Translations under genes and position numbers: made by a program
Part shown: positions 1 through 64,000 of the stretch, piece after piece
Position numbering within the stretch: the first letter of the stretch is position 1
Layout: the number at the start of each line of letters is the position of its first letter
Assembly: GCA_964019135.1 (NCBI GenBank)
Contig: OZ025263.1
Span: 18,763,123-18,827,122, forward strand
Length of the DNA: 64,000 nucleotides
Origin: Arenicola marina
Taxonomy: Eukaryota > Annelida > Polychaeta > Arenicolidae
Direction: 5' to 3'
Notes under the pieces: model-generated
What the model saw: the letters and a program-made list of their open reading frames with translations, nothing else
What the model was told of the DNA's origin: nothing
Databases searched by the model: none

Positions 1-2603
1 GCTATAGACTTCCCTGTTGGATGCAACACGTGATTCGTGGACATCGCTCACGAATAATTCACTCCAATGAAACGGTGGCTACTGAGTCAACAACATTACC
101 CTTTCCCCCTCTCATTCCACGCGCAGACTAGCGCCGGGTTATATGCTAAGCTGGGGGGTATTCCCCAGTCCAGCCCTACCCCCCCCCCCCCCCACCACCA
201 CCACCACTCGTGTTGACCGACATTATAGACACCACGACGAATAGAAGGCAACTGAATATTGCCCTATTCAGTGAGAGGGTATTTATTCTGCGGGACTGCT
301 GTTTCCGCGACTCGTGGGGCCCGGCGCACACTAAAACACTTCCCCCCGACGGTGGGACTGCTGGTCCAGCGCGAACAAAGGCCAAGTGTTTGCCCCCGGA
401 GCTGACCCCGAGACCCGCGGCAGCGCCCTCCAGTGGGCGGTGGGCGGTAAATATTTGACACAGGGTCACGTAATAAACCGATGACCTCGACTTGAAATCA
501 AATATGGAAGCCGAAATGAGACGTTGATTCGGCCGTGAGCTATGATATAACATACGTTACGACCTGGACTTTTGTAAAAGGGGTCCGAGGCTCTCCCCAC
601 GCCTCCCCCTCCCCCAGTGGCCGGGTCGACGTTAATGTACTCCCGGTGTATGTTATCAGAGCGCTATATGGGGTCCTCATCAGATCGAAAGTCCTTAGGT
701 GCATGCTATGCCGGCAGTGGAGTCATAGTTTGACGCGGTCAATGATGTGAGCCGCTATTTTGACGACCTGATTAATGATATTTATAACGGGGCGTGTGTA
801 ACGTCATTGGAGCACCACTGACGTCACGGCGTCACTGACCACTAGGGCATAAAATTAGTTCACGTGGTTACACGTGGCTACCTTTTTAATTTTCATCGAT
901 GGAGATGAAGTAAAAAAGGTCATAGTCATGCTAATCCCGCCCGTGCCAAATTACACCACCCCCCCCACCCCCCACCCCAACACACACACTCAAACTCCCG
1001 TTTGCAATATCCTGGATGCCACACATATTCCCCCATGTTCCATCCAGCCTAGACATATATTGCATATATATATAAAATATATTGCTCAGGTCAAAGGAGA
1101 TGGGAGGGGGGTGGGGGGGGGGGTCGAGACTAAATGGCGACCCATCCATAACATTTGAACCAACAAGAAGTTTGATGTCAATGGTACACTACTTGGTTTG
1201 TGAATAACGCGCACGGGTGTCGGGATTATCATGCGGGCTGTAATTGACAATGAAGTTTAGACTAATTACCGACGAAGCAATTGGCGCAACCGCTAAATAG
1301 CACTGCCTTGTATTTATATCCTTAAAGCCACAACTTTCCGATGAAAGAATATCGGGCGGAGCATTATGCCTCGTATCGGTGGAGGCCGGAGCTGCTTTTA
1401 TGGTAACATTGCACGAGCGGTGGTGACACATATAATCAAAACAGACAGTTGCGTGAGCAAAAAGCCCGTCGATAATTGAGTGTGAGCTGTGGCATTGCCG
1501 GTGAGAGCATACCCCATCAAACAGCAACCGGGAGTAATATTTCCCCCGAGAGGAATCGTCCGTGTGTGCGAGGACGGCAGTAGGCGGTGCTGGGACATGC
1601 GGGCGTGTCTTTGTTTAATCAGCAGACCATTGTGATCACGACGATGGCTATAAAGAAGTTGATTAGAAGTCAACTCAGCAAATGATAAGAGGCGTCGCGC
1701 TAATGCTAGTACCAGAACGATCCCCCCCTGCAAAAATATCGGACATGGGGAGTTGTCAACAAAAATGTGTTCGGGCAAATGTTGTTGCGACTGGTGCCAA
1801 TGGTTCCCATGTGTGCTTAAAGTGACTCACAAAGCAATATTTTCCTCGAGAAACCGAGATTATTTTGGAATTGGACATGATGTATTTATATCTTTGGCAT
1901 ATTTATAAGTACACATATATTGCATGCGGTCAATAACCGGAAATGTTCTTGAGCCACGTTTATTAGCCAGTTAAATTGGTGCATCTTGTGTGGGAAACTG
2001 TGGCTTTCTTGTTTATTACGTCATGTCATAAAAATGGGGATTTTTTTGTACATTTTAACATGATAACATATCTATTTCTCAAAGTTATCATTCACATCCT
2101 CAGACAATGTGTTCAGAACCTCTTCCAAATTATTACAAAAAGTAGGTGAAACACTGCTGTATGATCAACCATAAAAACTGTGTGGCAAAAGTGTGTGGGA
2201 AAATTGGTTGTAGCGTATATTTGACATCATATGTCAAACGAAGGAACACAACAACAATGTTCATATTTGCCATGTTACATGGAAGCAACTGTCACTCCAG
2301 GCACTACCCACATCTCGAGGTGCATGGGCTGTGGCTGGGAGGGAGAAGCTGAATTTTTTCATGCACACCTTTTTTTAATCTTTCATCTTTTATCAGAACG
2401 CAGTAGACCATTATCCTGCTGGGCCTGTAAAGCCACTCGACACACAGTTGTCTCCAGCCAAGATCAAACCAGGATCTAAAACAAAATACGTTTTATGGCT
2501 TTGTTAGTGCAGCAATGATCCACGTTGTATGATTAAAGAGCATGGTCCGGGAGCGTGCTCAACATCCATGAAACTGCGCAATGAAATAGTGGACTATGCA
2601 CAA
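1..2603. other. Non-coding flank, no gene recognised
   Basis: No open frame here looks like an exon. The frames are short, lack family motifs and sit in low-complexity or AT-rich DNA. Visible landmarks are a run of 15 C at 179-193, a perfect TGACGTCA palindrome at 819-826 and a CA/C-rich patch near 955-1000. Confidence refers to the absence of a recognisable gene, not to absence of regulatory function. Confidence 0.5.
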
Positions 2604-2680
2604 AAACTAAAAACTCCGTAACTTTTCATTGATAGTTATGGCAAACTGAAAACTCCGTAACTTTTCATTGATAGTTAATT
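2604..2680. repeat. 39-bp two-copy tandem duplication
   Basis: A stretch containing AACTCCGTAACTTTTCATTG occurs twice with an exact offset of 39 bp, at 2604 and 2643, with only isolated differences. It looks like a recent local duplication. Nothing suggests it is part of a larger array. Confidence 0.8.
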
Positions 2681-3390
2681 ATAGTTAATTCGCTGGAATA
2701 TCTGTACGAATAATAACGGCTGACACTGCTTCACGGCCTCCCCAGAAACGCTAACAATAGACCCTTGTATACCAGCAATGTAAATGGCCACGCATTCCAA
2801 GGGGGTGGTGGGGGTACCACCTCTGAGTCGCGAATCTCCAAGAATTAGTGAGTGTAATGACGAATTTCCAAGAAAAGGATTGTTCAAGACTGGGTCTGAA
2901 AAAAAATCCCACCAAAAGGGATCGCGGTAAATAGGGAAACGGTCTTCGCGTTGAACCAGGAATTGTACCGCTAACGATTCCCATCAATTGCTAACAGCCA
3001 ATGGCGAATTTCCAAGAATTGCTGGATGCCAATCGCAGAGATCGGAAAAGGTATTCCCCACTCGTTCTTAACCTACGATGCTTTCCTCTCTTTGACATCC
3101 AACTGGATTGTGTTGGTGACCGAGGCGGAGTGATCGGCGATTTCACATTCAGAGAGTCGGTCGGAGGAGTCAAGTTCTGGCCTGTCCGAAATGGAATCCA
3201 ATGCGCGATCGCTTTGCTCCCTACTTCGATGTGATATTGCAATACGAACCAATTAGTTTCTCGAGATAGCCATTGGCTCTCGAGGAAGGTAAACAGTGTG
3301 AGACACGTTACAGGATTAATGTAACGCGATGCTTTATATGCCAACTGGACACGCCTCCTCGCCTGGGGTCTGATTCCACTGCCCGGTATG
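2681..3390. other. Unannotated stretch
   Basis: Two overlapping minus-strand frames and a short plus-strand frame (3001-3234) are open here. They show no motif, no signal peptide and no convincing splice signals, so I see no supportable gene. Confidence 0.4.
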
Positions 3391-3466
3391 TATGCTAGCA
3401 ACACTTGATCACCCATTCATAATAAGCAATCCTTTTAGGCTGATAGAGCTGGGCTCTTGAGAATTT
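3391..3466. repeat. Dispersed repeat, copy 1 of 2, abutting minisatellite
   Basis: This 76-bp segment matches 4559-4634 over its whole length without gaps, sharing for example TTTTAGGCTGATAGAGCT and GCTCTTGAGAATTT. In both places similarity decays through a TGTCAGTT/TATTATATT stretch straight into units of the TGATGAATATGTCTGT minisatellite. The two loci therefore look like duplicates of one ancestral unit that already had the minisatellite attached on its right. Confidence 0.75.
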
Positions 3467-3479
3467 CTTGGCACGTGTC

Positions 3480-3655
3480 AGTTGATATTATATTGTTATG
3501 ATGAATATATCTGTCAGTCTTGTTATGATGAATATGCCTGTCAGTCTTGTCGCTATGTCTGTCAATCTTGCCACGATGAATATGCCTGTCTATCTTGTTA
3601 TGGTGAATATGTCTGTGTTGTTATGATTAATATGTCTGTCTTGTTACAACCGTAG
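3480..3655. repeat. Degenerate 27-30-bp minisatellite, short block
   Basis: Five to six imperfect copies of the same unit that makes up the large array at 4690-7545 (core ATGATGAATATGTCTGTC), here with many substitutions and unequal unit lengths. The degeneration suggests an older or unamplified sister of the larger array. Confidence 0.75.
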
Positions 3656-3659
3656 AAAA

Positions 3660-3835
3660 ATACCGTATAGAATTTCATTAAAAAAATAATTCTGTTGAAT
3701 TTCTAAACGTTTTTTAATAGAATTTCGATAGAGTTTCCACAGAATTTTCATAGTTTCCATAGAATTTCGATAGAGTTTCTATAGAATTTCGATAGAGTTT
3801 CTATAGAATTTCCATAGATTCTCATTAGAATTAAT
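3660..3835. repeat. Degenerate short-unit AT-rich tandem repeat
   Basis: About eight imperfect copies of a unit close to ATAGAATTTCGATAGAGTTT, 18-22 bp long and drifting in length. It follows the degenerate minisatellite block directly. No coding potential is visible. Confidence 0.7.
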
Positions 3836-4558
3836 GGCTATTCACGTACGGGGGCATCCACACTGCCTCAGATAGCGCTCTTCCTCAAAAAGTGGGGTGT
3901 CCGAACCACGTGGAGACCCCCCCCCCCCTGGATCTTCCCTTGGACCGACACTGGTCAAATTATACACGAATATATAACAAATAAATACTTTTCACGCCTG
4001 CCCAAAAAACTTTGAGCATGAAGAGCAGTCCATATGGTCTGAAACGACTGAAGAAGATGTACTATGTGTGTAAGATGATTTATAATTTTAGACTGATTTC
4101 ATTTGTTTGTCTTGTAGGACACTTTTTGTCGGAACTATCTACGACTATCTACTATTTAAATGAGGCAACACTTGCTGTCACTACACTGGCCACACCCAAT
4201 ACACCAGCAACACTGTCACTACACTGGCAACACTCTCACCACACTGATTACCCAGGTTTGAGTTTGTCTCTAGGTACATATGGGGTAAATCGAGCACGGG
4301 ATTGTCTCTACATAACCTAAACTTAGCATGAGGTAAATTGAGCAAAGGCTCAATTCCTGCCGGCAGGTAGTTTTCTGAGATTACCCAGGTTGTCCCTATA
4401 CTGAACGTGTTATGTTATGTTGACAACTGCACAATTTCGGCCGGCTGTGCAATCGCAGTCCGTAGTTGTCGCAATCTACCCGCCGAATCCTGCGCATGCG
4501 CAGTTGATGTGTGGGTAAATTCAGTCCAAGACAGTTTCAGTCCTTGACACATGTTATA
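3836..4558. other. Unannotated stretch
   Basis: Contains a short C-tract near 3919-3929 and imperfect direct repeats of CACTACACTGGC/AACACTGTCAC around 4170-4240. A 102-codon open frame at 4012-4320 has no recognisable motif and is not accepted as a gene. Confidence 0.4.
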
Positions 4559-4634
4559 TATGCCAGCAAGACTCGATCGCCTGTTCGCAATAAGCACTCT
4601 TTTTAGGCTGATAGAGCTGAGCTCTTGAGAATTT
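4559..4634. repeat. Dispersed repeat, copy 2 of 2, abutting minisatellite
   Basis: Gap-free partner of 3391-3466, in the same orientation and 1168 bp to the right. It leads into the large 30-bp array as copy 1 leads into the small one. This is a tandem segmental duplication in which only the right-hand copy's attached minisatellite expanded. Confidence 0.75.
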
Positions 4635-4689
4635 TCCCCTCATGTCAGTTAGTCTTATTATATTAGGTGCATTTGCCTCTCAGTCCTGT

Positions 4690-7545
4690 TATGATTAATA
4701 TGTCTGACAGTCTTGTTATAATGATGAATATGTCTGTTAGTCTTGTTATAATGATGAATATGTCTGTCAGTCTTGTTACAATGATGAATGTGTCTCAGTC
4801 TTGTTATAATGATGAATATGTCTGTTAGTCTTGTTATAATGATGAATATGTCTGTCAGTCTTGTTATAATGATGAATATGTCTGTTAGTCTTGTTATAAT
4901 GATGAATATGTCTGTCAGTCTTGTTATAATGATGAATATGTCTGTTAGTCTTGTTACAATGATGAATATGTCTGTTATTGCTGTTATAATGATGAATATG
5001 TCTCAGTCTTGTTATAATGATGAATATGTCTGTTAGTCTTGTTATAATGATGAATATGTCTGTCAGTCTTGTTATAATGATGAATATGTCTCTTAGTCTT
5101 GTTACAATGATGAATATGTCTGTTATTGCTGTTATAATGATGAGTATGTCTCAGTCTTGTTATAATGATGAATATGTCTGTTAGTCTTGCTATAATGATG
5201 AATATGTCTGTTAGTCTTGTTACAATGATGAATATGTCTGTTATTGCTGTTATAATGATGAGTATGTCTCAGTCTTGTTATAATGATGAATATGTCTGTC
5301 AGTCTTGTTATAATGATGAATATGTCTGTTAGTCTTGTTACAATGATGAATATGTCTGTTATTGCTGTTATAATGATGAATATGTCTCAGTCTTGTTATA
5401 ATGATGAATATGTCTGTCAGTCTTGTTATAATGATGAATATGTCTGTTAGTCTTGTTACAATGATGAATATGTCTGTTATTGCTGTTATAATGATGAATA
5501 TGTCTCAGTCTTGTTATAATGATGAATATGCCTGTTAGTCTTGTTATAATGATGAATATGTCTGTCAGTCTTGTTATAATGATGAATATGTCTGTTAGTC
5601 TTGTTACAATGATGAATATGTCTGTTATTGCTGTTATAATGATGAATATGTCTCAGTCTTGTTATAATGATGAATATGTCTGTTAGTCTTGTTACAATGA
5701 TGAATATGTCTGTTATTGCTGTTATAATGATGAATATGTATCAGTCTTGTTATAATGATGAATATGTCTGTTAGTCTTGTTACAATGATGAATATGTTTG
5801 TTAGTCTTGTTATAATGATGAATATGTCTGTTAGTCTTGTTATAATGATGAATATGTCTGTCAGTCTTGTTATAATGATGAATATGTCTCAATCTTGTTA
5901 TAATGATGAATATGTCTGTTAGTGTTGCTACAATGATGAATATGTCTGTTAGTGTTGTTATAATGATGAATATGTCTCAGTCTTGTTATAATGATGAATA
6001 TGTCTGTTAGTGTTGCTACAATGATGAATATGTCTGTTAGTGTTGTTATAATGATGAATATGTCTCAGTCTTGTTATAATGATGAATATGTCTGTTAGTC
6101 TTGTTACAATGATGAATATGTCTGTTAGTGTTGTTATAATGATGAATATGTCTGTTAGTCTTGTTATAATGATGAATATGTCTGTTAGTCTTGTTATAAT
6201 GATGAATGAGTCTGTTAGTCGTGTTATAATGATGAGTATGTCTGTCAGTCTTGTTATAATGATGAATATGTCTCAGTCTTGTTATAATGATGAATATGTT
6301 TGTTAGTCTTGTTATAATGATGAGTATGGCTGTTAGTCTTGTTACAATGATGAATATGTCTGTTAGTGTTGTTATAATGATGAATATGTCTGTTAGTCTT
6401 GTTACAATGATGAATATGTCTGTTAGTGTTGTTATAATGATGAATATGTCTGTTAGTCTTGCTACAATGATGAATATGTCTGTTAGTGTTGTTATAATGA
6501 TGAATATGTCTGTCTTGTTATAATGATGAATATGTCTGTTAGTCTTGTTACAATGATGAATATGTCTGTTAGTGTTGTTATAATGATGAATATGTCTGTT
6601 AGTCTTGTTATAATGATGAATATGTATGTTAGTCTTGTTATAATGATGAATATGTCTGTTAGTGTTGTTATAATGATGAATATGTCTGTTAGTCTTGTTA
6701 TAATGATGAATATGTCTGTCAGTCTTGTTATAATGATGAATATGTCTGTTAGTCTTGTTACAATGATGAATATGTCTGTTAGTGTTGTTATAATGATGAA
6801 TATGTCTGTTAGTCTTGTCATTATGATGAATATGTCTGTTAGTGTTGTTATAATGATGAATATGTCTCAGTCTTGTTACAATGATGAATATGTCTCAGTC
6901 TTGTTATAATGATGAATATGTCTGTTAGTCTTGTTACAATGATGAATATGTCTGTTAGTGTTGTTATAATGATGAATATGTCTGTTAGTGTTGTTATAAT
7001 GATGAATATATCTGTTAGTCTTGTTACAATGATGAATATGTCTGTTAGTGTTGTTATAATGATGAATATGCCTCAGTCTTGTTATAATGATGAATATGTC
7101 TGTTAGTCTTGTTACAATGATGAATATGTCTGTTAGTGTTGTTGTAATGATGAATATGTCTCAGTCTTGTTATAATGATGAATATGTCTCAGTCTTGTTA
7201 TAATGATGAATATGTCTCAGTCTTGTTATAATAATGAATATGTCTGTTAGTCTTGTTACAATGATGAATATGTCTGTTAGTGTTGTTATAATGATGAATA
7301 TGTCTGTTAGTCTTGTTACAATGATGAATATGTCTGTTAGTGTTGTTATAATGATGAATATGTCTCAGTCTTGTTATAATGATGAATAAGTCTGTTAGTC
7401 TTGTTACAATGATGAATATGTCTGTTAGTGTTGTTATAATGATAAATATGTCTCAGTCTTGTTATAATGATGAATATGTCTCAGTCTTGTTATAATGATG
7501 AATATGTCTCGGTCTTGTTATAATGATGAATATGTCAGTCAGTCT
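4690..7545. repeat. 30-bp minisatellite array, about 95-100 units
   Basis: The unit core is TTGTTATAATGATGAATATG followed by TCTGTTAGTC (30 bp). A shorter 28-bp form (TCTCAGTC in place of TCTGTTAGTC) is interspersed. Variants TAC/TAT in the TTGTTAYAATG part and GTCTTG/GTGTTG alternate in runs, for example regular alternation of SLV and SVV codons across 6080-7100, which indicates amplification of multi-unit blocks. Because 28-bp units shift the frame by two, open frames are broken into 65-128-codon pieces on both strands. This is not a gene. The array lies about 4 kb upstream of the tachykinin start. Confidence 0.95.
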
Positions 7546-9735
7546 TACTATTGATGGATAGCTCTACCTATATTTAGAAGGTTAGAGGGTGTCCTTCGTG
7601 TTAATACGTGTACAACACGCTGTGCATATGGCATTGCTTCGAGTGCGAGATGGATTAATTTATCTCAGCACAAGTCTCCAAAATCCTCCAAAAGGGATTT
7701 CGGAGAAGCAATGTCATATTTATTTTCTCGCTCGAATATAACTTTCAAAAGTTCCCATTAAGTCACCACGGAGATAACACTAATGAAGACAATACCACTA
7801 ACGACTGCACGTAAATATTCGGTAAAAATCATAACAATGAATCGCGGGCGATTAACATTGTAATATCACTACGCTCAATTTTATGGGGGGGGGTGGGGAT
7901 GAAGATCAATGGAGATGGTAAAAGGCTCTTATATAATTAGGGCTATCGGCGCTTCTCGTGCTTTGGCTTGCATCATAAAGGTACAATTTCTTCTTTGTCG
8001 TCAGCACGGCGCTCAATAGCACTTGTAACTAGGTGTTGCACGCGACGTGTTTCCCGGGAGATATGACGTCGTCAAAGTGGTTACTGCGGAGGTTTGTCTA
8101 ACGAACATATTGTATTGGACAAGATAATATTTATTTCTTGACATGAACCTTTTGTTTCGTAAATTGTACCTATTATTCCTATAGTTAGAGTTCATTTGGT
8201 TTATGTCTATAGCAAGTTCAGTTGGTTTGTTGGAACTATATATAAGCTTATATATATATATATATGTCAATATTTCGCGCATTGTCACCGCGGTGAGCAC
8301 TGAGTGACAAGAATTGTGAAGTGAATGGCGGCAGCAAAATTCATCACATGAAATAATTTGCCAAACTGAAACACGATATGATGAAATCTCAATTTCAGAC
8401 ACTTAGGCTACACCGGGATGGATTTTTCCCGGAACTGGTGTCAACATTGGCCACTGTCAATAAAGTGCGAGAATTGGCAATCATCAAGTTGATGTGTGAT
8501 GGGTGTGTACAGCGCAATGTCGCTGACTCACTGTGGGTAATTAACAACGGTGTTAATGAAACCAGAATCACTGCAGTCTCAACCTTGTTAATAAAACATC
8601 TCGCCAATTAATCTGAATTAACACACCCACTCATGCCCCCCATGGATATGAATACCCTCTGGATGGTGGATGGGAGTGGTGGCAGGGGATGTGGGGTAGT
8701 ATGTGGGTGGGTGCTATCACTGACAGTTTGAAATCGGTGAAATATAGACTGCTTTAAGCATTAGTCCTAGCGTTACATTTTTTTCAGACAAACTTCTTCA
8801 AATTTTTTCAACTTATTGTAATGTGTATCCAAAGTGATAAAATAACATAAAAAAGATAAGTTTTCTGCCTACTTTTCTGTGAAAATGACGTTAAATAGGT
8901 AAGGGGTCACATGTAATTTTATAATGGCTGTCAATGGTGAATTTCGAAATGTCGACACGAAATATTCAACAGAAAAAAAACGACTGAGACAAAATTAATA
9001 AAAAATTGTCAGTGACAAGCTTGCTCGTTGCAGGTTCAAATAAGAAAAAGAAATATATAGACTTTCTGCCTATTTTTTTTTCGCAAAATTACTATGAACA
9101 TGGAAATTTTGAGTGTCCCTATTGGAACTCGGCATTGTCACTTACAGAATTTCGGGGATAAAAACAAGGGAAACAAAATTGACCTGATATTTTTTATTTT
9201 ACATCATTTGCTATTATGTACATTGCATTAATATTGAGATATCGAAAAGAACAAATGTTTGCAAAGTCGAGATACGGTCACAAATAAATAGTATTCGCTA
9301 GGTGGCGCGACGGTGATCCCGCGTACTACCTTAAGCTAAAAATACACCATAAGAAGAAGGCCATGTGAGTAATTTAGTGGAGGAACCTGTCTCGCGGTTG
9401 ACTTGTTGCTTATTCCCGGTATTGTTGTCGTCATATATTGCTTGTTATTGCTTGAGATCTAACAGCAATGCGCTATGCTACATGTTGGCGTGGCTCGCAT
9501 CTAGCTATGATCGATTGCGTCCAGGAAATACGAAGAAAGAAGAAATTAAGGCATTGAACCTTTTCTTGGGTCGCACAATTTGATATTGTCGTTAAGTAAG
9601 ATTCTATATATATAAGACTTAATAACACTTGGTTGTCGCAACACACTTTTCTCTTTATTTTATTCACGCAACACACTTTTCTCTTTAATTTATTCACTTT
9701 TTATCTTGTACTCATGTATCACACGCGTTCGCCCT
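7546..9735. other. Unannotated AT-rich stretch
   Basis: Mostly single-copy-looking AT-rich DNA with a (TA)n run near 8253-8273. Open frames at 8013-8402 (-), 8378-8611 (+) and 9365-9583 (+) are short and carry no motif, and two overlap on opposite strands. I see no supportable exon. Confidence 0.4.
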
Positions 9736-9807
9736 TCAGAGCTATGTTATGTCATGTTATGTCATGTTATGTCATGTTATGTCATGTTATGTCATGTTAT
9801 GTCATGT
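9736..9807. repeat. 10-bp tandem repeat (TTATGTCATG)n
   Basis: Six to seven near-perfect direct copies of TTATGTCATG. No coding role is apparent. Confidence 0.9.
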
Positions 9808-9879
9808 CTACTATGTCCACTACGTCATTCTAAAATCCTTTTTGTCCGCATCCCTAGAATACCCACACAGCCCTATCAT

Positions 9880-11110
9880 CCTGGCGCCTGGTGCCCGCCC
9901 CCGCGGGCCCGTGGCTTGGGTCGATAATCCCACCCCCGCACACCCCCGCCGCAACCGAAGCCTTCACCGTCACAGTCACCGCCATCACCAACTACATGTG
10001 CACCGCCACCGCCCCCCCCCCCCCCGCTCCATTGCCAACGTCAACGTCACCGCCACAATGTTCACCGCCACCGGCACCCCCCTCCCACCCCCCACCCCGT
10101 CCGCCATTGCCACCGTTACCACTGGATACTGGTAGCGTGGGAGGCGCGAATCAACGGAAGTTATCCTGACCCGTCAAATATCAGGTCTCCATCCGCCCCC
10201 CTCCCCACCTAAGCCTCGGCCCCACTCCCCTACTCCTGTCTCCCACCCACACACGGAACCATCCCTTCATCGTTGGCCGTGCTCTGTGTCTCGGTGCTCG
10301 TAGAGTTGTCCCAACTTCATCCACCAATCCCCCTCCCCCCCCCCACCCCTCCTCCCACGCCCACCTCTGTTCCCTCAATTAACCTGTTTCCCCCACCGCA
10401 AGCCGCCATCTCTTAATTCCCGCTCTTGCCGCTCCTTGCCGTCCCCTTCCCCGTCCTCTTCCCCGTCAACCTCCCCCGTCCCCCTGCCGCCCCCATTCTG
10501 TCGGTGCAGGGGACACTCTCATCGATATCATTTACCGAGCGCCCCTCCACCCCGGGCAACCCTCCACACTGCACCATGTCCTGCCTGACCGCAGTACGTC
10601 ACACCCCACCCCTTCCTCCCCTCACCCCTCCTCCCCTCACCCCTCACCCCTCACCCTCTTCCTCCCTCTCTCGGCATGCCCCCCGTTGGAGCCTTTATTC
10701 ACGCCTTCGCTGTATCTACCTGATCATCCGGCCTGTTGACTGGTCGCCCATTGATGACAGCGCCCCCACACGACCGACGAGAGAACTTCTACTCTGGTGA
10801 CACCGGCCCACTCTCGTGGCGTCATCCAGTGATGACCCCTCCACCCCTTCACCCCCCTCCCCAGTCACACCCACCATCACCACCTACCCCCCCCCCCCCC
10901 CGCCGCCTCACCCCATATAGTTACCGGCCCGCCACCACCACCCTCCTACACCAACCCCCGTACAGATCCCCACCCCGGCCGCCTTCTCACCCCGTACAGT
11001 TACGGCCACCAGGCCTCACCTAGCTCCAGCCTCCTCCACCAACCCCCGTACAGATCCCCACCCCCGCCTGCCACCTCACACCGTACAGATATTCCCGCCA
11101 TCCCCGGCCC
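9880..11110. repeat. C-rich low-complexity region upstream of tachykinin gene
   Basis: The + strand is dominated by CCCC/CCAC/CACC runs, including pure C-tracts near 10011-10025 and 10888-10903. A locally duplicated segment around CAACCCCCGTACAGATCCCC occurs near 10951 and 11041. The strand asymmetry (C-rich on +, so G-rich on -) could allow G-quadruplex or i-motif structures, which is inference. Proline-rich open frames here are composition artefacts. Confidence 0.8.
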
Positions 11111-11161
11111 CGCCACTAGACACTCTCCAGCCATAGAGCTTCCTCTGCCGCTAGGTGGCGC

Positions 11162-11771
11162 TGACTAAGCACGTTCTGATAGATTGGCTGGCCCCGGACC
11201 CGTTGGATGCAAGAGAGGCTGTCGGGAAACCGTGGGACGCTAGCTACTAAAAGCCAAGTTGTGAAGACGCTGCGTCGGTAGCCGGTGTGGAACAACAGGC
11301 AACACGCAGACAGACGCCCAACGGAACGGAGAGCAGGTGCCGGGAACCAGCCTCAAAACACCAAACTACCGCCTCAGAAAGTAACCGTGGCCTCCGCCGA
11401 TGAAATAGTACCGACTGCTTGCGCTGGACAAAGAGACACTAGAGAGCGTTGTATTGTGCGGAACATAACGAGTGTTGACAGGTCTAACGGCAACAAATAA
11501 CTCACGCACAGAATTCCGTCCAGTTTTTGTCTTTGCTTCTTTTTTAGCTTTCGGTGGAGTAAATAATTCATCGTCTAAAGGATTGATATGTGTGAAATAA
11601 GAACGACAAGAAAAGAAGGCGTTGGTCTCTAAGAGGAGTGAGGCCGAGAACGTAAAATAAATATTTGCCGGGGAAAATCATCATAAAGCGATTGGCAAAC
11701 CACGTAACAGAAACACAGAAGAGTTAAAGAGAGAGGATCAGAGACTGATAACTGACCGATTGATATCATCT
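11162..11771 (+). promoter_or_regulatory. Presumptive 5' flank and 5' UTR of tachykinin gene
   Basis: Sequence immediately upstream of the tachykinin start codon. It is less repetitive than its surroundings and contains no strong TATA box; CTACTAAAAG near 11246 is only TATA-like. The transcription start and any upstream non-coding exon cannot be fixed by eye. A short open frame at 11285-11500 has no motif and is treated as untranslated or upstream sequence. Confidence 0.3.
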
Positions 11772-11942
11772 ATGGCAGCCGTGAGACTGCTGCCGCTCAT
11801 CCTGGCTGGATTGGGCCTTCTGTTGTCACCAGGGAGAGCCACATACATGCCACAGGATGGCCAGGAAAGTCCGAATCAAATTCTGGTTCTCGAAGACCCG
11901 ACAGCCGCACGGATTCTGGAGTCGCGCTTGCTACAGTTGAAG
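11772..11942 (+). CDS. Tk: Tachykinin precursor, exon 1 (signal peptide)
   Basis: First coding exon, 57 codons. The start is the ATG at 11772 (MAAVRLLPLI); the open frame extends upstream only through a TTG, which is not a usual animal start. Residues 1-23 form a typical secretory signal peptide: R5, a leucine-rich core (LLPLILAGLGLLL) and small residues SPGRA before TYMP, so cleavage is probably near residue 23. This sends the precursor into the regulated secretory pathway. The exon continues through an acidic spacer and ends with ...RLLQLK at an AAG|GTAGGA donor, phase 0, matching the phase-0 acceptor at 37478. It contains no peptide copy of its own. Identification rests on the partner exon, and the join across 25.5 kb is inferred from matching phase, strand and signal-peptide plus propeptide logic, not from a transcript. 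Confidence 0.7.
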
Positions 11943-12898
11943 GTAGGATTGCGTCGTGGCTGTTCTTGGCCGGCCCCCGCGTGAGATTGCGAGTACACCG
12001 CCTGTGCTGACAGAGCATTTAGCGGCTGCACATATAAATATACAACCCATGTCCGTTAGCTTTATTAAATTAATTGTGCAGGGACCCTGTGTACAATCTG
12101 CTTTTGGTTACCCACCTCCAAGTGCTTTATATAATGTTTTGTTGCGAAGTCCCGGTTGATTATACACCAACAGAATCAACCGTGCCGCTTTATTTTTTGG
12201 AATAGTTTGCGTCGCCTTTGGTCCAAATTAGAGTACCTACTTGGGCCCCGTTGGGTATCACATGACGCATTGCATCGAATGGAAAATAAGAAAACGTCAT
12301 GCGAGAATGGCGAGGCTTTACTCAAAAAAGGGCGATAAAATGTATAAAAGTAACCCAAAGTGGGGGAGGGGGGTAATTGGCACAAGGAGAATATATGCTT
12401 CTGTAATGCCATGTAATAAAATTGATCAGAATTCTCTAGTCATAGTGCTTTGCTCATATCCCAAAAAGCGCAATGGTCCAAAATCTATAATGTTGGGAGG
12501 GGGACAGTGCGTTAATAAGTTAATAATAATAAAATGCTAAACGTCTTCATTTTGCATTTTGCGAGTGTATAAATATATGTAATAATTCAACCTAATTCAT
12601 TTTTTAAGGATCATTAGACCTGACAATGGGAATGTTAATATGTCTCCAACATTTGTCGAATCCGAAGGTCAATAACGTTAATTCATTATTGCACAGACGC
12701 CAGCGGCAAAAAGAGTAATAAGAGAGCCATTTTGCATATACCAGGTCAAAAGACCCTTCAATAAATAACGCACCATGCGCATATCAACTTTTGCGTTCTG
12801 GAACATATGGCGACCAGAACCAAATGTTGTGAGGTAAGAGGGCATTATCTCAAAACTTCAACTCAGAAGTCGGGCTCATAGATGACTGCGATCATCTC

Positions 12899-13067
12899 TA
12901 GTGGCGGGCGGATGCAGGATTTTGTCAAAGGGGTTGCACGCCTCATTATAGCGTCTAAAAGCTGCAGACAATGGACAAAATTGTCCGTTATTACGCCGTG
13001 AGAGAGAGGGCAAGTGCCACCTATGCCCCCCCGCCCCACCCCTCCCTGGATCCGCCGCTGGGCTCTT
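12899..13067. mobile_element. Short non-autonomous hAT-like element (MITE), degenerate
   Basis: The left end reads AGTGGCGGGCGGATGCAGGA and the right end, reverse-complemented, reads CAGCGGCGGATCCAGGGAGG. These are imperfect inverted termini of the CAGnGGCGGATCCAGG kind often seen on hAT-type miniature elements. The interior is about 125 bp and non-coding. A clear 8-bp target duplication is not visible (flanks GATCATCT and GGCTCTTT differ), so family and exact ends are tentative. Confidence 0.4.
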
Positions 13068-15129
13068 TCATATATGTATATAGTCTATCGCAAGTTGCTT
13101 GATTTTCGAAGCAGTGCAATGCCATCTACGTAATTCGAGTCAGACGTGATGTTCGTTGTCGATGCTTAAACGCCGTTGCATTTTTACGGTACAAATGCAT
13201 CTGGTGGTGTATTTGAAGGCTGTCTGTATCCTGCGGGTACTGGCGTCCTGCCAGGTAAGCTTTTCACACCAACACCAGATCTTTAAGTATCTTACAGGCA
13301 TAAAGGTCCAGCCCTGATATTAATTTCCGCCGTCGCTCGGGCCAAGCAGGTGGGAGGCGGTCGGAAGCTATCACCCTTGATTCATCATTGGCAACTTCAG
13401 AAGGAGTTTGGTATTTAGTGAATCTGGCCTCGCATTGAAGCCATGGATGAGAGGAGGTTGGACCTGATGCCATTGCGGCCAGGCTAACCTAACCTTATTC
13501 TGTCTCATCCTTTGGCCCCGGTGCCTCGCTTCCAGTTCCGGCGGCCCGATGGTATGTCTTCTTCGTTCGTCTTGCGGTGAAGTGACTTCCATTGACGGAC
13601 TGTATGAGAAAGCTGCAGCGCATTAATAGCACAATGATGACCTCCCCCCACCCCGCCCCACCCACTCAACCCTCCTCCTCACTGCGCGCCCCCATGTCAC
13701 CTTTAAAGGTGTCGGCCCCCGTGAGGAGAAGTGAAGTGGGGACTCCCTTCTTCTGGCAAGTCAATGGTACCAACATATTTAGCCGCACAATCCGACAGAA
13801 AAAAATAAGGTCCTTCTCCTTGTGGGATGAGAGGCTGCCATTTCCTTGTTACTCACGTGATCACAGCACTTTGGTTGCGATAAACACGGCCGCCCGCTAT
13901 CCCTGACGAGCGTTGACTAGCACGACTAACCTCACAAAATTGCCCTCACTTCTCAGTAAAAGAAATTGGCCAAAATAACAGTATATGTTCTCCTAAATTG
14001 ATTGATGAGTCTAATGTATTGGCATTTTATTTTTTAAATGTGCCTTGCTGATTATGCACTTTATGTTAGACTGAGTTTAGTCATCAACCGGCTAATTTCT
14101 CAAAACTGAGGTGATTCGCTTCCTTCGTTCCACGCCAAATGTGGACGGTGAGCTTGATTTTACAACAGGTTGGTTGACATCGGTCCGTCTGCGAAAGACG
14201 ATGGATTTGCGGCTTGGTTTTGGTGAAAGCAATAAAGCAATGCGCCAGGGGGGACTTGAAGCAAACTGATATTGGCCTTGGCGCATAATTGACTCCTGTA
14301 ACTTGTTTTCTGTGATTAGTTCTGAATCACGCCTGAGACGTATGGTCGGACCGGAAGTGAAACGAGCTGCGGGGCATAGTCGGCAGCAGCGCCGCCTAGC
14401 GTTTGGGAGTGAAACAAGCTCCGCCTTTGCCGTGTTCTGCTTCTGAAAGACTAATGGTTATGTCGTGCTTGACCCTGAACCCTCGATGGTCTTCATGTTA
14501 TATGTTTATATCAATAGCCAGGTTTCCCGCAGAAACCAAATTTATGGGCCAACGAATGCACTGAAGCAAAAGAAACGTCATGGACGCGAGTTAATAAACC
14601 AAACGAAGAATAGTTACCCAAGAATGAAAGCAACAAATGGGCTGGGAAGCGATATTCACGCTAAACATTACTGGGACATTGGGGGGTGACAAGTGCAACG
14701 TCCTGCCAGTTGCCCCGAAGTTGGATGGCGATACGTTGCGTGATTCACACACGACAATGTCATCATTAACACCATGTTATATATAGTCACTGATATAATA
14801 TGATGCCTAGACACGGAACCAGAAAATGTAGACAGATATGCTTGATAGCCGGGGAGGGGGTCGATTTTCACGTGTTAAATGGTATACATTTGTGGCAATA
14901 AAAGGAGGGGGGCCGAGGCCGCCCCCCCCCCCTCCCCCCTGTATCCGCCCCTGGCCTATGTTTAATGTGCTAACGCACAAACAGGATATCTTTATAGACA
15001 GCTGAAGCCTAGCGCAGGCCGAATGATAAAAGATGATGACGTCGCCGTGACGTCACATTGAAGCGGATGGGATTGTTGGAGCTTGATATATGTGATGATG
15101 GTGGTAAGGTCAGTAATGGTCATGAGGGT

Positions 15130-15455
15130 GGGGAAGAGGGTAGTGATTTGCAGTGGTGATGGGGTGGTGATGGTGGGGTGTGGATGGGGATAGTGATGGT
15201 GATGATGATGGCGATGGTGATGGTGATGGTGATGGTGATGGCGATGGTAATGGCGGTGGTGATGGTGATGGTGATGGTGGTGGTGATGGTGATGGTGATG
15301 GTGAGGGCGATGGCGATGGCGATGGTGATGGTGATGGCGGTGGTGATGGCGGTGGTGATGGTGATGGTAATGGTGGGATGTGGATGATAATGAGGATGGT
15401 GATGGTGATGGTGATGGTGGTGGTTACGGTGATGGTGATACTCTTGGATGGCCAC
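15130..15455. repeat. GATGGT/GGTGAT hexamer microsatellite
   Basis: About 320 bp of GATGGT and GGTGAT permutations with GGC variants. It gives open frames on both strands (Met-Val, Gly-Asp, His-Pro runs), which are composition artefacts. Confidence 0.95.
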
Positions 15456-15512
15456 CTCGATAGTATGAACCCGGTCTGGTGAGTCATTCCTTACACTAAA
15501 GACCCGAGAGAT

Positions 15513-15661
15513 AGTAAGGCATGGAGGTGCTAAGGCATGGAGGTGGTAAGGCATGGACCATCTCCATGCCTTACTACCTCCATGCCTTACCACCCACTCC
15601 ATGCCTTACCAACTCCATGCCTTACAGATGGTAAGGCGTGGAGGTGGTAAGGCATGGAGGC
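15513..15661. repeat. 16-bp repeats in alternating orientation
   Basis: Unit TAAGGCATGGAGGTGG. Three copies on + (15513-15558) are followed by four in the reverse orientation (CCATGCCTTACnACC, about 15560-15625) and then two on + again (to 15661). The adjacent opposite blocks are perfectly complementary over most of a unit, so the segment can form alternative hairpins. Confidence 0.9.
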
Positions 15662-17059
15662 ATATATATGTTACGGAATTTAGACTGTAACATGTAACAT
15701 ATATATATACTGAATTGTAATATAATCTTATATGATTCAACGACATTATTCCTTGTTATCAGCTTGCCACATCTGTCATTGTACCTGATATATGTCGTGT
15801 CTCCCGAAACTAATGAATGTGACAAAGGCGTATATGGAAATGACTTTGTCACACAGCTTTGAGGCAAATTGAATACTGGACGAGTATTAGTAATAATAAT
15901 AATAATTTATCATTACATTCGCATCACGCATGTTGATTTGTAGCACAGGATTTAAACCTGTGCGACGTATCCTAAAAAATCTAAAGCATGTCACAATAAC
16001 TCCCATACAAACTGCGACATTGAAAAAACCTTGGATATAATCGTTTTTTGTGCCATACACGACAAAGTTACTTGAACCACGTGTGCAAAAACAGCCGGCA
16101 TCAGGTTTCCCAGCTGCTAGGATGGGTCATCGTCACGAAGTGGCTATTCTATATCACATCTAGCATTGTCATCTGTGTATATCTAGCAGTGGCTGAGTGA
16201 CATCAGTGGTAGGTACACCAGTGGTTTGTAGGTACATGCCATCCGACAATGTCTGAGGACTGCTATAATGAGAAGTTTAGCCTTGCAAGGCAGACCGGCG
16301 GTCCTCCGCCCCCTCCGCCCCCGCCCCCATCTTCCCCCTTCCCGCCTCTCCTCTGGCCTCCAAACTCCATCCATACTGAAGCAGTAACCTGTATCATCAC
16401 TTCACATGAATATCCCCTGATATGCCTTTTACTTGGCCAAGAAATAATCACCAGAGAACACATGTCTTTCAATTTCTTCCGTTTCGTGTCCATTTCACCT
16501 TTCTTCTGGTTTTAAATACCTTTTATGCTTCCGTCGTCCCGGCTGAATACATGGTCGGGTGGGCCCCTGTGCCCTCAGCAAGTGATACTTTATTCATTGA
16601 CCTTTCCCCATTTCTGCCTTGACCATCCCTTTACATAAAAATATTTATAATAGGGACATAATAGTTTGCTTTTCCCCCCATACCAGACCGGCTGTTAGTT
16701 CGGTCGAACCTTAATCGACTGTTCTGCCACAGTGGCTAGGTGGCCTTGACTGGCAGTGACAGACAGGAAAGAAACAGACATGTCTCGTCTGTCGTCAATG
16801 GTTGTTAGCCGGTCGCGTGGCCACTGTTGCTATGCAGCTAGTCTCTGCGTTGTATTGTATTGTAGTCCCAGGGATGGATTACAGAACCGCACGGAGGGTG
16901 TCGTCTCAGGCAATTTATTAATTGCGAGGGTGGGGGTGGGGGCGTTCAAACATGGAGTTTATCAAGGACGAACGGTTCAATTACGCATTCATTAATATCA
17001 GGCTGTTAAAACAAGCATTTCAATAATAATGAGCGGTTAAATAATATTGTTCCTTAAAG

Positions 17060-17465
17060 TTAATGACGAGAAGGACAATCATGTAGTGCTTTAATGATGG
17101 GAGGTCAATCATGTAGTTCCTTAATAACGGGAGGTCAATCATGTAGTTCCTTAATAACGGGAGGTCAATCATGTAGTTCCTTAATGGCGAGAGGTTCAAT
17201 CATGTAGTTCCTTAATGACGGGAGGTTCAATCATGTAGCTCCTTAATGACGGGAGGTCAATCATGTAGTTCCTTAATGACGGGAGGTCAATCATGTAGTT
17301 CCGTAATGGCGAGAGGTTCAATCATGTAGTTCCTTAATGACGGGAGGTTCAATCATGTAGTTCCTTAATGACGGGAGGTCAATCATGTAGTTCCTTAATG
17401 ACGGGAGGTTCAAGCATGTAGTTCCTTAATGACGAGAGGTTCAATCATGTAGTTCCTTAATAGTG
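17060..17465. repeat. 30-31-bp minisatellite, about 13 units
   Basis: Unit core CAATCATGTAGTTCCTTAAT followed by GACGGGAGGT. Length varies by one base (AGGTCAAT versus AGGTTCAAT). Variants ATAACGG, ATGACGG and ATGGCGA occur in runs. The outermost units are more diverged. No coding role is apparent. Confidence 0.92.
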
Positions 17466-17719
17466 GAAGGTCCATTGCTGGCCATGGCATGGTCACCACG
17501 AGGCTGTGTGGTGACCAGAAGGACACGAGAGTGTTGCGGTCACGCAGCTGATGTGATCCGTCATAGCAAAATTATAGCTCTATGACAAAGTTGGCGTGAA
17601 AAAGGTTCCTCCGTCCTATAGGTGAATTCCACCCCTTTAAACTGAAGCTTTCGCTTTGAAGAGGTATATTCGGTTTTGTACATCACCCTTGACTTGAATT
17701 TCTACACGACTGCGGCTTC

Positions 17720-18660
17720 CGAGTGTCGACAAGGAAGCTAATGGATCGAGGCCCCGGCCCCCTCCGATCCCCCTCCACTCTTAGCCCCCTCCCCCGACAC
17801 CCCCCCCCCCCCACCCCACCTTCCATCCTAGTACCCTGGTCGTTATAAACACAGGTGTGACTTGACCCCTCCTTACTCGCGACTCGAGCTTCGCCTTCAA
17901 CCTGCCTCATACAATATCCTTGCTCGCTTGCTACATCAAAACCAACAGCGACAAGGAATCCTCCCCTCCAGCCCACTCGCCATCCGCTCACCCTAACTGC
18001 CCCCACAGCCCCCCCCCCCCCTCCCTGTCCCCCCGTCAGGGTCGCTATAGAACCTGTTCCCCGTCAGCACTCTCCACCCCACCCACCCCCCCCCCTCCTG
18101 CCTGCATCATTGTCCGTATGTCACGCCACCTAGCGGCAAAATCACTTCCTCTTCCGCGGGACCGACTTGTGACGCGTGCGTCCGGGGCGCAGTCTCCCAC
18201 CCCGCTGGACGATAGCGGCAGGTGGGGGAAGCCAGTAGGGGAGTGGGTGGGGGTGATAAGGAGAGATCGGGGTGAGGGTGGTGGCGGGGGAGGTGGGAGT
18301 GGGTGGGGTGAGGGGAGGTCGGGGTGGGGGTGGTGGCGGGGGAGGTAGGGATGTGTGGGGGTGATGGAAGGTTGTGGGTGGATTGAAGGTCGGGACGGGT
18401 GAGGGGAGGTCAGGGGGGGCAGGCGTGGGAGGGGTGGTGTATAGGGGTGCGAGGGCTAGGGGAGGTCAGTGGGGGTGTGAGGGTCATAAGGGAAGGTCGG
18501 TGGGGGTGCGAGGGTTAAGGGAGATCGGTGCGGGTGGCGGGTGTGGGGCGGGGGGAAAGGCGCGGGATGGGGCGGACTTGTGTGAGCGCTGGATAAGGAG
18601 TCTCCGTGGTGGAGGAGGAGGCGGAGGAGGAGGAGGAGGGTGGGGGGATTGAGAATGGAG
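17720..18660. repeat. C-rich then G-rich low-complexity pair
   Basis: From 17740 to about 18110 the + strand is C-rich (runs of up to 14 C, CCACCC). From about 18220 to 18660 it is G-rich (GGTGGGGGTG, GGAGGAGG). The two skewed halves are partly complementary in composition. Open frames over them are Pro- or Gly-rich artefacts. Confidence 0.7.
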
Positions 18661-19396
18661 CGAGTGAGTACAGACCTCGGGGAAGCAGCTGGATGGACAG
18701 AAAATAGTTGTCGCAGTTATTCTTCTGACAACAACTACCCTACCTCCGCCCCCCTCCACTCCCACCCCCACTCCCCAGCGCCCAGGCTAGCCATGCGGTC
18801 CAGCGACACCAGGTCGATTAGAAAGGGCCGAGGTTTAAGTTTTCAGCGGGTGTATTAAAGATGGCCCCCGAGCCCTTCTCTGAGGCATGTGACACGATTC
18901 CAAGTGATTTACCTGCAGCGGATACCCCACAAGACTCAGATCAAAGGGAAATCCCATGAGTCCATGTGGAAAACTGCCCTATATACACTCAACTGAGCAC
19001 AGTATATACCCATATAAGGTCTACCCCTGGGCATCCCCCACCCCCCGCCACCCCCCTACCCTCGTCATTACTATCGGTCCCTTGATGACGAGCCCCGTTT
19101 TCATTTGGTCACTCGATGAATAAAAAATTAAATATCAAATCTATATTTTCTCCGACCAATAGCCCCATCAAAGTAGGCCTCAAATCTGTGAAATGAATGT
19201 GCTTTCCGCCGTTATTAATTCTTGCTGGGCAGATATATATATATATTAATACATTGAGCGGCGGAAATCTGTTTCGCCATAGTTTTTTCCCACAAGGAAC
19301 GCAAGACATCAGCGGTTACATTAGCCTTTTAGTTTCTGGCTCCTTATTTAAATTGCACCATTATAACACGTCTCTTTCCCCGTAAATTAACATGTT

Positions 19397-19675
19397 AATC
19401 GGTGCCCCTAACATAACATGATAGTTGATTGGCTGGTTGCTATTATATTCGGAACGCTTTAACAAATTCTGGTCAAAACGCGTCAATGGAAGGAGGAAGG
19501 GAAGAGCGGAGCCATGTCCCCGGGGGTAGCCCCCTATTCTTTGCGAAGAAGGACATGGGATCTTTATCCTGCGACCACACAGCAGGGCGCAAACCACCGA
19601 TTCACGTCCCGTTAGGCTCTCATGTTGCCAGAGCGAGCGCTCTAACCCACATAGCTATCGAGGCTACACTTAATT
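19397..19675 (-). mobile_element. tRNA-derived SINE, longer copy
   Basis: Read on -, the element opens with a tRNA-like head: AGCCTCGATAGCTATGTGGG (A-box-like), then TTAGAGCGCTCGCTC, then a degenerate B box GGACGTGAATCGG (about 19597-19609 on +). The non-tRNA body shares about 150 bp at roughly 80% identity with 31258-31405 in the opposite orientation, including CCCATGTCC, TTCGCAAAGA, GACCAGAATT and TTAAAGCG. A tRNA head with a shared body is the standard design of a SINE. The 3' end near 19397 is placed where similarity stops. Confidence 0.65.
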
Positions 19676-22261
19676 ATGTGAACTCGGAGATTCGCAGAAA
19701 GTGGAGCTCGAGGGGAGCGTGTGTAACTGAGCGCCTAAAACGGTTACAACGTGTTGATTGACACGAAAGAACGCGTACCTATTTTTTAACGTGATTTTGT
19801 TAAGATTTTTTTTGTATAAACTTTATTTATTTTGCGATGTTTTCAACAGCGAATACACATGTTAATGATCACCTCTAATATTTCTATGTTAAGGTTCTAA
19901 CATGCAGAAATTATGCAACGAACATTTGTTACGACATGAGATCAGGAGGCAACAACATTTTGGCTCTCATATGATAAAAATATGCAAAGACAGTTTCTTA
20001 TGACATAACATAAATATTGCTTCTAATATAATGTAGGTATCTAAACAAACTATTTTGTTATGATAGCATATAAGGCAGCAACGTGGCTCTGATGCCATAT
20101 AAGTATGCAATGGAATATTGTCGTGATTTCAAATAAATTTGCAACAAAAAATTCCTCTGATAGGATAAACGACTTGTTGTCGTGATATGGCATACCGTAG
20201 TTCTTCCAATCAGCGCCCCTGTTTGAATAAGCTTCGGGGCTTGAATAAGCCAAATATGCAACAATGCGAGCCATATTTAATTGTCCAATGCAATTTTATT
20301 ATGATATATAAGTATGCAACGCATTTTGCGATAACTAGACATGAAACAGTCATGGATATGTCGTAATACACACAGGTGTGATTATGTCCTACTTACGACC
20401 ATGTTACGCGGGTGGGGGGGGGGGGGGGGCGATTAGGCTAACATGGACCATATATAGTACTGAGCTTAACCCAAAAGCGAACAACGGTGGCACTGTAATC
20501 GGTAATGGCTTCATGGATTCAGCAGCCACAGGGCACAATGAGCGACTTACAATAGGAGGGACGGCGTGTGTGTGGGAGGGTGGGGGGGGGGGGAGAGTGG
20601 GGTGGCGGAGGGGTAGAGATGCGTAAAGTCATTCTCCCATAGAGCTCGACACCTGAGCTAATCACCTGATCAGCCGTGGCGCTGTTTGTATTCTGAACAG
20701 GAGCCTCTATCACCGCTTCCCTCGCGGGAAACTTTGTTTAAGGGGAGGTCGATGGAGCCAGAACCAGTCCCTTGTGGCTTTGTATACCGCTCGTTAACCG
20801 TCTGCCGGAGAATGAACAAAACAAGCGATCGATCTTTGGCTGCCTTCCATCGTGGTGGTGGGGAAATTTCGGAGAGGTTGGGCGGACGGAGGAAGGGTTA
20901 TGATCTTCCGGTGTCCGTTCTAACCTTTCCTCACTGTGAGGTATAGGTACCTGGGGGTAGTTAAGTCTCCCTGGTATAGGGTGACACGTAGGCCTACACT
21001 TAGACCGCCCCCCTCCTCCCCCCCCCGCCACCCCTCAACCAAACAAAACTAGGTAGCCGGTGGCATGGTTGCATATACGCTGATGGCGTTTCGCGTTTCG
21101 CCTACACAGGCGAAGTTTCATAAGAATTTCTAGTGACTTTCATGAGACCTTTGACGTTTATGCTTGTGTAGATGGCTTTGGCTTCCTCCCAGGCATGGCG
21201 TGTGTGTCGATCTATAATAGCGGCGTGGGTAGCGGGTACCGTGTCGGTTTTTATCGATGATACGTGACTTTATTTAGTATGATGAAGGGTCCAGCCGAAA
21301 ATTTATACCGCTTTCAGCACAGGAGCTGGGGAGATGGTAGAGGCGGCCACGTGATAGCCCAGTGGTGGCGCCACCGGGCGGTGGGTGGTGGTATAAAAGG
21401 GAAAGAGATTCCGGATGTTCGGTATGTAACCTTGGAGTCCTCCCATCATCGCTGTCTGACCCTTCTGCTACCCCTGCTACCCTTACCGCAGCCGTCGCCC
21501 CCACCCCCCACAGACCTCCCCCGCAAACCCCAGTGGCTCCCCACCCCTCGCCCCTCCTAGTCGTCCCTCTGGAAACTCACCGAGCTTTTAAGCAGAGTCC
21601 CCCGAGTCCCATAGCCATCACTGGGGTCTTCGGTTAGCCACACTGCCTTCTCCCGTACCCCCACTCCCCCAACTCCCCAGCCTACCCCTGGGCACGAGGG
21701 ACCATCAGTCGCATAATTTCGAATGGGATGATCACCCTTACAACCGTCCCGGGGTGTTATGAAAATACACACCACCCTTCAGGTCCCATTTATCCCAGCC
21801 GCCTGCCTACCGCCCCTTACAGCGCCATCTGGCGCCGTCCGCCGGGACTTCAGGTGGTAGATGGAACCCATCGTCCCATACCGTGCGCACTCTCCAGTCA
21901 AACCAGATTACCGCTTGGGGGCGCTTCAAGCGCCGCACCGTGACGACTTCCGGTCGGCAGGGAGACATACGGGGATTAGGGCGGTAACACGCCGATGTAT
22001 CTCAGCTGTGAACGTCATTTCCGCTTTGGTACGACAGTTCACGGGGGCAAAACGTTACGGAGTGAACGACTGGCGAGTTTGATTGTCGTTTGCTTTTAGC
22101 CATAATGTGATGATATGTATATATACTTAAATAATGTATATAGGTGCCATTTCTTTGTGTCTGATGAGCATGATCGTTCTGATCTCGGCGTTAATACTGG
22201 GATTAATTATGTAACACGATTGAACATTAATATGTGAATTCGCTGTTGTGAACCTCGTAAA

Positions 22262-22300
22262 ATAAATAAAGTTTATATAAAAAAAAAAAAAAAAAAAAAA
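22262..22300 (+). other. Poly(A) tail with AATAAA, probable retroposed 3' end
   Basis: Two overlapping AATAAA signals (22262-22270) are followed 8 bp later by a run of 22 A (22279-22300). A signal followed so closely by a genomic A-tract is typical of a reverse-transcribed insertion (SINE, LINE tail or processed copy) on +. The body upstream (about 22000-22260) matches nothing I recognise, so family and start are unknown. Confidence 0.45.
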
Positions 22301-23462
22301 CGATTGATCCTTATCAGCAATTAGAAACAAAATGGGCACTTCCTTGTTGATATCCAGACAGTTTCCTCTTTCTATACCATTGCGAATGGGAACAACGATT
22401 AAGCGATTAGAATTGTGTTAGTCAGAACCCGTCACTGAATTAATAATCACAGCAAACAAAGCTGCAATAGCTGCAAATGATGTAGTTGCCCATTTTCTGC
22501 GAGGTTAGATCTCTTCGCGCAACTGTCGGCCATGCGGATTAAAATACTTACTATACCTACTGGAGAGAGAATTAGCCTGAGATTTCTATTCTTGACTGGG
22601 AGAAATACACGGACATGTTTGCCTTGTGGTAAAATGATCAATTAACGACTTTGTGGATTACATGGATTACATACCGGTAGCAAACGTTCCCACTTTGTTC
22701 ACTGAATTATGCAGGGGACCAACAATGGGAGGATTGATAAAATCTTACATAATTCAGATTATTTCCGTGTCCAGTATTTATATATATATACTAGCCGCCC
22801 CGCTCGCGAGTAGATGGTACAATGCTGCAATCCACGGCAGCAGGAGAGGAACTGGACTGGGATGACATGTCGGAGTAGCCTCGTCCCGTGAGGTTAGAAC
22901 CACGTGGTCCCCGGGATGAGCGCCCTGGCGGTCAACGCTGCTGACAGAAATCTCTTCCGGGGCGAGCTTAGGAGGCGCGCCACAGGTGACGCAACTGTCA
23001 CATGCGACACGGAACGGGTGCCTCCTAATGAGCGTGACGCCCCCCCCCCATCCTGGGGGGAAGGGAGGGGGGGAGGTCCAACCACTCGCGCGCACCCACC
23101 GCCTCCAGCCCCCCCCCACAAGGCACCCCCGCTACCACCCCTACTATTATCCCCCACGTCGGTATCCCCCTCCCCACCGTGTTTGCGGTATACGTCCATC
23201 CAAACACAAAGACGGACAGATGATGATGGCCGCCCCTGCTTTCAACCGACGAGATTCCCGCGAGACTATAAGGAGACCGCAATAATATCTCGTGCAGCTT
23301 CTTGGGGATTTAGTCAGACAACAGACACGGGGATTTGACTTTAACGCCATTGTCGGTCTGCCGCCGGTCCCCCCCCCCCCCCACCACACTCATTTACTGA
23401 GTTTCCCTTTCCCTTACCTATGTTCTCCCCCTCCTTCCTTCCCATATCCTGTACCTCCGACT

Positions 23463-26400
23463 CAGGCTCTCCAAACCTCCTACCGCCGCGCTTCCCATGC
23501 CTTTATATACCCTCCCCCCTTTCCCATCCTCTGCCTGCCACAGGCTCTCCAAACCTCCTACCGCCGCGCTTCCCATGCCCTTATATACCCTCCCCCCTTT
23601 CCCATCCCCTGCCTGCCACAGGCTCTCCAAACCTCCTACCGCCGCGCTTCCCATGCCCTTATATACCCTCCCCCCTTTCCCATCCCCTGCCTGCCACAGG
23701 CTCTCCAAACCTCCTACCGCCGCGCTTCCCATGCCTTTATATACCCTCACCCCTTTCCCATCCTCTGCCTGCCGCAGGCTCTCCAAACCTCCTACCGCCG
23801 CGCTTCCCATGCCCTTATATACCCTCCCCCCTTTCCCATCCCCTGCCTGCCACAGGCTCTCCAAACCTCCTACCGCCGCGCTTCCCATGCCTTTATATAC
23901 CCTCCCCCCTTTCCCATCCTCTGCCTGCCACAGGCTCTCCAAACCTCCTACCGCCGCGCTTCCCATGCCCTTATATACCCTCCCCCCTTTCCCATCCCCT
24001 GCCTGCCACAGGCTCTCCAAACCTCCTACCGCCGCGCTTCCCATGCCCTTATATACCCTCCCCCCTTTCCCATCCCCTACCTGCCACAGGCTCTCCAAAC
24101 CTCCTACCGCCGCGCTTCCCATGCCTTTATATACCCTCCCCCCTTTCCCATCCTCTGCCTGCCGCAGGCTCTCCAAACCTCCTACCGCCGCGCTTCCCAT
24201 GCCCTTATATACCCTCCCCCCTTTCCCATCCCCTGCCTGCCACAGGCTCTCCAAACCTTCTACCGCCGCGCTTCCCATGCCCTTATATACCCTCCCCCCT
24301 TTCCCATCCCTTGCCAGCCACAGGCTCTCCAAACCTCCTACCGCCGCGCTTCCCATGCCCTTATATACCCTCCCCCCTTTCCCATCCCCTGCCTGCCACA
24401 GGCTCTCCAAACCTCCTACCGCCGCGCTTCCCATGCCCTTATATACCCTCCCCCCTTTCCCATCCCCTGCCTGCCACAGGCTCTCCAAACCTCCTACCGC
24501 CGCGCTTCCCATGCCCTTATATACCCTCCCCCCTTTCCCATCCCCTGCCTGCCACAGGCTCTCCAAACCTCCTACCGCCGCGCTTCCCATGCCCTTATAT
24601 ACCCTCCCCCCTTTTCCATCCCCTGCCTGCCACAGGCTCTCCAAACCTCCTACCGCCGCGCTTCCCATGCCCTTATATACCCTCCCCCCTTTCCCATCCC
24701 CTGCCTGCCACAGGCTCTCCAAACCTCCTACCGCCGCGCTTCCCATGCCCTTATATGCCCTCCCCCCTTTCCCATCCCCTGCCTGCCACAGGCTCTCCAA
24801 ACCTCCTACCGCCGCGCTTCCCATGCCCTTATATACCCTCCCCCCTTTCCCATCCCCTGCCTGCCACAGGCTCTCCAAACCTCCTACCGCCGCGCTTCCC
24901 ATGCCCTTATATACCCTCCCCCCTTTCCCATCCCCTGCCTGCCACAGGCTCTCCAAACCTCCTACCGCCGCGCTTCCCATGCCCTTATATACCCTCCCCC
25001 CTTTCCCATCCCCTGCCTGCCACAGGCTCTCCAAACCTCCTACCGCCGCGCTTCCCATGCCCTTATATACCCTCCCCCCTTTCCCATCCCCTGCCTGCCA
25101 CAGGCTCTCCAAACCTCCTACCGCCGCGCTTCCCATGCCCTTATATACCCTCCCCCCTTTCCCATCCCCTGCCTGCCACAGGCTCTCCAAACCTCCTACC
25201 GCCGCGTTTCCCATGCCCTTATATGCCCTCCCCCCTTTCCCATCCCCTGCCTGCCACAGGCTCTCCAAACCTCCTACCGCCGCGCTTCCCATGCCTTTAT
25301 ATGCCCTCCCCCCTTTCCCATCCCCTGCCAGCCACAGGCTCTCCAAACCTCCTACCGCCGCGCTTCCCATGCCCTTATATGCCCTCCCCCCTTTCCCATC
25401 CCCTGCCAGCCACAGGCTCTCCAAACCTCCTACCGCCGCGCTTCCCATGCCCTTATATGCCCTCCCCCCTGTCCCATCCCCTGCCTGCCACAGGCTCTCC
25501 AAACCTCCTACCGCCGCGCTTCCCATGCCCTTATATGCCCTCCCCCCTTTCCCATCCCCTGCCAGCCACAGGCTCTCCAAACCTCCTACCGCCGCGCTTC
25601 CCATGCCCTTATATGCCCTCCCCCCTTTCCCATCCCCTGCCAGCCACAGGCTCTCCAAACCTCCTACCGCCGCGCTTCCCATGCCCTTATATACCCTCCC
25701 CCCTTTCCCATCCCCTGCCTGCCACAGGCTCTCCAAACCTCCTACCGCCGCGCTTCCCATGCCCTTATATACCCTCCCCCCTTTCCCATCCCCTGCCAGC
25801 CACAGGCTCTCCAAACCTCCTACCGCCGCGCTTCCCATGCCCTTATATACCCTCCCCCCTTTCCCATCCCCTGCCTGCCACAGGCTCTCCAAACCTCCTA
25901 CCGCCGCGCTTCCCATGCCCTTATATACCCTCCCCCCTTTCCCATCCCCTGCCTGCCACAGGCTCTCCAAACCTCCTACCGCCGCGCTTCCCATGCCCTT
26001 ATATACCCTCCCCCCTGTCCCATCCCTTGCCAGCCACAGGCTCTCCAAACCTGCTACCGCCGCGCTTCCCATGCCCTTATATGCCCTCCCCTCTTTCCCA
26101 TCCCTTGCCAGCCACAGGTTCTCCAAACCTCCTACCGCCGCGCTTCCCATGCCCTTATATACCCTCCCCCCTTTCCCATCCCTTGCCAGCCACAGGCTCT
26201 CCAAACCTGCTACCGCCGCGCTTCCCATGCCCTTATATACCCTCCCCCCTTTCCCATCCCCTGCCTGCCACAGGCTCTCCAAACCTCCTACCGCCGCGCT
26301 TCCCATGCCCTTATATACCCTCCCCCCTTTCCCATCCCTTGCCTGCCACAGGCTCTCCAAACCTCCTACCGCCGCGCTTTCCATGCTCTTATATACCCTC

Positions 26401-27128
26401 CCCCCTTTCCCATCCCCTGCCTGCCACAGGCTCTCCAAACCTCCTACCGCCGCGCTTCCCATGCCCTTATATACCCTCCCCCCTTTCCCATCCCCTGCCT
26501 GCCACAGGCTCTCCAAACCTCCTACCGCCGCGCTTCCCATGCCCTTATATACCCTCCCCCCTTTCCCATCCCCTGCCTGCCACAGGCTCTCCAAACCTCC
26601 TACCGCCGCGCTTCCCATGCCCTTATATACCCTCCCCCATTTCCCATCCCCTGCCTGCCACAGGCTCTCCAAACCTCCTACCGCTGCGCTTCCCATGCCC
26701 TTATATACCCTCCCCCCTTTCCCATCCCCTGCCTGCCACAGGCTCTCCAAACCTCCTACCGCCGCGCTTCCCATGCCCTTATATACCCTCCCCCCTTTCC
26801 CATCCCCTGCCTGCCACAGGCTCTCCAAACCTCCTACCGCCGCGCTTCCCATGCCCTTATATACCCTCCCCCCTTTCCCATCCCCTGCCTGCCACAGGCT
26901 CTCCAAACCTCCTACCGCCGCGCTTCCCATGCCCTTATATACCCTCCCCCCTTTCCCATCCCCTGCCTGCCACAGGCTCTCCAAACCTCCTACCGCCGCG
27001 CTTCCCATGCCCTTATATACCCTCCCCCATTTCCCATCCCCTGCCTGCCACAGGCTCTCCAAACCTCCTACCGCTGCGCTTCCCATGCCCTTATATACCC
27101 TCCCCCCTTTCCCATCCCCTGCACTTCC
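23463..27128. repeat. 78-bp minisatellite array, 47 units, no indels
   Basis: Unit starts were checked at 23463, 23541, 23619 and 27051, which give exactly 78 bp spacing and 47 units to the end. Each unit holds CAGGCTCTCCAAACCTCC, a GCCGCGCTTCCCATGCC part, a TTATATACCC AT patch and a long pyrimidine tract. Since 78 is a multiple of three and the unit lacks stops, it stays open in at least four frames on both strands for about 1200 codons. Such multi-frame openness argues against coding. Substitution variants (CCAGCCACA, TCCTCTG, TTTATATA, CCCCCATTTCCC) mark 5-unit blocks at both ends. Lies inside the inferred tachykinin intron 1. Confidence 0.97.
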
Positions 27129-27309
27129 CCCTCAGCCTTTCTCATGCTGTGACCGCCCTCCTTCACCTTCCCCCTCCAATGCACCCCAACAGCCTTACCC
27201 TCTAAACACTACCACCCCCCCCCCACCCCCACCCCCGCGCTGCCACCCGCCTCCGACACACACGCACTCCGTTGCTGAGGGGAGCCAAGAGCGGCCGCAG
27301 AGGGCGGGG

Positions 27310-27975
27310 GGTGTGTGATTTAAATGTGTGTGTGTGGATGGGAGATCGATGTGTGTGGGGTGGCTATGGGGGGAGTCGATGTTCGTGTGGGGGGTCGATG
27401 TGTTGGGGGGGTCGATGTCTGTGTGTGAGGGAGTGTATATGTGGGTGTGAGGGCGGTGTATTAGTGTGTGGGGGATGGATGTATGTGTGTATGGATGTGT
27501 GTGGGAAGGTGTGGGGGGATGTGTGTGGGAGGGTGTGGGGGGATGTGTGCGCGAGGGGGGTGTATGTGCATGTGGGGGGGGGGGGTGGATGTATGTGTGT
27601 GTGTGGGGGGGTGTATGTGTGTATGGATGTGTTTGGGAGGGTGTGGGGGGATGTGTGCGCGAGGGGGGTGTATGTGCATGTGGGGGGGGGGGTGGATGTA
27701 TGTATGTATGTATGGATGTGTGTGGGAGGGTGTATGGGTGTGTGTGGGGGGGTCTATGTGTGTGCGTGTGAGGGGGGGGGTATGTGTGTGTGTGGGGGGG
27801 GGGTCTATGTGTGTGGGGGGGGGGGTCTATGTGTGTCTGTATGTGTGTGGGAGGGGAGTCTGGGGGGGGATGTATGTGTGCGCGCGTGCTAGGGTGTATG
27901 CATGTGTGGGTGAGGGGGGATGTGTGTGTATGGGGGGATATGTGTGTGTGTATGCTGGCGGAGGTGGGGGGGTGG
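27310..27975. repeat. TG/GGGG-rich low-complexity tract
   Basis: About 660 bp of TGTGTGTGGG, TGTATGTG and GGGGGGG on +, including a two-copy repeat of a segment near 27520-27600 and 27640-27710. It directly follows a C-rich flank of the 78-bp array. His/Pro- and Cys/Gly-rich open frames are artefacts. The sequence has Z-DNA- and G-quadruplex-prone composition. Confidence 0.9.
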
Positions 27976-30900
27976 GGGTGCGTATGTGTATTCGGTCGCG
28001 GCCAGGGAGCCAATTATACCGGGGACACGTCCCAGAGCCAGCTGATGGTGTTTTCCTTTGATTCTTTTCACACCATTTCCGGCCGATAGTTTGGTAAGTG
28101 GGCCCCGAACCAGTGTGAAGACGGCGGTCTCATTTCGGACCACGGGATAGAGAGAGACAGGGCAGGGAGGATGTTGGATGGTGGATGGGTGGGTTGGGGG
28201 GAGGTCACATGAGGCTGACTCCTTCTTGGACGAAGGCATCTCGCGGGGGGTGGGGGCGGAGGCGGCGGCGGGGTAGGGGTGGGGTGGGGGTGGGGGTGGG
28301 GGTTGTGGCCTATTCATTCTGCTACCCCCGCAAGTCTCAGAGGGTATTTCAACACTTTAATGCGTGAGCTTACGCTGTAACCTCTCGTGGGTGTACTGTG
28401 GGTACTCTGGGTAATCTGCGTTTGATGTGCTTATATGATGGGTCACAATTCGTGCCATCACGGCTGCCACGATAGGTCTGAAAATGACAATATCGCTAGA
28501 TTGCTAGTCATCGTATTGTCAACGAAAGATGAGACATAAGATGCTATTTAAACACTTATGGTCCAACGAAATCATGTTAAGGTAACAGAATTTTAACATT
28601 TGGTGGCTAGATTAGTGCAACACTGATCTATTCTTATCACTAAGTTCATTGCTTGGGGCATGCTCATTGTACATAAAGTACATGTTATGAAGCTGTGGAC
28701 TACACACAAATCGGTGACGTAGTACACGTAGATTTCAATTAACGAGCAGCTGTCAAGCAATACATATTTTTCTGTCACATTTACAATTGCCCACAAGCAA
28801 AGTAAAAGTTACTCTTTCATTGTGGCGTATTATAATGTGTGTGAATAGGCCGGATCCATCCATATAGACAACTTTAAAATTAAACATGTTTCCGCCCGGT
28901 TTGATACGAATTAGGACTGAAACCCATGAGCATAAATAGCCATTAAATGGCCATTAATTCAATGGGCTTTTTCGCTTCTGTACTGATGACCTTCAACTAA
29001 CTTCCAGTATGGGTTTGACCTTTGTCAGGCTTCCCCAAAATGCCTGACGGTGAATCTGCCTGGCGGTACTTATCAGCGAGGAGTGAGAGAAAGAGGTAGC
29101 GTAGAGGACCGGGTCCGCATTCGACCACATCACGTGACCTTGCGCTTATCGGTGTAACGGATTAAAAGGATGGAAAGGTCAACGGGTGATATCTTGCATG
29201 AGTGGAAGGTGGCGGCGGCGGTGGTGGCGGTGGCGGTGGCGATGGCGATGGACGGGCGGTAGGGACACCCCTACGTGGGTCACCTGACTTCACTTCCTTG
29301 ATTAATGAAACAACAGGTGAAATAAGAAGTCGCGCCGTGAGGTCGCTTCGTTCATTAACAAATGGGACTAAAATCCGAATCGATTCGAATCGCCGTGGAA
29401 TAAACAATAAGCCTAAACGCCATGTTTTCCGCGATTCCATTTGCCTTCCGGGAATTAAAGTATTCCTTGACCTATCTCACCGGAGATGTGGGGGGCGACG
29501 GCGAAGGGTGCGAGTGGGCGGAGGGGTTTAATCATAGGCGTGGGCATGGGCATGTCTTGGAAAAACGGCTTTGAAGCGCAGAGGCTGTTGGAGGTTCGTC
29601 CGATTGTGACTGACGGTTCAATTGGATGAATCCATTCCTGTCAGGTCCAATAATATCTAATGCAACCGTATTTACGTGGTTCTAAGTTTTGCTGATATCT
29701 GGTTGAGATCTTTGTTGGCGGTACAGTATCCGGTGGAGAGACCCCTTTGGGGTTATTTGTCGTCGGGTGTTCCATCTCCTCCCCCTGGCTTGTCGTCCCT
29801 TTTATTCCATGGTACATATATTGGCGATGTTCTGGTGAATCCATCTGTTGCTTGGACAGGGATTGCAGTCGGAAATCACAATTTCTCAACCAGGCTGACA
29901 GAACAGGGGTAAAGGAGCGTTAAGGGGTAATGGAGACTCCCAATACCAAAGGTAGACTTACGAAGACAAGGAGCAGGAAGGGATGGTGATAGATGCCATG
30001 TACACTTACCCTTCCACTTGGGGGCGCCACTGTCGTGGATGCGGCCACCCAACAATCCACCTTGTCGGCCCTATGTGGGTATAAATTGAAACACGTATCC
30101 CTTCTCGCCCCCACCCCCCCCCCCCTCCCCACTTCACCCGGCTTCCATCTTAACAAGCGCCATTTTAAAGCTGCTCATACAAAGACATTTTGTCCGACAT
30201 TAGAGTCCAGATCTGTTGGAGAAAAATCCTGAAACAATGTGTGAATGTTAACTCTGAACGACATCAGAATTGTGATGACGTAGTACCCAAGAAAGCCACA
30301 CATTCCCAGACGAGATGCACCATTTGGGCCAAACCAGTGCCTTATCAACATGCCATGATATTTACTGCATGTTGGCAATGTGTATTAAATGCAATAATAA
30401 CCTATTAATAATAATTTCGTGTATTGTCCGCAATCTATACATATCTCGTAAATGAACAAGCAGAAGCCGAGGCTCATATGCTAATCTGGAGTGTATCATC
30501 ACAGTTAAATACATCCTTAAATACATCATTTCCAGGGAAGAAGGCACAAGGGCCACATGCCCCTCCTCAACCCCCCCCCCCCCCCCCCCTCCTCCCCCCA
30601 CCCCCCACATTCGCTGGAATGTTGGTGATAAAAAGGCACGTGCCTCCCTGTCTTTGAATTTTAGGTCTCACCAAAATAAGTCGCAACAAGATTTCGTGCC
30701 CCCCACCCCCCACCCCCAAACACCGCCTTGTAAGATTAAAATCCTGGATCGGCCCCACCAAAGAAAACTACATATGTTATTGATCTTTTCTGTATTCAGT
30801 CTGCTACTGAATATCCTAAAGAAGGCTCATTACTTTTATTTCTCATCATAGAAATATTCATCACTTTCACGGCAAATTGACGTGATAGAACATTATTCCA

Positions 30901-31257
30901 GATAGTTTGGAATAAAACCCAACCCCCAAGAATGAATCGAGGGGTTGAGCGTCATCCAGCAACATTTCCACATGGGAACCAAAAGCCAAAAGAAAAATGG
31001 TGATAGGCAGAAGGTAAAACAGTTCGACCCAACGCAGTTATATAAATATTTGCAAACTGTGTCTTTGGTACCGTGATAGTAACGGAAGCCGCATGAGAAA
31101 CAGGAAATGAAGCGAAGTGAAGAAATGAAGTGAAGAAATGAAAATGTGTATATAGAGTATTACATATGACAAAAATACAGGTTAGCATGTAGACACATGT
31201 GCGTCTGCATTAGTTTGAAAGTTTTACTGCACAGAATGACATTTTCCATACACCTCG

Positions 31258-31405
31258 AAGAATCCCATGTCCTGCTTCGCAAAGAGTAGAGGGTTACCCT
31301 GGGGAACATGGCTCCACTCTCCCTTCCTTCTCACATTGACGCGATATGACCAGAATTGGTTAAAGCGTCCTGAATATACAACCAACCATCCAATAATCCT
31401 AAGAA
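31258..31405 (+). mobile_element. tRNA-derived SINE, 5'-truncated copy
   Basis: Inverted relative of the body of 19397-19675 at roughly 80% identity, with CCCATGTCCTGCTTCGCAAA, GACGCGATATGACCAG and GGTTAAAGCGTCC conserved. No tRNA-like head precedes it, so the copy is 5'-truncated. Similarity ends near AACCATCCAATAAT. Confidence 0.6.
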
Positions 31406-31997
31406 TCGTCATGCACAGAGGGATCGGATATTCGCTTTCTACGATAGGCTAAGTGGTTACGTTCTGGAACGAGCGATCCAGATTCTGGCGCATCCAGCCT
31501 GTCCTGTCTATGTGGAGGATGAGGACGTGTTTGACGTCGAGGGGTGGGTGGGGAGGGGGGTGGGGGCTAGCGGCTAAACAAACTCGAGACTTAATGGTGC
31601 AACCCAGCTTGTTTTGTTTGCGGATACCCGCTGGTATCCAGCAAACACACGACGTTCGCACAACGTTGGTTTTTGGTTGTAATCCCGTCATCTCAAAGAT
31701 AACATAAGGACAACGTTGTTACAACGCCTGTCGCAAACATTGAAGTAATATTTTCTAGGCTAAAAATTCTATGAAAATAAAATAGGACAACCTTGTTAGT
31801 GTTTGTGTTTTAGGCGATGCACTAATGAAGTGAAAGCCGAGTAGGTGTCATCTGTTGAGGACTCAATAAGTGATTAGGTTAGTCATAGTTGATGGGTCCT
31901 AATGCGTCATGAGATTAGTCAGTTGACGAGGTATTGTTTGCGGAATTCGCCCTTCACCGGAAGGCAATCAAACAGCCTAGTAGTGCGTCCTCTCGTG

Positions 31998-32281
31998 TCG
32001 TACCACGAGGCGTACCACAAAATGTACCATCAAGTGTACCACAGCGAATCCCCCAAAGCGTACGACATAATGTACTATGAAACATACCACCTTCCTTACC
32101 ACTATGTGTACCACAAAGTGTACCACAAGCCGTACCACCAAGTGTGCCACAAACTGTACCACAAAGTGTACCACAAGCCGTACCACAAAGTGTGCCACAA
32201 GCCGTACCACAAAGTGTGTCACAAGCTGTACCACAAATTGTACCAAATAGAGTACTATGAAATGTACAACATACCGTAGCA
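31998..32281. repeat. 12-bp minisatellite (GTACCACAAAGT)n
   Basis: About 23 units of GTACCACAAAGT and variants (GTACCACAAGCC, GTGCCACAAGCC), degenerate at the left end. The 4-residue periodic frame (YHKV/YHKP) is a by-product. Confidence 0.92.
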
Positions 32282-32478
32282 CTATCTAGTCTTGAGGTGA
32301 GGAGGTGCGATGTGTGAACTATTACATCGGGATTCAGGTTGATGAGCCAGACAGCAGTGAACAGGAAAATAATAGCCAATAAGGAGACCAAGACGAGAAT
32401 TCACGCAGAACGGTAGAAAGGAAAATCCGGATATAATTGGAACAAAGATGTAGAGGAAAAGAGGAAGAACGCCAGAAG

Positions 32479-32516
<38 letters not shown>

Positions 32517-32974
32517 AAAAAGAAATAGGTAAATGCATGAAGAAGGCAGACACTGATACAAAAAATGTATGTGCATGACATATATATATATAATATATAT
32601 ATATAGGGCACTGAGTAATGAGACGGGGGGACATGATAACGAGGCGATCTTTACACGGGTTAGAGGCCGCCATCAGTGACAGAAAGGATGAGATACCGGA
32701 AGAGAACTGACAGAGCTGGTAGGGGAACAAACCGGGGGTCGGATTGGAGGAAGCCCGAAGAGGAAGACAGGGACGCAGAGAGGCGTGAACTGATTTCATT
32801 GTGGAAGCGGCATTAGCCAAGGGCCGGAAGTTGTGAATCCCCGCGCAATGTCTCGCCCTTCCAACTCCCTTAATCACTTCCGGTTCCCTGGTCAGATACT
32901 GATTGTAATTGATTTCTGGGTCGTGCCGCTTTGTTATCGACCGACCGTCTCGCCGTGACTGGCAGCGACGTCGT

Positions 32975-33608
32975 GTCATTATGTCGTCCTCTCGTGACGT
33001 CGTGTCATTATGCCGTCCTCTCGTGACGTCGTGTCATTATGCCGTCCTCTCGTGACGTCGTGTCATTATGTCGTCCTCTCGTGACGTCGTGTCATTATGC
33101 CGTCCTCTCGTGACGTCGTGTCATTATGCCGTCCTCTCGTGACGTCGTGTCATTATGCCGTCGTCTCGTGACGTCGTGTCATTATGTCGTCCTCTCGTGA
33201 CGTCGTGTCATTATGCCGTCCTCTCGTGACGTCGTGTCATTATGCCGTTCTCTCGTGACGTCGTGTCATTATGCCGTCGTCTCGTGACGTCGTGTCATTA
33301 TGCCGTCCTCTCGTGACGTCGTGTCATTATGCCGTCCTCTCGTGACGTCGTGTCATTATGCCGTCGTCTCGTGACGTCGTGTCATTATGTCGTCCTCTCG
33401 TGACGTCGTGTCATTATGCCGTCCTCTCGTGACGTCGTGTCATTATGCCGTTCTCTCGTGACGTCGTGTCATTATGCCGTCGTCTCGTGACGTCGTGTCA
33501 TTATGCCGTCCTCTCGTGACGTCGTGTCATTATGCCGTCCTCTCGTGACGTCGTGTCATTATGCCGTCGTCTCGTGACGTCATGTCATTATGTCGTCCTC
33601 TCGTGACG
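32975..33608. repeat. 29-bp minisatellite, 22 units, CRE-like core
   Basis: Unit: CTCTCGTGACGTCGTGTCAT followed by TATGCCGTC; spacing measured as 29 bp (32975, 33004, 33033). Every unit carries TGACGTC. Near the end one unit has the full TGACGTCA palindrome (33575-33582). Variant order shows a 7-unit block repeated exactly. Because 29 is not a multiple of three, no long frame is open, unlike the other arrays. Confidence 0.96.
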
Positions 33609-35681
33609 CATTACCCAAAGCCATGGTGGTAACGGTTTCACTTGAGCATGCCTGCAATGCATGTTAGTGTCATTATCGTTAATATTATTAATAGCAGAAG
33701 TAGTATACAGTAACCTTAATGCAATGGCTTAATGGCGTAACCATTAAACATCTTACCACTTGCACCATGTCACACAATGAAAGCCAATTGTAAGAAGCAA
33801 CGTTAAGCTGATATCAGCCATCACCATACGAGCCTCTTTCCTGCTTCCTGGGATAATACCGTGTAAGCGAGTAAATTGACCTTTTATGTTGCGATTTACA
33901 TGACAATATGATAGGCCTACACGTGTGACAAGTAGAGACAAGCATAGATACCCGTATATATATAGTCGGCTATTGGATTTCTTCAAAACTCTGTGGTCGA
34001 CATACTGAAACACCCACACAGCTAGGAGGCCCAGTTAAAACTGGCTGTTGAAGATCGGCCACCGACGCGCGGACGGCTTGGAAAAACAAGCGACAAGAAA
34101 CCGAACACACTGTGTTAAAATAACCAAACGGCGCCTCGTAGAAAAATGGCGTCTTCTGTCATTGTCACGTCTACTTTTAGACTTTTACGTAGTCAAATTG
34201 TGCCGCTGTAAACAAGGCAAAGGTCTTCTTGGGTTACTAATATAAATATGTATAAATATCTATGCGTAGCGGTATCACTTGCGAAGACCTTTCAGCCTTT
34301 CAGCCCACACCCACTTTCAGGACAATCGCGAGCGGTTGTGCTGGTCGTGGGAATGTGCCCACCCTGCCCTTTGTTTGCCACAAGCGTTTTCAGTATTCTG
34401 ACTTGTTGATTTTCACTATGACGATACGCTTCTGTCTTTTATCTTTTTTGCTTCATCTCAATTTTTACGGGTTTACATAAATGTGTCGTAAGACACTACT
34501 TTTGGGGTATGGGGCAAGGGAATTTATCTGTGGTGTGTCTCTAAAGAACGGCTGTCTTCTTGACCTTGTTACGTGTGAATGCTGTTGCAAGGCGTCATTC
34601 AAGTAAGCCTCCGCCTCGCTTGATGACGTCAGCGGAAGCCTCCACTCTCCACAATTATCAAACTTTATAGTCCAAGAGAGGAAAAGAAAAAAAAACAGGA
34701 GAGAAAAAAGTGGGGAATACGAAGACGAGTGGTGAAGACCCAGCAGCCAGGTAGGGAGGGAAGAGGGGCGGGTGGGGGGGGGGTGCTATTGGGGAGTAGA
34801 TTTGGACCTTTGGTCTCACCAATAAGGGTCCAAGATGTATCAGATACTGGTGGATAATGAGATGCACTTCACCCAGCTCGCGAACGCATTAACTCATTTG
34901 AAAAGAGTAGGAACGAACCATTCGACTTCCAATGGGGCTATGGTTTTGGGTGGAGGCCCAAAGAAATATTTTTTTGTTTGACGGGAGCTGAATTTTTTTG
35001 TATATGGGGAGGTCAGAATTTTATTGAGACTTCTTGTGATGGCTTTAAGTTTTTTATCTGCAAAACCTCATCAGTTTAACAGTAGGTGGGCATTATTTTT
35101 GTAATATATCAAGCAAGCAGTTTTATTGTTAAACAAAATGCGGATTCTATTCTTATTTAATATATTAGCTTATTTTGTACATAAAACATTTTTGCATAAC
35201 CGACATTATCTCCACTTGTAAGCGTGAGCTTGATGGAGCAGTTTGTGTGCCTAGCGGGGAACACAGATAGCTTGTTTGAATACCATCAAAGCTTCCGAGC
35301 GCTCTGTTTAACTTAAACTATGTGTTCGACAATTTAATAAATTATACAGAGATCAATGCCTAGGATTACAGTGAGGGAGTTTCCCTCGTAATTAAGTAGG
35401 GTGGGTGTATAATGAGACATGCCTTTGACGGTATCTTTGACCCCCCCCCCCCCCCCCAGCCCCCGCACTCAATAATTGGTCACCCCGTACATCCGCGGTC
35501 GTCAGTGTTTTTTTCCACTAATGTTCCGCCCAACCCAAATATCGTCCTAAGCCACTGCAATGGAAATACGGTCATCGTTAACAGGTCACAAGGACTTCAT
35601 ATTTACAGAGGTTATAATTGTCGCTAGTTGGTACCAGTGCGGTAAACAGACCCGAGCGGTCACGATTCAAGACAACGATAT

Positions 35682-36215
35682 GTGCTATAACGACGTCGCA
35701 GGGTGCTATAACGACGTCGCAGGGTGCTATAACGACGTCGCAGGGTGCTATAACGACGTCGCAGGGTGCTATAACGGCGTTGCAGGGTACTATAACGACG
35801 TCGCAGGGTGCTATAACGACGTCGCAGGCTGCTATAACGGCGTTGCAGGGTACTATAACGACGTCGCAGGGTACTATAACGACGTCGCAGGGTGCTATAA
35901 CGACGTCGCAGGGTGCTATAACGGCGTTGCAGGGTGCTATAACGGCATCGCAGGGTGCTATAACGGCGTCGCAGGGTGCTATGACGACGTCGCAGTGTGC
36001 TATAACGACGTCAAAAGGTGCTATAACGACGTCGCAGAGTGCTATAACGACGTCGCAGAGTGCTATCACGACGTCGCAGGGTGCTATAACGACGTCACAG
36101 GGTGCTATAACGACGTCGAAAGGTGCTATAACGACGTCGCAGAGTGCTATAACGACGTCGCAGAGTGCTATCACGACGTCGCAGGGTGCTATAACGACGT
36201 CGAAAGGTGCTATAA
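35682..36215. repeat. 21-bp minisatellite, about 25 units, ACGACGTCGC core
   Basis: Unit GTGCTATAACGACGTCGCAG plus G. It is open in three frames for about 200 codons (periodic CYNDVAG, AITTSQG), which is a by-product of the stop-free 21-bp unit. The right third contains a 5-unit (105-bp) block twice, marked by TGCTATCACG at 36061 and 36166. Confidence 0.95.
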
Positions 36216-37477
36216 CGGCTCAAATAGGACGTCGCGAACAGAGCAGTAAACACGTAATAACCAGACAATGACGAAGAGAAGGCGTAATGCGTTAAGCGCA
36301 TCACATGAGGGATACAGGAGTGTAAGCCCACTGGGAAGGCTATGGGGAATAGATAAATAGCGAGAGGAAGCCGAGATAAGTCGGGACTGAAGAGGGGCAG
36401 CATGCCTACCCCGCCCATATGCCCCGCCCACGCCCCGCCCACGCCCCCTCTTCTGGTAACAAAGGTGCGCGTGGCCGCTCAAGGCCAAACAATGACAGGT
36501 GCATTACTCTAATTGTGGAAATTCAGTAAACGCGCGGCTGAGATCGAGAGTGGCGCAGGAGACGCGCTGGGATGACGCCACTTGGGACTGGTGTTGTGTA
36601 GGAGGTGTGTGACTGACTGCAGACGTGCCCAACGTTCAAAACAAACACTAAAGGAACTTGTTGCAGTAGTGTGCTATTCAGAATTGATTGATTGATATAC
36701 CCAGGGGTCCAGTTTCTAAGAAGTCGGTCGGGTTCGCATTGGTGACATTCCCACATCTTCCCCCGGGCAGAGATCTGTGACTGTCGGAGGCACTTAAGTA
36801 AATCTATAAATTCCACATATATAGAGCATGCCTTTGTTTCCTAACGAGAGGGGTGGGGGGGGGTCGAAAGAAAGAACAGGCGGGTCTTGCGTCACGGCTA
36901 AAGTTGCAGCGTCGGCAAGTATGCTAGCAATCATAAATCCGCAAAATGCATCCAATTTTAGTGCGGTCACTGCCCAAAGACATACCTCCCAGGGAGGAAT
37001 CTCACAAACGAAAATAGATAATGGGAATTTCTGAATATATAGTGGCGCCCTTTGATGATGAATTCTCTTGGGCGCCCTTTGAAGATGAATTCTCTTGATT
37101 GATATTACGTCTATTGAACTGAGCCGAAAGTAGATAATGGTCTGTTTGATACCTCGTGTTCCCGGTGAGGGTTCTGCAGCTGGTATAGTCACCTGAGCCG
37201 TTGTGAATCCTGATTATTCCCACACCGGGCAATGTGGGGGTGGGGGTCACACCTGGGGGCCGAGTACCGGTACCATGTTGGCGTGGGGGTCACACCTGGG
37301 GGGCGAGTACCGGTACCATGTGGGGCGATTACTGAATAGTACAGGTAGGTTGATGACTGGCACCAAATCTGCTGTATTAATAAGATATTAATCACATTTC
37401 GTCGGGAGAAATCTCCTTGGATGCAATCCAGACCAGAAGCAGTTTTAACATTTGTCTTGTTTTATGTTATCTCACAG

Positions 37478-38015
37478 AGTCTTATCGACCGCGAACTGAG
37501 CAGCAAACGTGACGCCTTCGACGACACACTCGCGGAGGAATCCGATGCCGTCGACAGTGAAGCGGCCGCGCTACCCATGATGAACTCCTTACACCCGATG
37601 TTCGCCGACCGAGAAGAAATGAGTCCCTTAGATTTGTCGCTGACGCGCGGGAAAAAATCGTCGCTGGTTGGGAACTACCTGGGCTCCAAGGCCCGTCGGC
37701 TGGACATGGCTAACTTGTTTAACTCGAGAGGGCGTCGGATTCCCTCACACAATCATTTCTTCGGCGCCCGGGGCAAGCGGCAGCCGGTGGAGGGAGACTT
37801 TGTGCCGGCCCGCGGGGAGCGCGCCCCTCCCCCTCACATGGCCTTCGCGGGGGCGAGGGGCAAAAAGGAGGCCCCCACGGGGTTTTCCTTCGCCAGGGGT
37901 AAAAAGGAATCGTCGTCCAGGGTTGGCAACCCGGCGGAGGATCAGCGACAAAGTCTTCTGGACAACATGAAATATTATATGCAACTTCGCAGCAGTAGAG
38001 ATGTTCACTTCGCAG
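37478..38015 (+). CDS. Tk: Tachykinin precursor, exon 2 (all peptide copies)
   Basis: 179 codons plus one base (precursor residues 58-236). Dibasic sites and amide-donor glycines cut out a peptide series. In order the C-terminal cores are LSLTR-GKK (110-114), YLGSK-ARR (124-128), LFNSR-GRR (137-141), FFGAR-GKR (151-155), FVPAR-GER (165-169), FAGAR-GKK (180-184) and FSFAR-GKK (193-197). FFGARamide and FAGARamide match the protostome tachykinin consensus FxGxR-amide, ligand of a rhodopsin-like G-protein-coupled receptor. The others are divergent. An acidic spacer (DAFDDTLAEESDAVDSE) follows the first KR. The acceptor is a pyrimidine tract ending ATCTCACAG, phase 0. The donor is CAG|GTAAGA at 38016, phase 1. 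Without splicing the frame would run to a stop at about 38107. Family identity is strong; mature peptide ends are inferred from processing rules. Confidence 0.85.
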
Positions 38016-38107
38016 GTAAGACGGGGTACTTTTCAGGCACTCTTCACCCAGTGTATTTGTGGGCGCCGCCCGCGGCTTTGGGGTGCTGTCTGTCTGGCCT
38101 GCGATAG

Positions 38108-38470
38108 ACCGATCCCGGCTGTCAATCATTCACTGACGTCACTGTTGCTTTTATCTAATCATGTGGTGAAAAGAGTTTATCCTACACCACTCGCCAGCAC
38201 CTGGAGCAATGGACCAATCCAAACTCCGACACCAAGCCCCGCCCACGCTCGAGTCCTTTTTTCCTTAATTGTGAGTGTGAAATTGACAGCCATAGCTGAT
38301 GGTAGGAGCAAGTGACAAGTACCCATCTCTGAAACTGACAAGTAAGAGACATGCCGCTTTGTTTGTCCGACTTGTTTGTCCGACATAATGCGCGTGGAAG
38401 GCCTTATTTCACCACATGATTGGATAAAAGCAACAGTGACGTCAGTGAATGATTGACACTCTGGATCGGT
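38108..38470. mobile_element. Fold-back element with 64-bp inverted arms
   Basis: Arm 38108-38171 is the reverse complement of 38407-38470 apart from about five differences; shared parts include TGTCAATCATTCACTGACGT and AATCATGTGGTGAAA. The spacer is 235 bp and non-coding, with a small direct repeat of TTGTTTGTCCGAC. Long inverted arms without an ORF fit a MITE or fold-back element. Each arm contains the palindrome TGACGTCA. It starts only about 90 bp after the exon 2 donor. Confidence 0.7.
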
Positions 38471-38689
38471 ACGACCAGCCATAACCGAAGCACTGCTACA
38501 GTTAAACCCGTCCGCGTTGATCAGGAACCAACTGGGCAAGGTCCCTAACGAGCAAACCGAGTAACCACCAGTCATGACCCAATGGAGTTATAAATACATC
38601 CAAAAGATATCGGTATGCCATGTAATTGGTATTTACCCTTCACAGTGTGTGTAAAGACAGATAGTGACTACCGTGCGGCGAACAGCGCC

Positions 38690-38860
38690 TGCAATGACTG
38701 CAATATAGCCATAGAGAGGACGCAATGATTGTAATATAGCTACAGAAAGCCCTCAATCATTGTAATAGCTATAGGAAGCTCGCAATGACTACAACATAGC
38801 TACAGTAAGCCCCAAATTTTTGTAATATAGCTACAGAATCCGCATTGAATGCAATGTAGC
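38690..38860. repeat. Degenerate 35-40-bp tandem repeat
   Basis: About five diverged copies of a unit near GCAATGATTGTAATATAGCT followed by ACAGAAAGCC. Length and sequence drift suggest an old array. Confidence 0.6.
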
Positions 38861-40042
38861 AACACAATCACTGGGATGCTGCCCGGTAACAAGTTTGAAG
38901 CCACCAAATGATTTCCCTTCACGGAGTTTTAGAATTGTATTGTAGATGGATAAACTGAAATTATGACCCGTTGATGAGCATGCTGTATGCGCGCTAAGGG
39001 GTTACTATCTGTTATAATACTTTCATCGGGTCCCTCTCGTTCCCTCACATCGTGCCAGATGCAAAAACACCAAATACTGTATATTTCGACTCCTAATCCT
39101 GGCTCCAATATCCGGCTGACCAATGTAGGGTAAGCGCTCCGGGAGATAAAGTGCGAATGGGGGCTGAGGGAAGGGAGGGGGCGCGGAGGAGGCCGATTTA
39201 GTGGCCACCGCCATGAGGTAAGAAGATGGGGTAGGTGATGAGGGAGGGGGCAGGGATGGGGGGGGGGGGGGGCAGACGGAGTGGCCGCCGCGATGAGGTA
39301 AAGAGGATGGGGCAGGTGAAGAGAGGGTGGGAGCGGGGAGGGAGTGAGGAAGGGGCAGAGGGTGGGGGGGGGGGCGATAATAGGTAGGTGATGGCTGTCA
39401 AAACGTCGCCTCACGGGACGCCATATTGTTCTATGTATTGGCGGTCACACCCGATCCGGAAGTAGTTATTCAGATAATGCCCTGTTAGGGGAGAATGGAA
39501 GGTCGACCGGCGATACGCGGGTGGGAGGTGGAAGATATGGGCGCTGGGGGGGGGGGGGGCATAGTCTGCAACATATCACCTCCCACCCCCCCCCCCCCCA
39601 CAACGAAAGCTCAACACATGCATCAGCTGATCATAGTTGTCCTTCACATCCATCCATCCGCCTCCTCCCCCCAACCCCAATCCGCACTCGACGGTGTTGT
39701 TCGCGCCGCACCCCCCCCCCTTCCCACGTCCCACATCACCCCGCCCCCCCCCCCCCCATCCCCCATCCCGCGCCTAAACAACTGCCAACACGCTGTGGGG
39801 CGCATTCAGACCAAACGAAGCATTAGTTATTTACTGACCCCGCGAGAGGTCTGTCGTGCCCCATTAGCAGATCAGGACAGTTAGTGAGAGGATTCTGCTG
39901 ACCCCTCAAGCAGGCTGGAAAGGGGGGGGGGTCGGGGTGGGGGGGGGGGGGGTCGGGTGTGCTATTGGCCTTGGATTTCGCGATCTTCACGACGTACTAC
40001 GCTATGATTGTAATGTAACTAAATGCACACAAGTGCACACAA

Positions 40043-40060
40043 GTGTACATATATGTACAC
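40043..40060. repeat. Perfect 18-bp palindrome
   Basis: GTGTACATATATGTACAC equals its own reverse complement. It sits in a cluster of TGTACA and TGCACA hexamers (about 40021-40083). It could be a site for a dimeric factor or simply a simple-sequence by-product. Confidence 0.7.
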
Positions 40061-40342
40061 TAGTGTACATAAGTGTACACATTGTGTCACATCCAGTCAA
40101 CCACTGTTGGGACCACTGCTGTCTGTCTGCTGCCTGATCGCGCCGAATTGCATTCGCGGCATGGGGTTCATACATATGTAAGTCATAATATTCATAATGG
40201 CGGTCATAGCTTCGCCGCTTCAAGTAAAGTGGAAGACACTCTCGCTTAGTTAGTGACCTTTTACCGCCCCACATCCTGTTCACGTGCTAACACGTAGGCG
40301 CCGTGGCAAGCGATGCCCCTAAATATACAACTCTGGAACATG

Positions 40343-40895
40343 TGTATTCGCTGACACATTACTAGTATCGATGACACATTACTAGTATCGATGACAGATT
40401 ACTAGTATCGATGACACATTACTAGTATCGATGACAGATTATTAATATCGATGACACATTACTAGTATCGATGACAAATTATTAGTATCGATGACACATT
40501 ACTAGTATCGATGACAAATTATTAGTATCGATGACACATTACTAGTATCGATGACAAATTATTAATATCGATGACACATTACTGGTATCGATGACACATT
40601 ACTGGTATCGATGACACATTACTAGTATCGATGACACATTACTGGTGTCGATGACAAATTACTAGTATCGATGACACATTACTGGTATCGATGACACATT
40701 ACTGGTATCGATGACACATTACTAGTATCGATGACACATTACTGGTATCGATGACACATTACTGGTATCGATGACACATTACTAGTATCGATGACACATT
40801 ACTGGTATCGATGACACATTACTAATATGGATGACGCATTACTAGTATCGATGACACATTACTGGTATCGATCACACATTACTAGTACCGATGAC
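40343..40895. repeat. 20-bp minisatellite, about 27 units
   Basis: Unit TATCGATGACACATTACTAG, spacing exactly 20 bp. Variants ACAAATT, ACAGATT, ATTAAT/ATTAGT and ACTGG occur in runs, with ACAAATT-type units alternating in the left half and ACTGG units in the right half. No long frame is open because 20 is not a multiple of three. Confidence 0.96.
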
Positions 40896-40989
40896 ACTGG
40901 AAGTGAACATTATAAATTCCAGCTATAGTACAACTAGTATTATAGTGCCTGCAGTAATAGGACGCGCCAAGCGCCTGCTGCCCCGTCGC

Positions 40990-42150
40990 GATGGGGAATG
41001 TCCCATTCCTCCGCTGCTGCCCCCTCGCGGTGGAGAATGTCCCATGCCTCCGCTGCCGCCCCCTCGCGGTGGAGAATGCCCCATGCCTCCGCTGCTGCCC
41101 CCTCGCGGTGGAGAATGCCCCATGCCTCCGCTGCTGCCCCCTCGCGGTGGAGAATGCCCCATGCCCCCGCTGCCGCCCCCTCGTGGTGGAGAATGTCCCA
41201 TGCCTCCGCTGCCGCCCCCTCGCGGTGGAGAATGCCCCATGCCTCCGATGCCGCCCCCTCGCGGTGGAGAATGCCCCATGCCTCCGCTGCCGCTCTCTCG
41301 CGGTGGAGAATGTCCCATGTCTCCGCTGCCGCCCCCTCGCGGTGGAGAATGCCCAATGCCTCCGATGCCGCCCCCTCGCGGTGGAGAATGCCCCATGCCT
41401 CCGCTGCTGCCCCCTCGCGGTGGAGAATGCCCCATGCCTCCGCTGCTGCCCCCTCGCGGTGGGGAATGCCCCATGCCTCCGCTGCCGCCCCCTCGCGGTG
41501 GAGAATGTCCCATGCCTCCGCTGCCGCCCCCTCGCGGTGGAGAATGCCCCATGCCTCCGATGCCGCCCCCTCGCGGTGGAGAATGCCCCATGCCTCCGCT
41601 GCCGCTCTCTCGCGGTGGAGCATGTCCCATGTCTCCGCTGCCGCCCCCTCGCGGTGGTGAATGCCCCATGCCTCCGATGCCGCCCCCTCGCGGTGGAGAA
41701 TGCCCCATGCCTCCGCTGCTGCCCCCTCGCGGTGGAGAATGCCCCATGCCTCCGCTGCTGCCCCCTCGCGGTGACAAATGCCCCATGCCTCCGCTGCCGC
41801 CCCCTCGTGGTGGAGAATGTCCCATGCCTCCGCTGCCGCCCCCTCGCGGTGGAGAATGCCCCATGCCTCCGATGCCGCCCCCTCGCGGTGGAGAATGCCC
41901 CATGCCTCCGATGCCGCCCCCTCGCGGTGGAGAATGCCCCATGCCTCCGCTGCCGCTCTCTCGCGGTGGAGAATATCCCATGTCTCCGCTGCCGCCCTCT
42001 CGCGGTGGAGAATGCCCAATGCCTCCGATGCCGCCCCCTCGCGGTGGAGAATGCCCCATGCCTCCGCTGCCGCCCCCTCGTGGTGGAGAATGTCCCATGC
42101 CTCCGCTGCCGCCTCCTCGTGGTGGAGAATGTCCCATGCCTCCGCAGCCT
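40990..42150. repeat. 39-bp minisatellite, about 29 units, CTCF-like motif
   Basis: Unit: CCCCCTCGCGGTGGAGAATG followed by CCCCATGCCTCCGCTGCCG. It is open in five frames for 200-470 codons because 39 is a multiple of three, so coding is not supported. Each typical unit carries, on -, CCGCGAGGGGGCGG, a 12 of 14 match to the core CCASYAGRKGGCRS of CTCF. Variant order reveals an 8-unit (312-bp) higher-order repeat, marked by CTCTCTCG at 41293, 41605 and, with one extra unit, 41956. Two diverged units continue at about 42210-42290. Confidence 0.95.
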
Positions 42151-42937
42151 GGTTCCTCGGCCCCAACTTCGCTCGCTCAGTATGAGTATGAGCGGCGGTA
42201 CCAGCTTAATGCTTCCGCTGTTGCCCCCTCGCGGTGGAGAATGTCCCATGCCTCCCCTACTGCCCCCTGGCGGTGGAGAGTGTCCCATGTGTCCGCTGCT
42301 TGAGTCGTAGTGTTACACTGGCGCGCGGTCTAGGCTGGCTCCCCCGCACGGCTTACTGTTTGATACATTCCGCTGTCTTTGTGTTGGCGATGAGACCACC
42401 TGCACGTCTAATTAGGTGTCGGTGGCTGCACGCTCGCTTCCGTCCGTCCGGTGTGTGTACACCCGGGCCTTTCACTCGCCCCAAATCACGGCTTCGGCGC
42501 ATTGCAACCCAGCATTGATTCGGCGCGAAATTCCGTGGCGCCGCGAGCGTCGTCAGCACGTCACGTGGCTACTTTGACCTAGATCTCTACCACTGGAGCT
42601 GGCGATGAAGCGGTGACATATAAGCGTTTGGGAGATTTCCAATTATTTTCAAATTCAAATTGTTCTCAAATTGAAAAAGAACGTGTTTTTTTTCATTTTT
42701 TATTCATAGTTCACTATGATTAGTGTGGGGGATGATTTGGTTCTTTGAAGTGGTACATAGCTAGCCGTTTCACAGCTTAAGGATGCCAATCCAATTCATT
42801 CAGTAGCAACAACAAAACCCATTGAGTTCTGAATGGAGACTTTGGTGCCGTGATATTCTATGTGTCTATTGATGTTGTAGACAATGGGTTCAAGAAAAGA
42901 CAACCCCCAAACGGTTTCAGCGCAGTGCGAGGCAAAC

Positions 42938-42960
42938 GTGACGTCACTCAGTGACGTCAC
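42938..42960. promoter_or_regulatory. Paired CRE palindromes
   Basis: Two TGACGTCA octamers (42939-42946 and 42952-42959) are separated by five bases, and the whole 23 bp is itself a palindrome except at the centre. TGACGTCA is the classic CREB/ATF site. Function here is inference. Confidence 0.5.
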
Positions 42961-43612
42961 CACGCACAGCGGACAAGGAGTCTTATCATGTGGTATTTCT
43001 GTTCGGTACGTATAAAATTATTTCTACAACTACCGTTGACAGTTATATGTTCAAAATATTTCAGCCGTCCAACATCAGTTTTACATACATATATATACAT
43101 ATTCAGTTTTTTAATAACTAATACAAAATTATCATCATGTCTTACGATGATGAAAACTGATTCATTATAGTTCATTATACTGTAACGGTAAACCGTGATA
43201 CCGTACATTCAATGGAAACCCCGGTCTATAATAATGAGCGTATTTGTCTCCGAGATTGGACTGTCTTCCACGAAGTAACCCTGGATGCCAGATTCTATGT
43301 ATACTGAGCTGCAGGAAGCACCAGTCCGGTCACACAATGACAGGTTTTATATCGGACTTGACGAGATTAGCACCCATTGAAATCTCACGGTCACCAAGGT
43401 CACGCAGTACCGCAGCGATGCATACCTACGTGTAGGACCGCAGTGAATAGCTCCTTGATGGGCTGCTACAGCCTATAGCGTTATCGCTAAAGAGGTCAAG
43501 ATTGGTTTCGCGGAGGTCCACCAGCTTGAACCACGTGCTAACTGTCCTCATGTGGCAGGGCCGCCCTTTCCACGTTAGGGCGAACCATTGCTTCAGCATA
43601 GCTCAGGTATTA

Positions 43613-43698
43613 CTCAGGGGCGGATCCAGGAAATCTGGATAGGAATGGAAGGCAGGCCGGTGGTGGCAGCAGGTTCCTAAAAGCTGTTTTTCGCCTGT

Positions 43699-43732
<34 letters not shown>
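43613..43732. repeat. hAT-like terminus fragment followed by (TA)n
   Basis: CAGGGGCGGATCCAGGAAAT (from 43616) resembles one terminus of a hAT-type miniature element. No partner terminus is seen within a few hundred bases, so it may be a solo end. A pure TA run follows at 43702-43732. Confidence 0.35.
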
Positions 43733-43736
<4 letters not shown>

Positions 43737-44484
43737 TGATATATATACAGAGCCAGCACAAATCCTGACATGGGAAGCAGAGAGACAAATTTGTCCCCTA
43801 GATGCTGCAAGAAGGCCACATTGTCGCTTAATATGTTATCGGCGTTTTTTCTTGTGTCCAATAATCAGCTTTCACGAAGATCCAACGAATAATTTTTTAT
43901 TCAATAAAATCGTCAATACTAATTTTTGTCCTGACGAGACCCTATTGTGTCGCTGGATATATGATGTCAAAGTCCATGTTTTTCGGCCGTGTTACATGGC
44001 ATCGACAAGGGCACGTCCCCTGTGACAGTGATTCAATAACACACGCCCCATCCCCGCCGCAAGAGCAAATCGGCGCGCACCCCAATTGTCGAGATAAATG
44101 ATTGTCAACGAAAATCAGAACTGATGTGACGCATAAGGCCACAGGACAGAGAAGGTCGGTGCGAGGATGAGGGAGAAATATTGTCAAAGAGAACAGGCCA
44201 ACCCTGGTGGACCGGGAAAATAGAGGACAAGGGACTCACGAGAGAGGGAGAGAGCGAGAGGGGGAGGGGGAGAGATAAAGCGACAGATATCAGGATGAGA
44301 TAGGCAGGGCATGCGGACTCACAAGAACAAATTGAGGTGGCGTTATCAAAACATTCTAGAGAACACCATTTCGTTCACTAATCACATGGGCGCTTTTATT
44401 CAATTTGGCTTGGCCGTACGCTTTGGCCATCAGACCAAAGTTTGTTATGTTCTTAAACGATAAATCTTTATTTTGTCATTTCAG

Positions 44485-44510
44485 TCGAAAGCGGAAGTGA
44501 CGTGTGTTGA
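44485..44510 (+). CDS. Tk: Tachykinin precursor, candidate terminal exon 3
   Basis: A strong acceptor (TTATTTTGTCATTTCAG) ends at 44484. Joined to the single base left over from exon 2 it reads V-E-S-G-S-D-V-C and then TGA (44508-44510), giving a precursor of 244 residues. The coding tail after the last peptide has no known function. Support comes from the good acceptor, a compatible phase, and the unusually repeat-free AT-rich DNA downstream ending in AATAAA. Against it, an alternative frame from the same acceptor is open for 46 codons but does not match the exon 2 phase, and no homology can be checked here. Confidence 0.4.
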
Positions 44511-45930
44511 CGTGAAATCTGCGGGCGGAAATTCCTCAAGGGAAGAATGGATTTCTCATCATCACGGCCCGTACGACCCAAGCAACAACATTATTCACTT
44601 ACCAAATCCCTGGACTATCTCCTAGACCATCTGAGACACGGCTTAGTAACGTCAGCGACAACAGGGGTTCATGACACATTGAAAGCAATCACTTCAGTTT
44701 TGAATGGTTGGATTAAATGAAACACATTTCCAAAGATCGATTGGGGAGAGCAGATCACTACTGATAGATCAAATATCGCGATCTTGTCACAGTTTTGTCG
44801 CGGCGACAATGGGTGCAAACACCACACTGGTTGTGGGCGAAAATGGGGGATATAACCTGTATGAGCGATAAAGGGAGAACCTTGCGTGTTACATTTAAAG
44901 GGGAAAAGGCCTACAATGGCAGGTGCGTTTTATTGATTAATTGCTTGAACACAAAATTGGTTAAGGGAATAAACATCCTTTCCGTTATCGGGCTGCGGTG
45001 TTATTGTGAAGGTCATTGGTTCTTGGTCACATCTATATGTGATCGGTTGACCGTAGAGATATGGACATATTTCAGTTATATATCTAGTCTGTATATTTTG
45101 AGCAACATAGCAAAATATGGAAACATATACCAATATATTTATATAATGCAAGTTATATATTTATCATGTAAAATTCTATAGATATGGTTAACTTGTTTAC
45201 CAGTTTATAGCCTAGTAGGGCCTCAAGCTGCTGTTTCTTTCTATTTCTGCAACTGCCGCTGTGTCATTTGTTGTCATAACCTGTGTTATTTCGCGCATGA
45301 CACAAATAATAAGCGTCGAAAGCAAAAAGTCCGCCTCCTTTTATGTGTTCCCCAGGAGTGACTAGATGAGATATATGGCCAATGAAGACAACTCAATCGC
45401 TGATTAATGCAAGTCGAACACATTGTTTTTGCAGGCAGCATTGTATCTTATCAAAAATACGCATGGAAGTTTTCACTCTTTTAAGAATTTGGTTTAAGAT
45501 ACACTGTAACAAGTTAAGTAGAATATTTTGTGATACATTACGGTGACTGCATCGTGTAACCATTGTTAGCTTTCCGATTAAGCAATGCTGTCGACCTGAT
45601 CTAAAGAAGATCGTTATTTTCAATCCAAATTGTATCGAATTTTATGCTGAAATCTTTAGCCCAAAAGACGCATTACTGGATGTATGCGGAACATTTAGTC
45701 ATTATTTAGCTGTCCTTTTTTTATTCCATTCCTTATTTTTTTGCATATCAATAATTATTACAGTCCCTCATTTTACTTATGTTATTCGCTCTATGGATGT
45801 CACCGACTAATAAACTACGGTGTGACGATTTGTGAGTAAAGTCAAGATGAAGGCCAACTTGGTGACATGTTGGCCTTAACATGAACACTGTAACTTCCTT
45901 GGTACTACAATAAACGTTTTAAGTGAATCT
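44511..45930 (+). terminator. Candidate 3' UTR and poly(A) signal of tachykinin gene
   Basis: About 1.4 kb of AT-rich DNA free of satellites, with AATAAA at 45909-45914 and GT/T-rich sequence following. A 128-codon open frame (44795-45181) lies inside but has no motif, and its last third is simple AT-rich sequence. The extent depends on exon 3 being correct. Confidence 0.35.
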
Positions 45931-46491
45931 GCAATATATTTCATTGGGGTTAACTCTTATTCGATTACCTTATATTACTGTACCGCAGTGGTTTGTCTAT
46001 TTGTTGGTTCTAAACGATGGACATGATAATGAATTACTTCTTATTTTCGTTAAAATGCAAACAAGAAAAAGAAGAGGATGGCTGCGTTTTGATGGAGTGC
46101 GACACCACTGGACATTCAATAGACACCATCATACATTGCACAACCTTTATATAGGCATTTATATCATTTATATTTATAACATGAACACAACTTTACGAAA
46201 GACAAAGACACTTGATATTAATTTATTATAGAACATGTTAGGATATGCTACGCAAACATAACACATCACAGTACAAAGATCACATTTCACCCCGCTGCAT
46301 GTGGCTGATCAGTGAAATAAAATTGGATAAATCCAATATATAAATCAAAGACATGACAAGAGATAATGCACAGTAATTAATAATAGTCATAACAATGATA
46401 TAGGATAAACTATAAACCCGTCTTATTATTACTATCGTGGCTAAAACTGAAACAAAGTTGAAATATAATTTTATTTAATAATAATAATAAT

Positions 46492-46523
<32 letters not shown>

Positions 46524-47104
46524 CCTTCATATCTGAACTGCTTAGTTACAGACGTCTTGGTGTTATTATTATTAGATATGCGGACAGGTAACACATTCTT
46601 ATAATAGAAAATCATGTATATGTGGAGAGTACGTATAAAAGATACAAGAACAAGTAAACAACGAAAGTTATGAAGTAAGTTCCATGAATAGATAAGGCAA
46701 CAGTCGCGGCATGATATGAAATGGGCTGACTTTATAATACCTCATGTCGTAAATATAAATTTGCTTCATTATTTTATGCGTAATTCATCAACGACATGAA
46801 GGTAATACAATAAACTTTTGAACGACGAAAGCAAATATTGGAATATTGGATCATTCTGTGTGCGCGAAAGCAGTCATGCCTTGTAGTTAAGGGATAATGG
46901 CGGGCATGGAACGCATAAGCATATAACTCGCCCTATAGCCCCGGAAGGATTTGTCCTTTGATAATAGATGTAATTATGGAATTAGGAAACGTACGTTCAT
47001 TGAGGACGAAAGGACAAAAAAAATTAACTTGACAAGGTGGAGTAGTGACTAGAAATAAGTAATACCATTCGCTAATCTTAATCGTAGTGAATTCAAACAG
47101 CGAA
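45931..47104. other. Unannotated AT-rich stretch with (AAT)n
   Basis: Very AT-rich. It holds an AAT/TAA microsatellite at 46476-46522. Open frames at 45923-46231 and 46933-47133 carry no motif. I see no supportable gene. Confidence 0.5.
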
Positions 47105-47455
47105 AACATGTTCTGGTGGACTATGAATAGCATAGAGGAATAATATGTCTAGGTGGGCTAGGAATAGGAATAGGACAGATAACATGTTTCGGTGGAGTAG
47201 GAATAGCACAGATAACATGTCCTGGTGGACTAAGAATTAATAGCAGTTAATATGTCTTGGCGGGTTAGGAATTACACGGATAGCATGTTTTGGTGCGCTG
47301 TGAGCACAGGTAGTATGTTTTGGTGGACTAGGACTAGCATATAACATATCCTGGTGGACTGGGAATAGCTCATATAGCATGTCGTTGTAGGTTAGGAATA
47401 GCACAGACAATATGTCCTGGTGGACAAGGAATAAAGCAAATAATATTTCCTCGTG
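47105..47455. repeat. Degenerate 32-33-bp minisatellite, about 11 units
   Basis: Imperfect units of AACATGTCCTGGTGGACTAG followed by GAATAGCACAG, spaced about 31-33 bp (for example 47188, 47219, 47252, 47285, 47315, 47347, 47380, 47413). Divergence among units is high, indicating an old array. Confidence 0.8.
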
Positions 47456-47639
47456 AAGTAGTAAAGTCGCGACCTTGCTGTCTTCATGGGTAGCGAGTGC
47501 CGCACAGTGTGGGTTGGCTAAAATTTATTTACGGCAATTTGTGAGCCTATGTCTGTTGTGCTTGTCGCCAAATATTACAAATATTACTAAAACCAAGATT
47601 GCGCCTATCCGCCACACGAACAGTAGAAACCCGCGCATG

Positions 47640-47925
47640 CGCTCTGGTCGGACTATAGCACCGGAAACGCGTCATTAAACACGTCATGGCGTGTTTAGGC
47701 CAACCAGTTGGACTATAGTACAACCATAAACGCGTCACTAAGGCTGAACCATAGCGTGTTTAGGCGAACCAGTTGGACTATAGTACAACCGGAAACTTGT
47801 CACTAAGGCTGAACCATAGCGTTTTTTGGCGAACCAGTTGGACTATAGTAAAACCGGAAACGCTCTATAAGGCTGTACCATAGCGTGTTTAGACGAACCA
47901 GTTGGACTATAGTCACCATAAGCTG
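47640..47925. repeat. 65-bp tandem repeat, about four units
   Basis: ACCAGTTGGACTATAGT recurs at 47703, 47768, 47833 and 47898, giving a 65-bp period. A more diverged unit lies to the left (GGTCGGACTATAGCACC at 47646). Units share AACGCGTCACTAAGGCTG and CATAGCGTGTTTAGGC. Confidence 0.9.
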
Positions 47926-48007
47926 CGAGTGAAATCGACCTGGATTGCCGTTCATTCATCGCAGCGACAGGCGGAGGCGTTGGCCGTATGAATACATAGA
48001 TCTACAT

Positions 48008-48094
48008 GTGAGCAACAAGCTCCCTCTGCCGGGAGAGTAGGGCCCTTTGTCATCATAGCGCCCACTCTGCTGGCAGAGGGAGCTCGTTCCTCAC
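48008..48094. repeat. 87-bp hairpin with 23-bp arms
   Basis: Arms 48008-48030 and 48072-48094 are complementary at 21 of 23 positions around a 41-bp loop. The core CTCCCTCTGCC/GGCAGAGGGAG is exact. A related CCCTCTGCCGGGAGA occurs in the left arm region (48022-48036) and again alone at 48548-48562, suggesting a short dispersed family. Confidence 0.75.
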
Positions 48095-49372
48095 ATCACC
48101 TCTGCCCCACGTCACCGCACACCTCACGGTTGACCCCAACGGTCCTGGGGTCACGAATCGATTTAGAGTTTTTTTTTTAGATTGAATATTGAATTGTCGA
48201 TGTAGAATTTGAAAAAATAGACATTCCGTTGTCGAATGATAACAACGGAAGAGCTAAGCAAAAAATATTTCAAAATAACACGGGGTCAAAGTTCAAAACG
48301 CTTCACGCCTTTGACCTTGACCGCATTCGAAAATTTAGTTCGAAAGTAACATGGCTTCAAATTAATCAAACTCAAATGCATTCGTCAGACATGGTACCAG
48401 TGGCACAGTAAATGCTAAACAGTGGTGCATTTGATGCCAAACTGCAAATTTACCTTCGCTTAGATTCATTTCAATTTTCGCGTATGAAGGATAATTCTGA
48501 TGGTTAAATTTGACGTGGGGCGGAGGGACTATGGCCCAAGCGTAACGCCCTCTGCCGGGAGATCGCATAGCGCCCTGCAGTATAGTGCGGAGCAGTAGGA
48601 ACTTTCTAGGGGTTCGTGGACAACATGAAATGTTGATGTCATAGGCTATTTCGGTACATATCAAGGCTAAAGTGCGCCAACAAAACTCCCGGGAACTGAA
48701 GTTGGATCGAATTCGGCCAGGCATAGGGATACGTGAACATCGTCTTCAATTAATAAGCTTATGGTTTGTAAACCGATAATAATAATTATATTAATAATAG
48801 TAAAGATAATAATAATGATAATATTGATAATAGTAAATATGATTAATAATAATGATAATAATAATGAAAGTTTTGATAATGAAGTCGACCTTTGAGAGGA
48901 CCGTGTAAGATACCTATACACCCTGTATGCACTTGAACACCCACATTAGGTTTTGTTCGTTATATTTTCAGCACTGGTCGATGTCGCACCTATTTGTTCT
49001 TAAGGAGATCTAAAAACTTCAAATGAGAGAATGAAAAATATGGAATGATATTGAATAGACGAACAGCTGCCAACAATCTATTTCGGTTCGTTCGGTGCAA
49101 TACATCAAGACGCTTGGAAGTTCATGTTGACGGTGCCGTGTAACTTGTTGCAGGCAGCTAAGCCACGGATTTATGGATTGGTTCTGGATGCAAAAAACAA
49201 CGACCTGTGTTCAGAGGGTGGAGGATGCCTTTCAAAACCAAATAGCAATCACTATACAAGCAACATCGCTGATCATAGAGCCCTTTTGGCACACCTGACA
49301 ATGAGCCTCGGGCGTCATACCAAAGACGATTGGGCCATCGAGTAAAAGGCCAGACTAATCTGTAAAATAACC
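48095..49372. other. Unannotated stretch with TAA-rich tract
   Basis: Contains a TAATAATA/GATAATA-rich tract at about 48775-48870. A candidate acceptor at 49151 (TAACTTGTTGCAG) opens a 63-codon frame ending at 49345, but in the phase left by tachykinin exon 2 it hits a stop after two codons. No other evidence for a gene. Confidence 0.4.
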
Positions 49373-52300
49373 AGGTAAAAGGTTGAAAACTCCAGTCCAC
49401 AGGGTGAGAACTGAAGCTCACAGGTTGAAAACTGCAGTCCACAGGGTGAGAACGGCATCCCACAGGGTGAGAACGGCTTCCCACAGGGTAAGAACGCAAT
49501 CCCACAGGGTGAGAACGGCATCCCACAGGGTGAAAACGACATCCCACAGGGTGAGAACGGCATCCCATGGGGTGAGAACGGCATCCCACGAGGTAAGAAC
49601 GGCATCCCACAGGGTGAGAACGGCATCCCACAGGGGGAGAACGGCATCCCACAGGGTGAGAACGGCATCCCACAAGGTAAGAACGGCATCCCACAGGGTG
49701 AGAACGGCATCCCACAGGGTGAGAACGGCATCCCACAGGGTAAGAACGCAATCCCACAGGGTGAGAACGGCATCCCACATGGTGAGAACGACATCCCACA
49801 GGGTGAGAACGGCATCCCACAGGGTGAGAACGGCATCCCACAGGGTGAGAACGGCATCCCACAAGGTAAGAACGGCATCCCACAGGGTGAGAACGGCATC
49901 CCACAGGGTGAGAACGGCATCCCACGGGGTGAGAACGGCATCCCACAGGGTGAGAACGGCATTCCACAGGGTGAGAACGGCATCCCACAGGGTGAGAACG
50001 GCATCCCACAGGGTGAGAACGGCATCCCACAGGGTGAGAACGGCATCCCACAGGGTGAGAACGGCATCCCACAGGGTGAGAACGGCATCCCACGGGGTTA
50101 GAACGGCATCCCACAGGGTGAGAACGGCATCCCACAGGGTGAGAACGGCATCCCACAGGGTGAGAACGGCATCCCACAGGGTGAGAACGACATCCCACAG
50201 GGTGAGAACGGCATCCCACAGGGTGAGAACGGCTTCCCACAGGGTGAGAACGGCATCCCACAGGGTGAGAACGGCATCCCACAGGGTGAGAACGGCATCC
50301 CACAGGGTGAGAACGGCATCCCACAGGGTGAGAACGACATCCCACAGGGTGAGAACGGCATCCCACAGGGTGAGAACGGCTTCCCACAGGGTGAGAACGG
50401 CTTCCCACAGGGTGAGAACGGCATCCCACAGGGTGAGAACGGCATTCCACAGGGTAAGAACGGCATCCCACAGGGTGAGAACGACATCCCACAGGGTGAG
50501 AACGGCATCCCACAGGGCGAGAACGGCATCCCACAGGGTGAGAACGCAATCCCACAGGGTGAGAACGGCATAACACAGGATGAGAACGGCATCCCACAGG
50601 GTGAGAACGGCATCCCACAGGGTAAGAACGGCATCCTACAGGGAGAGTACGGCATCCCACAGGGTGAGAACGGCATCCCACAGGGTGAGAACGGCATCCC
50701 ACAGGGTGAGAACGGCATTCCACAGGGTGAGAACGGCATAACACAGGATGAGAACGGCATCCCACAGGGTGAGAACGGCATTCCACAGGGTGAGAACGGC
50801 ATCCCACAAGGTGAGAACGACATCCCACAGGGTGAGAACGGCATCCCACAGGGTGAGAACGGCATCCCACAGGGTGAGAACGGCATTCCACAGGGTGAGA
50901 ACGGCATCCCACAGGGTGAGAACGGCATGCCACAGGGTGAGAACGGCATTCAACAGGGTGAGAACGGCATCCCACAGGGTGAGAACGGCATCTCACAGGG
51001 TGAGAACGGCATCCCACAGGGTGAGAACGGCATTCCACAGGGTGAGAACGACATCCCACAGGGTGAGAACGGCATCCCACAGGGTGAGCACGGCATCCCA
51101 CGGGGTGAGAACGGCATCCCACAAGGTGAGGACGCAATCCCACAGGGTGAGAACGGCATCCCACAGGGTGAGAACGGCATCCCACAGGGTGAGAACGGCA
51201 TCCCACAGGGTGAGAACGACATCCCACAGGGTGAGAACGACATCCCACAGGGTGAGAACGGCATCCCACAGGGTGAGAACGGCATTCAACAGGGTGAGAA
51301 CGGCATCCCACAGGGTGAGAACGGCATCCCACAGGGTGAGAACGGCATCCCACAGGGTGAGAACGGCATAACACAGGGTGAGAACGACATCCCACAGGGT
51401 GAGAACGACATCCCACAGGGTGAGAACGGCATTCAACAGGGTGAGAACGGCATCCCACAGGGTGAGAACGGCATCCCACAGGGTGAGAACGGCATCCCAC
51501 AGGGTGAGAACGGCATCCCACAGGGTGAGAACGGCATCCCACAGGGTGAGAACGGCATCCCACAGGGTGAGAACGGCATTCAACAGGGTGAGAACGGCAT
51601 CCCACAGGGTGAGAACGGCATTCAACAGGGTGAGAACGGCATCCCACAGGGTGAGAACGGCATCCCACAGGGTGAGAACGGCATCCCACAGGGTGAGAAC
51701 GGCATCCCACAGGGTGAGAACGACATCCCACAGGGTGAGAACGGCATCCCACAGGGTGAGAACGGCATCCCACAGGGTGAGAACGGCATCCCACAGGGTG
51801 AGAACGACATCCCACAGGGTGAGAACGGCATCCCACAGGGTGAGAACGGCATCCCACAGGGTGAGAACGGCATCCCACAGGGTGAGAACGGCATCCCACA
51901 GGGTGAGAACGACATCCCACAGGGTGAGAACGGCATCCCACAGGGTGAGAACGGCATCCCACAGGGTGAGAACGACATTCCACAGGGTGAGAACGACATC
52001 CCACATGCTGAGAACAGCATCCCACAGGGTGAGAACGGCATCCCACAGGGTGAGAACGACATCCCACAGGGTGAGAACGGCATCTCACAGGGTGAGAACG
52101 GCATCCCACAGGGTGAGAACGACATCCCACAGGGTGAGAACGACATCCCACAGGGTGAGAACGACATCCCACAGGGTGAGAACGGCATCCCACAGGGTGA
52201 GCACGGCATCCCACGGGGTGAGAACGGCATCCCACAAGGTGAGAACGCAATCCCACAGGATGAGAACGGCATCCCACAGGGTGAGAACGGCATCCCACAG

Positions 52301-55300
52301 GGTGAGAACGGCATTCATCAGGGTGAGAACGGCATCCCACAGGGTGAGAACGGCATCCCACAGGGTGAGAACGACATCCCACAGGGTGAGAACGACATCC
52401 CACAGGATGAGAACGACATTCCACAGGGTGAGAACGACATCCCACAGGGTGAGAACGGCATCCCACAGGGTGAGCACGGCATCCCACAGGGTGAGAACGG
52501 CATCCCACAGGGTGAGAACGACATTCCACAGGGTGAGAACGACATCCCACAGGGTGAGAACGGCATCCCACAGGGTGAGCACGGCATCCCACGGGGTGAG
52601 AACGGCATCCCACAAGGTGAGAACGCAATCCCACAGGGTGAGAACGGCATCCCACAGGGTGAGAACGGCATCCCACAGGGTGAGAACGGCATTCAACAGG
52701 GTGAGAACGGCATCCCACGGGGTGAGAACGGCATCCCACAGGGTGAGAACGGCATCCCACAGGATGAGAACGGCATCCCACAGGGTGAGAACGGCATCCC
52801 ACAGGGTGAGAATGCAACCCTACAGGGTGAGAACGGCATCCCACAGGGTGAGAACGGCATCCCACAGGGGGAGAACGGCATCCCACAGGGTGAGAACGGC
52901 ATCCCACAGGGTGAGAACGGCATTCAACAGGGTGAGAACGGCATCCCACAGGGTGAGAACGGCATCCCTCAGGGTGAGAACGGCATCCCACAGGGTGAGA
53001 ACGCCATCCCACAGGGTGAGAACGGCATCCCACAGGGTGAGAATGCAACCCTACAGGGTGAGAACGGCATCCCACAGGGTGAGAACGGCATCCCACAGGG
53101 GGAGAACGGCATCCCACGGGGTGAGAACGGCATCCCACAGGGTGAGAGCGGCATCCCACAGGGTGAGAACGGCATCCCACAGGGTGAGAACGCCATCCCA
53201 CAGGGTGAGAACGCAATCCCACAGGGTGAGAACGGCATCCCACAGGGTGAGAACGGCATCCCACAGGGTGAGAACGGCATTCAACAGGGTGAGCACGGCA
53301 TCCCACGGGGTGAGAACGGCATCCCACAAGGTGAGAACGCAATCCCACAGGGTGAGAACGGCATCCCACAGGGTGAGAACGGCATCCCACAGGGTGAGAA
53401 CGGCATTCAACAGGGTGAGAACGGCATTCAACAGGGTGAGAACGGCATCACACAGGCTGAGAACGGCATTCCACAGGGTAAGAACGGCATCCCACAGGGT
53501 GAGAACGACATCCCACAGGGTGAGAACGGCATCCCACAGGGTGAGAACGGCATCCCACAGGGTGAGAACGCAATCCCACAGGGTGAGAACGGCATAACAC
53601 AGGATGAGAACGGCATCCCACAGGGTGAGAACGGCATCCCACAGGGTAAGAACGGCATCCTACAGGGAGAGTACGGCATCCCACAGGGTGAGAACGGCAT
53701 CCCACAGGGTGAGAACGGCATCCCACAGGGTGAGAACGGCATTCCACAGGGTGAGAACGGCATAACACAGGATGAGAACGGCATCCCACAGGGTGAGAAC
53801 GGCATCCCACAGGGTAAGAACGGCATCCTACAGGGAGAGTACGGCATCCCACAGGGTGAGAACGGCATCCCACAGGGTGAGAACGGCATCCCACAGGGTG
53901 AGAACGGCATTCCACAGGGTGAGAACGGCATCCCACAAGGTGAGAACGACATCCCACAGGGTGAGAACGGCATCCCACAGGGTGAGAACGGCATCCCACA
54001 GGGTGAGAACGGCATTCCACAGGGTGAGAACGGCATCCCACAGGGTGAGAACGGCATGCCACAGGGTGAGAACGGCATTCAACAGGGTGAGAACGGCATC
54101 CCACAGGGTGAGAACGGCATCCCACAGGGTGAGAACGGCATCCCACAGGGTGAGAACGGCATTCCACAGGGTGAGAACGACATCCCACAGGGTGAGAACG
54201 GCATCCCACAGGGTGAGCACGGCATCCCACGGGGTGAGAACGGCATCCCACAAGGTGAGGACGCAATCCCACAGGGTGAGAACGGCATCCCACAGGGTGA
54301 GAACGGCATCCCACAGGGTGAGAACGGCATTTAACAGGGTGAGAACGGCATCCCACAGGGTGAGAACGGCATCCCACAGGGTGAGAACGGCATCCCACAG
54401 GGTGAGAACGGCATTCAACAGGGTGAGAACGGCATCCCACAGGGTGAGAACGGCATCCCACAGGGTGAGAACGACATCCCACAGGGTGAGAACGACATCC
54501 CACAGGGTGAGAACGGCATTCAACAGGGTGAGAACGGCATCCCACAGGGTGAGAACGGCATCCCACAGGGTGAGAACGGCATCCCACAGGGTGAGAACGG
54601 CATCCCACAGGGTGAGAACGGCATCCCACAGGGTGAGAACGGCATCCCACAGGGTGAGAACGGCATTCAACAGGGTGAGAACGGCATCCCACAGGGTGAG
54701 AACGGCATTCAACAGGGTGAGAACGGCATCCCACAGGGTGAGAACGGCATCCCACAGGGTGAGAACGGCATCCCACAGGGTGAGAACGGCATCCCACAGG
54801 GTGAGAACGACATCCCACAGGGTGAGAACGGCATCCCACAGGGTGAGAACGGCATCCCACAGGGTGAGAACGGCATCCCACAGGGTGAGAACGACATCCC
54901 ACAGGGTGAGAACGGCATCCCACAGGGTGAGAACGGCATCCCACAGGGTGAGAACGGCATCCCACAGGGTGAGAACGGCATCCCACAGGGTGAGAACGAC
55001 ATCCCACAGGGTGAGAACGGCATCCCACAGGGTGAGAACGGCATCCCACAGGGTGAGAACGGCATCCCACAGGGTGAGAACGGCATCCCACAGGGTGAGA
55101 ACGGCATCACACAGGGTGAGAACGGCATTCCACAGGGTGAGAACGGCATCCCACAGGGTGAGAACGGCATCCCACAGGGTGAGAACGGCATCCCACAGGG
55201 TGGGAACGCAATCCCACAGGGTGAGAACGGCATTCCACAGGGAGAGAACGGCATCCTACAGGGTGAGAACGGCATCCTACAGGGTGAGAACGGCATCCCA

Positions 55301-57159
55301 CAGGGTGAGAACGGCATCCCACAGGGTGGGAACGCAATACCACAGGGTGAGAACGGCATCCTACAGGGTGAGAACGGCATCCCACAGGGTGAGAACGGCA
55401 TCCCACAGGGAGAGAACGACATCCCACAGGGTGAGAACGGCATCCCACAGGGTGAGAACGGCATCCCACAGGGTGAGAACGACATCCCACAGGGTGAGAA
55501 CGACCTCCCACAGGGTGAGAACGGCATTCCACAGGGTGAGAACGGCATTCCACAGGGTGAGAACGGCATTCCACAGGGTGAGAACGGCATCCCACAGGGT
55601 GAGAACGGCATTCCACAGGGTGAGAACGACATCCCACAGGGTGAGAACGGCATCCCACAGGGTGAGCACGGCATCCCACGGGGTGAGAACGGCATTCCAC
55701 AAGGTGAGGACGCAATCCCACAGGGTGAGAACGGCATCCCACAGGGTGAGAACGGCATCCCACAGGGTGAGAACGGCATTCAACAGGGTGAGAACGGCAT
55801 CCCACAGGGTGAGAACGGCATCCCACAGGGTGAGAACGGCATCCCACAGGGTGAGAACGGCATTCAACAGGGTGAGAACGGCATCCCACAGGGTGAGAAC
55901 GGCATCCCACAGGGTGAGAACGACATCCCACAGGGTGAGAACGGCATCCCACAGGGTGAGAACGGCATCCCACAGGGTGAGAACGGCATCCCACAGGGTG
56001 AGAACGACATCCCACAGGGAGAGAACGACATCCCACAGGGTGAGAACGGCATCCCACAGGGTGAGAACGGCATCCCACAGGGTGAGAACGGCATCCCACA
56101 GGGTGAGAACGGCATCCCACAGGGTGAGAACGGCATCCCACAGGGTGAGAACGGCATCACACAGGGTGAGAACGGCATTCCACAGGGTGAGAACGGCATC
56201 CCACAGGGTGAGAACGGCATCCCACAGGGTGAGAACGGCATCCCACAGGGTGGGAACGCAATCCCACAGGGTGAGAACGGCATTCCACAGGGAGAGAACG
56301 GCATCCTACAGGGTGAGAACGGCATCCTACAGGGTGAGAACGGCATCCCACAGGGTGAGAACGGCATCCCACAGGGTGGGAACGCAATACCACAGGGTGA
56401 GAACGGCATCCTACAGGGTGAGAACGGCATCCCACAGGGTGAGAACGGCATCCCACAGGGAGAGAACGACATCCCACAGGGTGAGAACGGCATCCCACAG
56501 GGTGAGAACGGCATCCCACAGGGTGAGAACGACATCCCACAGGGTGAGAACGACCTCCCACAGGGTGAGAACGGCATTCCACAGGGTGAGAACGGCATTC
56601 CACAGGGTGAGAACGGCATTCCACAGGGTGAGAACGGCATCCCACAGGGTGAGAACGGCATTCCACAGGGTGAGAACGGCATTCCACAGGGTGAGAACGA
56701 CATCCCACAGGGTGAGAACGGCATCCCACAGGGTAAGAACGGCATCCTACAGGGTGAGAACGGCATCCTACAGGGTGAGAACGGCATCCCACAGGGTAAG
56801 AACGGCATCCCACAGGGTGAGAACGGCATCCTACAGGGTGAGAACGGCATCCCACAGGGTGAGAACGGCATTCCACAGGGTGAAAACGGCATCCCACAGG
56901 GTGAGAACGGCATTCCACAGGGTGAGAACGGCATCCCACGGGGTGAGAACGGCATCCCACAGGGTGAAAACGGCATCCCACAGGGTGAAAACGGCATCCC
57001 ACAGGGTGAGAACGGCTTCCCACAGGGTGAGAACGGCATCCCACAGGGTGAGAACGGCATCCCACAGGGTGAGAACGCAATCCCACAGGGTGAGAACGGC
57101 ATCCCACAGGATGAGAACGGCATCCCACAGGATGAGAACGGCATCCCACAGGGTGAGAA
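49373..57159. repeat. 21-bp minisatellite array, about 370 units (7.8 kb)
   Basis: Unit: ATCCCACAGGGTGAGAACGG plus C. Distances between distinctive variants are exact multiples of 21 (for example 3024, 168, 3129, 1449 and 1050 bp), so essentially no indels survive between about 50.5 and 57.1 kb. The left edge (49373-49500) is diverged and the rest homogeneous. With a stop-poor 21-bp unit nearly all frames on both strands are open for hundreds to over a thousand codons (periodic QGENGIP, HRVRTAS, GCRSHPV), so none is credible as a gene. Higher-order blocks are visible, including a 50-unit duplication. Confidence 0.97.
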
Positions 57160-57363
57160 GTGGTCCGTGTCATGGTTGGTGGGAGTGGTCTGGGTCGGGG
57201 TCTGTGGGAGTTGTCCGTGTCTGGGTTGCGGGGCGTCCCGGTCGAGGTGGATGGGAAGTGCCCCGGTCCAGGTCGGGGGGGGGAGTGGTCCTGGTCGTGG
57301 TGGGAACGAGTGGTTCCGATCGAGGTCGGACTGGGTTGGAGTGGTCCGCGAATCTATTCTTCT
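57160..57363. other. G-rich junction between two arrays
   Basis: About 200 bp of GGT/GGG-rich, weakly repetitive sequence (GGGTCGGGGTC, GTCCGTGTC) linking the 21-bp and the 36/75-bp arrays. It may be a very degenerate older array. Confidence 0.4.
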
Positions 57364-59290
57364 TCCGGATGGTGCCGTCGGTCTACGGGGAACTCTTCTT
57401 CCGGATGGGGACGTCGGTCTACGGGGAACTCTTCTTCCGGATGGGGACGTCGGTCTACGGGGAACTCTTCTTCCGGATGGGGACGTCGGTCTACGGGGAA
57501 CTCTTCTTCCGGCTGGCGACGTCGGTGTCTGGTGTACTCTACTTCTGGCTGGTGACGTCGGTCTACGGGGAACTCTTCTTCCGGCTGGCGACGTCGGTGT
57601 CTGGTGTACTCTACTTCTGGCTGGTGACGTCGGTCTCCGGGGAACGCTTCTTCTTCCGGCTGGCGACGTCGGTGTCTGGTGTACTCTACTTCTGGCTGGT
57701 GACGTCGGTCTCCGGGGAACGCTTCTTCTTCCGGCTGGCGACGTCGGTGTCTGGTGTACTCTACTTCTGGCTGGTGACGTCGGTCTCCGGGGAACGCTTC
57801 TTCTTCCGGCTGGCGACGTCGGTGTCTGGTGTACTCTACTTCTGGCTGGTGTCGTCGGTCTCCGGGGAACTCTTCTTCTTCCGGCTGGCGACGTCGGTGT
57901 CTGGTGTACTCTACTTCTGGCTGGTGACGTCGGTCTCCGGGGAACGCTTCTTCTTCCGGCTGGCGACGTCGGTGTCTGGTGTACTCTACTTCTGGCTGGT
58001 GACGTCGGTCTCCGGGGAACTCTTCTTCTTCCGGCTGGCGACGTCGGTGTCTGGTGTACTCTACTTCTGGCTGGTGACGTCGGTCTCCGGGGAACTCTTC
58101 TTCTTCCGGCTGGCGACGTCGGTGTCTGGTGTACTCTACTTCTGGCTGGTGACGTCGGTCTCCGGGGAACGCTTCTTCTTCCGGCTGGCGACGTCGGTGT
58201 CTGGTGTACTCTACTTCTGGCTGGTGTCGTCGGTCTCCGGGGAACTCTTCTTCTTCCGGCTGGCGACGTCGGTGTCTGGTGTACTCTACTTCTGGCTGGT
58301 GTCGTCGGTCTCCGGGGAACTCTTCTCCTTCCGGCTGGCGACGTCGGTGTCTGGTGTACTCTACTTCTGGCTGGTGACGTCGGTCTCCGGGGAACTCTTC
58401 TTCTTCCGGCTGGCGACGTCGGTGTCTGGTGTACTCTACTTCTGGCTGGTGACGTCGGTCTCCGGGGAACTCTTCTTCTTCCGGCTGGCGACGTCGGTGT
58501 CTGGTGTACTCTACTTCTGGCTGGTGACGTCGGTCTCCGGGGAACTCTTCTTCTTCCGGCTGGCGACGTCGGTGTCTGGTGTACTCTACTTCTGGCTGGT
58601 GTCGTCGGTCTCCGGGGAACTCTTCTCCTTCCGGCTGGCGACGTCGGTGTCTGGTGTACTCTACTTCTGGCTGGTGACGTCGGTCTCCGGGGAACTCTTC
58701 TTCTTCCGGCTGGCGACGTCGGTGTCTGGTGTACTCTACTTCTGGCTGATGACGTCGGTCTCCGGGGAACTCTTCTCCTTCCGGCTGGCGACGTCGGTGT
58801 CTGGTGTACTCTACTTCTGGCTGGTGACGTCGGTCTCCGGGGAACTCTTCTTCTTCCGGCTGGCGACGTCGGTGTCTGGTGTACTCTACTTCTGGCTGGT
58901 GACGTCGATCTCCGGGGAACGCTTCTTCTTCCGGCTGGCGACGTCGGTGTCTGGTGTACTCTACTTTTGGCTGGTGACGTCGGTCTCCGGGGAACTCTTC
59001 TTCTTCCGGCTGGCGACGTCGGTGTCTGGTGTACTCTACTTCTGGCTGGTGACGTCGGTCTCCGGGGAACTCTTCTTCTTCCGGCTGGCGACGTCGGTGT
59101 CTGGTGTACTCTACTTCTGGCTGGTGACGTCGGTCTCCGGGGAACTCTTCTTCTTCCGGCTGGTGACGTCGGTCTCTGGGGAACTCTTTTTTTTCCGGCT
59201 GGTGTACTGTGTCCACGGAACTAATCTTATTACGGCTGATGTCGCTGGTCTCCGGGGAATTCCTCTTAGTCCGCCTGATGTCCTCGATCT
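57364..59290. repeat. 36-bp monomer to 75-bp dimer minisatellite array
   Basis: The array starts with four 36-bp monomers (CCGGATGGGGACGTCGGTCT then ACGGGGAACTCTTCTT), changes to 72-bp dimers (CTGGCGACGTCGGTGTCTGG plus CTGGTGACGTCGGTCTCCGG types) and then to 75-bp dimers after gain of one CTT. About 22 dimers follow and decay into diverged units after 59160. Every half-unit contains GACGTCGGT. Frames on both strands are open for over 600 codons as a by-product of length divisible by three. A frame that runs from the 21-bp array through this one (1842 codons) only reflects two adjacent stop-free arrays. Confidence 0.95.
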
Positions 59291-59363
59291 TAATGAATAA
59301 GCACCTAGTTGGTGAACGCAGGTAAATAGTCAGTGAGACCAATGGTGATTTGAAGACATATAA

Positions 59364-59445
59364 CCCTAGTCAAGGGTATGATTTGAACCCGCAACCTACT
59401 GGTTTAAAGTCGAGTGCGTTACCGGCTTCTGCTGGAGAGTGCGGT
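59364..59445 (-). mobile_element. tRNA-like SINE fragment
   Basis: Read on -, GCCGGTAACGCACTCGACTT followed by GGTTGCGGGTTCAAATCA resembles a tRNA D arm through T arm, with a B box GGTTCAAATC (59380-59389 on +). The anticodon stem pairs poorly and the 5' part is incomplete, so it is a SINE head or tRNA pseudogene rather than a working tRNA. Confidence 0.5.
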
Positions 59446-59611
59446 GGATGGAATATATATGGTCATCTCACCCAGTCCCGCTAATTGCCACATAACGCAG
59501 CGAATTTATATGTGATAACTGTATTTATAATGCATGTCCAATGATGCTCGTATGGAATGAAATAGTGTGGCAAACAGACCATTGTATTTGGAACTAGTGC
59601 CTAACTTTCAC

Positions 59612-59690
59612 GTGACTAACGTAGTTACCCGCCTCGGTCCAGGGGTTGAGTGCTCGACTGCGGCTGGTTCAAACCCACCTATTCCCGTTT
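59612..59690 (+). mobile_element. tRNA-like SINE fragment, opposite orientation
   Basis: CCTCGGTCCAGGGGTTGAGT, then GCTCGACTGCGGCTGGTTCA and AACCC. It has an A-box-like region and a good B box GGTTCAAACCC but lacks a full anticodon arm. It shares the GAGTGCnCGACT arrangement with 59364-59445 and lies inverted to it about 170 bp away. Confidence 0.5.
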
Positions 59691-60310
59691 GTTTATATTA
59701 TTGTACCAAGGGTAGCACCAGAGGGGTAACATATCAATTTATTATTTAATTTCTAGACATTTTAATCCTTTTAGTTTTGCATTTGTGTTTTATAATAACA
59801 ACAACCTTATTGTTATAATTGTGAGATGCTGTATTGTTTGTTTGTAATGTAGTCGTTGCTATACTTCCGGTGTATATGTGAAGTCTCCTATAATGTGTTA
59901 TAACTATTATTATATTGCTGAGGGACCGCAAACGACCAACAGGAAACAATGTGGACCTGTTGAGACATGAGAGCGAAGTCAAAATTTGCAAGATCCCATC
60001 TCTGCCTTGCCCTTTCGTGGTTGGCCCAGGAAATCGATTATTGAGTGAGTGCACCGCGGGAGTCTAACATGGACACCCCTCACCCACACTCTCGCTAGCC
60101 CGTGTTGTGCATTTCTAATTCTGCAGACTTGTTCATTTCGCTCGTTGGTGACAGGGGCGAGATGTTTAAACCTAGGCGGGGTAGCGATGCTTGTTGACTT
60201 GCCTGTTCCAAATGCGATATTCATTGCTATGGCATGCCGTATTACATTTAACTATTTATTTGCACATATGAATAACATTATGTCAATTCTACATGCATTT
60301 ACACGCAGTC
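59691..60310. other. Unannotated stretch
   Basis: AT-rich then mixed sequence between the SINE fragment and the inverted satellite relic. The minus-strand frame 59746-60054 and others are short and motif-free. No supportable gene. Confidence 0.4.
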
Positions 60311-60435
60311 CGACGACACCACCCGGAAGAAGAAGGGTTCCGCGGACACAGGACACCAGCCGGAAAACGAACAGATCCCAGGAGACCGACGACACCAGCC
60401 GGAAGAAGAAGAGTTTCCCGGAGACCGACGACATA
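60311..60435 (-). repeat. Inverted relic of the 36/75-bp satellite
   Basis: Three to four diverged units of the 57364-59290 array in reverse orientation. On + it reads CGACGACACCAGCCGGAAGA and TTTCCCGGAGACCGACGACA, the complement of CCGGCTGGTGTCGTCGGTCT. It lies about 1 kb beyond the array, with two tRNA-like fragments between. Confidence 0.85.
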
Positions 60436-61556
60436 TGATTTATTTCCAAAATAGTGCAAAGATAATTACAATATTGAACATAGCCCACATGCGAGTTTAT
60501 AATAAGTAGTAGTGCATTCAGGATTCTGCAAAAAGCACCTAAGTGGTTTCCATTTCCGCTTTAAAATCTGTTCAGATTAATTCTGCTGATGTTTTACTTC
60601 AAAACTGTCTACCCCGTACTAATATGACAATTTAACATTTACGAAATTCACGGTGCCATCAATATTGACAATAGAAACTTCGAAATTATATAGCACCACG
60701 TGGAGTTGTATTGCCCGTGAAGGAAAAATGTGATCAAATGGTGAACTATGCGGTTTTCCCGTCCTCCTCCGCAACCTAATACACATGGTTGTTTTGGCTG
60801 TGATGTGGCAAACGTGTCTATCCCGCGACACGGCGGAACTCGCGGCACTGCTACTTCTAACAAAGCATCGAGAATCGCAAAAAACTGATGATGTTTACCG
60901 CTAAGTACAAAATCTGTGGTTAATTGATATCACGGGCAAGGCTAAGAGACTATTTGACAGTCTCTATGCGTAGAATATAGACAAAGAAATTTTGGACGAT
61001 TCAAGGACTGATTCTTATTTGTATTTTAACCTCTTTAGTTTGGGCGGAAAGGAGCTGGATAAGTAACTTTAAATAACTGTGAATCGGCAAGTCGTGAATT
61101 TATCTCCGTGATCTTCTGTCACTGATGAATTCTAACCGGAAAAAAATATTTTTGTGAACGCTTGTTTTAGCATCTTGCCCCGTGGCCCAACCATGCAACC
61201 AGTTATATTCCGTCACTCAATTATTCGAATGGGTATCATAACGTCATATCGTCAACCAAGGGTCTCGTTCCATCGCAATCTAATCATAATGCAAAACTAC
61301 AGGTCCAATATTATATGAGCGTATTCAGTACGCAAGGCGACAAGTCTTAAAAATCACATGCAAAGAAAAAAATGTTTTTCTCTTTACGACGTTATCAGGT
61401 GAAATTATCCATACTCATTCATAAACAAAACAAGACAGTTGCAAAAACAAATTATTTTCATTCATAAATGACCAAAATGTCCCGTTCAGCGAGACAAATC
61501 CCGAAGTCGTTTTGACGTGTCGTAGTTTCTAAAGCGATCGCCAGGATCGCTGCGCG
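60436..61556. other. Unannotated stretch
   Basis: No open frame with a motif, no strong repeat. The short minus-strand frames at 60619-60863 overlap one another in different frames and are not accepted. Confidence 0.45.
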
Positions 61557-61564
61557 TGACGTCA
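61557..61564. promoter_or_regulatory. CRE palindrome upstream of candidate first exon
   Basis: Perfect TGACGTCA, 95 bp before the ATG at 61659. A CRE this close to a start codon is a common promoter arrangement. Function is inferred from position only. Confidence 0.4.
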
Positions 61565-61658
61565 TTTGAGACATAAACATATAACGCCTCCAAAACGCAA
61601 GGCAGAACACGACGGCAAGACGGACAGTTCTCTCATTTAGAGATCCCTATTGTATATA

Positions 61659-61750
61659 ATGGACTCTTCGGGGGAAGAAAACGTATTTACTTCGCGTGCT
61701 GTGACAGCATACAGCTTTGAACCGTTAGAGGACCCAAAGTTAGAGGCCAA
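61659..61750 (+). CDS. Candidate first coding exon, unidentified protein
   Basis: From ATG 61659 a 30-codon frame reads MDSSGEENVF, an intervening segment, then TAYSFEPLEDPKLEA, reaching a donor GCCAA|GTAAGA at 61751 (phase 2). Without splicing it meets TAA at once. The acidic Ser-rich start followed by an aromatic-FEP motif resembles the N-termini of the P2X7-C-terminal-domain-like proteins (often 'YxFEP') that are expanded in invertebrates. That resemblance is from memory and weak. It is preceded by a CRE and compact unique sequence. No downstream exon in the right phase was recognised. Could be a real gene start, a truncated copy or chance. Confidence 0.35.
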
Positions 61751-62840
61751 GTAAGAATCGGACAGCAGGCCGAAGGTGGGGGGGGGGGGGGGGTAGGGCA
61801 AGCGGAATGGGCTTCTTATTCACAGTGATAATTCATCGTGAACTGAAATTGGAGCATTAAACGACCCTCCAGATTAGGGATTTTGATTCATCGGGAACTT
61901 GGAATTTTAATATTACTTAGATCTAACCGTAAATCGGAAAATCCTCAATTTACCGCCCTCCGTGATTCACTGTCACACCAGGAAAGAATAACGTTAGTCA
62001 GGTGGCCTCATTTTGCATCGTTCTTCGCGCACATCTAATTCCACTAATAGATCTATCAATGATAGATTCTGTCACTCAATTCTTCGTGAACGGGGAATTT
62101 ATCTTTTAATTCTTCGTGAACTGGGAGGACTAAACGGCATTCTTCGAAGTCTGGGACACCCCGCCCCCCCCCCCCCCCCCCCCGCCCCCCATCCCGGCCT
62201 TGGCCGCCCTCAAGAATAGGCGTAAGTCTGTTGGAAGTCCGTATCTCCATTATAAATGCAAACACGTATCTTTATATTCCCTCGAAGACAGGGGATAAAG
62301 AATTTTGTCAGTCCCCCTTGAAACTTACCAAAATCCAAGTTCATAAGTGCTGGTACGCAGCTATAATGGCAAATTTTCGCCTAGAGGTGCAGGCCTGGTT
62401 ACATCCCTTCTCCTATATTCTTCTTGCGGTTATCCATTTTTCTCTCCAAATATTAAGAGGAACAAGTTACAACTAGCTTAGATAAGCTTACATGTGGCAT
62501 GGTTCTCAACGACTATGACTGAAGTCTATGATGAACTACGAGCTAGAGCGAGGGCAATAATGTACTACAAAGTAGGTTAGTCTATATACTTATACATGTA
62601 TCATTGTATGACGACATATACTCGCCGCGCGGAAAATGACACGGACCAAGTCAAATTCTTCTTATGATATATCATGTTGGTGGGGGGGCGGGGGGTTCTA
62701 TAATCTTATGTGACGAGATATATTAAACGTAGATGAGTGAGACATGTCGGAGGGACGGCTGTCTGCACCAGAAATTGAGATTACACCAAGAAGGAGTTCA
62801 CTATAAATTATAGGCACTAAAACAAAAACAAAAACACATA
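61751..62840. other. Unannotated stretch with G- and C-tracts
   Basis: Contains G16 (61778-61793) and C20 (62164-62183). Direct repeats of TCTTCGTGAACnGGGA near 62080-62125 echo TCATCGTGAACTG and TCATCGGGAACTTGG near 61834 and 61891. An 81-codon frame (62231-62476) has no motif. No supportable exon. Confidence 0.4.
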
Positions 62841-62862
62841 TGTGTAAGTTATATCAAGGTTC

Positions 62863-62868
62863 TTTATT
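62863..62868 (-). terminator. Poly(A) signal AATAAA (minus strand)
   Basis: AATAAA on - (TTTATT on +), 86 bp beyond the stop codon of the candidate terminal exon. Cleavage would fall near 62840-62850. Confidence 0.45.
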
Positions 62869-62953
62869 CAATGCATGGTCACATTCTCTGAAACATCATG
62901 ACACTTCGCTGTGGCAGGGGTAGCTGTCATCGAAAGGGTACATTTGATCACTA

Positions 62954-63016
62954 TTATAAGTTGAAACACCTCATGCACTGCCACTGTTCCACCTCTTGCA
63001 AGAATTCATCAAGAAT
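62954..63016 (-). CDS. Candidate last exon of an unidentified minus-strand gene
   Basis: Read on -, a good acceptor (TGTATATTTACATTTGCAG, ending at 63017) is followed by a 20-codon frame, beginning ILDEFLQEVEQW and ending CFNL, and a TAA at 62956-62954. A 3' UTR with AATAAA at 62868-62863 follows. The residues look protein-like (amphipathic start, paired Cys), but too few are present to name a family. Phase 0 at the acceptor is assumed; phase 1 would give a shorter tail and phase 2 an early stop. Upstream exons would lie to the right, beyond 63017, and none is evident before the window ends. Confidence 0.4.
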   Translation of the reverse strand: MLDEFLQEVEQWQCMRCFNL

Positions 63017-63318
63017 CTGCAAATGTAAATATACATTATCAATATTAATTCAGTATATGATATTTATTCTTCACTAATTGTTTGTCCGTACATTACACAC
63101 ACATTTTTTTAACAAATCCAAGTTTCTACTTGTCTCGGTGCGCTGGGTTTCCTTCTATTACACCAGTATATTGGCTGACAACATATGGTTTAAATTAAAA
63201 CCATGGAACTGAAAACAGTACCAGATACCAAAACTAAGTAAAGGTGCAATACATGATAAATATCTTATATTTGCATACTTAAACATGTCTTTGCAATAAG
63301 GTCACACAAATTTCATAA

Positions 63319-63731
63319 ATGTTATTATATTATTCAAATATTCACATTTTAACATAGAATAATTATGTATGCATATTTCCAGTTTATAACTATCCTGTAA
63401 GTATTCATGCCAAAAAACATGTATAGTTTGATGATAAAACAGGACATGAGACACAAAGGAGCATTCTAAAGTAGTATTCTCTTTGAGGATCTTTTATTTC
63501 TATTTGTTAGGGATAATTAAGTTAAAAAAACAATGTTATTATATTATTCAAATATTCACATTTTAACATAGAATAATTATGTATGCATATTTCCAGTTTA
63601 TAACTATCTTGTAAGTATTCATGCCAAAATACATGTATAGTTTGATGATAAAACAGGACATGAGACACAAAGGAGCATTCTAAAGTAGTATTCTCTTTGA
63701 GGATCTTTTATTTCTATCTGTTAGGGATAAA
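63319..63731. repeat. 214-bp-period two-copy tandem duplication
   Basis: About 197 bp from 63319 recurs from 63533 with only three substitutions noticed (TATCCTG/TATCTTG, AAAAAACAT/AAAATACAT, TTTGTTAG/TCTGTTAG), separated by about 17 bp. The high identity in AT-rich non-coding DNA indicates a recent duplication. Confidence 0.9.
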
Positions 63732-63734
63732 TCC

Positions 63735-64000
63735 TTTACAGGGCTCTACACTAACTCCTAACATTTACTTGTCCTTTAGGAAAATTACTTGTCTCACCTG
63801 ATATTTACTTGTTCCCCCAAACAAACTTTAATTTTTTTCTTGCCCCCCCCCCCCCCTCTTCCTCGAACAAAATCTATAACAAGGCAAAGTATTACCCTAG
63901 TTTAAAATTAACCAGTGAAAGCCGACAAAAGAAGGTCACAGGAGTTTGGAACACTTTGCACTTGTCCAGAAAGCACTTGTTCTGTCAAACAAGTACAGAG
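63735..64000 (-). repeat. Possible dispersed element with repeated ACTTGT motifs
   Basis: ACTTGTC or ACTTGTT recurs at least five times on + (about 63767, 63786, 63808, 63960, 63976) around a C-tract (63844-63857). The inverted ACAAGT reading occurs near the right edge. Starting with GGGCTCTACACTAACTC, it resembles sequences I recall as dispersed in several invertebrate genomes, but I cannot place it in a family. It is cut by the window end. It could instead hold a decayed exon of a minus-strand gene. Confidence 0.25.

Follow-up and report, generated by a model that had tools for sequence, protein, structure and literature searches.

The window, the whole 64,000-nt stretch of Arenicola marina DNA analysed here, carries on its forward strand a gene that is very probably an annelid tachykinin-type (TK) neuropeptide precursor gene; its single joints are less sure than its identity. 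The coding sequence is most likely divided among three or more exons, those at 11772-11942, 37478-38015 and 42881-42954 included. The features of the locus are listed below.

11772..11942, + strand: exon 1, coding part; putative signal peptide and propeptide start; 57 aa, phase 0 at its end, hydrophobic core
23463..27122, no strand: minisatellite in intron 1; 78-bp unit, about 47 copies, 97% matches
37478..38015, + strand: exon 2; acidic spacer and predicted peptides ...LSLTRa, LDMANLFNSRa, IPSHNHFFGARa, QPVEGDFVPARa, APPPHMAFAGARa and EAPTGFSFARa; acceptor rank 22 of 3392, donor rank 5 of 3961
40975..42149, no strand: minisatellite in intron 2; 39-bp unit, about 30 copies
42881..42954, + strand: probable exon 3, overlooked by the earlier sequence-only reading; ...DNGFKKR-QPPNGFSAVRG-KR-DVTQ-stop, stop codon 42952-42954
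43903..43908, + strand: AATAAA, candidate polyadenylation signal by sequence match only, if the exon at 42881 is terminal
44485..44510, + strand: exon 3 of the sequence-only reading; VESGSDVC-stop, acceptor rank 3 of 3392, no amidated peptide

Exons, splice sites and introns

The borders drawn for the tachykinin-type gene are exact to the base (11942|gtaggatt, tctcacag|37478, 38015|gtaaga and catttcag|44485). The sequence-only reading had claimed two exons matching in strand and phase, and both were recovered at 11772-11942 and 37478-38015. Splice sites were scored with approximate metazoan frequencies and ranked among the 3961 GTs and 3392 AGs of the window. We are very sure that exon 2 is real; it starts in phase 0 and ends in phase 1 at the donor gtaaga. 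The donor of exon 1 (gtagga) scored 8.25 bits and ranked 356 of 3961. The signal peptide claimed for exon 1 was scored by hydrophobicity and the -3/-1 rule, and its hydrophobic core is present. Joined to the exon at 44485, these two exons give 244 aa and 735 bp with the stop, in line with the coding length of about 730 bp given before, while the mended model (11772-11942, 37478-38015, 42881-42954) gives 260 aa. The frame of exon 2 stays open beyond its donor, the stop lying at 38105-38107; even a message that is not spliced would therefore encode the peptides of exon 2.

Exon 1 probably belongs to the gene. Its junction with exon 2, deduced from strand and phase only, is the weakest joint of the model. 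A rough signal-peptide and donor filter was passed by 39 of the 453 in-phase ATG frames at positions 1-37477, exon 1 included. Many of the 38 others are repeats. On hydrophobicity 19 frames outrank exon 1, all of them within a TGGTGA repeat, and the frame at 13162 has a stronger donor than that of exon 1.

The length of the gene had been explained by introns filled with satellites. Satellites do lengthen the introns, but 'filled' is too strong a word, because the share taken up by TRF arrays is 27.9% in intron 1 and 32.3% in intron 2 as first drawn. It is 42.0% in intron 2 as redrawn (38016-42880), 61.1% between 45930 and the end of the window, and 37.0% over the whole window. A 601-bp segment taken from the 78-bp minisatellite in intron 1 gave 11 genome matches, all at its own locus, with very common words skipped. 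This unit is a multiple of 3 and the array is open for more than 1200 codons in three + frames and one - frame; we take it to be noncoding. Intron 1 also holds a dispersed repeat fragment (12907-13060) with nine other genome places at 69-85% identity. Downstream of the gene lie a 7.8-kb array at 49397-57159 (21-bp unit, about 370 copies, several frames open on both strands) and a 75-bp/39-bp satellite at 57357-59187, whose family is spread across many contigs (at least 189 matches, own locus included, very common words skipped). By eye, a short array at 60310-60433 resembles the unit of the latter in inverse orientation. Nine further open frames in the window gave no Pfam match above the cut-off (one reached E 0.13, short of it), and no tRNA or Rfam match was found in the window.

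Amidation cassettes and the 3′ end

Exon 2 encodes, in a single frame, LSLTRGKK, LFNSRGRR, FFGARGKR, FVPARGER, FAGARGKK and FSFARGKK. A dibasic pair follows five of these six F/L-x-x-x-R-G sites and is absent after FVPAR, which is followed by GER. The strict motif F-x-x-x-R-G-[KR][KR] occurs three times in exon 2; when its residues were shuffled 200,000 times, one strict cassette arose in 355 shuffles, two in 1 and three in none. The wider motif [FYWL]xxxRG[KR][KR] was found six times in the six frames of the window, five times in exon 2 and once at 42916-42939 on the + strand. In 100 order-1 Markov windows of 64 kb, its six-frame mean was 1.22 per window, and never more than one fell within 100 codons of one frame, versus five in exon 2. 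The dibasic-flanked, glycine-amidated peptides described before are thus in excess far beyond chance in exon 2, and the description fails at FVPAR. Strict FxGxR is present in two of the seven amidated F/L-x-x-x-R sites of the precursor (FFGAR and FAGAR), or two of the five that start with F; the others are FVPAR, FSFAR, FSAVR, LFNSR and LSLTR. One predicted amidated peptide of the precursor is APPPHMAFAGAR-amide.

The acceptor of the exon at 42881 is ttgatgttgtag, with its AG at 42879-42880 (rank 224 of 3392). The exon takes one base, exactly as the phase-1 donor of exon 2 supplies, and therefore fits exon 2. On the + strand, a dibasic-flanked F...RG[KR][KR] cassette occurred once in 300 Markov windows of 64 kb, or 11 times if L was allowed. 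QPPNGFSAVRG was compared with 12 peptides, and the best was abalone Hdh-TK1-3, with 7 of 11 residues identical, amidation glycine included (8 of 20,000 shuffles as good). EAPTGFSFARG of the same gene and Aplysia TKRP-2 each shared 6 of 11 residues (11 and 73 of 20,000 shuffles as good). Aplysia TKRP-1 and Hdh-TK2-2 were weaker (194 and 229 of 20,000), and for the remaining seven, both Urechis peptides among them, at least 1040 of 20,000 shuffles were as good. Within 42901-43400 no donor scores more than 6 bits, so the exon looks terminal. It is highly probable that 42881-42954 is a real 3′ coding exon, encoding one further peptide.

The sequence-only reading had instead placed the 3′ exon at 44485. 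Its acceptor position, strand and phase were exact, but it is probably not the 3′ coding exon, the in-phase peptide exon at 42881 having been overlooked. That the gene is exactly as first drawn (exons at 11772, 37478 and 44485, 244 aa, 38016-44484 noncoding) is distinctly unlikely, and would leave the tachykinin identity unchanged. The 44484 acceptor is indeed in the top three of the 3392 AGs and AATAAA occurs downstream at 45809 and 45909, but such a gene leaves unexplained an in-phase, dibasic-flanked, amidated and tachykinin-like cassette at 42881-42954. The exon at 44485 may be a false or an alternative 3′ end, and both 3′ exons may be in use. We regard two alternative 3′ ends, with 38015 joined to 42881 adding QPPNGFSAVRamide and 38015 joined to 44485 omitting it, as unlikely; if true, they would place the choice of tachykinin peptides under splice control in a protostome.

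Family assignment and receptor candidates in the genome

The precursor is laid out as a signal peptide, an acidic spacer and amidated peptides that are mostly bounded by dibasic sites. As given in passages of a 2019 review, protostome tachykinins are FX1GX2Ramide peptides and natalisins FX1X2X3Ramide peptides (PMC6880623). FFGARG-KR and FAGARG-KK fit the former, and the claim that FFGAR and FAGAR are the protostome tachykinin signature held. Single mature or linker peptides were aligned locally with the 244-aa model, with 2000 shuffles each; the shared RG ending is part of the signal. Shuffles as good numbered 0 of 2000 for Urechis II and for Aplysia TKRP-2, 2 for abalone Hdh-TK2-1 and 33 for Aplysia TKRP-1. 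Matches were weak for Urechis TK I (58 of 2000), Hdh-TK1-2 (259) and substance P (38), and two Aplysia linker peptides were at chance level (997 and 1259 of 2000). Homology of the C-terminal linker to the Aplysia linkers, with SLL..KYY alike by eye, was rejected since the shuffles gave no signal. A Pfam search of the precursor gave no match.

The genome searched comprises 867 Mb in 762 contigs. Exon 2 was the only significant match to its own sequence among the best candidates scored. With the 244-aa model and E up to 10, 63 matches were obtained from 78 candidates scored, namely its own exons 1 and 2 and 61 others at E of 0.226 or above. A second tachykinin gene gave no significant match among these 78 candidates, a search that a divergent paralogue would escape. 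Three loci tried as second tachykinin genes (L042, L043 and L044) were rejected as open-framed minisatellites. The minisatellite frame of L044 (C6:7.97 Mb) reads as repeated SHSLRLIFPARGRR, a spurious imitation of a precursor of amidated peptides.

The giant extracellular haemoglobin linker domain PF16915 was found at four places on C14, all above the cut-off. One of these exons matched four sequences in the PDB, all linker chains (E 4.3e-06 to 0.00036). Giant-haemoglobin linkers are not known outside annelids, and these putative linker exons point to an annelid. A molluscan source, entertained at first since the motif is lophotrochozoan, was rejected on account of the linker exons. Molluscan haemocyanin (PF14830) gave no match in this genome, nor in any control genome.

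An NK1R fragment was used as the receptor query and gave 123 genome matches. Among them are two exons on one strand of C4, at 28.196 and 28.131 Mb. When these were joined as one query against the PDB, the top 11 sequences were NK1R, NK2R and NK3R at 177-147 bits, and NPY2R came next at 97 bits (among the best 60 of 757 sequences). The C4 exons at 28.13-28.20 Mb therefore probably encode a tachykinin-type receptor, NTL-type and TK-type not being separated by the PDB match. The two exons are 65 kb apart and would belong to one gene. C17:7355087, the best of the 123 matches, was rejected as the tachykinin receptor, NK1R tying there with the prolactin-releasing-peptide receptor at 190.6 bits in the PDB. 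Because of this tie, the C4 exons are the better candidate. Given the peptide cassettes and these exons, both the ligand and the receptor type would be present in the genome, and the precursor peptides and the C4 receptor presumably meet.

Other receptor-like sequences were seen. The C17 locus (L034, 7.35 Mb) is a 572-aa neuropeptide-receptor-like open frame, intronless over the matched part, and C4 has further receptor-like loci at 1.05 Mb and 30.94 Mb. At C4:28.13 Mb, a second open frame (L027:223-459, - strand) lies on the same strand near the TM6-7 exon of the candidate tachykinin-type receptor. The TM7 stretch YNPIVYCWM.. has at least two more copies there, which looks like a short tandem repeat derived from the coding exon.

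The tachykinin reading is supported by FFGAR, which is the C-terminus of urechistachykinin II, together with the receptor exons in the same genome. A natalisin-like precursor, or one of another FxxxRamide family, would account for FVPAR, FSFAR and FSAVR, which lack the tachykinin G and fit the loose FX1X2X3Ramide motif only, and both peptide kinds are drawn on the spider mite TK1 precursor in part of the 2019 review (PMC6880623). It is nevertheless very unlikely, since FFGAR and FAGAR match FX1GX2Ramide and are similar to tachykinins of annelids and molluscs, and since these two groups, in passages of the same review, are known with TK-type receptors only (PMC6880623), such receptor exons being found here. 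A chance or satellite artefact, an open-framed minisatellite mimicking a precursor, is hardly credible. Mimics do exist in this genome, as the C6 array translating to repeated LIFPARGRR (L044) illustrates, but exon 2 lies outside all tandem arrays reported, its cassettes differ from one another, its splice sites are strong and it has no second significant genome match.

Predicted processing and known tachykinin systems

With a tachykinin-type precursor, the mRNA would be translated into a 260-residue prepropeptide, which the signal peptide would direct into the secretory pathway. Convertases would cleave the precursor at KR, KK and RR and at one R-x-x-R site, and the glycines of the cassettes would be converted to C-terminal amides. 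Two peptides start with glutamine, which may cyclise to pyroglutamate. The predicted products are IPSHNHFFGARa, APPPHMAFAGARa, EAPTGFSFARa, QPPNGFSAVRa, QPVEGDFVPARa and LDMANLFNSRa; their target would be a tachykinin receptor whose gene lies elsewhere in the genome. We infer each of these steps, from splicing and expression of the gene to processing and amidation of the precursor and receptor activation by its peptides. An annelid tachykinin gene with both FxGxR and FxxxR peptides and a receptor candidate bears on the motif residues that an annelid receptor needs. For annotation, the locus gives two warnings: in this genome short peptide exons lie within minisatellite-rich introns and are easily overlooked, and some of its minisatellites imitate peptide precursors.

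Tachykinin precursors are already known in annelids and molluscs, as stated in parts of two papers (PMC6880623, PMC11365428), and Urechis is grouped with the annelids in a passage of the former (PMC6880623). The gene is thus a new annelid tachykinin precursor with a mixed peptide set, of a precursor type already known. Capitella likewise departs from the motif, according to a figure legend of the Aplysia paper (PMC11365428). Passages of PMC9521575, PMC8557429, PMC6425005, PMC3890597 and PMC12343078 were also consulted. A text search for FFGARamide with FAGARamide or tachykinin returned no paper, and one for five peptide cores returned nothing relevant and one unrelated paper; both searches exclude supplements and so weigh little.

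The Aplysia TKRP precursor, in the part of its description used here, contains FXGXRamide peptides, one of them with an N-terminal QP, as here; its linker peptides have no detectable counterpart in our precursor. In excerpts of its description, the Pacific abalone Hdh-TK1 precursor likewise combines a signal peptide with several amidated peptides released by dibasic cuts, and Hdh-TK1-3 (pQPHFGFHGVRa) is the peptide that QPPNGFSAVRG resembles most closely among those compared. The abalone precursors are shorter, 174 and 147 aa against 260 aa here, and in those excerpts their peptides retain the G of xGxR. The closest C-terminus is that of the echiuran Urechis unicinctus, whose urechistachykinins II (AAGMGFFGARa) and I (LRQSQFVGSRa) are given in part of PMC9782701; the FFGAR-amide ending is identical to that of the peptide here. 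Compared with Urechis by its mature peptides alone, the set here is mixed, with FVPAR, FSFAR and FSAVR alongside FFGAR and FAGAR.
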